Shown piece after piece: positions 1 through 64,000 of a stretch of DNA of 64,000 nucleotides (its first letter is position 1; the number at the start of each line of letters is the position of its first letter). Under the pieces are notes generated by a model, which did not search any database, was not told the DNA's origin, and saw nothing but the letters and a program-made list of their open reading frames with translations. Position numbers and translations under genes: made by a program. This DNA comes from Opeltia flavorubescens (taxonomy: Eukaryota > Ascomycota > Lecanoromycetes > Teloschistales > Teloschistaceae). Location of the stretch: the NCBI GenBank assembly GCA_000442125.1, contig KE546969.1, positions 1,612,001 through 1,676,000 on the forward strand, written 5' to 3'.

Positions 1-414
1 GAAACGTGAACTCCTACGGCTTCTGGCTTCACTGTAGAAAGGAAGGACTGACGAACAAGTTCTTCCCGTTCATTGCCGCCAGTGCCTCTGGTTCATCACT
101 CTTAGTAGGTCTTGAACAGCCCACAAATCCTTTCCTTCCCTCCCCTCCTGCTGTACTAGCTTTCCTCTTACCTACTCAACCAAAAGTCTACTTCTTTATT
201 CCTTCAACCAGATACTCAGCATTGAAATTGACGTTACTGCGTCTTAAGATCTCATTGGGCGAGGCGCCCAATTCCTCTCTTAACAAGGGAGTATTCTATG
301 GATCTTCGGTCCACGTAGCACTTCCTAAAGGCAAGCAAATCTTCTCCTTTTTCCATTTGCCCAATTCATCCTCCTAGAGGCACAATCTTGGTTCTTGTAT
401 CACACTTTTTCGAT
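1..414. other. Left-edge stretch without a supported gene
   Basis: A frame opening at a GTG near position 6 stays open to 377, but it has no ATG start, no recognisable domain and no clear splice partner. It could be the tail or 5' leader of a gene outside the window or of the gene starting at 415. I see nothing else here. Confidence 0.3.
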
Positions 415-2002
415 ATGGATACTTCTTCAATTCCTTACCGTCACCTTCAGGAGATTTTGAAACAGAGCGTTTCCGATACGTTATCTCAATACCTCAGGCG
501 GCCAACGATCGTTGCCTACTCTACCAATGCTTGTAAAGTTACTTCTCTACTTGACACTCAAAGTTCCTCGGTCTTGAAAATCCTTAGAGAAGATCTCGAT
601 TTACTCCACGGCCCTGCTGAGATTAAACGTTTTGAAATAGGAAGCAGTGATCCTCGACCAATAGAAATAGTTCAGCACCTCGAAACCTCCAAGAATGAGA
701 ATATAAAATTCAGGCAAAATGATTGCGGTAAGCAGAAATGACAAGGGAAGAATAACAAAATGCTAAAGGTAGTAGAATGGAGGTATGGATCGCGGCACCC
801 ATCACCCTCTGGTCATGGCAACGCCCATTCCAGACTTGAGCACCGTGCTCCTGAGCGTTCAAGACGAGGCTCTTCTTCTGCATCTTCCGTTGTCATCACT
901 CGTACTAGGTCACCTCACGCGGCGAAACGGGTGAAGCAGAGAAGAGCAGCTCGACTACGACTACGCGGAGAACAGACTATTAGCAGGAAAATCTGGTCTC
1001 ATGCGATTGGAACTCCCTTAAAGCATGAGAGTCCTGCACTAAGTCTTGCAACAGAATCCGCCAGAAAAAACTGCGGTAGACTCGCGGATGCACCTCCTCT
1101 TCCAGCAATAGGACAGCCTTTCTCAAAACCCAGGAAAAGACCCGAAGCCGCTGACTTCTTCACGCGTCCATCAACGCCAGAAAATAGAGAGATCAACTTA
1201 GCACCACCGGCTGCTTACAGCTCTGCCGACATCGAGGATCTAATTAATGAAGAAAAAGAAAAAGTCTCAGCACGGCAGCATCGAAACTTTCCGGCTGACT
1301 CCGACATATCTGAGGATTCATTCCCAAGACGCCCTTCTACCATCTGTACACCTATGATATTCTCCAGCCAATCATCTCCTCGATCCCATGAGAGTACAAA
1401 AGCTTTCGACACCACCTATCAGACTGAAAAGGACTACGCCTATAATGAAAGCATTATTCGAAACGTTTCAGGCTCAGTGACCCCAGCAGCCATAGCCAAA
1501 TCTAGCAGCCAGCCGGTGACTTTGACATGTACCTGCTACAAAATATAGACATAGCTGCTAACCACTTCTTCAGATCGACGAGCTCATGGAAGAGCAGACA
1601 CAGCTCATCCATGCGCTTTGCCCAGACATGGCCAAGAATTCAGCTCAAACGGAACAGCTTGTGAAAATGCAACTCCAAGTCATTGAAAGAATCTGCTCGA
1701 ACAACACAAAAAAGTCGTCAAATGCCACCGATCAGCTCATGGAAGAGCAAGCACAGCTCATCGAAACGCCTTGTCCAAACGTGTACCCGTCTCGGTTCAG
1801 TCAGCTTATTAAAACGCCCCGCTCGGACGTGACGGAGAAGCAATCGCAGACCTATCAGCTTATGGAAGAGGACCAACTTATGGAAAAGCAAGCGCAACCC
1901 ATTGGAAACCCGTGCATAAGCTCAAAGCAGAGATTGAAACGAAAAATGCAGAGCGATTGCTATCGGCCTTGTTATCCTGTGAAAAAGAAGCGGAAGAGTT
2001 GA
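415..2002 (+). CDS. Basic repeat-containing protein of unknown function
   Basis: I do not recognise this gene. A three-exon model (415-727, 773-1515, 1574-2002) gives 494 residues. The first intron starts GTAAGC; the second ends TTCTTCAG after a GCTAAC branch site, and both junctions keep the frame. The first 100 residues look globular. The middle is rich in Arg, Ser and Pro and probably disordered. The last exon carries imperfect repeats around the motif QLMEEQAQLI followed by a Cys-Pro or Thr-Pro pair. The C-terminus is a KKKRKS cluster that could serve as a nuclear localisation signal. The second donor is uncertain: GTGACT at 1516 keeps phase, while a GTACCT nearby does not. Homology was not recognised, so the gene may be lineage-restricted. 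It converges on the TMEM234-like gene. Confidence 0.5.
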
Positions 2003-2365
2003 GCGGATGAGCCGTGGCACATCGTTGATTGGGACAGACGGCTTCAAGCTCTTATACAAATGGAGACACGAACAGCGAGGTATAGAGAATGCTGTGTATA
2101 CCCAGAGAACATGCTTTTCACTCACACTACATCTCGAAGGAATGAGGGTAGGATGGAGGTGAAGCCACCAATGTGTATCCATAGAGATAAAGCATATATA
2201 CGATAGAAAAACCATGAAAACATCCTTATATGACGGAAACACTGGGTTATTGATGAAGGGATATGGGCGTATAAAAATCCGTAGACCGCAATGTACATCG
2301 ATCATTAGTCATCTCTTTGACCATCTAAATTTCTTTTACCCCTGCCCGTCCCATCCCTCAAAAGC
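2003..2365. other. Convergent intergenic spacer
   Basis: This 363-bp stretch lies between the 3' ends of two convergent genes and should hold their 3' untranslated regions and poly(A) sites. An antisense frame (1922-2305) overlaps the upstream gene and shows no domain. Nothing else is visible. Confidence 0.5.
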
Positions 2366-3046
2366 TTAACCATTTTTACTCCCCACACAAAGCGCAATAC
2401 CCGCAACCACAAACCCCATACCCACCCACGTATCCCTGCCTATAACCTTCCCTTCCGCCCACCACTCCCCCAGCACCGTAAATAGAAAAGCCAGAGAATT
2501 CGTGATCGGTACCGTAAGACTCAGCTCTAGAAACCCATCATCCATCCGTTAACATCATAGAGAGCCAGACGAGGTCGGAGGAAAAGAAGGAGGGGAAAGG
2601 GAAAAGAGGGGAAAGTGGGATATAGGAGGGAAGGGGAAAAAGAAAAAAGAGAACATACCAGCCTTCCCAACCAGCAAAAAGAACCACACACTCCCCGTCA
2701 GATTCACCAGCAGTGGAAACGCATACCGTGGACTCCGTAATAAATCCACAACCGTCCACATTCCCCCCACGAGCTTGACTTTCGCCCACCATATTCCCCA
2801 TGTTATTTTTTGCCCGAGGGACGAGGTGCCGGGGTAAATAGGTTCTCTGGCTTTTAAATTTGTGAGGGAGGTGTGGGATGGGGGGTTGAAATCTATGGCT
2901 GCGCGGCGGATGAAGGGGGTTGTGAGGCCCCAGGCTAAGCCTACGAGGAGGAAGGAGAGGATGTAGCGGAATGCGGAGGGGGAGGGGTCGGAGGAGGAGG
3001 AAGGGAGGGGGGATGGGGTGGGGGAGGAGAGTATGGAGGTGGACAT
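2366..3046 (-). CDS. TMEM234-like small multi-pass membrane protein
   Basis: Two exons (3046-2659 and 2526-2366) encode 182 residues, close to the size of the animal TMEM234 family (about 165). The donor is G/GTATGT and the acceptor TTTCTAG, and the joined codon gives KAELSLTVP. After a Ser/Pro-rich N-terminus of about 25 residues, a membrane segment carries LAWGLTTPFIRRAA, the WGxTxPF signature of TMEM234/DUF1632 proteins. Later segments include NLTGSVWFFLLVG and, in exon 2, VPITNSLAFLFTVLGEWWA, also typical. TMEM234 proteins are related in fold to drug/metabolite transporters; the substrate is unknown, so a transport role is only inferred. The 5' half of the coding strand is very C-rich and the 3' half G-rich, with the switch near 2805. 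Confidence 0.85.
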
Positions 3047-4593
3047 TGAGTTGGGTGTTGTTGGGTCGTGGGGAACGGCGGAGGATGGGAGTTTAAGGTT
3101 GGTGGGTGGAGCGGAGGTTTTGGGAGGGGGGAGGGAGTGGAGTTGAGTTGTTAACGATGATTCATGAGGGTGGAAGTTGAGGTCAAATGGGAGAAAGCTA
3201 TCCTACGGTGTGCCTGTGGTCTGGTAAGGCGTAAGGCAGGTACCTGGTAGGCGACGGAGAAACCTCGGCAATTAGAGTAGCGCTACACTTCTTTCTACTT
3301 AGCTTAGATAGGCTCCATTAGCTATTTCAAATATCCTCGATAGCATTCGTTAAGATACTTGTTACTCTGGTAGCACCTATCATCATTGAGAAGTGAAAGG
3401 ATAACCGTCCGCCTGTGTACGCTGTAAGGGCACTATCCTAGCCTTAGAACTTCTAGGAGACATGGACCCGACAAGCTCCCGTTCAATTGCTGACGGAGCA
3501 GGAGCTTGCAACGTCCGTTTCCATTTCTTAGAGGCGTGAATATGCGAATTGATAACTGGTTCCTTTTTCCCCTGAACGCGTGGAATGCCCGGCACGAGAT
3601 CGTTTTTGACCTTTCAACGCAGTTTCCGGATGGAAGTACTCGCAAGCCTCCTTGCTCCAACGAGAGGAGGTACCTCGCTATCGAAATGAGATAGGCTAGT
3701 CTTCGTCATATGAAGGCAACCACGCGGCATCATTGTTTTCGGGTGACTGCATTGCAGTGTTCAACAATGCAGCGGAAAAGGTATCAGAGCGAGGTCATTA
3801 CATTCCTCTAATAACCGTGTAAGATCTAAGGTCCAATTAAACATCACCTCACACTAAGAACAAGGCAATCTTCCGGGCATATGTTGTACATGCGGCACGT
3901 TTCTGACTGCTTCTCTGCACAGCGTGCAAAGCATCTCATTACCACACCGGATTTCTCCGCCGGAAGTTCGACTCCGTTGCCTGATCGCCCTTGGTTTGAT
4001 ACCCATATTTACTTCCCCCGCACAGGACTGGCTGTACTAGAACCGGGAAACTGGATGCTTACCCCTCGGCTGGATAAGTTGAACAGAATTGGAAATGTGG
4101 CGAGGTGCGATGGTGGCCAAGTCATGAAGATAACGAAAGTGAGCCAATCATCTGACATCGTGATCATGACTTAGACATCACAGAAGGCTCTCGCCAACCA
4201 TCCATAGTGATTGGGAAACATCCTCGGAATCCATCGCCTCCACGGATCGACATGAGCATTGGAACAAGGTATTATTGCAGGTTTCGTAACCCGCTAAAAG
4301 ACTCATGTATTGAAATCTTCTCAGGTCTCTTTTCTTTTCGAGGTTTTCGCCTCGGTTTAATCCCATCTCCTCCTAGCTGTTGGGTTGCCTAGGAAGTCGA
4401 CCGAGATGTGTGACTCTCACCGAAGCGTTTGGATTCATGGAACCTTGGATCGTACGACAATAAGGAGTGCAGAAACAAAGCTGTGCTGGAGCTGGAAAGC
4501 ATCGTCTCATCATGGACGAACATCTGAGTATTGAGAGCAGAATACTACAAATGCCTTAAAACTAATCAGTCCTATTGACTACAGAGTTTGATG
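3047..4593. other. 1.5-kb intergenic stretch, no supported gene
   Basis: It contains the upstream region of the TMEM234-like gene (left) and the region downstream of the monooxygenase (right). Several short frames occur, the longest being an ATG frame at 3881-4174 (97 codons), but none shows a domain, signal peptide or convincing splice extension. The first 120 bases continue the strongly G-rich tract of the neighbouring gene. Confidence 0.4.
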
Positions 4594-6053
4594 CTACAGA
4601 TCGCCTCTGGTCTTTACCGTTCCAAAAGCGTTTCTCTGCAGAGCTACTATAGCTTCGTCCTTCGCACTATACCCCCAAAGCCATTCTCGAAACGAGGGGT
4701 CCATTAAGAGAATGGGAGGAGAGCCATCCGAGGAGGATTCAAGCAATCTTTTGTCGCGTGTCTGCTGTTCAAGCCCGTCCGGCAAAGACATCTCATCCAT
4801 TGCCTGTTTACTTCTTGATCTGATCTCCGCTGCACGCGGCATACGGAGGCTCTCGTAGAGATGCAGTGCGCTTTCCAGTTGCGTCGGAGTGCGGATATTG
4901 GCTAGAACAGTCCCCAGAACAGCGGCGTCTTCGAAACACTGTGAAGCGCCTTGAGCACTGCAAGATGGTGTTAACGTTGCGTACTTTGTGAAGATCAGAA
5001 GATATGTGGCCGGGTGGTGCTTACAGGCTCGGAAGCATGGCATGTGCCGAGTCTCCTATCAAAGCAAAGTTTCTATGCCCATGCGTCCAGGTCTCTAGCG
5101 TATCTGTCTCGAGTAAGGCCCATTTGGTACAAGACTGTGCCATGTCCAACAGCACTCGGAAACGTGGATCCCAATGCTCGAGTAATGCTTTAAGCTCCGA
5201 GACCTGAACGGGGTGGGCACGATACTGCACTTCGTCACCAGGCTCTTGAGGAAGCATTAGGACAACATTCAGCAATTGATCCTTCTTCACCACGTACGAC
5301 ACTGCGTGCGCGTTGGGACCCATCCATAGATTAATATTTGGAGGCTCCACGAGCTCGAGTAGTCCTTCTTGTAGGTATATCTCGCTGACTGGCACAGTGA
5401 AACGATATACTGTATTGTTAGGTTTTGACGGAGGGTCTTTCCGTCCCATCAGCTTCTCTCGACAAAACGAACGCTGCCCGTCAGCGCCGAGAAGGAGGTC
5501 CCCGTCAAACAGGCGTCCATCTGATAATCTGATATATGGATTGACTCCATCAAGACCAATGCTTTCGATCTTTGTGTCTAGAATGATCTGAGCACCTAGA
5601 GACTCTGCCCGGTGATGCAAGATACGTTGGAGGTCTGCCCTGTGAAGAAGTATATAGGGATCTGAGCCTTCAGCTGAGTCGGTATAACCCATTTCTTGCG
5701 TAGCGAGCGGTGAACCTCCTCGATATGAACGCAGTATGGTTCTGGGTGGTAGGAAACCATGGCACTTGACAGCTTCAAGGACGCCCCAATCTTTGAAAAG
5801 CCGCGTTGCATTAGGAGAGATCTGAATACCGGCGCCGAGCTAAGTAAGGTTTATTTGATTCAATGCTTATGATATGTAGACTTCCATCGCTACTTACTTC
5901 TTGAAGTTCTTTGCTGCGCTCGAGTATAGTTGTTCGATGACCTGCTTGTTGAAGACTAATTGCGGTAGCAAGGCCCGCCAGTCCAGCGCCTATGATCAAG
6001 ATACGAAACGATGGACTCTCTTGAGAGCTATTTGGTGCAGAATACGTCCCCAT
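4594..6053 (-). CDS. FAD-dependent monooxygenase (salicylate hydroxylase-like)
   Basis: Three exons (6053-5898, 5839-5025, 4957-4594) give 444 residues, normal for group A flavoprotein monooxygenases. The Rossmann motif GAGLAG is at residues 22-27, the LLGADGQRS segment lies mid-protein, and the FAD-ribityl motif GDSAHAMLPSL is at 314-324. That motif runs across the second splice junction into AQGASQCFEDAAVLG, as expected for the family. Such enzymes hydroxylate or epoxidise small, often aromatic or prenylated substrates using NAD(P)H and O2; this substrate cannot be read from sequence. The ATG at 6053 sits just before the Rossmann fold, and an upstream in-frame extension looks unrelated. No membrane anchor is evident. 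A minisatellite begins about 100 bp upstream, and the next gene in the same orientation is a UbiA prenyltransferase, so a joint secondary-metabolite role is possible. Confidence 0.9.
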
Positions 6054-6161
6054 GGTGAGATGGTTCAAATACGTGAATGCAGTGAACAGCTTTTTTGAGG
6101 TCGTGGAGCTCGACCTTTGAGGATTTCTGCACTCATACAAGATTTGAAAAACATCATATCA

Positions 6162-6453
6162 ATGTTCATATAAAGCTTATGTTCATATAAAGCTCATATT
6201 TGTATAAAGCTTATATTTGTATAAAGCTCATGTTTATATAAAGCTCNNNNNNNNNNNNNNNNNNNNNNNNNNNNNNNNNNNNNNNNNNNNNNNNNNNNNN
6301 NNNNNNNNNNNNNNNNNNNNNNNNNNNNNNNNNNNNNNNNNNNNNNNNNNNNNNNNNNNNNNNNNNNNNNNNNNNNNNNNNNNNNNNNNNNNNNNNNNNN
6401 NNNNNNNNNNNNNNNNNNNNNNNNNNTATAAAGCTCATGTTTATATAAAGCTC
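6162..6453. repeat. 17-bp minisatellite interrupted by an assembly gap
   Basis: Five head-to-tail 17-bp units run from 6162 to 6246, each of the form AT(G/A)TT(C/T/G)(A/G)TATAAAGCT(T/C). One and a half more follow the gap at 6427-6453. The first four left units alternate between ending CTT and CTC, suggesting a 34-bp higher-order unit. Each unit contains a TATAAA core. The array lies about 110 bp upstream of the monooxygenase start codon, so copy number could influence that promoter; this is inference. The run of N is flanked on both sides by the same unit, so the gap is probably a collapsed part of the array. Confidence 0.9.
6247..6426. other. Assembly gap (180 N)
   Basis: One hundred and eighty consecutive N within the minisatellite. 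The length is not a whole number of 17-bp units given the flanks, so it is probably an estimate or scaffold spacer. Confidence 0.95.
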
Positions 6454-6997
6454 GAATTTATGCATTTGTAAATAGTTTATTTTCGTGTTATTTAGGCGAA
6501 TCACAGGCACATACTGTGCCAAGCATTGATGACTCAGTAGTACTAACCTAATCATGTAATTCGCTTCACCACACCAAGTGCTAGGCGATTTGACTTTTCT
6601 CCATAGATTTCTCTTAGCAATTAATTCAATTCATGCCACACACATTCATTTGACACATCATTACACAATACCAAGAGTTGTCTAGGTCTGAATGATCTTG
6701 TGCAACGATTCTATGCTCGGATCTACTGTGAAGGTGCTGGATATGACCCTGTAGCAGAGTCGAGCTGTGTGTGTGGAAGGCACGTCGCATGCAAAAGGCA
6801 CTAGGAAAACAAACACATAGAAATGAACGTCATAGGTAGTAATACATGTAGTGAATTGAACGTCTGCTAATCTAGCTAAAGAGAGTGTATGAGTGAGGTC
6901 CAAAAATGTGCTCCAGAGAGCCTAGCTAATATACATGCCGGCAGTCACGTGCCATTCTAGCTGCCATCAGGTCATCGTCATGACACTACGGGTGCCA

Positions 6998-7990
6998 TTA
7001 TGCAGAGTATCGCTGCACATATTCCCCGAGTAACGCCACAGAGATGGTCGATCCCATCATCAATGACCCATACCGAAACCACCAGGAACATTGGTCGGCG
7101 TCCCTCACGTCAAGTCCCCATGTCATTGCGGCAAGGAGCACTGAGGGAACACCACAGAGAGCCAGATAGCACCAAAGTCCACCGTTGAGAAACCAAGCAG
7201 TCGCCACATGCGACCAGATCTGTCCAATAGCTATACACGAGAGCAGAACAGTCGGGTTATGCTCGAAGCGTACGGCCATGCTACGTACACCGGCTTTCGC
7301 ATCGTCCTGGATGTCTTGGAATGCGTAAATGGTGTCATACATCACTGTCCAGAAGACATATGAAAGACACAGGCAAGCCAGTGCCGCTGCTGCCCTTGGT
7401 TGATGTGTTGCAAGACCAATTGGGTGAACGCCTTGGAAGATGCATCCGACTAGAGTACCCCAGGAGAGCGTTATACCCAGTACCACCTGTGGATAATCGG
7501 TATGTCGTTTCGAAAATGGGTAAATTTGCGCTAGACAGACTGCACCAACTGCATATGCAATGGCGATCTTCTCGGTCTGGAAGACGAAGCCCGACCAGGC
7601 GAATATCTGAGCGGCGAAAAATAAGTATCCGTTGCGAAGTGATATTGCCTTCCGAGCTATTGGTCGCATACGGCAACGAGCCACTTGCCGATCCAGATCA
7701 CGGTCAATGATATCGTTCCAAGTACAACCCGCGCTTCTCAACAAGAAGGCCATTGGGAAGAGTTTCAGATTCGTCGACAGCACTGAAAATGGGTCACTTA
7801 AGGGTTGTGTTGTCCATGCCGCGAAGAGACTGCCGTACAGATACGGAAAGTAAATGATGAAAATCCCGACCGGCTTGTTCAAGCGCATGAGCTCAGCGTA
7901 AGGGGCCCACGATGCAGGCAAGTAAGCCAAAAAGTCTTGAGTGGGCCTCTTGGCCGGTGAACGGATGGATTGGTGATTGTTCACTGACAT
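6998..7990 (-). CDS. UbiA-family prenyltransferase
   Basis: A single exon encodes 330 residues from the ATG at 7990; the frame is open further upstream but without another ATG. Two Asp-rich motifs that bind Mg2+-diphosphate are clear: NDIIDRDLD at residues 92-100 and YDTIYAFQDIQDD at 218-230. The sequence is rich in hydrophobic segments, as in this nine-helix integral membrane family. Nearby RSAGCTWND and RCRMRPIARKAIS match 4-hydroxybenzoate polyprenyltransferase (COQ2/UbiA) relatives. It transfers an isoprenoid chain to an aromatic or pyrone-like acceptor. No mitochondrial presequence is apparent, and the length resembles enzymes of fungal meroterpenoid clusters more than mitochondrial COQ2, so a secondary-metabolite role is favoured but unproven. 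A flavin monooxygenase lies downstream on the same strand. Confidence 0.88.
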   Translation of the reverse strand: MSVNNHQSIRSPAKRPTQDFLAYLPASWAPYAELMRLNKPVGIFIIYFPYLYGSLFAAWTTQPLSDPFSVLSTNLKLFPMAFLLRSAGCTWNDIIDRDLDRQVARCRMRPIARKAISLRNGYLFFAAQIFAWSGFVFQTEKIAIAYAVGAVCLAQIYPFSKRHTDYPQVVLGITLSWGTLVGCIFQGVHPIGLATHQPRAAAALACLCLSYVFWTVMYDTIYAFQDIQDDAKAGVRSMAVRFEHNPTVLLSCIAIGQIWSHVATAWFLNGGLWCYLALCGVPSVLLAAMTWGLDVRDADQCSWWFRYGSLMMGSTISVALLGEYVQRYSA

Positions 7991-8655
7991 CTTGAAGAAA
8001 GGACGGGCTGAAGTCAAAGGCAAAGAAAGAAAGGGAGAGACACCTAGTTGAAGGAGACGAGCAGGATGAGCCAGCACGTTGATGGCAATTTATGTTCCCT
8101 TGGAGGAGTTAGCCCTTGGGAGTATGATCAATGCTTGCGAATCCACTGTACTGACAACGGGTTGCGACTGATGTCTGTTTGAATGACAACAGAAGACTCT
8201 CTGCAGAAAAAATGCTATCTCTCCAACCACGGGAATTAATCGCAGCTGTCAATTACCAATTCAGCGTCATTGACAATGGCATGACCAGTCGGATTTGGGT
8301 CTGATAAGAAGATGACCAGACTGATCTCGTGCACGAATTACCGCACCATTAGCCTCTTTACCATGTGCAACGATAATATACAGACGACTTCACAGCTACA
8401 TTCAGGCAACCAGGTATGCAGCTTCAGGCGGCGCAGTAGAGTCAATCCACCAGTTGCCCCTAGAAGAAGTTTGTATTTCAGTGAAAATGAATGATGGTTT
8501 GGTAGATTGACTGTCTATTACCAAATACTTTGTAAACCCTCCCCTTGGTCAATCTATTGTGAATTTGAATATTCATTATTGCTAGTATATGCAGGTTTCA
8601 TACTTATCTCAACAACGTTCATCTTGAAATGCTTCTTGGACTCCGCAAAGCATCA
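7991..8655. other. Divergent promoter region
   Basis: This 665-bp spacer lies between the divergent prenyltransferase and rhodopsin-domain genes and should contain both promoters. Short frames at 8312-8494 and 8507-8770 overlap the downstream start but do not continue it. No repeat or RNA gene is visible. Confidence 0.45.
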
Positions 8656-10087
8656 ATGGACATTCATTCGGGCATTCTTCTCGATCGAGGGCCCGGCTTG
8701 GAGCCTCCTCACGGGATCATATCGAACTTTGGTAACCCACCCGAGAGTTATCAGACGACGATCAAGATAGTTCTAGCTGTCTGTCTGGCTATTGCCTCTA
8801 TATTTTCAGCGTTATGCCTTTATGTCAACGTCACAAGTGTCAAACGCCTTGCAATCGAAGATTGTATGTATTAATCAAGTGCCCCCTCCGTGGATTCTGA
8901 CTGTCCCTAGATGCAACTTACCTGGCCTGGGTGAATTCTCTCACGCCCGCTAAACGCGAACGATCACCAAATTCTTGCGAAGCTGATGGATGACCCCCAG
9001 GCTGGCTTAGTAGCCCTCACTACGCTTACTTCTGTTCGTCTGAACTTTGGCTTCGGTATCCACCAATGGAACGTTCCTCTATCGAAAGTCTTTGAATTTT
9101 ACAAGGTATCATATACATCGCTGCCATATAGGCTAGGAATTCATTCACAGAGGTTTTGGTTAGTATTCAAATGCCGTCGAGATTACCTATTGTCCAACCA
9201 TTTTCTTCACGAAATTAGCGATTCTTATGCAGATCCAGCATGTGTTAGTCACCAACCGTAAGAGCACCCGACTCTTCCTGGTCCAATTTCTGATCTGGAT
9301 CGACGCCATCTGGTATTTCGTCAATTTGTGGTTGAACATTTTCCCATGCACGCCCAGAGCGAGGCTCTGGGATCCTACAATATCGGGCCACTGCTACGTT
9401 GATTATAATATCGTTGACTAGGTGAGTACTATATTCAACGAATTGTCGGATCTTTTCATACTGGTGTTCCCGATCCGATGGGTGTGGAAGCTACAGCTGG
9501 ATACGAAAAGAAAACTGAGGATTTCGATGGTCTTTGCGGTCGGCCTATGGTATGTCCCAACCGGCTTCGTCGGCTTTTCGAGCGGTGGTAAATATATACC
9601 TTCTTCGTTTTAGTGCCTGCGTTTCCAGTATCATGCGCTTGCATGCTCGCGTTCGTTGGGGAAAGAGCCTCGACCAGACATATTACCTTTGCTTAGATGG
9701 CTTGTGGATGTGAGTGCAATGCGGGCTGCCGAAGAGGACCTTAAATTTTACTGACTGAATAAATGCAGATGGGGCGAAGTCACCGGCGGTATCGTATGCG
9801 CCTGTCTACCAATGGCGAACCGTTGCCCAAGCCAGCTCGTCCTCCGAATCAAGGCAAGGATCTTGAGTTATAAAGATTCCAGAAAAGAAAACTCACGGTG
9901 GTGGGACTTCAGTCATACTAAACATACCCGAGACGAGACTGCTCCGACCCGAAAGAAAAGTTATGACAGCTATATCGAACTGACTGGTGGGGCTAATACG
10001 CACGGAAAACCCTCAAGATCTTGGGATTCAAAAGAGAGTGGGAGCACAATGCAGGCAATGCCGCCTGTGCACTTTGTAGCTGCGTAA
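8656..10087 (+). pseudogene. Fungal rhodopsin-domain membrane protein, one in-frame stop
   Basis: Six exons (8656-8863, 8911-8930, 9001-9105, 9164-9549, 9614-9709, 9769-10087) join in frame to 378 codons. Hallmarks of the fungal rhodopsin-domain/PTH11-like family are all present: MDIHSGILLDRGPG at the start, IHQWNV, YCPTIFFTKLAILMQIQHV, NIFPCTPRARLWDP, SDLFILVFPIRWVWKLQL, and SYDSYIELTG in the tail. These are seven-helix plasma-membrane proteins of mostly unknown function, some linked to signalling. A TAG at 9419-9421 (codon 197) interrupts the conserved loop between transmembrane segments. No splice choice I can see removes it: the nearest GT..AG pair would be only about 24 bp. All other exons and junctions look intact, so this is either very recent inactivation, a polymorphism or a sequencing error. 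An alternative ATG lies at 8629. Confidence 0.68.
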
Positions 10088-11505
10088 TAGCTTCCTCATG
10101 ATTGTGTGAACGTATAACCACTTGAAGCAAGCAGGAATTCTTCAATCGAAGAAACAGCTCGAAGCGAGTATTGTTCTGGTGGATTCTGGGAGAGGAAGCG
10201 ATTCCATAAGTCGGGTATCTGTCTTTACCGTCTATCTCAGCTGGCAGGAATAGGTGCACTGCAGTGGTTTGGATTGTTTAAGACTCTATGGCTGATGCTT
10301 GTTTTGCTTGTCTGCTGGGAGTGTGATAGTGCGATTTCGTTAACACTTGTTCTGCTTCGATCCTGTGTTTCTGAATGGAACGTTCAGCGTTCGAAAAGGA
10401 AGACATGGGACGAGAGCTTGAGGTGAAGCAGGAAAAGTAAAGCATGAGAAGTGTTCTCGCCAGCCAATAACATCATTGTCATTAAAGCTATCTAGATAGC
10501 ATGTACGTTGGCCGCGCTCATCATCGTTCTACTCATCTTCCATGGTCCCTATTTACGTCTTCGAAGAACCGTGACTCCAAACTCACCAATGCAGTCCACA
10601 GCTTTCCTTACCGGTGGTGTGCTTCAGACTACCGAGCGCACAACTGACAGGCCTATCCTCAGGACATCTTCCACAACCAAACACCGTTATAAAACTACTG
10701 GCCCGGGATCTTTTCTCTGCAGTCAGGTATTTTGATGTGTAACAATCAAAGAGCAAGCAGTCAGTCAACTTCTGTAGCCGCGGCATCTGTTGACAAGAAT
10801 GTCACGGTCAAATTGAGAGCATGTGAGATCTCGCACCGTCTTTTGATTACGTAAGCCTGGTATTCGAGCAAAGGTTTGCTGTGGCTAGGCTATATTCACT
10901 CTTCTCCACTTCACCAGTAACTCACGATATATTACCCTTGAAGAAGACTGTCCGCCACATTCAAGAGTTACGCGATGTATCAGTAGCTGCAAGTTTGAAG
11001 ACTCCCCGAGGCGGAGCTGAGAACTCAAGCTGGATCTAGCACTTCTACTCTAGATGCGTCGCACCAATCTTGTGTCGGTCGCCAAAGAGTACGAGGATCA
11101 GGGTTCCAGAAATCGTGCCAAACCAGTTCAGCTGAAATCATCTTACACTTCTCTTCAGACTAGTCATACAGAATTAGCGACCACGTCCCCACCGCGTTTG
11201 CTAATCCACAAATCAGTGGGCACCGCAACAGTACTTTAGTCTAGAGCGAAATTCTGATCTCCAAGTATTAGTCTACATAGCCACTCCAGCATGTTGGGCT
11301 GAATAGAACGGTTTTTGCTACTTTATCTCTTAAGCCGTTTGACTGATTCATATCCTTCTCCTGTTCCTCCTTAGGCGTTGGCCGTTGTCCATATCTACTT
11401 TGGATTTTCTTCTTATTCATTTCCTTACTTTTCGCGCACAAGATTTTTCCTATACCTAAAAGACAATCTACTCGATTTCAACCCATCTCACAGAACTCCG
11501 TTACC
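10088..11505. other. 1.4-kb intergenic stretch
   Basis: No supported gene. A frame at about 10508-10735 begins with a hydrophobic run resembling a membrane segment, but it lacks a recognisable family and a clean second exon. The last 150 bases before 11506 are pyrimidine-rich, consistent with a promoter and leader for the SnoaL-like gene. Confidence 0.4.
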
Positions 11506-12240
11506 ATGCGAATGACACCCACCACCTGGCTAGTCTGCATAGCACTCACCGCATACCAATGCACTGGCCTTTCATCCTCAGAGTATGCCCATATCAACAA
11601 CCCATCACCCGGCGACATCACCGGTATCCAGCAAACCCTAGGTCTCTTCCCCGTAGCCATCGACCTACGACAATTCGATCTGCTTGACGCAGTCTTCAGT
11701 CCCGACGCGACGGCGAATTTCACAGGAAAGTCGGTGACCGTCGGAGCGCCGGCCATCAAGCGTGAACTCTCCAACTTAATACCGGGCCTAGTTTCGCAAC
11801 ATAACCTCGGTACATTGTATGTTAATATGACGGGGCCTCGGAGTGCTACTGCGTATAATTGGCTTCAGGGTACCTTTTTGGGCACTGGGAATACTGCGGG
11901 GCAGACTTTGATGAATTTTGGGTACTATAAGGATGATCTGGTGCGGAGGAGTGGGCATTGGTATATACAAAACAGGGTCTTGATCAATTTTGTGAGTGTC
12001 ACTTTGATTTCTTTTTTTTTCTTGCTTCTGTCCTGGTGTTCGGCATTGCTCATGCGGGCTGTTGAGTCCTGTTCAGACGGATGTGAGGATGAATGGGGAG
12101 CATCTGGTGGATTTATGGGTTGGAGACATCATTTAGTGTTCTCGATGCGCCGGGCATGGATAAATTTGGATGATGGCTAACGGATCTTGTAGGGTCAATA
12201 TGGGAATATGAGCCTTATTACTCAACCCTCGAATGGGTGA
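11506..12240 (+). CDS. Secreted SnoaL-like (NTF2-fold) protein
   Basis: Two exons (11506-11991 and 12193-12240) encode 177 residues; the donor is TTTT/GTGAGT and the acceptor TTGTAG, joining as INFGQYGN. An N-terminal hydrophobic stretch of about 20 residues ending near CTGLSSS is a likely signal peptide. The body has the SnoaL-like pattern: an N-terminal helix with IQQTLGLFPVAIDLRQFDLLDAVF, the segment SPDATANF, and the late strand YYKDDLVRRSGHWYIQNRVLINF. SnoaL-like folds include polyketide cyclases, isomerases and dehydratases as well as many secreted fungal proteins of unknown role. The signal peptide argues against a simple cytosolic biosynthetic step. The 201-bp intron is long for this window. 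Coding composition switches from C-rich to G-rich near 11780. Confidence 0.78.
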
Positions 12241-13423
12241 AGAGAAGTCTATCTGAACACTGCGATTACGTGCAAATGTACATAGCTCATGGCACAAACT
12301 GCGCATGGTCGAACGGGCTTCTAGTGCTAGGGCGAAGACTCTCTTCCTCGCCCTCATGTTGGATAAGATCATGCACCGGTATCTTGTTGTCGGATGTCAC
12401 GCCTTGAACATGTGCTTGCATATGGGCTCGAATACCTCATTCGTGCACATGCGGCTTCGACTATGATGGAGCTACTGGCTTAACATGACTGATTGGGCTC
12501 ACGGCAAGCAATAGGGCACATAAAGAAGCTGCCTATACATGGTTTTCCCCTTCCCCCAAGAAGCGGAGCTAAACTCAGACAAGCCATTTTTTCTTCAAAT
12601 AGTCTGAAGATCATTGCTTATCTCCAACAGCTTTGGAGGGCCAGTGTGGGATGGGATGAAGTTTACTTTATCAACTTTACTTAGTTTGCCAGTGCTATCT
12701 GAGGAGGTTTGTTGGAGTGAAGGAGACATATTATCAGCAAAAGCGTGCGCCATCATCTCCGCTGGCGCGTCGTCGAAGGGAATAGATTTTGAGACCTATG
12801 AAACCTTGAATTTCTCATGCTGTGGTATGATCTACAAAAATATTCGTACGTTGACGAAGATTCTCAAGCCTTGTTTTACCTCATGAGCTTGGTTGGCTTC
12901 GGAGCTTTTGATCAAGTGGAAATTGATAGCGTGTCGGAAACCGCGGGAGACCCGCTTCTATTTTCGGCTAGGGTGTGTTTACTCTTCTCCACTTCTGGAA
13001 ATCGGCATTTCGAGCACAGCTCAAAGCCTCGTCATGAGAGGACTCGAGAAATGTGGTGTGCAGAATAGCGAATGAGTGTGTCGATCGTACCGCAAAAAAT
13101 CCCTATGATGTATGCTGCAACTTAGGCGGAGCTTCACTGCATGATCAAACTGCCCAGCCACCAGTATTCGACAACAACTTCCAGGCTTTATCACCTTTCC
13201 AGATCGAGAGCGTCGCACCCTCGCAGCATTACGTACCACCATGTCTTCAACTTATTCGGTGATTTAGACCACGCTTTGGAGCCAATATCTTTTTTGTCAA
13301 GGCCCTCTTCAACTGGACCCAACATACTGCGAGTCTGACCTCTTGATGGTCTCCAACCAAAAATTGTGAATTAATCCAAACCCCACAATTTCTTCCTCGT
13401 GGATAACCCTCTGGGCGGACACG
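12241..13423. other. 1.2-kb intergenic stretch
   Basis: No supported gene. Two overlapping frames at 12614-12886 and 12817-13068 have some coding-like composition, but I could not join them or assign a family. The right end is the promoter and leader of the INN1 homologue. Confidence 0.4.
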
Positions 13424-16239
13424 ATGACTATCAAATCAGCAAAGGCTGCCTTGGGCGGCGCTCATACCGCGGGAATCTACGCCGATATGACCCTCGATGG
13501 GCCTGAAATTGGTACATTAGTGGTTATCGTCGATCGTGCCAAGAATCTACCAAACCGTAAGACGATGGGAAAGCAGGACCCGTATTGTGCAGCGAGATTG
13601 GGAAAGGAAGCCAAAAAGACCGAGACGGACAAACGCGGTGGTCAAACTCCGAGATGGTAAGGAAAATCCTTATTCCAATTGACTCGCCGATCAATTCTGG
13701 GTTAACAATGCTCAGGGATCAAGAACTACGATTTACCGTACACGAGTCTCCGGATTACTATACACTCAAGGTCAGCGTCTTCAACGACGACAAAAGAACC
13801 GAGCTCATCGGAGAGACCCGGATTGGGTTGGAGGATATCGTTGTGCCAGGTGGTGGACAAAATGATAAATGGCATAACCTGCATTGCAAAGGTCGATTCG
13901 CAGGGGAGATCAGGATTGAATTAACCTACTACGATACTCGGCCAAAAGAGGAAAAACCTCCTGATCGGCAATCTGAGCCAGCTGTGCATACCAACCAAGA
14001 GCCAGGCAGAGACAACGTTGGAGGACCAAGAGGGCCGAAACCACTGAAGAGGCGGCCATTGCCCGCAAACCCTACCGAGAACATGAGGCCTGCCATGCCA
14101 GAACACTCTCATTCTGCGCCTTTACCTCAATCGACACATCAGATCATCCACCAGCCAACACCGTCGTATCCCGACCATTATGGCCACAGGGTCGAATCAA
14201 CGCCACCATCCGCAAATCGCTACGATCATATACCGCAAACCGCGAATTCTGGGTTTCCCGTGGCCTATGAGGGCTACGGGCAGGAATGGATTGATGGTCA
14301 GAAAAATAATGTTCATAATTACGACCATGGTTCTGTAGAAGATCATCATGCACCTGACATGGCCTTCGACATACCTGGTCAACATTCTCATGAAAGATAC
14401 CACGAACAGTACAATCCGAGGCAGACGCATCAAATTCCTCAAAGGCCTTTGGGACTGGAAGATCCTTACGTGGATGCTTATCAACCCATACATCACCATG
14501 GAAGTCTCCCGGATTCGGCGTCTTACAACCGTACCCATCCGTCAGCAGAACAACGGGTACCCACCTCGTATGATTATCCTTACTCAAGCTCGCCACCTTC
14601 GATCCCTCACGGAAATTCCATGCCAGACGTGCGCCCCAACCGTTATGCCAGGTCAATGGACCCTCAGCCTCAAAGACATTCTCTGCCAAACGTCAGAGGG
14701 AACCCTGAGCAGTCTCCTACCCAGCAACCCTACTCCAATGGCTACTCTCAAGACTTCGCTTATCAGCAGCCTTCTTACCCCGAAGACGATGACGTTCCAC
14801 CGCCCCCTCCTGCTCATCGAACTAACAGTGGAGTGAATTCCTCCCCACTTGGTAGTGGGCCACCGGCCTCGGAAGGCCGGGTCTATCCTATACCCGGAAC
14901 AGCACCTCTCAACATCCGTAAAGAACGCGGGAGCTTTTCAAACAGTCCTCTTTCACAGGTTCAAAACAGTGCAACACATAGCGAGTATCCCTTATCAGCA
15001 TCACCGTCTCATGTCCAGCGCTATGGGCATTCCTCGGCAATGACTACAAGCAGACAGAATGAGACCTCATCGGCGGCACGAGATGCTTACCATCGCAGAT
15101 CAATATCTCCAACGAGGAATGGTCAACCTATGCCATCAAGTCTAGTTCCTGGACAAGTACCAGACTCATCCCAGCAAATGCCGTCAAATGCAGTATATGA
15201 CTCTCGAGCGAGGTATAAGCAGACGAGCGATCGTGAAATTACGCCACAACATCAGCAATCTCAATATCAGCAAGTTCAGACGCCAACAATGTCACGGCCC
15301 AATTATGGTGCCACAATCCAGACTCAGAGTCCACTACAAGCAATTGAAAGAGGACCTGATCGGCGCTCACACCGGGCTTCCGCTCCAGTGACTCATACAC
15401 ATGGTGTAAGCCCTGATCCTCGCATTCCTCCACGAAAGTCAGTCAGCCCTCGACCAGAGTTTGACTCGAATGAAAGACGCGGATCAGATGTCCCATTCGG
15501 TCCAGATTCATACGATGCATTCAATCCGTTTGTGAATTCAAAATCTGCTGGCGTGTCTCCGGGAGCAAGATACGAGACTCCAGAGCAAGCAAGGGAAGCG
15601 TCAATCCAACATGACCGAGAACAGAGACTTGGAGATGGGCCAATTATTGGTAGCGACGGGAGGGTCATCGATCCATCTGATCATCTTCCCACAGAGACAT
15701 GGGCGCCAGAGCCTGAAGCGAAAGCACCCAGAAAAACGGCGCAGGTGAATCTCAGGTTCCGCAATAGCCCTCAGGGTGCTCAGCCTATGCCTCGACCTTC
15801 TCCACGTGTTCTTCACGATACCTCGACTCGTCCTGCTTCAATCTCAACATCACCCTACAGCCAAGATGTAAATGGTACGACCGACAACATTTCGCCGGTT
15901 ACCGCTGCTAGGGCTCGTCTGCAGAAGAAAAGTCGAGTATCACCTGCTCATCCAAACTCAAGTCCGGCCGTGCCTATGGTTAATACGGCTCTACAGAACC
16001 CGGTCCTCAGGTCTACCGCATCTGACTTTCCGTTGAAAGAGCATGAGAATTATGGATATGGAAGCAGCCCGACTTACAACAGGCCTTCACCCACTGGAAT
16101 TCCTCCGCCTGTTCCTGGTAAGATCCCCATTGGGATGGGACAGGAAGATTGGAGGAGAGATCCATTGAGTGAGGAGTTGAGTAGGATTGATATTGGGGTT
16201 GGTGGAGGTAGAACTAGACGAAACAGATATGGGGGTTGA
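13424..16239 (+). CDS. INN1: C2-domain cytokinesis protein, Inn1/Fic1 homologue
   Basis: Two exons (13424-13656 and 13716-16239) give 918 residues; the junction TG/GTAAGG..CTCAG/G restores a Trp codon. Residues about 28-155 form a C2 domain (GTLVVIVDRAKNLPNRKTMGK, KQDPYCAARLG, then WHNLHCKGRFAGEIRIELTY). It is followed by a long, probably disordered Pro/Ser/Gln-rich tail with SH3-ligand motifs such as VPPPPPAHR and GIPPPVPGKIP near the C-terminus. This matches budding yeast Inn1 and fission yeast Fic1, which act at the contractile ring and bind SH3 proteins such as Hof1/Cdc15 and Cyk3 to couple ring constriction to septum formation. The tail is much longer than in yeast, as is common in filamentous fungi. 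Gene symbol is by family; orthology was not tested. Confidence 0.85.
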
Positions 16240-16641
16240 AGTAGGGGTTTGGTTATGTTTCAATTTTGATGGTTGCTTTTGACGTTTATATATTTGGTAT
16301 GCATATGCTGGATGGGTTTTGGGGATAGAATTGGTTCAATGATGGGGATATCATCGGATGATACCATGATTCGCATACACGGGACATATGTGGGATTGAA
16401 GGTAGTGGTAATAGAGTAGGGAGCAGCCCATTAACTTATGAAGAGACCGACATATCATCATGTCCGGTGCTTGAGTGAAACGAAATTATCTTTTCCATTC
16501 CTCTATATATTACTCTGTGGGGGAAATGTAAGGCGCGATGTAAACTTGACGTGGAAATCTAATAATCTACCCACCCACCTACACACATGATATTCAACCT
16601 CCCCCACTCACCCATTCATCCATTCTCTTACTTGATTCTTT
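16240..16641. other. Convergent spacer
   Basis: About 400 bp between the 3' ends of the INN1 homologue and threonine synthase. AT-rich on the left, pyrimidine-rich on the right; no gene seen. Confidence 0.5.
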
Positions 16642-19197
16642 TCACGCTTCCCCCAAAGTTTTCTCCTTCTCCACTTCCTCAACTATCAATTTCCGGAGAC
16701 CGTCCAATCCTTCGCTCTTCTTCACATATGTGATTCTTTTCGGCAGGTCTTCCATGCCGATGAATTCCGCCGGTAGGATTTTGGAGAAATTGAATGTGGG
16801 TGAGTCTTTGAGGGCGAGGGAGACGGCGTTCTATATCAGACCGCGTTGGAATCAGCATACTCGAGTCTCTTCCACGCTATGCTCTTGGAAGAAAAGTTGT
16901 TCCAGGAGATTTTATGAATATTGCATGAATGAAAAGAAATCACTTACGCTGAACTTCGCCGGATGTGCCGTCGCCAACGCCACATTAAAAACCCCCTTCT
17001 CCGCCTCCGCTGAACGTAAAGCAGCGGTGACACCAATCGCGGAATGCGGATCTAGGATATATCCACCCTTTTTGTATATGTCGCGGATGGTGGATAGAGT
17101 TTCGATGTCGGAGACGCGCTCGGAGGAGAAATCGACTTGTGCTAATTCTAGGATTTGTGGTGATACGCGGAATCCGCCGTGTGATTTGAGGTCTGATTGC
17201 CATTGTTGGACTTGGGAGCATGCTGCTTGTCTTCTTTCTTCTTTGGAGGGGAGGGTTGTTGTGGTGGTGGTGGTGGATGGGGGGCTTTGGGTGGAGTGGG
17301 CGAGGTACCATAGTAGGCGCTCGAAGTTACTGCTCACCAAGATATCCATGGCTGGACTGAGAGTCTCTTTGACGCCTGAGGTATGCGCCTTGGCTCCTGA
17401 ACAGGTTCTACAGTCAGTATCGTCTCATGAATTGTCCAACAACTTAATTGCACGGCGTTGTACTAAGGGGTATTCTCGCTCGGATCATGACATACCGTCT
17501 CCTACGAAACCACCTTCTGCAGCGGAATCGTGGACTGGATTCTTCTCATAAGAGCCCGTCTGCCAGAAGCGGTGGAGTATGTCATTCTCATTCGTGGCGA
17601 CTACAAGGGATTTTGAGGGAACTCCAAGTTTTTTGGCGAAGAATCCTGCCAGTACATCACCGAAGTTACCTATTTAGTTTACGTAGTCAGCAAAAGTCAT
17701 TGATCGAAGTGCTCGACTCGACGCCATGAGGAGTCCAATGGCCTTGTCAACGAGGAAGGATGCGGCTCAAGGTACCGACCAGTTGGGACAACGAAACGGA
17801 CATGATCATTGGATGGATCGAATGAATCGGAGTGGCGGAGTGATAAGTAGGACGAGACGTAATAAACGATCTGTGCCAGAATTCTTGCCCAATTAATACT
17901 GGATAACATTGGGCGTCAGTATATCTTTGGCTAGCTGATCGCAGAAAGGCCTTTGTTCACTGGAATCTATACATACGAATTAACCGCTCCAAGCATTTGA
18001 GTTTTGTTGATAGAAGGGTCTGCGAAGAGAGCTTTCACGAAGTCCTAACGGAGCTTGGTAAGTATGTCGATTGCCTGTTGATGGGGAAGCGTAGCGTACC
18101 TGGCAATCGTCAAATGTCCCGTCAACGCTTAAGCAGTGTACTACAGATAAGATCATCAGTCAAGCTTCATCTGACGGATGAGAAGTAATGCATTTCATGT
18201 GGAACTCGAGGTATGGATAGAGGATGGGAGCATACTATTCGCATCTTGTACTGTTGTCATCTAAAGCATTTTTTGAGTTAGCAATACCGCGGACAGTCCT
18301 ATCTAGATGATGGAGACTGACCTGTGTTTCCTGTATAGCACTGACTTTTCCTGTCGGATACATGATGAATACCGAGACATCTTTCTTGCCCCTGAGACCG
18401 TAGATGGCTGCGGATCCAGTCTGAGCATATCAGCAAGCTTACTACGATTCATTACGCAACACCTACATCGCCGCTCGTTGCTCCTATGACTGTCAAATGA
18501 GAACGGTCTTTTCCAGTTTTACCCTCATTTCTCCTCACGAGGAAATACTCAAACAGATTTCCCAAGAATTGTAATGCAACGTCCTTAAAAGCGCTATATG
18601 TCATCTGTACGTTAGCAACATCGGCTCGCAGATTTGAAGTCAAGAAAATGAGTATCTTACAAGGTCGGTCCATGGAAAAGTTCCAAGAGATAAATCCTCT
18701 TGTCGTCATCTAGAGATATTGTGGGCGCAATGTTTGGCACCCGGAAAGTCGAATACGAGTTATGAATAATTTCTTTCAGCGCGGGTGATGGTATCTCAGC
18801 CGGCGAGATGAAAAGGCTGAAGATGTGAAAGGCGAGCTCTTCGAAGGACAAGTCACGCCAATCATCTTGCCAATTTGATGGTAATGAAGGGATCTCTTCT
18901 GGGATGAAAAGACCACCATCAGATGCAAGACCCTTTAGAATCCTGGCATATCAGATTCGATCAGCGGTCATTCCTTTTCAGGAGCCGATGAAGCTTCCGA
19001 GAAAAAGGACACCACATAATTGACCAGGACAAATAAAATGACTTACACCTCTTCGAAGGAAAGCTGCCTATCGTTAGCAGCTACTCTCCATTTCGTATTG
19101 ACACAACTGTGCAGATGGTGAGCATGGATGGTAGCCGTACATCAGAAGAACCACCTCGTGTGCTGAAATATCGCTGAGATGTAGTATGCGGAGGCAT
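16642..19197 (-). CDS. THR4: Threonine synthase
   Basis: Twelve exons join to 548 residues: 19197-19141, 19063-19047, 18942-18661, 18593-18467, 18420-18322, 18260-18236, 18140-18100, 18044-17977, 17898-17780, 17669-17496, 17396-16948, 16830-16642. The enzyme is PLP-dependent and converts O-phosphohomoserine to threonine, the last step of the pathway, in the cytosol. The N-terminus reads SQRYFSTRGG, then LSFEEVILKGLASDGGLFIP. The PLP-lysine motif HGPTFAFKD puts Lys at residue 122. GATSGDTGSAA, NSINWARILAQIVYY, VPTGNFGDVLAGFFAKKLG and MDILVSSNFERLLWYL follow in family order. Length compares with 514 residues in yeast. Eleven introns are unusual for a fungal metabolic gene, and exons 2 and 6 are only 17 and 25 bp. 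Donors at exons 7 (GTACGC) and 9 (GTCGGT) are weak but both keep frame. Confidence 0.95.
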
Positions 19198-19575
19198 TGA
19201 TGAGATTGATCGTACAAAATTAAAGTTCGGTTTAGATATAATGAATTTTTTTCTGCGTCCAAGACCAGTATCAAATTATTCAAGAAACCGCCCAGGTTTA
19301 TTAAGAGAACAGGATGTACCAAAGGAAGATTTTAAGTTCATCTACATTTTCCACGCGCAACTTGGGAATAATCTCATTCGCCTGGACTGATTGTGGTAGT
19401 CGGGGATTAGGGCTTTATTGTGGGAGCTTGGCATTCCACCTTTGGGCGGTTTGGCGGGTTGGTAAAGGGGTATCGATTACTACTCAGGGGTCCACCTGTG
19501 AAAGATGATTTTTTTTAGCTGTATCTTTGATGTCTTTATGTAGAGTTGGAAGTCTCCAAAACAAAAAATAATGCA
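19198..19575. other. Spacer between threonine synthase and tRNA gene
   Basis: This 378-bp region is the likely promoter of the threonine synthase gene on the minus strand. It contains the A6 run that would terminate transcription of the tRNA gene. No frame is supported, and I did not find a clear TGACTCA amino-acid-control site. Confidence 0.4.
19563..19568 (-). terminator. Pol III terminator of tRNA-Thr
   Basis: Six A on the plus strand, read as TTTTTT seven bases after the tRNA 3' end, is a standard RNA polymerase III stop signal. Confidence 0.75.
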
Positions 19576-19660
19576 TGCCTACTCAAGGAATTGAACCTTG
19601 GATCCCCGCATATCATTAGAAAACTACGAGTGCGGTGCTTTACCACTAAGCCAAGCAGGC
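19576..19660 (-). tRNA. tRNA-Thr(CGU) with a 13-nt intron
   Basis: The minus strand folds as a complete cloverleaf. The acceptor stem is GCCTGCT with AGTAGGC (one G-U pair), the D arm GCTT-AGTGGTA-AAGC, the anticodon stem CCGCA with TGCGG, and the T arm CAAGG-TTCAATT-CCTTG; the discriminator base is A. The anticodon loop reads CTCGTA before a 13-base insert, followed by A, placing CGT at positions 34-36 and the insert after position 37, where nuclear tRNA introns sit. The mature tRNA would be 72 nt plus CCA. CGU decodes ACG. Confidence 0.9.
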
Positions 19661-20758
19661 TTCTTTCAATCAACTACTCGCTTATTGTCATATGTAAAAC
19701 AATCAAAACAATGGGATTCTCTTCGCTCCGAATATTTGCAAATTACTCAAGGCCGAGTTAACTTTTGGTCTGCTAGGCTGATTTTGCTTTTGATGCGATA
19801 CAATTATTATGTTCCTTTACAGAGAAGAGCAAGATCTAGGGACGGCCATACTGCAACTATTACATTACCCCTTCGACAAAGATCACTCGGCATCAAATAA
19901 ACATTTGCTCCATGGCAGGCAATGCTGCACCCTTTTCAAGACCAAGGGGGGGGGGACCCTATAACCTGCTCTGATTTTCCCGAGGACGAAGTTTGACATG
20001 TCAAGACAGAAATCCACAGGCAGCGCCAATTCACCGACGAGAATGCTTCGATCTAATATCCCATCTGATTTATACTGATTACGGGACATTCATCCCTGAC
20101 TTTTCTTGCTGAGAGCAAGATTGCTCTCTACTAACATTGAGATAGACATCGCTAGAAACAAGATTTACTTGAGAGTATACTCTCCAGCATACATTTCATA
20201 GCAGATATGAAAACGTTCGAGAGGCGATTGCCTCGAAAAGAGCATCAGTGATGAATTCTGGAACCGTAATTGGTGTAGGTATCTAGCTCCACAATTGAAG
20301 AGAAGAAATGAACAACGCAGTCTGCAATGTTAAGAATGCAAGTTTTAGAAGGATTTAATACTTCGTCTTGGGCAGCAGACTGACGGTGAGAAAGTGTCGC
20401 CGTTTGGGACTGTATAACCTGTAGGATTTTGAATGCGTGGAGCGGACAAAGAACCTCGATTGTGAATGATAAGGACTGAAGTCGCTGATAGAGGAGTACG
20501 GTACGTAGAAAAAGATTAAGAGATAAATAGGTTTACAAAATTCCAAATGTTCGAAGCCTTCAACTATTGGAAGTCATTATTGGATGCCACTGTTGTATGC
20601 TCACCTTTCAAGAAGAGAAAATTTCGCCCTGTCTACGGCCCGCGGCTATCGTCCACAAGCCCTACTTATAGGGTCACATCCAATACCGACCATAGTTGAT
20701 GGTGTCTTTATTTCGTTCTCACGTAAATATGGCCGTATTTATCGTCTCTCGCAAAAAG

Positions 20759-20766
20759 TCACGTGA
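20759..20766. promoter_or_regulatory. E-box palindrome TCACGTGA
   Basis: A perfect 8-bp palindrome 131 bp upstream of the MRC1 start codon. TCACGTGA is the preferred site of Cbf1/USF-type bHLH factors. A CCAAT pentamer overlaps its right side (about 20767-20771). Function is inferred from sequence and position only. Confidence 0.4.
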
Positions 20767-20792
20767 CCAATCACGTTGGTGACATATTGGCG

Positions 20793-20806
20793 ACGCGTTA
20801 ACGCGT
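20793..20806. promoter_or_regulatory. Palindromic pair of MluI cell-cycle boxes
   Basis: ACGCGTTAACGCGT is a 14-bp palindrome made of two ACGCGT boxes separated by TA, located 91 bp upstream of the MRC1 ATG. A half-match TCCGCGTTT follows at about 20809. ACGCGT is the binding site of the MBF (Mbp1/Swi6) factor that drives G1/S genes in yeasts. A replication-checkpoint gene is a natural MBF target, so regulated G1/S expression is a well-supported inference. Confidence 0.7.
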
Positions 20807-20896
20807 TCTCCGCGTTTACGATCCGAGGTTGATGTACCCAGCGACGGTTTAATATACATTGCCATCCAAGAATTGATAGAGCTTGCGATTGATGCA

Positions 20897-23800
20897 ATGT
20901 CTCGAAGCATGACGCCAGCAACATCTCCTATCGCTTCGAATTCTGCATCCCCTGCAAAGAATCAATATGCCGAGGTTTCTCAGCTCACACCGAATAGCAA
21001 AATCAAGGCTATGCTAGCTGCAATTGATGAAGACTCAGACCTCGGTGCATCGGATCAATCAAATCACAATAGACCACAGTTGATTGCAAAGAGACACTCT
21101 GCTGATATCCAAGGCCAACACAACCAATCACCCAAGAGCAGCAGCAGCTCAAGTGAGGATGAATCTTCTAGACTCCCAATTCCAAAGGGTAGAGTGGCTG
21201 CACGCCTAAGGAACACCGCTGCTCTAGATCAAATAAGTTCTCAAAGCGATGATAACGATATCGAAAACGCGTACGATCGGCAGAGGAGGAGACTGGCTGA
21301 GCGCTCAGTGGACGCTCCACCACCCAAAGAAAGCTCTCACAGCCCGCACGAAGCATCACCGAGCACTGATGAAGACGATATCTTGCCGATTACCACGCGG
21401 CGAAATAAAAGAGCAGCTCGACATTCCCCTATTGGACAGCCGTTGGGCAAGGCCTCGACGGAAGCCTCGTCTCGATTGTCCCCTGGCCTTTTTCTTACTC
21501 CTCGAAAGGACCATAGATCAATTCCTCCATCCCCATTGATGGACACTACCCAACGAAGTGGCTCCGAATCTGATCTACCCGCCGATCCTCAAGCCAACCA
21601 ACGTTTTCTTGCCCTCGTTGCCCGTAAGAGGGCGGAGCGAGAAGAGAAGGCCAAAACAGAAGCAGAGAAGCGCGCACGAAAACTTGCCGAGATTCAGGAA
21701 GGAATGCAGGACTCGAGAGACAATAATCCGGATGTGTCAGGAATCTCAGACGATAGCGATGTGGCTGGNGGACAAAAACTCACTCAACAAGCAAGACCCA
21801 CACGGAAGGCGAGTAAAAAAGCATTGGAAGAGATGAACAGGGAAACACAGAGAATGAGCCGAAACATGCAGTTGGCCCATCAAGCGAGGACAAAGAAAAA
21901 GATTACGAAGGAAAGTCTGTTTGCAAGATTTAATTTTCGTAACGGAGCCCCCGTACAACCCCTGGCTCCCATGGCCAACAGCTCCTCCGCTGCTGCAAGT
22001 TCGAATCCAGCCTCTGATGCTGAGGCTCGAGTCAATACAGAAAGTCCGCCAACCAGCCCTGTGACGCCTGGTGATGAGATGATGAAGAGGCCTCAGCTCA
22101 GCGATAGCCTTTCCAGACCTGTGGACATCCCCAAGGAAGCCCAAATCACGAAACTCGACGAAGAATTACCGGATGCTCAGGCCGTTTTTACGCAGTCTCT
22201 GGAGCATCGGAAGGACAATGAGACTCGAGCACTGAAAGGCCAGGATGATCATGATACACCATATTCCCAGTCAAGATCTGCAAAGGGAAAGATGCCTGTA
22301 AAGAAACGCTTTGACTTTCGCTCTTCGAAGCCTATTGCTCGGACTCATCTTGGAGGAGAATCCGAAAGTGATTTAGAAGTTCTCCCTATCTCTAAGCCGA
22401 AGTGTAAGCTTGATGTCTTTGACCGACTGCCGGCAGCAAAAGCAAGTGAAGGCCGCACCCTGCAAAAGCTACGTGCTTTGGCACATCTAACGTCTCCTGA
22501 TAAGCGGGCTGTCAACTCCAAATCAAATATGTCACTCACGGAGATGCAAAACTCATTGCAGAAGTGCGCCCGGCAACAAGCTGCGCGTGAACGAGCCGAG
22601 AAAATTCAGGATCTGAAGGATAGAGGTATCATCATTCAGACGGCCGAGGAAAGACAAAAAGATCAAGCTGAGGTGGAGGATCTTCTCGAAAAGGCGCGTA
22701 AAGAAGCTGAAGAACTTCAACAAAAGGAGAAAAATCTGGCCAAGAAGCATGCAAAAGAAAATGGAGAGACCTTGGCAGATGATAGCAGTGAGCTGGATGA
22801 AGAATATGAAGATAATGACGCTGATCAGTCGGAACTTGATCTCTCCGGATNTGATGATGAAGAGGATAACGAGTCTGAGGCTGATCGGGGCGAAAGTCAT
22901 GGAGAAGACGCAGAGAATGAGGATTCTGAAGGAGGTTCTAAGATTGGGGACGGAGGTCTGATCGAAGACGAGGCATCTGAGTCATCAGAAGAGGATGGAC
23001 ATGACGAAGAACCTCACGAGGAAACTGAAAATTCTGATGCTGACGACGAACAACGGCTACATGCCCCGTTTCGGAGGAGGGAGCGTAAGGTAATTGATGA
23101 TGACGAAGATGAGGACGAGGACAAGGTTATGGAAGACCCGTCCAAGAAAATTTCATCTGCTTTCTCGATCCCGACGAACGTCCAATCAGTCCCTGATCTT
23201 GGCTTCCCAATGAACGGCCCTCTTATGGGCATGACCCAAGCTTTTGCGGCTACTATGGCAGACTCGACACAAGCAGATACGCAGCAGAGAGCAGTTGATC
23301 AAGAAGAGGACTCTTTGGCTTTTGTTGGAGCGCCTCCTGAACCGGTATTTCCAATCTATGACATGGATGATTCTCTTGTGATAGTACCGGACAGTCAAGA
23401 AGCCAACAATTCGAATCCAAACTATGAAAAGGAGATCAGGCTGGATTTTTCACAATCAGAAATCCGAGAAACTCCTATAGCTGAAAGTATCGGTGAACCT
23501 AGTCTCACGCAAGTGTCTGAGATACCGGATCCTACGCAAGATGTCGGCTTTACCTTGACTTCTCCCGTTGCTGAACGATACGCATCTTTTCCTCCGTCTA
23601 CCGTGGATACGGTCATCCTGCCAAGAGATGAAATTACTGAAACACCAGTGGTCAAGAAAAGGGGTCGTCTGACCAGAAGAACCGATATCTTTGAAGACGA
23701 CCCGTCTGAACCATCAGCGAGTGCCGAACAAGGACAGCACGGTACTATCATCTCTGCAGACGCGTTTGACGTGTTGAAGAGAGGCTCAAAAAGGTCATCC

Positions 23801-25163
23801 GATGCAGCGGCCAAATTTGACAAGAAAAAGAGCAATGCTCACGAGATGGTGGAAGAGCAAGCTCAGGAGTCCGAAGACGAGTACGCTGGACTTGGTGGAG
23901 CCAGTGATGACGAGAGCGGTGGCGAAGAGGATGAAGAAGTCAAGAAGATGATTGAACAAGGTGAAATTGATGTCGATGAAAGGGAGTTAGCCGCTTTCTA
24001 CGCGTAAGCACCCCGTCCATGCCCTCTTTGAGAATCGGCTAAGGCCTTTTTGTAGTGATAAAGAACGAGCAAGCGATGAGAAAGCGGTGGAAAAGCTTTT
24101 CAAAGACATCAACAATGGCATGCTTCGTAGAAAACGAGGCGCTGAATTCGATCTCTCTGACTCGGAAGACGACGCCGAAGCTCGTCGACGCTGGAAACGC
24201 AAAGAGTTCGCCAAGATGAGGAAAGCTTTGCTCGAGAATGAAAATGTGGGGAAAATCGCGGAAGACCCGAAGAAATTGGCCTTCTTACGAGCTATCGAGG
24301 ATCGAGAAGATGACGATGATTTGGATTTCTTGGAGCAGGTTGAAGAGTCTTCGCAGCCAGTCATCGATATTCATAGCCAGGAGGTTCCAGACTCTCAGCC
24401 ACAGCCTGATACCGAAAAATCGAATACAGCTTTAGGGAAGCGAAAACGTCCACTTGCGGAAGCTGGCCCAGATGCAACTAATCGTCCACCAGCTGCTGCT
24501 CGCCGAACACCAGCTACGAAGAAACCATCTTCGCTCGCAGAAATCCGCGCTTCGGTCTCTTTCCTCATCGAAGAACCGGATGCAGTACCCATGGCTCCAC
24601 TTTCCTCTTCTCCTATAGCCTCGGATGATGAGCGTGACGAGAATGACGACTTGGAGATTACCAACGAGTACACTACCGATATCACCCACAACGATAACAA
24701 CAAGAGCAACAACCCTTTTCCAGCCAACCATCCCCGCCGTCGCCGCACCACAAATCCCGTCATCGACCGCTTATCCCTCAAACGCACCTCCTCCTCCACC
24801 TCTTCCTCGAACAACAACACCAACAACCTCTTCTTCCAATCCACAACCTCCACCAACAGTGTCGTGGGATTCAAAGTCCCCTCCCTCCTCCGCCGCGCCA
24901 CTACCTCGTCCTTCAAAATCGGAAGCAAAGAAAATGAACATGGGATTTCCCACTTCGCGGAAACGGAACGCGCGGCTGGGGGTGGGGAGAAGGGGGATTT
25001 TGTAAGGAGAGGTGGGACGAAGAGGAGTAGTGTTAATTGGAGGGTTAAGGAGGGGAGGTCCGGGATGGGAGGGGATGGGAACAGTGGGGAGGGGGAGAGG
25101 TTGAGGAGGATGTTGGGGAGGGGGGGAAGTTTAGGGGGACTGGGTGGTGGGAACTGGGAGTAA
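20897..25163 (+). CDS. MRC1: Mrc1/claspin-type replication checkpoint mediator
   Basis: Two exons (20897-24003 and 24056-25163) give 1404 residues; the junction GC/GTAAGC..TTTTTGTAG/T is in frame. The N-terminus has TPNSKIKAMLAAIDEDSD. Long acidic and coiled-coil charged stretches follow, with several SQ/TQ pairs, and exon 2 contains EKLFKDINNGMLRRKRGAEFDLSDSEDD and RRRWKRKEFAKMRKALL, typical of the conserved Mrc1 domain. Mrc1 travels with the replication fork, helps couple helicase and polymerase epsilon, and carries ATR/Mec1 phosphorylation sites needed to activate the Rad53/Cds1 kinase. Single ambiguous bases at 21769 and 22851 do not disturb the frame. The last 400 bp switch from C-rich to intensely G-rich codons. 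MluI cell-cycle boxes lie in the promoter. The ATG at 20897 precedes the conserved start; an upstream in-frame non-ATG extension is ignored. Confidence 0.88.
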
Positions 25164-25429
25164 TGATAGGGGCTTTTGCCCAATTGGGCACTTGAGTATT
25201 GGCTTGGTGATTTGAAACCATTAGAATTTCTCTCGATCGTATCATTTGGGGCAAGGATTGGTGTTGTGTGGTTGGCATGTGGTTGAGTGGAATAGCTGGA
25301 TGGAAGGTGTAGTGGATGGAATAGATCATACAAAGTGTTCATTCGAACTCAAGGAGAGCGTATCAAGCGTATTGGAATGGTATCTTTCGTTCCACATGCA
25401 TAAAATCGTAGAATCGTCTCCCAAATTCT

Positions 25430-26628
25430 TCACCCATCAACAAGTCCCCACTCCACACCCACCTTCCACCTCTCCCCCTTATCCTTCCCTTGTAATTCCA
25501 CATCCCAAACCGGTCCCCTCACACCCACTACCTCCCCCTTTCTTACATCCCCACCTCCACATCCAACAAATATCCACCTCTCCCCCTCTTTTTCCCCTTC
25601 CTCTCCATCCACATTCACTCCCTGCCCCTGAACTAAAACAACCCTCCCCCCTCCTTCTCCTTCTCCTCCGCCAAGTACATCCCCAGCTCTAACCTTCCTC
25701 TCCCATCCCCCTTCTCCTCCCACAGCAGTCTTCGATCCAGAAGCAGAAGAAGTAGCAACACCAACGACCCACCCCCTCACCATCGCCGCCATACCTCCAG
25801 CTAGGAACTTCGGTCCTCCCTTTCTGTGAGGGGAGAATATCGCACTATCTGTGAGTAAAGAGGGAGGAGGGGAGGGGGATCGGGGTGGTGGGAGGGAGAA
25901 CTGTGGGCGTGTGGGAATGGAGGGGAGCGGGAGATGTGAGGGGGAGAGGATGAACCGGTTAGAGGTGGTGGTGTTGGTATTGGCGTGGTGAATGTTCGGT
26001 TGTGGGGAAAGCGGTGGAGAGGATTCAAAGCGGTGCGTCGACGTAGGCGATTGTGATCGTCGTGTCGGGGATGTCTGTCGCCGTGACGGAGAAGGAGATG
26101 GCGACGGACTAGACGAAGGCGACTCAGACGAAGACACAACTATCTCTTCCAACTCCGGTGATTTCTCAACCCGGGGACGTTTTCGCACTGGCGACGATGG
26201 GGAAGTAGGCGGTGGTGGGGAGTCGATCTCTATTCCTTCAATCCCTCTTAGCGAGTGATGTCCCTTCCCAACAGCGGTTTCATCTGCCTGGGGTTCCCCT
26301 TCCGTAACGACAGCAGGGGCGTCTTCAATCTCATCTTCATCTTTTATTCTTGCGGGTCGGCTTCGCAGATGGAGCGGGGAGGAGAACTGCGTAGACGGCT
26401 GCTGTCCGGCGGAGCTAGGAGTTGCAGTCTGCTTTACTGCGGAGGAGGAGAAAGAGAACCGAGGTGTAGAGGCGAATTGCTGTGAGGATCTGGTTTGGGG
26501 TGTTGGATGTGCCCGTGACGAGGGCGGTTGCGCTGATGTGGAGAAACGGTGGGGATTTGGAGTCTGATGTGGTGGATTAGTAGTGAGGTGCGTGAATGGA
26601 ATGTACATACAGCTGGAGGCGGCGCCAT
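25430..26628 (-). CDS. Unknown Ser/Pro-rich protein with possible C-terminal OB fold
   Basis: Two exons (26628-26611 and 26563-25430) give 383 residues. The tiny first exon encodes MAPPPA and joins across GTATGT..CATCAG to TPNPHRFSTSAQPPSS. The first 230 residues are Ser/Pro-rich and probably disordered, with acidic SPELEEI and a KRPRVEK cluster that may be a nuclear signal. The last 120 residues, from GGMAAMVRGWVVGVA through RVVLVQGQG, RWIFVG and VVGVRGPVWDVELQG to WKVGVEWGLV, alternate short strands and glycines in a way that suggests an OB fold. That is inference from pattern only, and I do not recognise the family. It converges on MRC1 with 266 bp between stop codons. Coding composition switches from C-rich to G-rich near 25800. 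Confidence 0.65.
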
Positions 26629-27111
26629 GGCCGCGTTAGTGTTGCCGTTCACATCTTGGTGGATTTATGGATGGAGTAATTGTTGGAAGAGAAGGCGTGC
26701 GGTTGAAAAGCACTTTAGCATGCCAAGAGATCTCTATAGTCGAGGTCGAGGGTTCATGAGAAGAAATACTGAACAAAAATCCAATATCCCAACACAAAGC
26801 TTAGATTCGGAGACCAGAGTCTGATTAGGGACAGAACACGCATCTATTTTAAATAGATGCTACGAATGAAAGATTGACTCTTTTATGGCTTGATACTAGA
26901 CAATTAGGTAATTCCTGGCAACAATCCTATATGAGATTCGTTCAAAGTACGGCCGTCGACCTAACAAACTACATAATATTCGCTCCCATGCTTAATACAA
27001 GCCCCAGATTGATCCAACACCGTGCCTCAAATGCAGGGTATCCGTGCGTGTCAATTTCAAAATTGGAAGACTCGATAAAACGAGGAAGCTCAGTAAAGAC
27101 ATGAGTGAATA
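26629..27111. other. Spacer between tandem minus-strand genes
   Basis: About 480 bp upstream of the OB-fold-like gene and downstream of chitin synthase. AT-rich in the right half; no frame supported. Confidence 0.45.
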
Positions 27112-30003
27112 TCAAACACCTCGGAACTAGTAAGACCATGTTAGTAATTTGTACTTTGATATTGTACGAGGTCCTAGAAGGACTTACCAATCTTACGATG
27201 ATGAACCACATAGCACCAATGAACCTGAATGCACTCAGTCCCGCTACACTCCACAGAACCACTGCCATGTAGATTGTAGCTCTCTGCGTCGACTCCTTCT
27301 GACCAACCGCGACCCTCTCAAGACCTCCGGCGCTAAGAACAACTGCTCCGAGCGCAAAGTTACAAAACATCCAGACCAGCACGACAGCCGATCTGAACCC
27401 CTTGTAGTAATCTTCCTGCTTTTCGCTTTCGCTGAATACTCTCTTCTCCTTGGGAGCTTTGACACTGATCACACGCATCTCGGCTTCATACTGGGCATTG
27501 AGATCACCGTCGTCCTGTGGGATCTGTACATCGACTTTCCCACCAGGCTTCAGATTGGCCGAGGGTAGCTTTTCTGCTTTATCGTCCCCTTTAGTGCCCC
27601 AGGTAATGTCATGGGTATTGCAAAAGGCGTAGACATTGAGGATATTGATGTATGTCGGCGTGAGAAGGAGGTATTGTATGAAGCAAGTGAAGAGATGCCA
27701 AGGATCGAAAAATACAAAAGAAATGATGAACCACATGACGTATGTAGAGGCCATAGAGATGATGAGGGTGAAGAAAAGGCTGTTTTTGAAGAGGTCTTTG
27801 ACATTGAACCCATTTTCCTTGGTTTCGATTTGGATAGAACGAACTGTGATGAAGATCGTGGCAAACATCAGGTAGAGCATGATTCCGACCCAGAAATAGA
27901 CCATTGTCATGTAGAACTTGTTGGATCCTTGAGGCCGGTTTCCAAGAGCAAGCACAAAGCAAGTCAGCAACGTAGCTATATAAAGCCATTCGAAAACAAC
28001 ACCAAGGATTCGTCCCGTCGTCCCGAGTAGGTCTTTGTCTCCAAGAGAGTTAGTGAGGATATGGAATACGAGAAAGAAATTGCCAATGGCGAACCAGGCA
28101 AAGAGCATATTGATTGACTGGTAGGTGAATTCGACGAAGAGCATCAGCTTTCTGAGGAAACTGTGATCACTCCGATTGACCTGGTAGAAATGAGCCAAGG
28201 CGTACACGGCGGCGAAGAAACTGCCGTTCAGCCATCTTCGCCGCTGCGCAATAAATTCGGCCATCGTGTCTGGTACATCGGTCTCCCCAGTCGACGACTT
28301 GACGTATTGCAGAATCCACCGGCAATTGCGTTTGGTCACCAGCTCGAAGCAAAGAATGCGGTCCTCAGCCAGGTACATGTTGGCAGTGAAAATGCCTGCA
28401 TTTGCACCGTGCATCTTCTCGCCCGCAGAGTACTTTTCCAGCGGTCCCATTCCAGTCTTGTCGTTTTGTAGCGCAACGTATCGGTACGCGGAAAATGCTC
28501 CAGGCAGCACAGAGATAAACCCAAAGGCAGACTCTAGAGGCTTGTCAAGAATATTACTCATCTTGTACTCGAAATTCTGTGTAGCGACTAACGGATTGAC
28601 GAGCTTTCTTCCACCGCTCAGCATGACTTTGATTTCGCCGCAGGCGCCAGCACACAGCGGTTCAAGGTCGAAAGCTTTCCACAAGTGATAGATCGAATCT
28701 TTCCCGGGCTTAGTCCCAGCATCAAGAAGTACGCAAACATTAGGTTCCAAGACTCGGCCGAAGGCTTGAAAGAACCACCGATGAGAGTTTATCTTCTTCT
28801 GGTTCTTCTCTTTCAAACAGAAGAGCATCTGGACCGGAGTGGCACCTTTCGGCTTGATGTGGACCGTCTTGCCTTTCAGCTCGAGTCCTACTTGGGTGGT
28901 GTACTCGTATAGATGAGCGGTGACATCCTTTCCGCTGACTTGCTGCTTTGCAATACCATCTTGATATACTCCCAGACCTGCCAGAACAGCTCGAGTCCTA
29001 GGGTTGATTTTGGCACGTCCGTCACTAACAACACAGACAACAATTTTCTTCCAAGCCTCTTTACCCCACGTTTTGCTATGGGTCCTCGAGACCATATGTT
29101 CAATATTCTTGAAGACCCCAATCAGAGTCCTAGCGAAGAGGAAATCGTCCTCATTGTACATGGTTATCACGATGAATAGCTCGGTATGTCTTGGCTTTGC
29201 AAAGAGACGTTGGCGCAAGGTGAAGCGGTTTTCGTAGAACTCTGATGGGTCACAAGTGGCTGCTGAATATCGCATATGTGTGAACTCATCCCGCTCAGGA
29301 GGTGTGGCGTGGGGAACTTGGTTCAATAGCCGCGGCGGTATGGGACAGTCCAAGACCAAGTTACCATTGAAAAGCTGCACCTCTTTCACGGTCTTCCACC
29401 TCTTGATCGGTGCCGGACTAGGCGCAGGTCGTGGAGGATCATATTGTTCGTTGTATTCAGGCTGTGTCTGCGGATTTGGCCCGTATGGGTTATCAGGCTG
29501 AATGATGGGCCGCCGATCATCGTCGTCGTAATACGGTTGATGGTCTTCGGACTGAAAATGCTGCAAAGGCGGTCGAGAGTCATGTATGTCTGGTTCGTAC
29601 GGTTGGGTGTAATAGGCATCGTGGTGTTCTTCGGGCGAAATAGCGTAGTCGTTGCTTGCGTAGGGGTAATTTTGAGGCACGGCTTGGTGATGTGCTTCGT
29701 AGGCCTCGTTATGGTTGTGGGAATTATCGATGTTCTCCACCGAGTATGTAGGCTGTGATGCTAACCGATCACCAGGACCCATAGGTATTTGTAATGGTGT
29801 CTGTTGCGGTCGATAGGGGCTGTCTTCGAGGGTATACCCTTGGAGCGGGTGACCTGGAGATGGCGTCCGCCCATTATATCGAGGATCCATAGGAGGTGCA
29901 CTGATATCGTCTTCGTCAGGATGTTGGCCTGAGTAGTCTACCGGGCTGTTAGCGAAGGTCACGACCGGAAAGACTCCTGCCTACTAAGTCGGTTGTAGGC
30001 CAT
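27112..30003 (-). CDS. Chitin synthase, class I
   Basis: Three exons (30003-29985, 29937-27188, 27126-27112) encode 927 residues. The 19-bp first exon gives MAYNRL before a 47-bp intron with GCTAAC and GGTAG. The 15-bp last exon encodes FRGV after GTAAGT..CTAAC..ACTAG, replacing a longer unspliced tail. After a Pro/Tyr-rich N-terminal region of about 170 residues come the chitin synthase N-terminal domain ([24 protein letters not shown]) and the GT2 catalytic core with [37 protein letters not shown] and the product-binding [10 protein letters not shown] cluster of about seven C-terminal membrane segments follows. The enzyme polymerises UDP-GlcNAc into chitin at the plasma membrane. The [12 protein letters not shown] block favours class I over II or III; the class is inference. 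Confidence 0.95.
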
Positions 30004-30507
30004 CCTTGAGTTCAAACAAAGCAGCCCACGTGGCTCAACAGCCGAGGAATGCGATCACTTGTGGCTGGCTTGAATAACCCAATGAGCCCAGGTAGGTGCA
30101 ATCGACGAGGGGCAAATCGAAGCGGTTGCTAGAGATTGTGGGTCACTGGATGGAAATGTTGACTCCGGGTTTATAGCCTTGCCACGTTCGAATCATCTGA
30201 TCTGTGAGTTTGATACCAGTGATCTTTGCACTCCCAAAGCTGTACGAGAATACAAGCGTCTCACGATTACGATTTGGTTCTTTGATAGCCTGATGACGAC
30301 GTCGCTGCAACCTTTACGCTCTGCAATGTCCAATCAAGACCATAGCGGGCATAAATACAGGATCTAAATAAAGCTCTAATCGAGCTTTGGATGATCCTTG
30401 CTGCTGATCACTTCGCCTACGCAAAGCCTCGTACTACACGCCACCAGACGCGTCTGACACTCTGCCACCATCCTATCAGACTAGTCACCGGCCTTCATTC
30501 TGATGCA
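30004..30507. other. Divergent promoter of chitin synthase and LMW-PTP
   Basis: A 504-bp spacer between divergent start codons. It includes a CCAAT pentamer near 30329 and an ATAAATA box near 30353. No gene is visible. Confidence 0.45.
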
Positions 30508-31104
30508 ATGTCCGCTTCGGGCGTGTATAGTGCTCAGCAGCCCGTATCTGTATTATTTGTATGCCTTGGAAACATATGTGAGCTTTGTGTTGTAATCAAC
30601 CCTACGCATGGCAACTGACCTACGCGTCAAGGCCGGTCGCCCATGGCAGAAGGTGTTTTCAGGAGCATGACGAAAGCAGATAACCGCGTCGGTCGCATTG
30701 ATTCAGCAGGAACAGGCGCATATCATGAAGGATGTCCGCCGGATCCTCGAACCATGAGTGTCTTGGAGGATAATGGTGAAGTGGACTACAATCATTCTGC
30801 GCGCAAGGTCCAGCATTCGGACTTCAAGAATTTCGATTATATACTTGGGATGGACGAGGACAACTTAGATGATTTGATCCACTTGAAACAACGAATCGCG
30901 AAGAAGAGCGGTGCTGATGCCGCAGCCGCTAAAGTGATGCTGTTCGGCGACTTTGGAGGTCGAAAGGGTGAGCAAGTGGTAGATCCATACTATGGTGCAA
31001 GGGACGGCTTTACGATTGCATATGAGCAGATGACTAGATTTTCCAAGGGATTTATAGAGCAAGTTCTGACAGGTGTTGAGTCCGCAGAGGCTCAAGATTC
31101 ATGA
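30508..31104 (+). CDS. LTP1: Low-molecular-weight protein tyrosine phosphatase
   Basis: Two exons (30508-30577 and 30632-31104) give 180 residues. The splice junction falls inside the P-loop codon for Cys24 and restores CLGNICRSPMAE, the CX5R(S/T) signature with nucleophile Cys19 and Arg25. The general-acid loop VVDPYYG puts Asp at residue 141, followed by the expected helix with FTIAYEQM. The family hydrolyses phosphotyrosine in the cytosol; yeast Ltp1 is the nearest named relative (161 residues). The ATG at 30508 is preceded by an out-of-frame ATG six bases upstream. It converges on the molybdate transporter with about 107 bp between the stop codons. Confidence 0.94.
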
Positions 31105-31211
31105 AAGATTAAGTGATTTCGCCCCTAGATAGGGACAGCACTATAGACTAGAGCAGATCATGACATAGACCTACAGTGGAGTAGAAATGATTTTGGTGTA
31201 ATTTGACATTG

Positions 31212-32633
31212 TTATCTAGTAAGACTATGACTGTTATCGTCACCCAGACGTATCATCCCCAATCTTCTCGAATAATGAATGTCGTATATTTGATATGACC
31301 AATGGCAAAGCATCCCAGCAACGAAGCCTACAGTGTCGCTTTTGAGAGCGATAATCCCTCCGGCGGTAACGAGCATAACAGTCCATCGACGTTTTCTCCA
31401 TTCCAACGTCAGCTCTTCGCTAGCAAGGGTAATCGACCGATCCTGGCTGGGAAGACTGACAACCAGTAGATCTTTGTCTCTGGAGATATCCCTAGCTTCT
31501 GCAGTATTCAGAGTTTCGCCAACGTTGCTCAATTCTAAGCCCGCAGCGACGAGCATGATCCCCAAAAAGGAATTTGGAATTCCCTTGAAGACATCGTCCG
31601 CAAAACTTCCAGCAAACAAGCCAACAAGCAATTTGACAAGGCCTAAGAAGATGATGCTGGCGCCAGACCTAGCACCGAAACGATGCTGTGCAGCAAGGCC
31701 CCCACTTCCATGACATACGGGCATGCTACCAAACCAGCAGCCAAGGAGGTTCATTCCCGCCACGCTGATGCCGATTACAGTGATAGAGGGCATAGGTATA
31801 TTTGGCAATAGGTCTGCAGACAATGCCGATACAGCAATGATAGAATTCAGTACTGTAAGCGGAACCTGTCCTAAAGCAGCATCCAAACCTGATCGAAAGG
31901 ACTTTTTTGTAACAGGCATAAAAGGATGTGGGGACCATATTGGGATTGGTTGCGCATTCCACAACCAACCAGCTATCACCCTTGGAAGAGCGATGCAAAT
32001 ACCGAGGAATAGGAGTACCAGAGCAAATGGAAATCTGCGGAAGATATTACTAACAAGAAAGCCCACGACCGCAATTATTTGAAAGAGCTGAGGTATTTCC
32101 TGAGATAGGAAGCCGTCGTGTTTGATGAACATTATTCCCCCGTTCATGATCAGCGAGAGGCCAACGCCCATTTGGATACCTTTGATAACGGGCACCGGTA
32201 TTCTTCTATTGAACCATTCAAGCAATCTAGAAACACTGAGAACGCCTATGATGGTTCCAGCAATCAATCCCGCTGCGGCGACTTCCTCCTTATCAAATGA
32301 GCGAGAGAGCGCAACTGCAGCGATAGCTTTCATAGGTTGAACGGGCAAGGGGAGACCGAAGAACAAGCCAGTCAAAATATTGAAAAGGCCGGTAAATACC
32401 AGAGTACTACTTAGGTCTATTGCTGACCTTGGAGATCGAGACGCGTATGCCACGAGAATGGGAAGGAATGTCCCGATATCACCGAGTGCTCCGCTTATCT
32501 CTTGAAGCGGCTGCTGTCGAAAGGTTTTCCGATTATACTCTTGCGTTTTCCAAAAGTCAGCTAGGCTGTGGCGAATTCCAACGGTGCATCGACGTTTTAC
32601 TCTAGAGAATCGGTTTTCTGATTCTGGGTCCAT
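31212..32633 (-). CDS. MOT1-type molybdate transporter
   Basis: A single exon of 473 residues starts at the ATG at 32633. The family signature GALGDIGTFLPILVA is at about residues 48-62, followed by LPVQPMKAIAAVALS. The second conserved block SMPVCHGSGGLAAQHRFGARSGAS lies past the middle, and about ten hydrophobic segments are present. These blocks define the MOT1 branch, which is related to sulfate permeases but lacks their STAS domain, as here. The expected role is high-affinity uptake or vacuolar handling of molybdate for molybdenum-cofactor enzymes such as nitrate reductase; localisation cannot be read. The plus-strand frames across it are shadows. Confidence 0.9.
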   Translation of the reverse strand: MDPESENRFSRVKRRCTVGIRHSLADFWKTQEYNRKTFRQQPLQEISGALGDIGTFLPILVAYASRSPRSAIDLSSTLVFTGLFNILTGLFFGLPLPVQPMKAIAAVALSRSFDKEEVAAAGLIAGTIIGVLSVSRLLEWFNRRIPVPVIKGIQMGVGLSLIMNGGIMFIKHDGFLSQEIPQLFQIIAVVGFLVSNIFRRFPFALVLLFLGICIALPRVIAGWLWNAQPIPIWSPHPFMPVTKKSFRSGLDAALGQVPLTVLNSIIAVSALSADLLPNIPMPSITVIGISVAGMNLLGCWFGSMPVCHGSGGLAAQHRFGARSGASIIFLGLVKLLVGLFAGSFADDVFKGIPNSFLGIMLVAAGLELSNVGETLNTAEARDISRDKDLLVVSLPSQDRSITLASEELTLEWRKRRWTVMLVTAGGIIALKSDTVGFVAGMLCHWSYQIYDIHYSRRLGMIRLGDDNSHSLTR

Positions 32634-33176
32634 CCTGATTAGATACTCCCAGGTTACAGTACCAAGTTGGACTATTGCTCGGTTAGATTGCCCTCGTAAT
32701 GTTAACGTTTTGATCGAGAATCCTAGCGGATCGATGTGCTGTGACAGCTTCCCATTTGTCTATTGGCGTTGTGAGCTAGTTCCGCTTTGGGAAATCTGGA
32801 TACATGACGGCTGGAAAACCAGACGCGGCCATCCATGGAGGCTTGGACTATTCAGCTGTTATCTCAAGTTGCTCATACTCAGATGATGTTGTCGGTCATC
32901 AGTTCACTAATTGGTTGGGCTGGCCGAGCTTATCGCGCTTATCGCGCGTAGTTATTCTGCAATCTTGTAGTGAGAAGACAGCCTTTGAATTGTTCCAGTC
33001 TCGCAGCCATGATAGCCAGTAATAGGCTCAAACGAGCAGGTCCGTATTGCATGTGCCTTAATTCTGACAGATATTGACTATACCACATAGGAGCATCACT
33101 CAAAGCAATTAACCCGCATCCCTCCAACGGGCTTCCCATTCTCCTACCATGTCTCTACCCTCGTCGAACAGCAGTC
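32634..33176. other. Divergent promoter region
   Basis: A 543-bp spacer between the transporter and the uL22m start. A duplicated CTTATCGCG (about 32932-32945) is the only local repeat seen. An out-of-frame ATG at 33149 precedes the chosen uL22m start and could be a short upstream frame. Confidence 0.4.
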
Positions 33177-34181
33177 ATGGATTACTTCCGTCCAAAGAAG
33201 AAGCAGAACATAATAGACCCTCTGGATCCAAAGTTCCTAAAACGAAAGCCACCCACCGGTTTCTCACAGGAGTCAACTCCGGAAGAACGGCCGCAACAAG
33301 GAGACCTAGCTCCCTCTTCTATCTTCAACGAATCTGAAAACCAGAAAGAAAGTACTCCCAAAAATGCTCGCGAACAAAAGCGCCGATTACAACCTTCCGC
33401 TCGCGATCCCGCCGTATTAGNAGCTGCTCTTGATCCCAGCCGCGAAGTCCGGCGACGTTGGCTACGGAGGAAAGTCGTCCAAGAGGTCCGTAGCCGAGGA
33501 CAACTCACCAAGGCGGAGAGGATTGCAAGAACGGAGAGAGAATCATTATGTAAAAGTCAGTTCTACAAGACCAGCATAAAGAAATTGATGCCACTCGCGA
33601 GGCAGATCGCTGGAAAGCCAATCGAGGAGGCAATTATCCAGATGCGCTTTAGCAAGAAGCGTGTTGCAGCCGATGTCAAGAAACATCTCGAATACGCAAG
33701 AGACGAAGCTATCGTCAAGCGAGGAATGGGTCTGGGTACGGCTCAGCAGGAAACAAATCCCACTTCTGCGGAGGACGCCGATGGGGCTACAGCGGAGGAT
33801 GGTGAACAGAGCCAGCAACCATTGGGGATGGTTGTTGAAGATAAGAAAGGCAAGAGGCGATTCGTGTCTGATATGTCAAGTATCTATGTTGATGAGGCAT
33901 GGATTGGTCGAGGCACATACGGGACAGATTATGATTTCCGTGCCCGTGGGAGGACAAACATCTTACGGCCACCCGAGACCAGTAAGTCGCTAATCCTTCA
34001 TGAGGCTTAATTAACACAATGAGACTGATCGACGTCAAAAGGCATTACAGTAAGACTGAAAGAAGAAGCAACAAGAGTACGGTTGATGAAGGAGCGTGAG
34101 GAGAAGAGACAACGAAGGAAAGTGTGGGTCGCACTTCCGGATCGACCGGTCACAGCGCAGAGACAATATCCTCTGTGGTAA
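33177..34181 (+). CDS. MRPL22: Mitochondrial large-subunit ribosomal protein uL22m
   Basis: Two exons (33177-33981 and 34042-34181) give 314 residues. The uL22 core reads SQFYKTSIKKLMPLARQIAGKPIEEAIIQMRFSKKR (written here only as its location, residues about 122-160 contain SIKKLMPLARQIAGKP and AIIQMRFSKK), then DVKKHLEYARDEAI. The C-terminus YPLW is typical of the fungal mitochondrial protein. The splice A/GTAAGT..CAAAAG is in frame. The protein binds 23S-type rRNA near the peptide exit tunnel. The N-terminus is uncertain: the first ATG gives MDYFRPKKKQN, not an obvious amphipathic presequence, and an upstream exon may be missing. One ambiguous base (33421) lies in the coding region. Confidence 0.85.
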
Positions 34182-34660
34182 ACAATACGATGATACCGCT
34201 TTGATCGTTATCTTGATTCATTATTTTGGACATCATATGCTAATGGAGCCACCTCGTGATACCCCACAGCTAGATTCATCGCGAAGTACAACGTCATAGG
34301 AAAGTCCGTAGTCTAATTTGCTCGAGAAATCGTCAATGATCGTACGAAGGTGACTCATTTTCTTGATACTTGCTTCCAATGGTCAATGGATCATTTTGTA
34401 TCACGTCTGTTTTGTATCATGCTCAAACCCAGATGCGACATAACGAATGTGAATCTTATCAGCAGAGCGATGAATAATGATTCTTCTACAATGGTGACGT
34501 AGTTGTACGGAACTGCCATATATCAGACCGATCCTTTGTCTCTAACCATCAACCTCTCTCATTGGAACACTCTCTTGCAAGTCATTTCCTTTTGACGGTG
34601 TCTGTCTTCCTCTCCCATTTCGAACAGAGAACATTATTCTTCTCATTCCGTCCTTTCAAG
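34182..34660. other. Spacer upstream of the alpha/beta hydrolase
   Basis: About 480 bp between tandem plus-strand genes. The last 130 bases are pyrimidine-rich and likely contain the transcription start. No gene seen. Confidence 0.45.
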
Positions 34661-35609
34661 ATGTCAACATCCGATCTATCATACCCCAGAACCTATGCAG
34701 ACGATACGGCTGATCGTACATTCCTTCAACCCAACACTCGACCTACAATTATTCTTGTCCATGGCGGCTGGCAAGGCCCCGAAACCTTTTCACTCATTAT
34801 CCCCGGCCTTGAACAAGCCGGCTATTCCGTCTGTGCGGTCACACTCCCTTCAGCCAGCGCTGTACCAGCCGTTCCCGATTTTTCAAGCGATGTGGCAGTC
34901 ATAAGAAATGCAGTCAACAGCACCCTAGCTATTGGCAAAGACGTCGTGCTAGTTATGCACTCCTTCGGTGGTCTTGTCGGATGTGAAGCGATGAAAGGGA
35001 TGAAGGCTGGTCAGGCTTCCAAAGGTGTGGAGACCCAAGGCCCGTTGCGGACCGGGCGAGTCCTCAAGCTTGCTTTCATTGCTGGCTTGGTGTTCCCAGT
35101 AGGTAAGGCTACGAGAGAGGAGAGTCGTGGCGAGGGGGCTATCCCAGGCTTTGTTTGTAAGGTACATCTTCACTGACAAAATGTGTAACGATGCTCGCCG
35201 TGCTGAGCAACATGCAAAACAGGACAACCTCATCCAGATGATAGACGGTGAAACTCGCTTCTACAACGACCTGCCATCAGACAAGGCTTTCTTCTGGGCC
35301 GGCAGGCTCAAAAAATCTTCTCGGCTGTGAGTTCTTCCCTTTACTTATGCAGACCTAAAGCTAACGTTCATCAACAGTGCCTTCGCCTCTCCACTAACCT
35401 ACGCCGCATACCGTGACTTCCCGGCCTCCTACCTCATGTGCACCGAAGACCAAGCCATCCCCTACACAGTCCAGAAGCAATTCGTGGCAATGGCACGTAT
35501 CAAGGACACAACAACGATCAGATCAGGTCATTCGCCCATGATCAGTCAACCCAAGGCTGTAGAGCTATTCATCAGGAAGTGTGCAGGGGAAGAGTTGCCA
35601 AGGCTATGA
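34661..35609 (+). CDS. Alpha/beta hydrolase (methylesterase-like)
   Basis: Three exons (34661-35161, 35223-35326, 35378-35609) give 278 residues. Motifs are the oxyanion-hole HGGW at residues 34-37, a nucleophile elbow HSFGG with Ser101 (His replaces the usual first Gly), the acid region MCTEDQAIP, and the late catalytic His in SGHSPM. This pattern fits the esterase branch that includes plant methyl-salicylate esterases and bacterial pyrethroid hydrolases. The substrate is unknown and no signal peptide is present. The first intron has two possible GT sites; only GTACAT at 35162 keeps frame without a stop. In-frame extension upstream of 34661 lacks an ATG. Confidence 0.82.
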
Positions 35610-36635
35610 GTTACAATGGAGTGGGGGTTTCCTGGGTTTCAGTATCATGCTCGATCTGGTTCTGTACGATATGGCGATATGGTTGAAATCTTGAGGCACT
35701 GGGTTGGTTTTGGGTGTACGGATCCGGTGGGGATGTCATCCTGTCTTTCGTTTTCTGGGAGTTTAGGAGCACACGGTTGGGTTAAGGAAGAGTCATGTAT
35801 GCAGATTACGGTCTTGGGGAAACGATCTCTGCAACCATGGTGTAGTCATGCTTCACCTCACTTCGTCTCCCCTTTTTTTCGTGGCCCACCTTTTGCAACA
35901 AGGACATGGCTTTCTTTGGGCTTGTGACGAACCAGGGTTCCGCAAGCTCTTCAATTTCCTCCCCATTAGACCACCCACACTTACTTTAACTTACTCAGCA
36001 GTGACACGGTCATAGCGAAGAAATGTCGCTGCAATGTGAATTTGTCAAATGGCGCATTTAACGATGTAAACACGAAGATGAATCCCTTCCTAAACCGTCG
36101 AATGCAACGCTTCACTTCGAGAACAAGATGTATCGGGATCTACTAGTATGATTTGACATGGAATGTACAAGTCTCAACATGGCTGTAAATTGAGATGCTC
36201 GCCAGATAACGAAACGTGTCAAAAATTTCCCGACTTACATGTTTTTCATATTGTCGATACTAGCTCGATCGAAGATGTCGTTGTAGGTTAATGGTCTTCA
36301 AGATCCTTTTCATGGTTTGACCTTTCGCAACACATGAGAACAATCGCTAAAGCTACATCCCTAAAGCTTCCACTCCTAGTGGACTACTACAGTATGAAAT
36401 GACTTTCCTGATCAGAGAAATATCATCATAACAAATTCCATCCCACCCGTGTCGCAACGGTAGTATCCTATAGCTACATCCAGTTCTGTCAATCTTCCTT
36501 TTTTGCTTCGTCGTCCCATAGTCTACGATGCTTAGAACTCTGTCCAAATTCAAAATACGGGATAATTTGTCTTGAATATTTGTTAGCTATCGGCGTCAGA
36601 AATTGTTCCCCTTCGCTATTCAGTGATTCAGATCA
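35610..36635. other. 1.0-kb intergenic stretch
   Basis: No supported gene. The first 300 bases continue an open frame rich in Gly and Trp but without family features and probably are 3' untranslated sequence. The rest is AT-rich promoter-like DNA ahead of the carboxylesterase. Confidence 0.4.
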
Positions 36636-38825
36636 ATGACTTTCATACGCTCAACCACTGTATCCATTTCATTCTTCGTCGTTTTGGCGTGCGTCCTTCT
36701 CGCAACGAAAGACGATGTAGCGGAGATCCTTTACCGCAGACTTCTCTTCACTTATGTACCTCGAGTCGTCGACGATAAGCATGCTATATCTTACACTGGT
36801 CACTATGAAAATGAAATTGAACACTTCCAAAATATCTTCTACGCAGAAGATACCTCAGGACCGGACCGCTTTGCACCACCTGTACCACTTGAACATCCAC
36901 CAGGTACTGTCATAGATGCTACTACAATGGGTGCATTTTGCCCACAAGGGGTGGGTGGTCCACCACTACCTTTCCAAAGCCCCATTACCAATATCAGTGA
37001 AAATTGTCTGAGTCTGCGGGTTGCAAGATATCGGGGAACGACATCTAAAGCGAAGCTGCCGGTCTTAGTATGGATTCACGGAGGTACTCTCGAAGCATTA
37101 TTTTCTGAGACTTCAGATTGAGGTTGATGAGATCCTAGGTGGTAATACCCTCGGAAGCGCTGCTGATGAGATGTTTAACCCGAATGGTCTCGTTCAACAG
37201 GCAAAAGCCAACGGTCGACACATCGTCTTTGTGGGGGTCAACTATCGACTAGGGAGTAAGTATCCTCCCCAATTTAAATTTTCTATTCGCTGACTCTCGA
37301 TATGCAGTCTATGGTTACGCCGCGAGCAAAGCACTCATAGACAGAAGGCATGCTAATAATGGTCTGAGAGATCAACGTGCTGCATTCGAATGTCGGTATA
37401 AGCCCACTGCACATATATCCCTTACTCCTCTTCTGACTCACACCAGGGGTACGACGCAACATAGCAGCCTTCGGTGGTGATCCAGATAATGTCACCGCAA
37501 TGGGTCAATCAGTCGGCGCCAGCTCCATAGGCCTCCACCTAACTTCTTATCGCGGTCAGCGAGGCGTTCCCTTTCACAAAGCCATGTTCGTCAGCCCGTT
37601 CCTCCATCCATCCACATCTTTCAACGAGACTGAAACTTCAAAACCAGAATTCTCTCCGGCGCCACCGGCACAAACTTCAACATCATGTCACCCCTGATGG
37701 CCACAAACACCGCCAACGTAGCCAAATCCCTAAATTGCATTCCTGAGAACTCCACCTCGGACTCTGAAGAAACTCTGCTCTGCCTCAAGAACGCATCGAT
37801 GGAAGCAATCAACAAATTCGCTATTTCCTATCCTGAAGACTCGATACCAAGGATTGGAGGACCGTACTTCAATCCTAGCTATGATGGAGATTATATCCCT
37901 GAACGCCCCTATATTTCTCTGAGCAAAGGAGATTTCGTCAAAGGTATCCCTCTCCATTACCCTCCTATCCCCTGGACTCCTTTTTCCCTACCGTCCCAAC
38001 CCCATCTAACCCCTATCAACAAAACCAGATATCCCGCTCCTCCTGACCTCCACCACAAACGACGGCGCCTGGTTCGCACCCCCCAACCTCCCCAACCCCT
38101 CTTCCGCTCTAAAAACCCTCCTCAACCCCCTCCCCTACCTCTCCCCCTCTTCCATAAAGAAACTCGAGATCCTCTATCCCGAGACCGAATTCTCCCACCT
38201 CGCAACCCAGAATGTAACGGCTAGCTACCATGTCGCCGCGCAGGTTAATAGGGATGTATGGTTTACATGTCCTGTGCTGGATTTTGCGCAGAAGTATCAC
38301 TCACGTCACGCTGCGGGACAGGGAGGAAATGTTTTCCTAGCAGCGATAAACACAACACGCCACCTCCCCATATGGTCTTCTCTAGGCCTCTCACACTGGC
38401 GCGCCGCACACCTTTCAGAAGTTCCGTACGTGTTCAACACCAGGGAAATACCCGGTGGGGACAATAGTCCGGAGCAATTGGCGCTGAGTAAGAAGATAAG
38501 TTCTTCAATCGTGAATTTTGCGTGGAATGGGACACCAAGTCTAGATGTCAGTGCGGGAAATTCAAGGGAGGGGGTGGGGCTTGGAGGGTGGAAGGAGGCG
38601 TTTGATAATAATGAGGGAAGGATGGGTGTGATGGTTGTGGATGGGAAGGGACAGAGTGATGGAGGGATGGTTTGGATCAATAACGATGGCAATGATTATA
38701 TGGGAAGTGGGAATAGGGACGGGGATGATATAGTGCAGAAGCAACGTGAAGAAGGACTTCGATGGGAGAGATTGACGGAACGATGTGCCTTTATCAGTAG
38801 TATAGCAGACGAGGTTGGGGTGTAG
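36636..38825 (+). CDS. Type-B carboxylesterase (cholinesterase family), secreted or anchored
   Basis: Six exons (36636-37083, 37139-37255, 37308-37391, 37447-37585, 37648-37943, 38029-38825) give 626 residues. A hydrophobic segment at residues 6-23 is a signal peptide or anchor. The oxyanion hole HGGG (148-151) and the next codons span the first junction. [14 protein letters not shown] and [11 protein letters not shown] lead to the nucleophile elbow GQSVG with Ser238. The family hydrolyses carboxylic esters, including lipids and plant-derived esters. Intron 4 has a weak GTTCGT donor, but removing it restores [14 protein letters not shown], which matches the family after the elbow; unspliced, the frame ends early. 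The final exon starts with strongly C-rich codons and ends G-rich. It converges on the next gene with about 180 bp between stops. Confidence 0.85.
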
Positions 38826-39002
38826 AACAATATTGATTGTAATGATATAACTAATAATGTTAATTAATCTAGCAACTGATCTCTCTTCCCTGCACCATCC
38901 ATCCTTAAATACGTTTCATTAAGCCCTCCATCACCCCTCGACCCTAGCAATCAACTCATCGACACCTCGACTCCCCGTCCACACCCTCCCTCCCCTTCCC
39001 CA

Positions 39003-41372
39003 TCAACACCCACCCCTAACAAAAGTCCTCCCACTCCACCCATAAACCCTCCCCAGCGTCTCCCCATACCTCCTCACCATCTCCAACGACATCTCAATCC
39101 CGGGATGCGGTTCATGAAGCATAATCGGCGCCCCACCATCACCCTTATCCTCCTTAACTTGGAAGAACCACGCCGAACCACAGAGCTTCTCAGCCTTGAA
39201 CCCGATATTGATCATCGCGTTGACGAAATCCGGCCATTGGATTGTGGAACGAGGGACATCCTTCGTCGAACTAGCGTAAAGGGCTGAGAAAGTCTTGAAT
39301 GCTTTCTTGCCGACTTTGATTGTTGGGATTTCCATCTCCGGGGCGGAGGGAATACCAGGCAATGGGGCCGCTAGCGGTGGCGGCGGTGTGTCCTTGCTCG
39401 AAGAAGCATGATTCTCAAGACCCAATTTAAGGAGTTGGCGGAAACCTTCCTCACCAAGAACCGGAGATACATTTTTGCGGTCCTTCCAATCTTCCAATTT
39501 GGGGGTACGCGGTCTCTTAGGTCGTTCGAGCAGCTCCGGAGCAAGTGACATGAGAAGCCCCTTTCTTGTTTTATTCCGAACAAGACGATCGAGGTTGTGT
39601 GAAAGAGCATCGAGGTTTGCCTCGGCCAGACGAGCGATACTCACTTCCACTTCGTCAGGGTCGTCCTTATCCAAATCTTTGTCGAGAGGGAAGTCGAATA
39701 CATCCAAAGGATCGGCAATGGCGAAAACTTCATCGTTGTCGTCAAAGATATCGCAGATCGTATCAGTGACTTGCATCTTGTGCTTGTAGTCCGCATAACA
39801 TACTTCCTGCCTCATGGCAGGTTTCTGGGGTGTTTTGACACGGAAGATGTAGAATTGCCGGAAGATCTCCGTGACCAATGCCAGTTCGGAAAGGACCTTG
39901 GCCACGAAAGGAGACACAATCTCACGGCCTTTCGGTTGGCTGAGCATGATACGATGGATGTAAGACAACAAATTATGAAGCCCAAAGAATTGGATCTGAT
40001 CTTCCTCTTGTAGCTGCTGGAGAAGCCAAACGATCATAATCTCCTTCTTCATGCGTCGCACAGGCGGATTGTCCTCGAAGATAGGATCTCGACGAAAGTA
40101 TTTTCGGAGTGGCGGAGAGGGTGCAAGACCCATGGTGAGCATACTGGTAGCGTGGGCAACGGTTTGGTTAAGATGATAATTTAACTTACATACCGCTACA
40201 TCGAAGTCATGTGGTAACTTCTTGCCAGGAGATATCCGGTCCTTGGACTTCTCATAGAGCTGAGATACGACTGCCACCTGTTCCTTGATGAGACGCCAGG
40301 AATGAGGATCACCATACGCATTCGAAACGACGTTGGTCATCATTCTCTTCCAGAATGGAGGCGTATCCAATTCAGCGTGGGGCTGGCCTTCGGTGTCGAG
40401 AAGCTGCTCATCTTGATGTTCGGCGTATTCGACGAGCTGGCTATGAAAATAACCTGGATCCTCGCGGCAAAACCATAGATGTTCTGTAACTTCCCAATGC
40501 TTGGCAAAGACAAGGGCTTGCATTCGCTCGATGTTGAAACCTCCTGGAGCGCGGTAGGGCGCTTCGGTCAAAGCTTCCAGGGGCTCTGAAGGGACCGGAT
40601 GCATCAGCCACGACTCCATCGATGACAGGGTCGTTGTAATGTTCAAATCATGTGGTGTGTTGTTATCCAAGTCCGAAAGAATTTGCTCGGTGCAGCTAAT
40701 CAAGAAACTAAAGAGTCTGTCTTGGACTTTCAACACCAAGCTGGCTTCACCGACGTGCAACCCAACTCCACAAGCCGCAAGATCATGTGCTTCTTCATCA
40801 TTGACCCAGGAACGCATCTGACCATACGTCTTCCCTGATTTCCGCCCGAGCAATAAGGAAGTCCAGCCGGTAAGATCATGTAGAACAAGCACACCGCTGA
40901 TGATTCCGAAACTGAGCGATTCCATGTCGGCGGTGACGAACATGTCCGGGGAGTACTTCGCTCGATTTTGCATGAGGACTAGCAAAGGTCCAGGTTTGGA
41001 CAAGTCGTCGGAGTTGATATGTGGGAAGTGAAAGAAATCCTCATAGGACGTCCGGAGTTTCTCCTTCGGATATAAATGCCAAGCATTGATATCCGGACGA
41101 TAATGATCTGGCATCGAGGGCCACGCGAAGTGTAGGATTTTCTTCCGCTGATCAGGGGTTTTCTGACGCCACCGCTTGCGAATTGTGTCCCCGAAACGAT
41201 CCATGAGGAAGATCATCCTACCACGTTTGGCAAAGATATCTGACACCAATTTGCTGGCCTCCTCTCGGGCTGCACGAAAATCAAGCTCTTTGGGTTGAAT
41301 ATTCGAATTCTGGCCCGTGCTTTTGGACGCTGAAGAATGCCCGTCATGCGGGTTCGTCTTCTTTGGTGCCAT
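39003..41372 (-). CDS. Conserved fungal protein of unknown function
   Basis: I do not recognise a named family. A single open frame of 789 residues begins MAPKKTNPHDG at the ATG at 41372. The first 40 residues are Ser/Lys-rich. The rest looks globular and mostly helical, with Trp- and His-rich segments (RPDINAWHLYP, YEDFFHFPHIN), an acidic patch (about 585-610, LDKDLDKDDPDEVEV) and a Pro-rich linker before the C-terminal 110 residues. The lack of membrane segments or signal peptide suggests an intracellular protein. The repeated His-Leu/Pro-His and Trp pattern resembles large fungal paralog families annotated only by DUF numbers. A strong GTATGTAAG within the frame (donor at 40193) was considered and rejected because splicing breaks the frame. 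Confidence 0.75.
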   Translation of the reverse strand: MAPKKTNPHDGHSSASKSTGQNSNIQPKELDFRAAREEASKLVSDIFAKRGRMIFLMDRFGDTIRKRWRQKTPDQRKKILHFAWPSMPDHYRPDINAWHLYPKEKLRTSYEDFFHFPHINSDDLSKPGPLLVLMQNRAKYSPDMFVTADMESLSFGIISGVLVLHDLTGWTSLLLGRKSGKTYGQMRSWVNDEEAHDLAACGVGLHVGEASLVLKVQDRLFSFLISCTEQILSDLDNNTPHDLNITTTLSSMESWLMHPVPSEPLEALTEAPYRAPGGFNIERMQALVFAKHWEVTEHLWFCREDPGYFHSQLVEYAEHQDEQLLDTEGQPHAELDTPPFWKRMMTNVVSNAYGDPHSWRLIKEQVAVVSQLYEKSKDRISPGKKLPHDFDVAVCKLNYHLNQTVAHATSMLTMGLAPSPPLRKYFRRDPIFEDNPPVRRMKKEIMIVWLLQQLQEEDQIQFFGLHNLLSYIHRIMLSQPKGREIVSPFVAKVLSELALVTEIFRQFYIFRVKTPQKPAMRQEVCYADYKHKMQVTDTICDIFDDNDEVFAIADPLDVFDFPLDKDLDKDDPDEVEVSIARLAEANLDALSHNLDRLVRNKTRKGLLMSLAPELLERPKRPRTPKLEDWKDRKNVSPVLGEEGFRQLLKLGLENHASSSKDTPPPPLAAPLPGIPSAPEMEIPTIKVGKKAFKTFSALYASSTKDVPRSTIQWPDFVNAMINIGFKAEKLCGSAWFFQVKEDKGDGGAPIMLHEPHPGIEMSLEMVRRYGETLGRVYGWSGRTFVRGGC

Positions 41373-42108
41373 GTTGATAAGGAAGTGGCTCAAAACGGGG
41401 ACGACAGCTATAATTGTGAAGATATGATACCCGGTGCAACGAGATATGATGGCTATGGTCTTTGAATAGCAGGATTTGAGGAAACAGGATCGAGCTTGAG
41501 GCTGATTGGACTTTGCTTGAAATTTCTAGCTTAGAAAAGCAGTGCAACTAAGCTTGAACCGGCAATTTTGCAATTTTGACGCTTGGCTAAGAAGAGAAAA
41601 CTGATGGCAATTTGGATTGATTAATGGAGGATCGTATATGCCTCCAGAGCTGTATCTTGACGATCTGATGTAGGATGGAAAGAGTGACTGAAAGGAACTC
41701 ATCCTCTGCGTGACCTTATGTGAGGCACCAACCTTGTCACAAGACATCATCTCCTTCATCTTGATTTTGTTGAAGGGCAGTGAAGTATTGATCACCTCTA
41801 AGCGTTGTGTGGGTAAAGGTGAGCAGAAATGAGAAATGAGCCCATGAGATCTGTAGGGCTGACTGGAAAGATTAGATTGAGCTAAAAGACTAGTGTGTAC
41901 CTTCCCAATTGGGAAAGCCAGATCGGTTCGCCATCTTTGCTTGCCTTCTCCACATCTTCTCAATCGCACCTTCCGCAAGCTACAAAGCTAGATTGATGAC
42001 GGACTCAAGCATGGCATCCTCAAGATCTTGCCAGCTTGTCTTTTTCTCCCGCTTTTGCTCTTCTTTCTATTCCACTGCCTTATCCTCCGCACCAACTCTT
42101 CGGCCACC
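41373..42108. other. Divergent promoter region
   Basis: A 736-bp spacer between the 789-aa gene and the S33 peptidase. Short frames on both strands lack domains. The final 100 bases are pyrimidine-rich leader ending in a strong GCCACCATG context. Confidence 0.45.
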
Positions 42109-43136
42109 ATGACTTCCCCCCAGATCACAGAGGGTGAAATCCCATTCTCCATTCCTTCCATCTCGAAAGACTGCAAGACATGGTACCAGATTCACGGTCC
42201 CCATCCCTCTACCACTACCACCCGCCCTCTTCTCCTCCTCCACGGCGGTCCCGGTATCCCTCACAACTACCTTCTCCCCATAGCCGACCTGGCAAGCACC
42301 CACTCCGTCCCCATAATCTTCTACGACCAAATCGGCTGCGGCCGCAGCACGCACCTCCCAGAGAAGAAACACGACACCGATTTCTGGACCGTAGATCTTT
42401 TCCTCCGAGAACTCGACAATCTGCTCACACACCTCAACATCAAGGAGAACTATGACCTCTTGGGACAGTCATGGGGAGGTATGCTCGGTGCTTGCCACGC
42501 TATACGTCAACCTTCCGGGCTCAAGAATCTCATCATTGCGAACTCCCCCGCCGACATGGGAAGCTGGCTCGAAGCCGCGAATCGCCTGCGTTCGCAGTTA
42601 CCGGAAGATGTGCAAGAAGTGTTGAAACGATGTGAGAGGGATGGAAACGAAGCGAGTGACGAGTACGAGGAGGCGATGATGGTATTCTACGAACGGCATG
42701 TTTGTCGAGTAAAGCCTTTCCCCGAGGATCTGGAAGAGAGCTTCAGGCAATTGAAGGAAGATAACACCGTTTATTTGACGATGTGAGTCTCCTTATTACT
42801 CCCCACTCTTGTGAGAGGAACTTTCAAAAAAAACCGAGGCGGAGTATCCACTAACGCGACCCCCCAACCATCAGGAACGGCCCCTCCGAATTCAACGTCA
42901 CAGGCAGCCTCAAAACCTTCGATATCCGCAAAGAAGTCCACAAGATCAAAGTCCCCACGTTACTACTCAATGGCCGCTACGACGAAGCGCAGGACGAAGT
43001 CGTAGAGCCGTACTTCCAGGAGATTGAGAAGGTCAAATGGTTCCGGTTCGCGGAGTCGAGTCACACGCCTCAACTAGAGGAGAGGGAACAATTCATGAAG
43101 GTTGTTGCGCACTTCTTGGGACATGCAAAGAATTGA
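42109..43136 (+). CDS. Proline iminopeptidase-like S33 hydrolase
   Basis: Two exons (42109-42782 and 42875-43136) give 311 residues, usual for the family. HGGPG lies at 45-49, YDQIGCGRS at 72-80, and the nucleophile elbow GQSWGG has Ser121. The remaining triad members are Asp261 in LLNGRYDEAQDE and His288 in ESSHTP. The HGGPG and DQxGxGxS pair marks proline iminopeptidases and related L-amino-acid amidases, which remove N-terminal Pro or cleave small amides in the cytosol. The start has the context GCCACCATG; the frame is open upstream without an in-frame ATG. The donor is AT/GTGAGT and the acceptor CCATCAG. It converges on a prolyl S28 peptidase with about 200 bp between stops. Confidence 0.9.
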
Positions 43137-43338
43137 GGCAACAGCCTGCGATACTTGTTGGTGATGGTATGCTTTATCAAACACTTTTTGTAATATTTCA
43201 TAGATTACGTCTGATTCTCAAGTCACATTTTATCAAACATTCTCATGACCTCTGCACAAAAATTTTCGTGATATATATGCATCTTTAGGGATAAGTCACT
43301 TAACAGCCTTCAATCCAACTCTCAACCTCCATCCACCC

Positions 43339-45099
43339 TCAAACCCTCCCCTTCCCACTCTTAAACTCCTCCAACCAAGCCTTTACAAACTCCACCTCCA
43401 TAGCCTGCACCTCCTTCACCGGCTCCGGCGGCAACTCCGCCGTCGTCTCATTCGGAAACAAGCCATTCTCATCCCAATGATGCACCGCCCCCTCAATGAG
43501 CAAAAACGGCCTCTCAACCGTACTATTCCTCACCCCACCATCAGGCGCAACAACACTATGCGGACTCGCGCCCCTCCACGGATCTTCCTCGCCGTCAATA
43601 ATCGCCAATCTATCATACGCAATCTCGTAGCCTCCGTACTTATTGATAGCGTCTGTATCGGGAGGAGTGGTGATATTGAACGCGTAACGGCAGATTAGGG
43701 AGTTGTATTCGAGGGTCAAGAGCCGGGATATTAACGGGAGTTCGGAAGCTGGGACGCCAGAGCCGGTTTGCAGGTACCCCCATTGTGAGCAGTATTGATA
43801 GGGCCAGCTGCGCCAGTCGTCGGCTAGGGAGTCTTGCGCGTAGAAAGTTTCGTTGTGGGTTGAGTATGCTTCGTCGAGGGTGGAGTTCTCGGCGAGGACG
43901 GGGAGGACGTAGTTTTCCTTGACGTAGGTGATGAAGTTCAGCATTGGGATTGTGAGGGTGGATGTCTGGTTGCCGTAACCAGCTGCGATGAGAAGTTGGC
44001 GGACACTTTGCGTGGAGTTCATGGTGGCTGTGGTGTTGGAGACTAAGGTGGGAGAGGTGATGTTTGAGCAGTATTCGTAGAAGGAAGGGTCGTTGACCTC
44101 AGGGTCCCAGTTCCGTCCTTGCCAGCCGCCGATAGGGTAGGAGAGGACTTGGGCGAAGTCGTCATCGTAGGTGATGTCAGTCATACCGAAGGCAGCTTTC
44201 AGCTGTGACGTGTAGGCTGTGTTGTTAATGAGGATCTTGTCGACGACGTTGATGAGCTTGGTTTGCGTTGAAATGCAGTCTGGGGGACCGTATTCGCGAA
44301 CGGGCTCGTAATATCTCCAGAAGTCATATATAGCTTCCGTCACCCCAGAGGAAGAGATTGTACCTGCAGAACGAGAAGTCGGTCAGCCACATGTCCAAAT
44401 AGTCCGCAGGACAGGAGGAAAGGGTACCATAGTAGACGTCTGGGTATTGGACTCTTAGGAAAGCCACGAAGGCACCGGCATAAGATCCACCATAGCCGAA
44501 ATATGCAGTTTCCGGTGCTGTGAGGTTCTTGTCCTCTAGACCTTCGAAAACGACGTTCTGAGCAAAGTAGGCCATGTCAGCGAGTGCTTGCTCTGTAGTT
44601 AGGAACCGCAAGTTCTCGGTCGATAGATCGGGTGTCGGGAAGCTTTTGCCATAGTAACGGTGCTCGAGGATCACTCCGATGCCGTTGGTTGCTTGCGCGA
44701 GTTGGTGGACAATGCCTTTTTGAAGGAAAGGTAGCCGTCCAACGGCGTCTGTTTCACCACTCTGGAGAACAATCACTGGACCGCCATCCTGGTAGTAAGT
44801 GGCATCGAACCAGTATCGTAGAGGAAAAGTTCCATCCGAGTGCGGCTCATATTTGGTTTCATTGTGAAAGTAGTCGATTGGAACCGAGATGTTGTACTCC
44901 GGGTACAGAGTTTCAGGATCAACATCGCGCCGCGCAAGGTGTCGAGAGTCTAAGATTTGCTGGAATGGAATTATCAGTCATTCTTATTCGATACTCTCGA
45001 TTCATAGGTTCTTACCCTCTTCTCTACTGCATTCGAGACTAGGGGAGTGACTGTAGCTGCCAAAAGCGACAGGATTAGGAAGAAGTACTGTACAGACAT
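43339..45099 (-). CDS. Secreted S28 serine peptidase (prolyl carboxypeptidase-like)
   Basis: Three exons (45099-45016, 44959-44428, 44363-43339) give 546 residues. The N-terminus MSVQYFFLILSLLAATVTPLVSNA is a clear signal peptide. GVILEHRYYGKSFP is followed by the nucleophile motif GYGGSYAG with Ser187; the acid and histidine are in DGEEDPWRGAS and EGAVHHWDENG. The second intron (GTACCC..TTCTGCAG) restores YYGTISSSGVTEAIYDFW, the standard S28 segment; the alternative 30-bp intron is too short. Many Asn-X-Ser/Thr sites suggest glycosylation. The family includes lysosomal Pro-X carboxypeptidase and secreted acid prolyl endopeptidases of Aspergillus. Cleavage after proline in external protein is expected. 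Coding strand switches from C-rich to G-rich near 43640. Confidence 0.92.
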
Positions 45100-46026
45100 G
45101 GAGGGCAATGACTTAGGACGCAGAATGAAAGAGTGCGAAAGCAAATAATAGTGAATTCATACCTTTGCCAGTTGGGAGAATTTGCTCGGTGATCGAGGTA
45201 CGTCACAGCCATTGCGAGGGGTGTGTATACTACACCTTCCTGATCGGATCCAAACATCTGGAGACTACGGAATCACTACTTGGCAAGGCAGCTGGGCTTC
45301 TTAGTCTGAACGGAATGCGTGATTGCGACAGGAAAGACAAAGGATATATCCGGACGGGCAGGTGGTTTTGTGATCCACAGATGCAGATCGCCCAAAAAGG
45401 AAGGTGCGATATGCGGATGATGAACAGGGATTATGGATCCATCTAACCGTGTTCTCTTGGAAGAATATAGATCGTCTTCTACATAAAACCATCTGAAGTC
45501 CCTCATATTAAGAAGAATACGGATAGCGAGTCTGGAAAATCCGATGTTGCACTCACAATATTTTCATGACCCACGCCCCGAGTTACTTGTGAAAATGTTT
45601 TTTGCTGTTCCTAAGATATTACCTTTCCTCGTCAACTTTCGTGCGTCCAGCAATCCAACGATTGAGTGAATCTACGGCCTGCTGCCAGATCAATGGTGTG
45701 ATTGTAGTGCTTTTGGAGACGTGGGTTTTCCACGATGCTCGCCATATAGACCTTTCTCGACGATGAAATCGCCGACAACCGCTGAGGAGGTTCATATCAC
45801 ACAACCCCAAGGCGTTTTCCCTCGTATGACCAGATCATGCTCCTGATGCATCTTGTATTGATTGTACTCCGAATTTTCGTACGCGGCAATGGGCTAAAAT
45901 CATCCTCGGGCTTCATCCCTTAGCCGTTCACTTTTTCCATGCGAAGACGCGTCGCACTATGTATGCACCAGAGATTTTTGATGGTAAATGATTTCAAATT
46001 TCTGTATTGTCATTAGATTCATTGCT
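45100..46026. other. 0.9-kb spacer between tandem minus-strand genes
   Basis: Upstream region of the S28 peptidase and downstream region of the helicase. Frames of 60-90 codons occur on both strands, none with support. Confidence 0.45.
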
Positions 46027-49000
46027 TCATTCGTCATAATCCTGGAGTGCCTCCTCGGCAAGTCTTCCCAGCCTCCAAACCTCGTCTTCACTGGATTCAT
46101 TCATGAAACGTCTTACAGCTTTTGAGCCATGCTCCGCCATTTGCCGTTCTCTGTAGATCAACGCTCTTTCAAGACCAGCTATGTACAGTTCCTCTTGGTC
46201 TTTTGGCTCCCAGTGATCCACAGGTTTCTCGTTCGCTTCGATCATTCGGTCGTCTAGTCCCGCTTCATCCATCTGCCATAAATCATTGCGCCAGCAGAAA
46301 GCCATGAAATGAGACCAATACGGGTCTGTCTCCAAAACCCAGGGATTTCCGAGGACAATCAGACCCTCCTTTGCGCGTGTGATGGCGACATTGAACTTTT
46401 TGGGCTCATTGACAATGCCTGCTCCCTTGACAGCATCTTCCTCAAGGAAACGGTTGCGCACTCTTGTAGTACAAAGAATGACAAATTTGCTTTCTAAACC
46501 TTGGAAAGCATCCATTGGTCCTATATTCAGGCCCCAATGTCCTGCCTTTCGGGCCATCTGCCTAAGAATATTCACTTGGGCCCTGAAAGGTGACATGATG
46601 CATATGTCTTGTTGCTCTTCGATGTATCGTGATTCAAGTAGATCCTTAGCATATGATATCGCTTTTCTGGCTTCACGGATATTGAACCAGCCACCACCGA
46701 CAATCTTGATATCTTCACAGTCATCAACCCCGCCGTTGCAGGCGAAAAGTACAGGCCAACCACGACCGCGCCAACCAGGCCAGGACTCCAACTGGTCAGT
46801 ATCTGTGGCCTCTGGGATTAATGTATTGGCGTAAAAAAGTGCAGACGGGATTGCGAGAATGGATGGGTGAGAGCGATAGTTCCGCATCAGATTCACAAAG
46901 GGAGGCCGCAGCATCTGCGGCGGCGGGTTTGATCGCAGATAATTTCGGCGAGCAAGGGGATGGCTGGCGTAAACTGGCCTGTTCGACAACCGTTCAAATA
47001 GTGAGACACCCAGAGTAGTAGAGTCATTGTAGATTCTTGGGCCAAGCTGATGCTGATCACCAGCCATTACAAAGATTGGATTCGGTTCGGAGTTACAAGA
47101 TGTTGGAGGCGCGATCACAGAAAGAGGAATCAAGATTTCTGGTTCAGTAGCCTGTGCTGCTTCGTCGACCAACAATGCCATCCAGTGTAAGTGATTCTTC
47201 CGGGATACTTTGCGTTTGGTGGCAAGCTGAGGGTTGAGCACATCCGACATAGTATTCTCAAGGGTGACCAAGTCTCTGTTAGTGAGCCGTGCTTGAACGA
47301 GAACATCAGTCGTACGACAAGTCGCAATAACGACTTTGCAAGCCATGAGTTCGGGCAACGGCGGTAAATTGAAAATGTCTTCTTGTACATAACAATATGG
47401 TAGCAATTCCTGGGGTACTTCCGCAAATGTCCGGGAGAAGTCATTCAGTCGGAACATTACCTTGGGTTCAAAATGACCTCGTAGTCGTAGAGCTAGTGTG
47501 TCGGCAGCTGAGTCTGAGGGTGCGCAGAGCAGAATGGCGCCTTCAAGGCTTGGATCGAAAGCCATCTGAGTCACTGTCTCGACTATTGTCTTCGTTTTTC
47601 CAGTGCCAGGCGGCCCATTAATGATGAATGGAATGTTACCATATGTCTTGTCGAGGATTGCGTCGACAGCTCTCTGTTTGTTTCTTAGTGAGTCTAAAGC
47701 ATGAGATTAGAATTCAGGGAGTCTGTACCTTCTGCTCGTGGTTCAAGTGTCGATCAAACCAGCTGCGCCTAAAAACTCCTTGGGGAAGAGATCTTTGAAT
47801 CACACCGTCTGACTCGCTGGGGAAAAGAATGCGACGAAGCCAGGCTTGATTTGTGTACTTAATCGGTGAATCGAGAATATTGCTGTTAGATGATCTCTGT
47901 GCACTCCGCCGATTCCCATTCATGCCAGAATGTCTCGAGTACCCGGGCGCTACAAGAGCTGGGGAAGTTATGGAGCCAAAATAATCTTGACGGTCTAATT
48001 GTGGTGTTCGGACGGGTGTCCCAATGGCCCCAAAGAAGTCACCACGAGAGATAGATGGGCTCTTCATCGGAGCTGTTGTGTGACCAAAGTAATCCTGTCG
48101 CAACCTTACCGGCGGACTTTTAATTGGTGTTCCAATGGGACCGAAATCATGTTCTGGCGGGGATATAGAACCTTCAGGGGTTTGGGTCTCTGACGCGGAA
48201 TTGCTATCGTGCTTGTTAGAAGCGGTCAATTGGTCTGCCATAGCATTGACAGCTCTCTGTAGACTTTTGATCCATCGAGTTTGGACAATGAAAGACACAT
48301 TGCAGATCAATAGATGAGGAGTACATCCGTTGATTCTCAGGTCCAAAATTTCATTCGGTCTATTCACTGCAACTACTACAGCACTGATTTGATAGCCAGT
48401 CGAGCCGGTGGCTGGAGCTGCAAGCGGAAGTTTTGTGGCAGGATCCATAACCAGCTGGCGGATCATGATGTTGTCACCAAAAGCCACACGTGGGGTATTC
48501 TCTCGAAGGCCCGGTACATTGAGGCTATAAATCTCTTGAGCTCGATCAACAACGCTGAGCTGAACGCCAAACATATCATAGGTCCTAATTTCTGGGACCT
48601 GGGCCTCAAGATCAAGCACAAGACAGTCTGACAGATGCTGATCATAATTGTCAATACCAAGATCCTCTACTGAAGAGACTGGTGAAGCACCGTCAAACGT
48701 AGGGACTTGCGGAGAAACAAGTGGAGGGAGCAACATAGGACTAGCGAAGGTCGAAGTATACTGTACAAAATCGATGGCCTGCGCCGGGGTGCTTGTCAAC
48801 AAAATGGCTGGAGATGCATTGACAGCAAGGAATGCCTCAGGAACATATGCATGGGCGTATATATCAGGTTTTCTTTGGCCTTCTTTGCTTACACTCTGAG
48901 GGACTTGTGTAAGTTTCTGCGCACGACTTTTTGATATCTTTTCCTTTTCATCTTTCATGGAAGTCTGCTGCAAGGCAGGTTTTGGTAGTGTTGAGGTGGA

Positions 49001-49309
49001 GACATGTTCTTTAATAGAACCTACTGCTGTATCATGCCCAGTGAGAGGTGGTAATTTGACATTCGTAATTGATGCCCTTGGCTCTGCGGCGGATCTTTTT
49101 GCTCGCGTGTGCAGCGGCTTTGATTCTTGCTCGGACACCTTTTTGTCCGAAGGCACGGACTGGTCATGGTTTGACGTCTTTGTAGGATCCTGTACCTTGG
49201 TCGGGGAAGGTATCCGCAAGTCTTCCCCAGTCTCAGGGTTTACGATCCTAATCTTGGTGGGCTTACTGCGTATCTGGTATGGCTGATCTTCGTGGCGAAA
49301 GTCTGCCAT
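46027..49309 (-). CDS. SF1B helicase (UPF1/MOV10-like) with long N-terminal extension
   Basis: Two exons (49309-47729 and 47673-46027) give 1075 residues; the intron GTACAG..AACAAACAG joins HEQK to RAVDAILD. The helicase core has Walker A GPPGTGKT at 547-554, motif II LVDEAAQATE, motif III GDQHQLGP, RNYRSHPSI, then DAFQGLESKFV and motif VI NVAITRAKEGL, all typical of UPF1-like superfamily 1B enzymes such as MOV10/SDE3. The first 520 residues are unusual: a Ser/Lys-rich region, a conserved central part, and four 18-residue repeats at about 388-459 with Ser/Thr-Pro sites. An RNA-related role (decay, silencing or surveillance) is inferred from the core; the exact orthology group is open. The divergent neighbour is an ORP1-like gene 1.4 kb away. 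Confidence 0.87.
47933..48148 (-). repeat. Four tandem 18-codon repeats in the helicase N-terminus
   Basis: Residues 388-459 read as four 18-residue units beginning DFGPIGTPIKSP, DYFGHTTAPMKSP, DFFGAIGTPVRTP and DYFGSITSPALVAP. Each has the pattern D-(Y/F)-(F)-G-x2-(T/S)-x-P-x-(K/R)-(S/T)-P in whole or part, giving clustered proline-directed phosphorylation sites. The DNA copies have diverged, so this is an old duplication. Confidence 0.8.
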
Positions 49310-50681
49310 GACAGTTCCAATTTGTTGGCTGAAGCCAAGTACGCGTTGCCTAAATTAATGCCTCAAAGCCCCAAGATGCTGCAAATCCTATCTCAAGGGA
49401 GCGCTAAGCACGAAGAAGAATCGAAGGGATCAGCGAATGAACAAGTCTTTTGAATTAATATAGTAAGCAATCGATGCTAGAGAATGTTTGAAGCTCTAAT
49501 TATTTACATATTTGATAATAAAGAAAAGAATGAACGGATGAGCACAGTTCTTCTGTATGTGCTGGACGCTGGATGAGATAGATATGCCTCAAATGATTGG
49601 CTCGCCTGGGATCGGCCGCACGGCGCTTGGTGCGTCTGAAATCTTGGCGTTTGCTACTGAATCATCACCTCGACTGCTCAACAATATTCTATCTTCATAG
49701 TTCAGCGAATTCGATCAACAGAACAGGAGCAGGCTGTCACTCGTTGTTTTTGTGAATGACGTCGGATCATCTATTGATCCGGATCTGACCGAGACACAGC
49801 AGGAAAATCGATAAGCGATTTCATTGGTCAAGAATTCCCTGATCCCAGATAGGTTTTGAAGTGAAGCAAAAATCTTCTCATGCAGTGTTACCAGTCAGAT
49901 GAAACCGGATGTCCGGAACCTATGAGACGGTAGAATTTCATCGTTATGAAGACATTGATTTGCAGGTGTTGTTCTCCATTGATTAGACCGCTATGATTTC
50001 ATCCTCCATTAATTCGTCAACTCGTGGACGAGTGAGCAGAATCATATCTTTTAATGAGTACACTATGCTTCATCCTGTTAAGCTTAAGCAATTTGTATAA
50101 CAATGACAGATGATCATGGCCTGAGCGTGTCGAACTCGAAGAGTAAAATATCACATCGACGGTGACCAACAATCATCTATGATCTGACACATTTACTGAT
50201 TGAGATATGCTCATGGTGCAATTGCATCATATTAAGCCGAGGTACATTCGGTGAAACATTAACAGGGATGGTCACGCGAGGTGTAAAGTTATTGTATCCA
50301 TCACAATCATTATGATTCATTGTTTCTGATCAATGGTCTTATCTCTATTGGAGGCATGACTCTCGTCGAGATATAAATCTGATCAGACCATCTCTTGCTT
50401 CCGTTCCATCCACCTTCTCTACATACTCCAGTCCTTCACACTCTTCGACTCTTCCATACACCACCCTTTCTCACTTGCTTCGAGATCGGTCACAACCATC
50501 GCTCATCCTATAGCTTTGCTGCTCTTGTCCATCTAGAAGTTTCAACAGTCATTTGGTCTCTTAGCTGAGAAAGACCTGTCAACGGATCCCCACTCCTTCA
50601 ACTTGTGTCCATTCAAACCCAGTCCCTACTAAAGAGTTAGTCTAAGTACTAAGTCAACGCGTGACCGCTATTAAAGCCGCC
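49310..50681. other. 1.37-kb divergent intergenic region
   Basis: No gene is supported. It holds the divergent promoters of the helicase and the ORP1-like gene. A CRE-like TGACGTCG occurs at 49757-49764. A TATA-like box and a long pyrimidine tract near 50372-50480 point to a transcription start for the right-hand gene with a leader of about 250 bases. Confidence 0.5.
50372..50480 (+). promoter_or_regulatory. TATA-like box and CT-rich initiator tract
   Basis: TATAAAT at 50372-50378 is followed by about 90 bases of mostly C and T. CT-rich tracts just before the transcription start are common in strongly expressed filamentous fungal genes. The ORP1-like ATG lies about 200 bp further on. Inferred from sequence only. 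Confidence 0.4.
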
Positions 50682-52001
50682 ATGTCAACGCGTCTCAACG
50701 ACTACCCGTTCTTGAAGCAGTCGACATTTAGGCATCACGCCCAACGCCAGCAGATGAATTCTCCTCAAGATACAAGCTCTAACGCCTCCATCAATACGGA
50801 CTTGGAAAAAGCCATGGTCACTCCACCTACGCCTTACTATGGTGATGATGAGTTGTCTGGGCTCACTGCTGTCGGTAAGCCATCCTTTCATGAACGAGTC
50901 TCTACATTCCGAGTAATTCAGACTCTTGACAGCGATGCTAACATTCGCAATTCTTAAGGCTCAAGTTATATTAAGCAGGACGACTCTGGCGATGATGAGA
51001 AATCGGCGAAGATCAAGCCAGACTTATCCGGTTCATCAACTGAGGATGAGAAGGATCAAGAACTCATCATAGACCATATCTGCGCTGGAGAAGCAAACGG
51101 GCCCTGCACCCTTGGGTCAGGCGATCATCGGAAGGTTATCTCCCACGTCTTTGGCCGCAACAAGCGTGAAACTCACCAAATCCCCGACGACTGCTGGATC
51201 AAGTACTGCCGCAAACATTATCAGCGTCATAAATACCGCTGCCCTGCTGATTGGCCCGAAACCCAACTTCTTCTCGTTGACGCCCAGATCGACAAAATGG
51301 AAGCATGGGGCGGTATTGCAAGCTGGACCATCGCCATTCGCAAGAAGGAGAGAGAGATGTTGGACAATGAAAACAGCTACTTGGCCCAGCATGGTCGTCT
51401 ACCAGATGGCCCGCGTTGTCGCGAGCGTTTCCTTCTTCCCTACCTAGGCAGTAACAAGACTTTCGCGGATATCCGCAACTTGATCAATATCATCGATCAA
51501 GAATCGGAAAATACCAATAGCCGCACGCTGCCATCTTTCGAGTTTCTTCCGCTTATCGACGAGCGCCGCAACCCACGCCCAAAGCGTTTCGGTGCTGTCC
51601 GACATCTGGCTAGATCCGGGGCCGTTACGAACTCCTCTACCTTCCGTCTAACGACTGATTCAAATGGAAAAGTTTGCAAGACCGAAGCATCTCCAAGCAG
51701 TACTCCCTCAAGAGCTCCTAGCCGTGTCCCTCATCGTGCCCGTCGACTTCCGAAGGTTGAGAAAGGTCCTCGCAAAGGTATCAAGCGCTCCGCATCAAGC
51801 TCAGAGGAGGAGGATGAGAAGCCCGACATCCAGCAGACGCGCCCTGCCAAGCGTCATCATCATGTCAAAACCGAGGCGAAGCCTACTTTCAGTCACCCAG
51901 TCCAGGCAAAGTACCAACCCCATGTCGAAGACGAGGAAAAGAAGCCTGAAATTGAGAACTTATTGCCCATCCGGCGTCATACGCGAAGTCTTTCGTTCTG
52001 A
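50682..52001 (+). CDS. ORP1-like fungal protein, probably nuclear
   Basis: Two exons (50682-50874 and 50959-52001) give 411 residues; G/GTAAGC..TTCTTAAG keeps frame. The conserved block at residues 114-133 (CTLGSGDHRKVISHVFGRNK) and the next segment with DDCWIKYCRKHYQR, then DKMEAWGGIASWTIAIRKRE-like sequence, match a family annotated in ascomycetes as ORP1-like; its molecular role is not established. Cys and His pairs (CTLG, CWIKYCRKHYQRH) could bind a metal, which is a guess. The C-terminal 150 residues are basic and Ser-rich with KGIKRSASSSEEEDEKP and several KR clusters, suggesting nuclear location. Two ACGCGT boxes lie at 50657-50662 and, inside the coding start, 50688-50693. Confidence 0.78.
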
Positions 52002-52718
52002 CCCGGCTCTCAATCCGCCTATATGGTCCCCACCCGTCATTGGCAACACTGTACTATCCCATCACTTGAACGAATCAGGTCTTTCAGGACATTCACCGGA
52101 TAGGATAACGCTGTCTGGATAACCGTCTGATTTGTCTGGCTTACAACATTGCTAGGAGGAGCTTCACTTAAACAGAAATCATCATACACATGCATACATT
52201 ACGAGCTGGATTTGCTTGCAACCCCTTTGCTGTCATTTTACTCAGCCTGCACCTTCGGAGGCATTCTTTCTTTTCTTCTGGCTCTGCGGGCGGAGCAACA
52301 TTCTTTTGCTGCTGCTGATGGTTATCATTTATCCTCCTTGCGAACAGATCAAACTCCCTCTTTGTAGAGTTTGACGGCTGGGGTTAGTTCAACATGTATG
52401 CTTTGAAGGATTCAGAGAACGGCATGCATTTTTATCCAGCTATCCACAGAGAGGCGTCATATGCATTCGATGAGGGGCTTTGCGTGTACTTAGCATAGTT
52501 GTGTGATTGAATGCATGAATTTCCTCATATAATTTACCAATGACAGAGGATGAAGAATGCCATCCGAGGGATCATTTAAGATATGTATCGATGGTAAGAT
52601 TCAGACAATCTTGCCGCGCCAAGCCTGATATCACCGCGTAAAACTTCCTTTTGAAGCTATAGAACTTATTAGGAAACTACGAAGCATTAAAAGGTATTAC
52701 ACCAATCCCAATCTTACA
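52002..52718. other. Spacer between ORP1-like gene and RRP4
   Basis: A 717-bp region with the 3' end of the first gene and the promoter of RRP4. No frame is supported; AT-rich in the right half. Confidence 0.45.
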
Positions 52719-53843
52719 ATGACCTTCTCCATCCTACCCCCAGCCGCCGCGCCGCAAGATACAAGAGCATCATCCCCATCATCCTCCCACTCCCTGGATT
52801 CCGACGGCGATGCCGACCTCATCCACCCATCCAAACGCACCAAAACATCCCACAAATCAATCCTCACCCCGGGGGAAATCGTAACAGAAGATCCCCAATG
52901 GATGAGGTTTTACCCTTTCCTCCCTCATTAAAAACTCTCACAAATCTAACACCCCACCCCACAAAGAGGCCACGGCACAACCATCCCCTCCCCCTCCTCC
53001 ACAAACAAAACATCCCCCACCACAATCCTCGCAACCGTAGCCGGCACCCTCCACCGCACCAACAAGCTCCTCTCCATAACCCCCCTCTCAGCCCGCTACA
53101 CCCCCTCAATCGGCGACCTCCTAATCGGCCGCATCACATCCGTCGAGCCAAAACGCTGGCGTGTAGAAATCTCCGCCCCACTCCTCGCGCACCTGCCCCT
53201 CTCCGCCATCAACCTCCCCGGCGGCGCCCTACGCAAGCGTACCGCGACGGATGAGTTAGCTATAAGGAGTTTTTTTTCAGAGGGGGATTTACTCGTTGCG
53301 GAAGTACAGAGTGTGTATGGGGATGGAGCGGCGAGTTTACATACCCGCAGTCTACGGTATGGGAAATTACGTAACGGGGTGTTCATACAAGTGGGAGGGG
53401 GGATGGTTCGAAGAGGTAAACGACAAGTCTGGACAGTAGATGCAGCGGGTAGAGGAGCAGGAGAAATCGATGTGGTGGTGGGGGTGAATGGGTATGTGTT
53501 TATTTGCAAGAAAGGAAGAGGGGAACTTGCGGCTGGGAGGGAGGAGGCGAAGAGGATGAATGTTGTTACGAGGATGGAGGAGGATGTTGATGGGGAAGGT
53601 GGGGGGCTTTATAGCGATCAGAATGAGGAGATTGGGCCGGAGACTAGGAGGGAGATTGCGAGGTTGGGGGGTGTGGTGAGGGTTTTGGTGGAGAATGGGG
53701 TAAGGTTGGATGAGGAGATGGTTATGGCGGGGTACGGGGTGAGTTTGGAGATGGAGGAGATGGGTGAGGGAGAGGATGTGTACTTGGGTGGGGAGAAGGG
53801 GAGGAGGGTTGTGGAGGCGGCGTTGGAGAGGGTGAGAGGTTGA
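52719..53843 (+). CDS. RRP4: Exosome RNA-binding subunit Rrp4
   Basis: Two exons (52719-52906 and 52967-53843) give 354 residues, matching yeast Rrp4 (359). The N-terminal exosome motif TPGEIVTEDPQWMRGHGT spans the intron (AG/GTTTTA..CACAAAG), an unusual GTTTTA donor. The S1 domain contains TNKLLSITPLSARYTPSIGDLLIGRI and EPKRWRVEISAPLLAHLPLS; LHTRSLRYGKLRNGVF and the KH-like region with NGYVFICKKGRGE follow. Rrp4 is one of three cap subunits that guide RNA into the exosome for 3'-5' processing in nucleus and cytoplasm. Composition is striking: hand count in 52961-53020 gives 30 C and 5 G, while 53581-53640 gives 5 C and 28 G, with the change near 53265 inside one exon. Confidence 0.93.
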
Positions 53844-54096
53844 GATTGATAAGGCTATGGTCACTTTGTGTTATGATACCCAGTTGTAGATGATTGAATT
53901 CATGATACCTCAATGATTATGAGAGGTTCGAGTCTAAATCCCAGACGTGATGTATTACTGATACATGCCACCCCCCAAAAGCCTGTGGAGAAATATCCCC
54001 TTTTTACCATGCATCAACCATTCCTAGATTAAAACCTTTCTGCAACTCGCCGTTCCCTTTGGTGACCTGCTACTCCAAAGGAAAACCATAGGTAAC

Positions 54097-57000
54097 CTAA
54101 CGCCTCTTGCCATCCAACATGCCAGTGAAGATAATCTTGAACCCATTAATCAACGCCCTCATATCAGCATACGCCGTCTTTTGCAATTCAAATCCCTTCG
54201 GGACAATTTTGACCGGCCAGCTCTGCAGCTGCGCATGCTGTCCCGCCTTAAAGCAAAGAAGGAAATATCCGGCGTGTTTGGGATCGATACAGAAAGCATA
54301 CACCGAACGTTTCGGGTTCGCCTCGGTGTAGGTCGAGAGCCATCGTTCTATCAGAGCATTAGTTCTTGTGCGTATCTTATTTGAATTAGGGCAAAGGATA
54401 ATGTACCTGTCTCAGCTTTGGAGCCGTTCTGATACTTCTCATGGAGCATCATTTCATCGACCTTCTTTGCCATTGCTTTGACGTGGTTGACAATCAGCTC
54501 ATCCAGATCGCTATAGCTGTATTTACCACCAATCTTCAATGTACCGCCTGAAGAGAATTGGCTGGACTTGTCGAGCTCAAGGACATCGATGTGCTGATAG
54601 ATGTTATCTGACACTTTCCAGGTGACTGCAAGATGATCAACCCCTTTCGAAGAAGGCCGGATGACCACATCACCACGTGCTTGGGAACCCAAGAATTCTT
54701 GAGCTTGGGCGCTGTTAAACGGTTTGAACAACGGATGCTTGATCACTCGCTGCGTTCTTCCAGAGACATCATTCTTCTCTTTCATCGACTCTTTGTCTGC
54801 TCGTTCCTGTGCGTCGTCCCAATCGCCTGGCATGCGGTCGTGTTCCTTCTTCGTTGGGTTTCTCAAATCCTCTTCGCGTAGTGAAAAGCCTGCTGCGAGG
54901 GTCTTGCGGTTCAGGTACATGATCTTTGCCTGGACTGTCTGGAACTGTTGGAAGAGCTGTCTGGGTGATATTTCAGGTCGGTTTGATATTTCAGTAGCTG
55001 GTACAGTCCCTTCTATGCCGCAGTCCATCCGAGCCTCAATGAAATCTTCCCCGATCTTCTTAATGGACACCGGGACCACCATGCCTTCGTAAAGGCTGTC
55101 TCTCGTTTCACCAGTGAACATGGTAAAGATTTCCTCTGATGAAAGAAGAGTAAAGTTATCACGCAATTCTTCGTATGGTGTTTGCAGCTCCATACGGATC
55201 GTCTCAAGCGTGGCTCGCTTCTTCTGATTGAAATTCTTCTCCAATTGTTCTGCATATTCTTCCAGGATCAGGTCATTGACTTTCTCTTGCTGGTCATCCC
55301 TTATGAGCTTCCGTACGGTAGCGCCAGCACCGTTCTCTAGCGTTTCAGCCTGGATATCTTCCTCGTCCAACTCAAGCGCATCGGCAGCCATCTTGCGGCC
55401 CAGTTCGTAGTCTTCTGGGTGCACACGTGTGCCATCGAGGTAGTCGGCTTCTTGGTCAGAGCTGTCGAATTCCATGTATAGGAAACTCGCGCAATTTGCC
55501 CACACACGCGGCCCCACGGCTCCAACACGTTGCTGGTCTGCGTCGCCAACCAGCTCTGATCTGGTGCCAACCGTTCCGCCGTTCAAATTGATCACCTTCA
55601 GCAATTGCTGCGCTTTGCGAGGCCCAAGACCAGAAACATACGGTAGGAGATTTGCTGTATACCAGTCACTTACTGCGTCGTTGATCTCGACACCGACAAG
55701 GTTGACCATGTCAACAAGAGCAGTCTCAAGATACTTGAAGATCTTCTCTTGTGGTACGTAAGATTGTGCTGGATCCAGAGTGATCGATATGACATCTTTC
55801 GAAAGCGCGGCATACTCCTTGAGAGGGCTCTGGAGGTATTTCGCAAGTCCCACGCAGTATCTCGTAAGCGGCGCGAGCCCAGGGTTTTCCAAGGTGGCTC
55901 TTTGGCTGCTCTGATATAGTCGAGCCACCTCGTCATTGACAATAACCAAATCCAGCTTATCACTCCGCTCAACACCATCTTCATCCTCGTACTCGGCGCC
56001 TCGGAGGTCCTTACGCTCTATGATTTCCTCAAGTAGCTTGTAGAGCTTGCGAGTATCAGCAGAATACCCAGATAATCCGATCACGTCAGGTTTTCTCCGT
56101 TCCACAAGTTTGACCAAAGCCTTTACGTCGGCACCGTCTTCCTGGCCACGTTCAGGGTCGCCAAGGAAGAGGTCAGTAAACTTTCCATTCTCGAGTACAC
56201 GAGCGTCTTCTTCGACCCAAGCCCAACAAACCGGTTCACGGCCAAAAGCACCTGAACCGTTGGAGAGAGCCAGAACCCGCGGTATTGTGCCGAGCTGCAT
56301 GCCTTTTGGTTTGTAAGGGGCCTGATCAAGTCTCTTGGAGAACTCTTCGCGGCATCTGTTGGCAATCTGATCCTCGCATTCACTTCTTAGATTCTCCTTG
56401 ACTCCTCTGGCCATGAGTTTGTCCAGCTTGAATAGCGCCATGTCCAGGACCTCTCTTCGCTCACGGTTCCATGCATCTGCGATTTCACTGAAGTTGTCAG
56501 ATTCGATCTCATTGTACAATTTCTTCCTAAAGCTTGCTGCATTCTGCATCCTGATCTTGATTTCAACCAAACCTTCCTCTTCGGCCTTTACCATTCGTAG
56601 GAAGAGATCAGGTTGATGCGCAAAATCACGCACTTGCTGGTTGCGAAGGTATTTGAATTCATAGTAGGGATGATGTTCATCGATGCGACGAAGGCCTTTG
56701 TCTGTTCTGAAGCATTCTATCACTCCGTCCTCGTAATAGGCCAAACGCATGACTTTACGCATCTTGGGACTTAAGAAGATCTCTTCGGCGAACATAGCCT
56801 TGGCGGCCTTGAGACATTGGGCTCCAGTTGTGTAATCAGGAGAGTCCATTGTGCTTACACTATCCGCAAGATCATCTGGACGTTCTGTGGGATCGTCGGT
56901 GTATTGACGTCTCCCTTCCTTCAGCGCATTTTGAGCAAATGCGTCAGCAGTGATGCCAAATGCGCGGACCAGACCATAAACGCTGCTGTTGCGGATTCGC

Positions 57001-58597
57001 TCGAAAAGCACTTTAGAAGAGCCCGGTCGTTTGTGCGTCCCATTAGAGGCAGATGAAGAATTGATGGCTGCAAGATCAGCGAACCTCGATGCATGCTGAA
57101 AATATAGGTAGTCTTGGACATCCTGTAATTCTTCCATCATTGCTGCTTTTGGGAGCATCTCTTCGAAGACGCTGTCTTTGAATTCTTCCGTGTCCTTGGA
57201 TTTTTCCATATCTTGAAGTTTCTTAAAGGTGTCAGAGAGGGCGTTACGTTTTTCGATCAACGCTCTGAATTTGAGATCTAATTCTGAGATCCTCCAGAGT
57301 TCGGTCTGATTGAGTAACCTCTCTGCGCTAATCACGTAGTCTGGCGCTCCAGGATTTGAAGGGTCTGGAGTAACAGGGGTCTTCTCTGAATGGATGAGAT
57401 AATCTTTTCGATGTTGGAATATGAATGGAACCTCGTACTCATCAACCACCATGAACTCCAAGATCTTCGCGACAGCCTTTCGGAAGGGTTCTTTGAGCGT
57501 TGGAACCAAGCCTTTTCGATTCCAAATTAGGTCAGATATCCAGATGCCCTCCTCTTTGAATTGCTCGTCGGTCAAGATCAGCCCTTTGTAAGGTTTCCGT
57601 GCTAGTTGAAATCGCTCTGGCACATCCACGGCGCGAATCTCGTTGTCTTCGTCCGTCAGAAGCTTTTCGGCAAGCTGTGAAGGCTCGAAGACATCCTTAA
57701 GCTCAAGCCCTTTTGCCACCGCATCTGGATCATCCAAGTCGACAACGCCTTGTTCTTCGTCTTCCTGATCCTGGATGTTCAGTGCCCAATCGTACTCGTC
57801 ACCTTCGCCAAAAGCTTCTTTCATGTCCTCTAAAGCAGCCTCGTCCAACCCAGTAGCATCTTTGATTCCTGTGTATGTCCTCCCCGTAGGCCTTGCGACA
57901 TCAGCATCATCGTCGTCAGGTGCACCGTCCCGATCGTCGAAATCCTCCTCAATGAAGTCGGCGAATTCGTCTTGGAGGTGGCGGGGATCAGTACGGTGTG
58001 TTTGTCGTTGATTGCGGTAGTCTTCTTCATCCTCTTCTTCAGAGTCGAAGATATTGTCCACACCTCTCGGTCTTGGTCCATCTCGGTCTTCTTTGTGACC
58101 CCTCTTCAAACGTTTGAGTTTCGGCTATTGCAGATTAATTTAAGCCAGATTTCCTAAAGGAAAAATGCCCACCTCATTTGGTGCTCGACGCTCAAAATCC
58201 GGGTTTGCCTCGCCAATTAGATCCAAGTCTTCTTCATCCAACCCAGCTTCTTCCTCTTCGCGTTCTTCTCTTCGCCGCTTTTTCTTTTCTCGCCGTCTAC
58301 GCTCACGCTCCTCCGGTTCCTCGTCGTCTTCGACAATAAAGTCTTTCCTGATCTATGGCAGAAAAATCGTTCAGCATTTGGGGGTTTTGACTAAAGCAGT
58401 GTTAGAAGACTCACCGCAGCGGCAGCTTCCTCATCGTCGTCATCGTCCTCTTCTTCGCTTGAATCATCCATATGGCCATTGGCACCATTCACGCCATTAA
58501 ACTTCCGCCTCACTTCGCCCGTCTCTTCATCGAATGACTCGTCTTCTTCCTGACTATCGAGCTCCGCCTCTCCGGAGATAAGGTCTCTTGCACTCAT
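54097..58597 (-). CDS. SPT6: Transcription elongation factor and histone chaperone Spt6
   Basis: Four exons (58597-58415, 58352-58173, 58124-54407, 54347-54097) give 1443 residues. The N-terminal 300 residues are highly acidic with basic interruptions ([11 protein letters not shown]), as in all Spt6 proteins. Then come the helix-turn-helix and YqgF-like regions, the HhH segment ([17 protein letters not shown]), the death-like region, an S1 domain ([26 protein letters not shown]) and a tandem SH2 domain ending in [19 protein letters not shown]. Spt6 travels with RNA polymerase II, binds histones and the Rpb1 linker, and reassembles nucleosomes. All three introns keep frame; the last one must use the acceptor GATAG at 54348, because the nearer CACAAG choice gives a stop. 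It converges on RRP4 with 253 bp between stop codons. Confidence 0.96.
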
Positions 58598-59308
58598 GTT
58601 GAGTGCCAGGTACTTAGGAAGAGTGAGTCGACAGAATTGAAGCTGTTTGTTATTTCTAATTTAATTATGCAAATCGACGTTCAAGAAAGATTGAATAGAG
58701 ATCCGGACTCCCAATTCGTCGGTTTAGGCATAGCGTCACAGGTCTTGGCATGAAGAGCCGCGCTTACTGGTTACGGAGCGGGACATTGCTATGTCCACGG
58801 TCTTGATAGTGTTAATTTTGATACTGATGAAAAGACGAGACTGTTTATGAAGTTGAGATAGCGTTCTCGAAGCTATGAAGTAGCTGATGTGTACTACCCA
58901 CCGAAGTTTCAAGGATCGATGTCCTATCAGAGCCAAACACGCAACCTACACCGTTACGCGGCACCCACTTAAAGCATAGCCGACCTCATTTCATAATTGT
59001 CACAGTGACTGCTATTGCACCCTATACTACCATTCTTTATACGAAATTAACCGATACCTGACAACAATTGTGAACTACAAGCCAGTGTCCATTGACGATC
59101 GCACTAGCTTCGGCAACCACTAGCATTGTACCAACGATTTCTGTGTATACAGACACCGAGAACGGTTTCTCTTGACTCCTTTTCTCACACGAGCCCCGAT
59201 ATTGCAGCGGATCCAAATCCTCATGTGTAGTGCATTGCACAGTCACTACAACTACTCAGAACTTCGAGAGCGACTCACCTAGCTTGGCTTGTGCCCCAGT
59301 TCACCGCA
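58598..59308. other. Divergent promoter of SPT6 and STE7
   Basis: A 711-bp spacer between two divergent start codons. Short frames on the minus strand show no domain. No repeat is seen. Confidence 0.45.
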
Positions 59309-61037
59309 ATGTCGGATCTGAAGCAGGGCAGCACATTAAATCGCAAGAACAAGAAGGGTCTCGCCTTGAAAGCTCCATCCGCCAATGCAGCTGCTCCCTC
59401 AGCCGGCGATTCTCAGATTCCAGGAGCGCTTGGCAACAGCGACGCTCGCACAGACACCTTAGAGATTGGGGTTGAGTTCAAACTAGACCTGCGTAATGAG
59501 GATCTGCAGGTTTTGAAAGAGTTGGGATCTGGAAATGGCGGGACAGTCAGTAAGGTCATGCATACAGCCACGAAAGTGATCATGGCGAAGAAGGTATGAT
59601 GAGTAGACATTTAGGGGCCCCTACTGTTGCGAGATACTAAAGGAGATTTAAGGTCATACACGTGGAGGCAAAGAAGGAAACTCGCAAACAAATTGTTCGA
59701 GAGCTACATATCATGCATGACTGCACATCCCCAAATATCGTCACTTTCTACGGAGCTTTCCTTCATGACAATGGCGATGTGATCATGTGTATGGAATACA
59801 TGGACTGCGGGTAGGTGCTCCAGGGTATCATCTTCAGGTGTTGACGTTGACCGTCTGCAGCTCCTTAGACCGAATATCGAAGGATTTCGGGCCTGTCCGG
59901 GTGGATGTTCTTGGAAAGATCGCAGAAGCAATCCTTAGTGGCCTCAACTATCTCTATGACGTCCATCGGATAATGCACCGAGACATCAAACCTTCGAACG
60001 TTTTAGTCAGCTCCCGGGGCTACATCAAACTTTGTGATTTTGGTGTTTCTGGAGAGCTGGTCAATTCTATTGCTGACACTTTCGTGGGGACATCAACCTA
60101 TATGGCCCCGGAACGGATCCAAGGCGCGAAATACTCCATCAAGTCGGATGTCTGGAGCGTTGGGCTTACTCTCATGGAGCTCGCTATTGGCAGGTTTCCC
60201 TTCGATGCGAGCGATGCTGCAGCAGGTGATCGAGCAAGCGCTGGGCCAATGGGCATCCTGGATCTGCTTCAGCAAATCGTTCATGAGCCCGCACCAACTC
60301 TACCGCAAAGTGATGCATTTCCACCGATCCTCGACCAAATGATTCAAAAATGCTTGATGAAAAGCCCAGACGAGCGGCCCTCACCTAAGCAGCTCTACGT
60401 TAGTCGTCTGATCCGTGATACATCTAAAGCCTATACTAACAATTGACACTAGGAGCAAGATGCTTTCCTCCAGGCTGCCAAACGTACACCAGTCGACCTT
60501 GAAGACTGGGCAATTCAAATGATGGAACGACACAACCGAAAATCACATCTCGCACCACAACTCTCTCCTTCCACGCAAGCCCTTCTACGTGGCGAATCAT
60601 TATCATCACCTTCGAAAGAGTCATCCGCTTCAAAGACACCAACGTCTGGAGAAATACCTATAGTCGGTGACAACGTGAAACACTCGCCAGCCATCGAGCA
60701 GCCTTCGGTCAGCCGCGTATACTCAGCTGACGTCAATGGTGCCAGCCTGTATGCTGCCCAGTCAACCAACTTTGACCGCCATGCCTTCCCTCCACGTACT
60801 TCAAGTACCTTTCCGAGAGAAAGCCGTTCAAGAGATCAAGAGACCCACAACTCTTCAACCTTCACGCAATCGAGTCGACCGAAGGAGCCTGAAGCGTTCA
60901 ATCTTCCTATTCGACCAGCTCCCCCACCAGCAGGACCTTTGCCACAACCGCCAACATCCAGTCTTAGATACCCTTCCTCTAGACGACAAGGTACTAATGG
61001 CCTCACGTACGGCAATGGCGAGGGATCCCACTTCTGA
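59309..61037 (+). CDS. STE7: MAP kinase kinase of the mating/pathogenicity pathway (Ste7 type)
   Basis: Four exons (59309-59593, 59653-59810, 59861-60398, 60453-61037) give 521 residues. The kinase domain begins LKELGSGNGGTVSKV, with the ATP-binding Lys in IMAKKVI at the first junction. HRDIKPSNVL is at 187-196 and DFG at 207-209. The activation loop SIADT carries the S-x3-T pair Ser217 and Thr221, phosphorylated by a Ste11-type MAPKKK. APE and DVWSVGLTLMELAIGRFPF follow. The N-terminal NRKNKKGLALKAP is typical of the filamentous fungal Ste7/Mst7/Fuz7 group, which activates the Fus3/Kss1 MAPK controlling mating, fusion and host penetration. The Ser/Pro-rich C-terminal tail is regulatory in this group. 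Subgroup assignment rests on recognised motifs, not on a tree. Confidence 0.93.
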
Positions 61038-63731
61038 TGGGTATCAATAATATTCGCTTTATACCCTCCACGCCAACTTCAAATCCCCCCACCCCCTTCC
61101 CCAAATCTTTCAAGCATATTGTGGCGTTCTGGTTCGAAAGTTCATACAAGGTGTTTTTCCTGTGCATATGTGAGGAGTAAAAGAGAGAGAAATTTGTATG
61201 AGGTGCTGTAGACGCACTCTGGTAGAGAGCCAGTGATGTGCGTGAAGGAGAGGGAAATCTTTAGGTCCCCGGACGATTTGTAAGCTTAACAGATGGTATT
61301 AGACGATTGCATGATATACTCTAAATGTTTCCTTGTGGTGTACCGTGAAAAGGAACTCTTAGCTCCAAACTTCTTTGACAGGATTAGAAACAGGATATCC
61401 GGACGATACTTCAGGACTGTCTTGTCCTGGAGAGATTTGCTACCCCTGCATCTTGCTGTGATTCTGTTCTAGAGAGACAATAGCGACAGCAATGAGATAT
61501 CGTCACTAAGCAGACCAACCTAGATATCTATCCTCGTTCACTGTAGCTCTCCTAAACCCTTCCTCGGCATTCTCATTAACGGCTCCGAAAGTCAAGGTAT
61601 AGAGATTTACAGAAATACATAGATGCAGGATTCAGCACGTCGCGAGCTGATCCGATTTGATTAGAGCGGGATGGAGCAATTCTATAGAAGTAGACACCCC
61701 CAGAAACTTTCCATGGAGAATATGGGAAGCGGTTTTTATCAGCTCTGAGAGGTATAGATGTTTCAAAATTCTAGAGAACTGATTGTAAAAACATTCCTAG
61801 CGATGTTTTTGATGTGAAGGTATTTAGACATCTCCGTCCATGGAGCATGATTCATTCTTTATCAGGCTGCGCCTTCCAAAATAAAAGGACCTAAAGAAAT
61901 TTCTCCCCACCATGAGCCTTTTCATCATATCTGTGGTCGATCTGAAACATATACGAGCTCTCATACTTATCACATATCTTGCTATGGGATTATGCTCTGA
62001 AACTGCGCCGGCTCTACCCGAATGCTTCCACACCATGAGATGTCTCTTACCGTCTTAAGGAACATGAAATATCAACATTATTCAATTCACCTATACTCCT
62101 CGCTATGGTATCATGTACACACAACACTTGAAGAATTACCTTCTAACTTAATAGGGCCAACTCCAAAAATCAAAGGCCGCACTTGAGTATGAATCTGAAG
62201 AGAGCCAAGGACTATGAGCATTCGCACTTATCTCGGACAGTATGGTACTGAAACTATCCAAGATGTGGCCAAAAATTCTGCCATCCAACAGTTGCGTAGG
62301 CACCCTTTGGCAGAGTCCGCAGTTCAATGAGATCTTCGATGAGGACATTGCCAGCTGGGCATGACTATCTTCCGCCAACCAGCTGCCAATGAAGATAGGA
62401 GCCACCATGACCAAAGCTCACCTCGTCACTGTTTGAGGGAAAGTGTGAAGGCATTCGGAAACGATGAAGCAAAGGTAAAGGTAGGAATTTGGGACAATAT
62501 AGGCTGCTTTCCATATGACCACTATGAGATAAGTAGCAGCATCATGAGTAGGGACCATTAGAGAAGTAAGTGACGCATAGTTGATAGACATGTATAGACC
62601 ACCTTGTGCCTGTATTCCTTATGCAGAAGGGAGTAAAACGAATCATCGGAGAAAGAGTGGCTGACTTTCAGCGGCTTCTCACACTCACACATTTCCTTTT
62701 CCTTGTCTCCATATCTCTCTTTCTCTCCTAACAATCAGTATCGTCTTTGAATTGGTATGGTGAAGCCGGTGGAGTTGAAATAAGCTTGTGCAACNTGACA
62801 CAAGCACTAATCAACCAATTTGCGGTATACACCTACTAATTCACCTTGCTTTAAGTGACACACTTGAGTTGGCTCCAAGAGAAAGATATTTTATCACAAA
62901 ATGACAATCTCATTACAATCTATTAAATGGCCCACTTGAGAAGTGGAAACTTGGTCAACCTTGAGTTGTAGAACCAGCGTGCACATGATGAAACCAACAA
63001 CGGACAACTTAGCTAAGCAATATATTCACCGATATGCCGGAAATTTATACCCCGTTATTTTCCACAAGTAGTACACGGAGGTAGATGAAGTGTGCGCTGG
63101 TATATCAATCGGCCTACGAATAAACACGTGGTAATCGTGGCTTTTGAAAGTCGGAACTTTTAGATTGTTTTCGATTCGAGCCTGAATATGTGTACGCTTC
63201 ATCACACAACATACTTCTTGATTCGTCTCTCACCATGTGGGTGAAAGGACAAAAGCAGGAACGGCCTCAATCCCACAAATCCCGTTCGCTCACGCTCACA
63301 ATTCAAATTGGTTTCATACGAATTAATTGACTGTATACAAAGTAAAAACGATGATTAGGGAATAGACTTACCTGATAAGGCTGAACGTTCCGCGGGTCGC
63401 TCTTTCCTTCTTGTGGAAGCATAACGGCTATGGCTCCCGACACAACAGCATCAAAGCTTTTACGAACATCAAGCGACAGGCGGGTGCTTGTTCGACGGCC
63501 TTATTACCACTTCCTTCCTGTACAATGATTCTTCAACACGGATATCCACGAAGGAAAGGCTTGTGATATGTACTAAATGCTGCCGTTGCCGACAGGTTCG
63601 GGGCATTGATACACCAAAACTCGAAACAAGCACACAGCATCAATCTATAATCAAACGCAAGGAACACATTGGCGATGCTACACAAAACGATGCGAAGCTT
63701 ACGGTATGCTTGAAGCGGATGCTCCCGTGCG
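61038..63731. other. 2.7-kb gene-poor stretch
   Basis: After the probable STE7 3' untranslated region (to about 61300) I find no frame with domain, signal or coherent splice pattern on either strand. The longest frames are under 105 codons and disagree in phase. Composition is AT-rich with pyrimidine patches. One ambiguous base lies at 62795 and a CACGTG at about 63125. A minus-strand run at about 63370-63495 ending in a GTAAGT donor looks exon-like but is isolated. Confidence 0.4.
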
Positions 63732-64000
63732 TCACCCGGTCTTCCTCAGCCGGGCTCCAGTACTATTCTCATCAACCTTGCCTGCAGATTTTTTGGCTCT
63801 GACAACGTTATATCCCCATACTTTTCTCCGGAGGCCACGGTAACTTTGCACACCAGCCTCAGTGTTAATGAACCAAGCCTGGAGCCCAAGAAAGACGATG
63901 ATCATATATGGTATGTATCCTAGGACAAAGAATAGTCGTGACATAGGTCTAATGTTATCTGATAGGTCGGCCTCATCAACATTGGTGAAGCCCTGATCTT
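63732..64000 (-). CDS. C-terminal fragment of an unknown membrane protein
   Basis: The frame enters from the right edge and ends at 63732, giving the last 89 residues of a larger protein. A hydrophobic segment (MSRLFFVLGYIPYMIIVFLG, then LQAWFINTEAG) is likely a terminal membrane helix, followed by a basic tail (GLRRKVWGYNVVRAKKSAGK). I do not recognise the family. Partial at the window end. Confidence 0.5.
   Translation of the reverse strand, partial: DQGFTNVDEADLSDNIRPMSRLFFVLGYIPYMIIVFLGLQAWFINTEAGVQSYRGLRRKVWGYNVVRAKKSAGKVDENSTGARLRKTG

Follow-up and report, generated by a model that had tools for sequence, protein, structure and literature searches.

C-rich to G-rich switches in coding sequences of the window

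Why does the coding strand of several genes in one stretch of the Opeltia flavorubescens genome change from C-rich to G-rich partway through the gene? The stretch, hereafter the window, comprises 64,000 nucleotides of contig C5 (C5:1612001-1676000), and coordinates below are window positions unless another contig or locus is named. Together with 200 kb of contig C1 and 80 kb of contig C7, both picked by position and independently of the signal, it gave a sample of 344 kb on three contigs of this 34.4 Mb, 23-contig genome. Genes were called with a hexamer model on open reading frames, without transcripts; 256 segments were called; the 195 of 100 or more codons were tested (132 of them terminal segments) and the other 61 left out. 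The test was a synonymous-codon shuffle, in which third-position states were permuted solely between codons that share an amino acid, with significance at p ≤ 0.01. Steps in raw base composition were scanned with 240 bp arms at a threshold of 0.45, and in an alternative scan with 120 bp arms and lower thresholds.

In the window, a switch from C-rich to G-rich (C>G) was significant in 10 of 32 segments in the shuffle test, and the reverse (G>C) in none. The original prediction had placed switches in six genes that were tested here, all of which were significant with a pCG of 0.002: the SnoaL-like gene (11449-12180, plus strand; PF13577), switching near 11707; the last part of MRC1 (24054-25163, plus; PF09444), near 24957 and 204 bp before the stop codon; a gene described as OB-like (25430-26626, minus; no Pfam match at E ≤ 0.01), near 25822 and 390 bp before the stop; the last exon of the carboxylesterase (38019-38825, plus; PF00135), near 38238; the S28 peptidase (43339-44328, minus; PF05577), near 43626 and 285 bp before the stop, with a z of 8.0; and RRP4 (52968-53843, plus; RRP4_S1, PF21266, E = 1.1e-29), near 53235 and 606 bp before the stop, with a z of 8.8. 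For the TMEM234-like gene (2555-3046, minus; PF10639, E = 1.1e-11), the claimed switch was recovered in the raw composition, as a C>G step near 2869 that precedes the stop by about 310 bp; this gene was never called as a coding segment and so lies outside the shuffle test. Four further segments were significant: a long gene at 39003-41435 (minus; no Pfam match at E ≤ 0.01) that switches near 39155, leaving 150 bp to the stop (pCG 0.002); a segment matching the threonine synthase C-terminal family at 16912-17400 (minus; PF24857, E = 8.1e-8), near 17010 (pCG 0.002); a coding segment at 34484-35176 (plus), near 34979 (pCG 0.006); and an alpha/beta hydrolase segment at 42304-42786 (plus; PF00561), near 42577 (pCG 0.008).

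The base counts that accompanied the prediction were exact at all four located positions (28C/2G at 24781-24840, 2C/32G at 25021-25080, 31C/2G at 38101-38160 and 1C/29G at 38581-38640). The RRP4 counts of 30C/5G and 5C/28G had no coordinates; the extremes found per 60 bases were 33C/1G and 2C/37G, in agreement with a switch in this gene. Genes said to be free of a switch mostly were so in the shuffle test, namely Spt6 (p = 0.32) and the kinase segments at 59901-61037, earlier called Ste7 (p = 0.35 and 0.26), for which a kinase match was seen. The gene at 13561-16239 had no switch at p ≤ 0.01 either (p = 0.07), and its earlier name, Inn1, was unsupported by any Pfam match, while chitin synthase was borderline (p = 0.048).

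Single N at 21769, 22851, 33421 and 62795 break the reading frames there, and those at 21769 and 22851 are the ends of caller-split segments in the frame leading to MRC1. A 17-bp tandem repeat occupies 6162-6440, with five copies at 6162-6246 followed by 180 N and then further 17-bp units. The apparent GC of 0.06 across 6162-6440 arises because these 180 N lie inside the repeat array, and they are an assembly gap or a withheld stretch inside a larger array.

Excess of C>G over G>C switches

A C-before-G order in the mRNA, for genes on either strand, had been taken as part of the signal. This agreement between strands is empty, because the reverse complement of a C-rich stretch followed by a G-rich one is again C-rich followed by G-rich, and therefore carries no information. 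What is informative is how far C>G outnumbers G>C, together with the position in the gene, and the tie to the 3' end was absent from the prediction. An excess over shuffled codon choices, whose absence had been named there as refuting the claim, was found across the 344 kb, with C>G switches in 59 of the 195 coding segments and G>C switches in 5 (p ≤ 0.01). On C1 the two orders numbered 35 and 3 of 122 segments, and on C7 14 and 2 of 41. As claimed, the signal in the shuffle test is strong, common, borne by synonymous choice and absent in many genes.

Three of the five segments with a G>C switch also carry a C>G switch. The excess was smaller among segments with the strongest coding scores (18 versus 5 of 66 at a score of 60, and 11 versus 3 of 39 at a score of 100), and all five G>C segments fall among the 66. 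Mechanically defined ATG open reading frames of at least 300 codons, taken with no coding model, gave 13 C>G and 2 G>C of 54. Raw steps (240 bp arms, 0.45) numbered 18 C>G versus 5 G>C on C1, 7 versus 2 on C7 and 5 versus 5 in the window, where three of the five G>C steps follow a stop codon by no more than 220 bp. No C>G excess appeared in the scan with 120 bp arms at low thresholds (63 versus 71 on C1 at 0.3). The window extremes of 0.82 and -0.68 exceeded those of a third-order Markov null (0.37 and -0.35; 20 sequences, 180 bp arms); since both orders are beyond this chance level, the G>C steps need placing too. Counts of short-pattern C...G versus G...C runs were mixed, with 19 versus 4 for four triplets at a gap of 60 and about equal or too few at other settings.

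Two individual loci outside the window are described here. In L020 7050-8028 (C1 797050-798028), two C>G switches lie about 460-530 bp apart in neighbouring plus-strand segments, which may be one gene. L022 729-2336 encodes a WD40 protein, which we take to be Cdc40/Prp17, whose repeats span a codon-use switch 255 bp before the stop codon; its Pfam matches are to WD40 families only. A search for relatives of the Cdc40/Prp17-like protein P0001 gave eight pattern matches in the genome contigs, none of them confirmed, and none in the viral contigs.

The switch is tied to the 3' end of the gene

A significant C>G switch was present in 49 of the 132 terminal segments, at a median of 264 bp before the stop codon (quartiles 207 and 393). 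Among the 17 significant terminal segments with at least 300 codons, 16 switch within the last 200 codons, against a uniform expectation of 7.1. The same tendency is visible across all 132 terminal segments, in which third-position G and C are 0.34 and 0.19 in the last 100 bp versus 0.18-0.22 and 0.32-0.35 from -800 to -300. In the 49 significant segments, G and C reach 0.48 and 0.12 in the last 100 bp, versus 0.14-0.16 and 0.43-0.46 from -800 to -500.

The G bias crosses the stop codon in these 49 segments: the skew is 0.51 over the final 15 bp, 0.43 over the 15 bp that follow the stop and about 0 by +125 bp; therefore, translation does not bound it. Extension into the UTR was judged from the bases past the stop codon. 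All three codon positions shift at the switch, the third most, and it is C and G that exchange: within 120 bp of the switch, A over all bases is 0.23-0.27 and T 0.20-0.23, and at the third position A goes from 0.19 to 0.16 and T from 0.18 to 0.26. Introns track the skew of their flanks (22 introns, rho 0.53, p = 0.012). G-skewed sequence flanks only 2 of the 22, and where that flanking skew is stronger the intron itself is C-rich (10 G, 24 C). The match seen in introns is one on the C side.

In the 15 long cases, the third-position skew is about 0 near -1400, falls to as low as -0.56 and is -0.46 in the final 100 bp before the switch; after it, the skew is 0.63-0.66 in the first 200 bp and 0.81-0.96 beyond, where fewer codons contribute. 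The skew profile is thus a sawtooth whose arms are not mirror images, with a C arm growing over about 1 kb upstream and a G arm of about 350-400 bp, about 120 bp of it past the stop. At the other end of the gene, the sequence is mildly C-biased (skew about -0.14 around the ATG, 56 genes), and bins 400-600 bp after the ATG have a skew near zero or slightly toward G.

Gene-specific switches rather than one shared gradient

Profiles aligned on a fitted change point are sharpened by that selection, and a simulation of a shared smooth gradient serves as the control. A z above 4 was reached by 28 of the 132 terminal segments, where the shared gradient expects 1.1 (maximum 4 in 200 simulations), and a z above 5 by 22, where it expects 0.05. 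The fitted transition scales ranged widely, with 12 of 49 at the sharpest tried (2 bp) and 12 of 49 at the broadest (160 bp); the abruptness claimed in the original prediction therefore holds for part of the switches and fails for others. Many genes have coherent gene-specific switches, and only part of these are abrupt. Across 80 gene ends, G strength in the last 80 codons and C strength in the preceding 100 were uncorrelated (r = -0.01).

A proposed change in strand bias at the 3'-end phase of transcription

The reading that we favour, with a probability of about 0.5, is that the switch is caused by a strand-asymmetric mutation or repair bias that reverses as the polymerase enters its 3'-end phase. 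RNA polymerase II would shift from elongation to the 3'-end (termination) phase, and with this change the two DNA strands would exchange their mutation or repair bias. In the gene body the sense strand would gain C and lose G; over the final few hundred bases, and into the beginning of the 3' UTR, it would gain G and lose C. If the phase change occurs at a fixed place, a step would result; a wandering place or strong codon selection would leave it blurred or absent. The switch would then most likely be a base-composition trace of transcription, itself no functional element, although this is unproven. Mutation linked to transcription or repair, a candidate from the start, is still the leading one; that mutation or repair is the cause, coupled to a polymerase phase, is what we infer. 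In the portions of the 2011 study of fungal genes used here (PMC3315797), two explanations are put forward for the average trend, one of them mutational pressure. Counting against a mutational explanation, the C/G swaps do not match simple cytosine deamination. A stronger version, in which the mutational strand bias of each switched gene reverses at a boundary that is fixed and specific to that gene, as a rule some 265 bp ahead of the stop codon, is tentative and rather improbable; if true, the switches genome-wide would form a sequence-only map of the RNA polymerase II state change before termination.

Two genes for which high expression is expected bear on this reading. GAPDH (L029, PF02800) and EF-1alpha (L030, PF03143 as best match, named from its translation) lack a coding switch when third positions are counted in bins, which is evidence against a simple dose effect of expression. 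In the first 120 bases past the stop, G exceeds C in both (30 versus 19 in GAPDH, 35 versus 20 in EF-1alpha), and this excess fits masking by codon selection, with two genes only.

Termination-linked selection is the main rival. A G-rich, C-poor 3' end might be selected because it aids termination through R-loops or polymerase speed, or C might be avoided under CTP limitation, as McLean & Tirosh propose; we regard selection on skew as possible if rather improbable. It would suit the reach of the G arm to about +120 bp past the stop, and also the finding that gene ends with convergent neighbours switch more than others (34 of 71 versus 15 of 60; Fisher p = 0.011, rank p = 0.002). However, the convergent effect fades with stricter definitions of the gene end, each leaving fewer genes (Fisher p = 0.053, 0.15 and 0.42; rank p = 0.011, 0.081 and 0.24). 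Switching did not correlate with intergenic distance in convergent (rho -0.10, p = 0.43) or tandem arrangement (rho 0.14, p = 0.29), and switch strength within 32 convergent pairs showed no clear correlation (rho 0.12, p = 0.50). A comparison of upstream neighbours (p = 0.0015, divergent lower) was set aside: since a gene's own earlier exons may pass for its neighbours, the result is unreliable. Runs of at least three G are at the level given by composition (183 versus 181.6 expected), which also speaks against selection, and G4-like starts numbered 52 against an expectation, given without variance, of 44.2. Avoidance of C at the 3' end would by itself leave unexplained why the sequence upstream is poor in G and rich in C (third-position G 0.12, C 0.50).

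Antisense transcription starting near the stop codon could give a G-rich sense 3' end through its own 5' C bias. The mild C bias of 5' ends in this genome and the rise of third-position skew away from the switch in the long cases are in line with such transcription, but the bias at the 3' end exceeds the one at the 5' end several-fold, and we think this origin unlikely.

A two-sided point source within the gene (a replication origin, for instance, or a double-strand break that recurs there) would expose opposite strands to its left and right, and would account for the self-reverse-complementary C>G order, for fits at the sharpest width tried and for the roughly reverse-complementary third-position changes of the two arms. 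It is nevertheless highly unlikely: the G arm is far shorter than the C arm and does not weaken away from the switch in the long cases, the strengths of the arms are uncorrelated (rho 0.18, p = 0.23, n = 47), no motif marks the switch (of 852 5-mers tested, the best has p = 5e-4) and the position is tied to the stop codon. A mirror-image source in particular was rejected on the unequal arm lengths and uncorrelated strengths.

A selected mRNA hairpin pairing the C-rich arm with the G-rich one, or an effect of codons on translation, is barely credible. The arms are complementary in composition, but folding energies equal those of synonymous shuffles, whether made within arms (mean z 0.02, s.e. 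0.18; 47 of 49 genes, with 12 shuffles per gene) or across the two together (mean z 0.03, s.e. 0.18), and the bias runs beyond the stop and into introns. Selected RNA structure, as a form of the cause proposed earlier, is thus unsupported; selected pairing within 150 bp of the switch is taken as refuted in the 47 genes, and a codon-only cause was rejected on the continuation past the stop and in introns.

Comparison with known compositional biases

At human gene ends, Ginno and colleagues reportedly found GC skew and R-loops and proposed a role in termination. The G-rich sense strand at the gene end is shared with the Opeltia genes, which differ in having an extra C-rich stretch upstream and in the involvement of coding sequence. 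The bias is also like the C skew at transcription start sites of plants and fungi, in the part of Fujimori 2005 used here (PMC555766), in being a strand-specific C/G bias tied to transcription units in some fungi, but that skew lies at the 5' end and the strong signal here at the 3' end. Nucleotide skews in transcribed regions are also the subject of PMC4844684, in the part used here. Among the matches listed for 3' skew of fungal genes, taken by title and the start of the abstract, none besides PMC3315797 was found, and the three other records with the phrase 'opposite GC skews' seemed, by their titles, not to follow it up.

The original prediction knew of no standard feature type that names the switch; the average trend was published in 2011. 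According to the sections of McLean & Tirosh 2011 used here (PMC3315797), most fungi examined have C-biased genes with a G-biased 3' end, often extending into the UTR, 33% of Candida albicans genes are significant by the authors' own test, the correlation with expression is only weak in that species, and the cause is left between mutation and adaptation. The Opeltia genome fits this group: it shares the C-biased body, the G-biased 3' end past the stop, little change in A and T, the involvement of fourfold and other sites and the restriction to many but not all genes. What we describe is a real, strong instance of a known compositional trend, on three contigs.

About a third of the sampled gene ends are far from the average codon use of the genome, and the switch therefore bears on gene finding, codon-usage work and selection tests. 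Resolved to single genes, the switches supply numerous sites for comparison with transcript ends, R-loops, polymerase states and mutation data. In the sections used, the 2011 study (PMC3315797) gives mainly averages, with linear ramps in C. albicans, whereas here single genes were tested, many have strong switches and the C bias rises toward the switch. New here is that the published average trend resolves into gene-specific switches, which makes the question of mutation versus adaptation testable.
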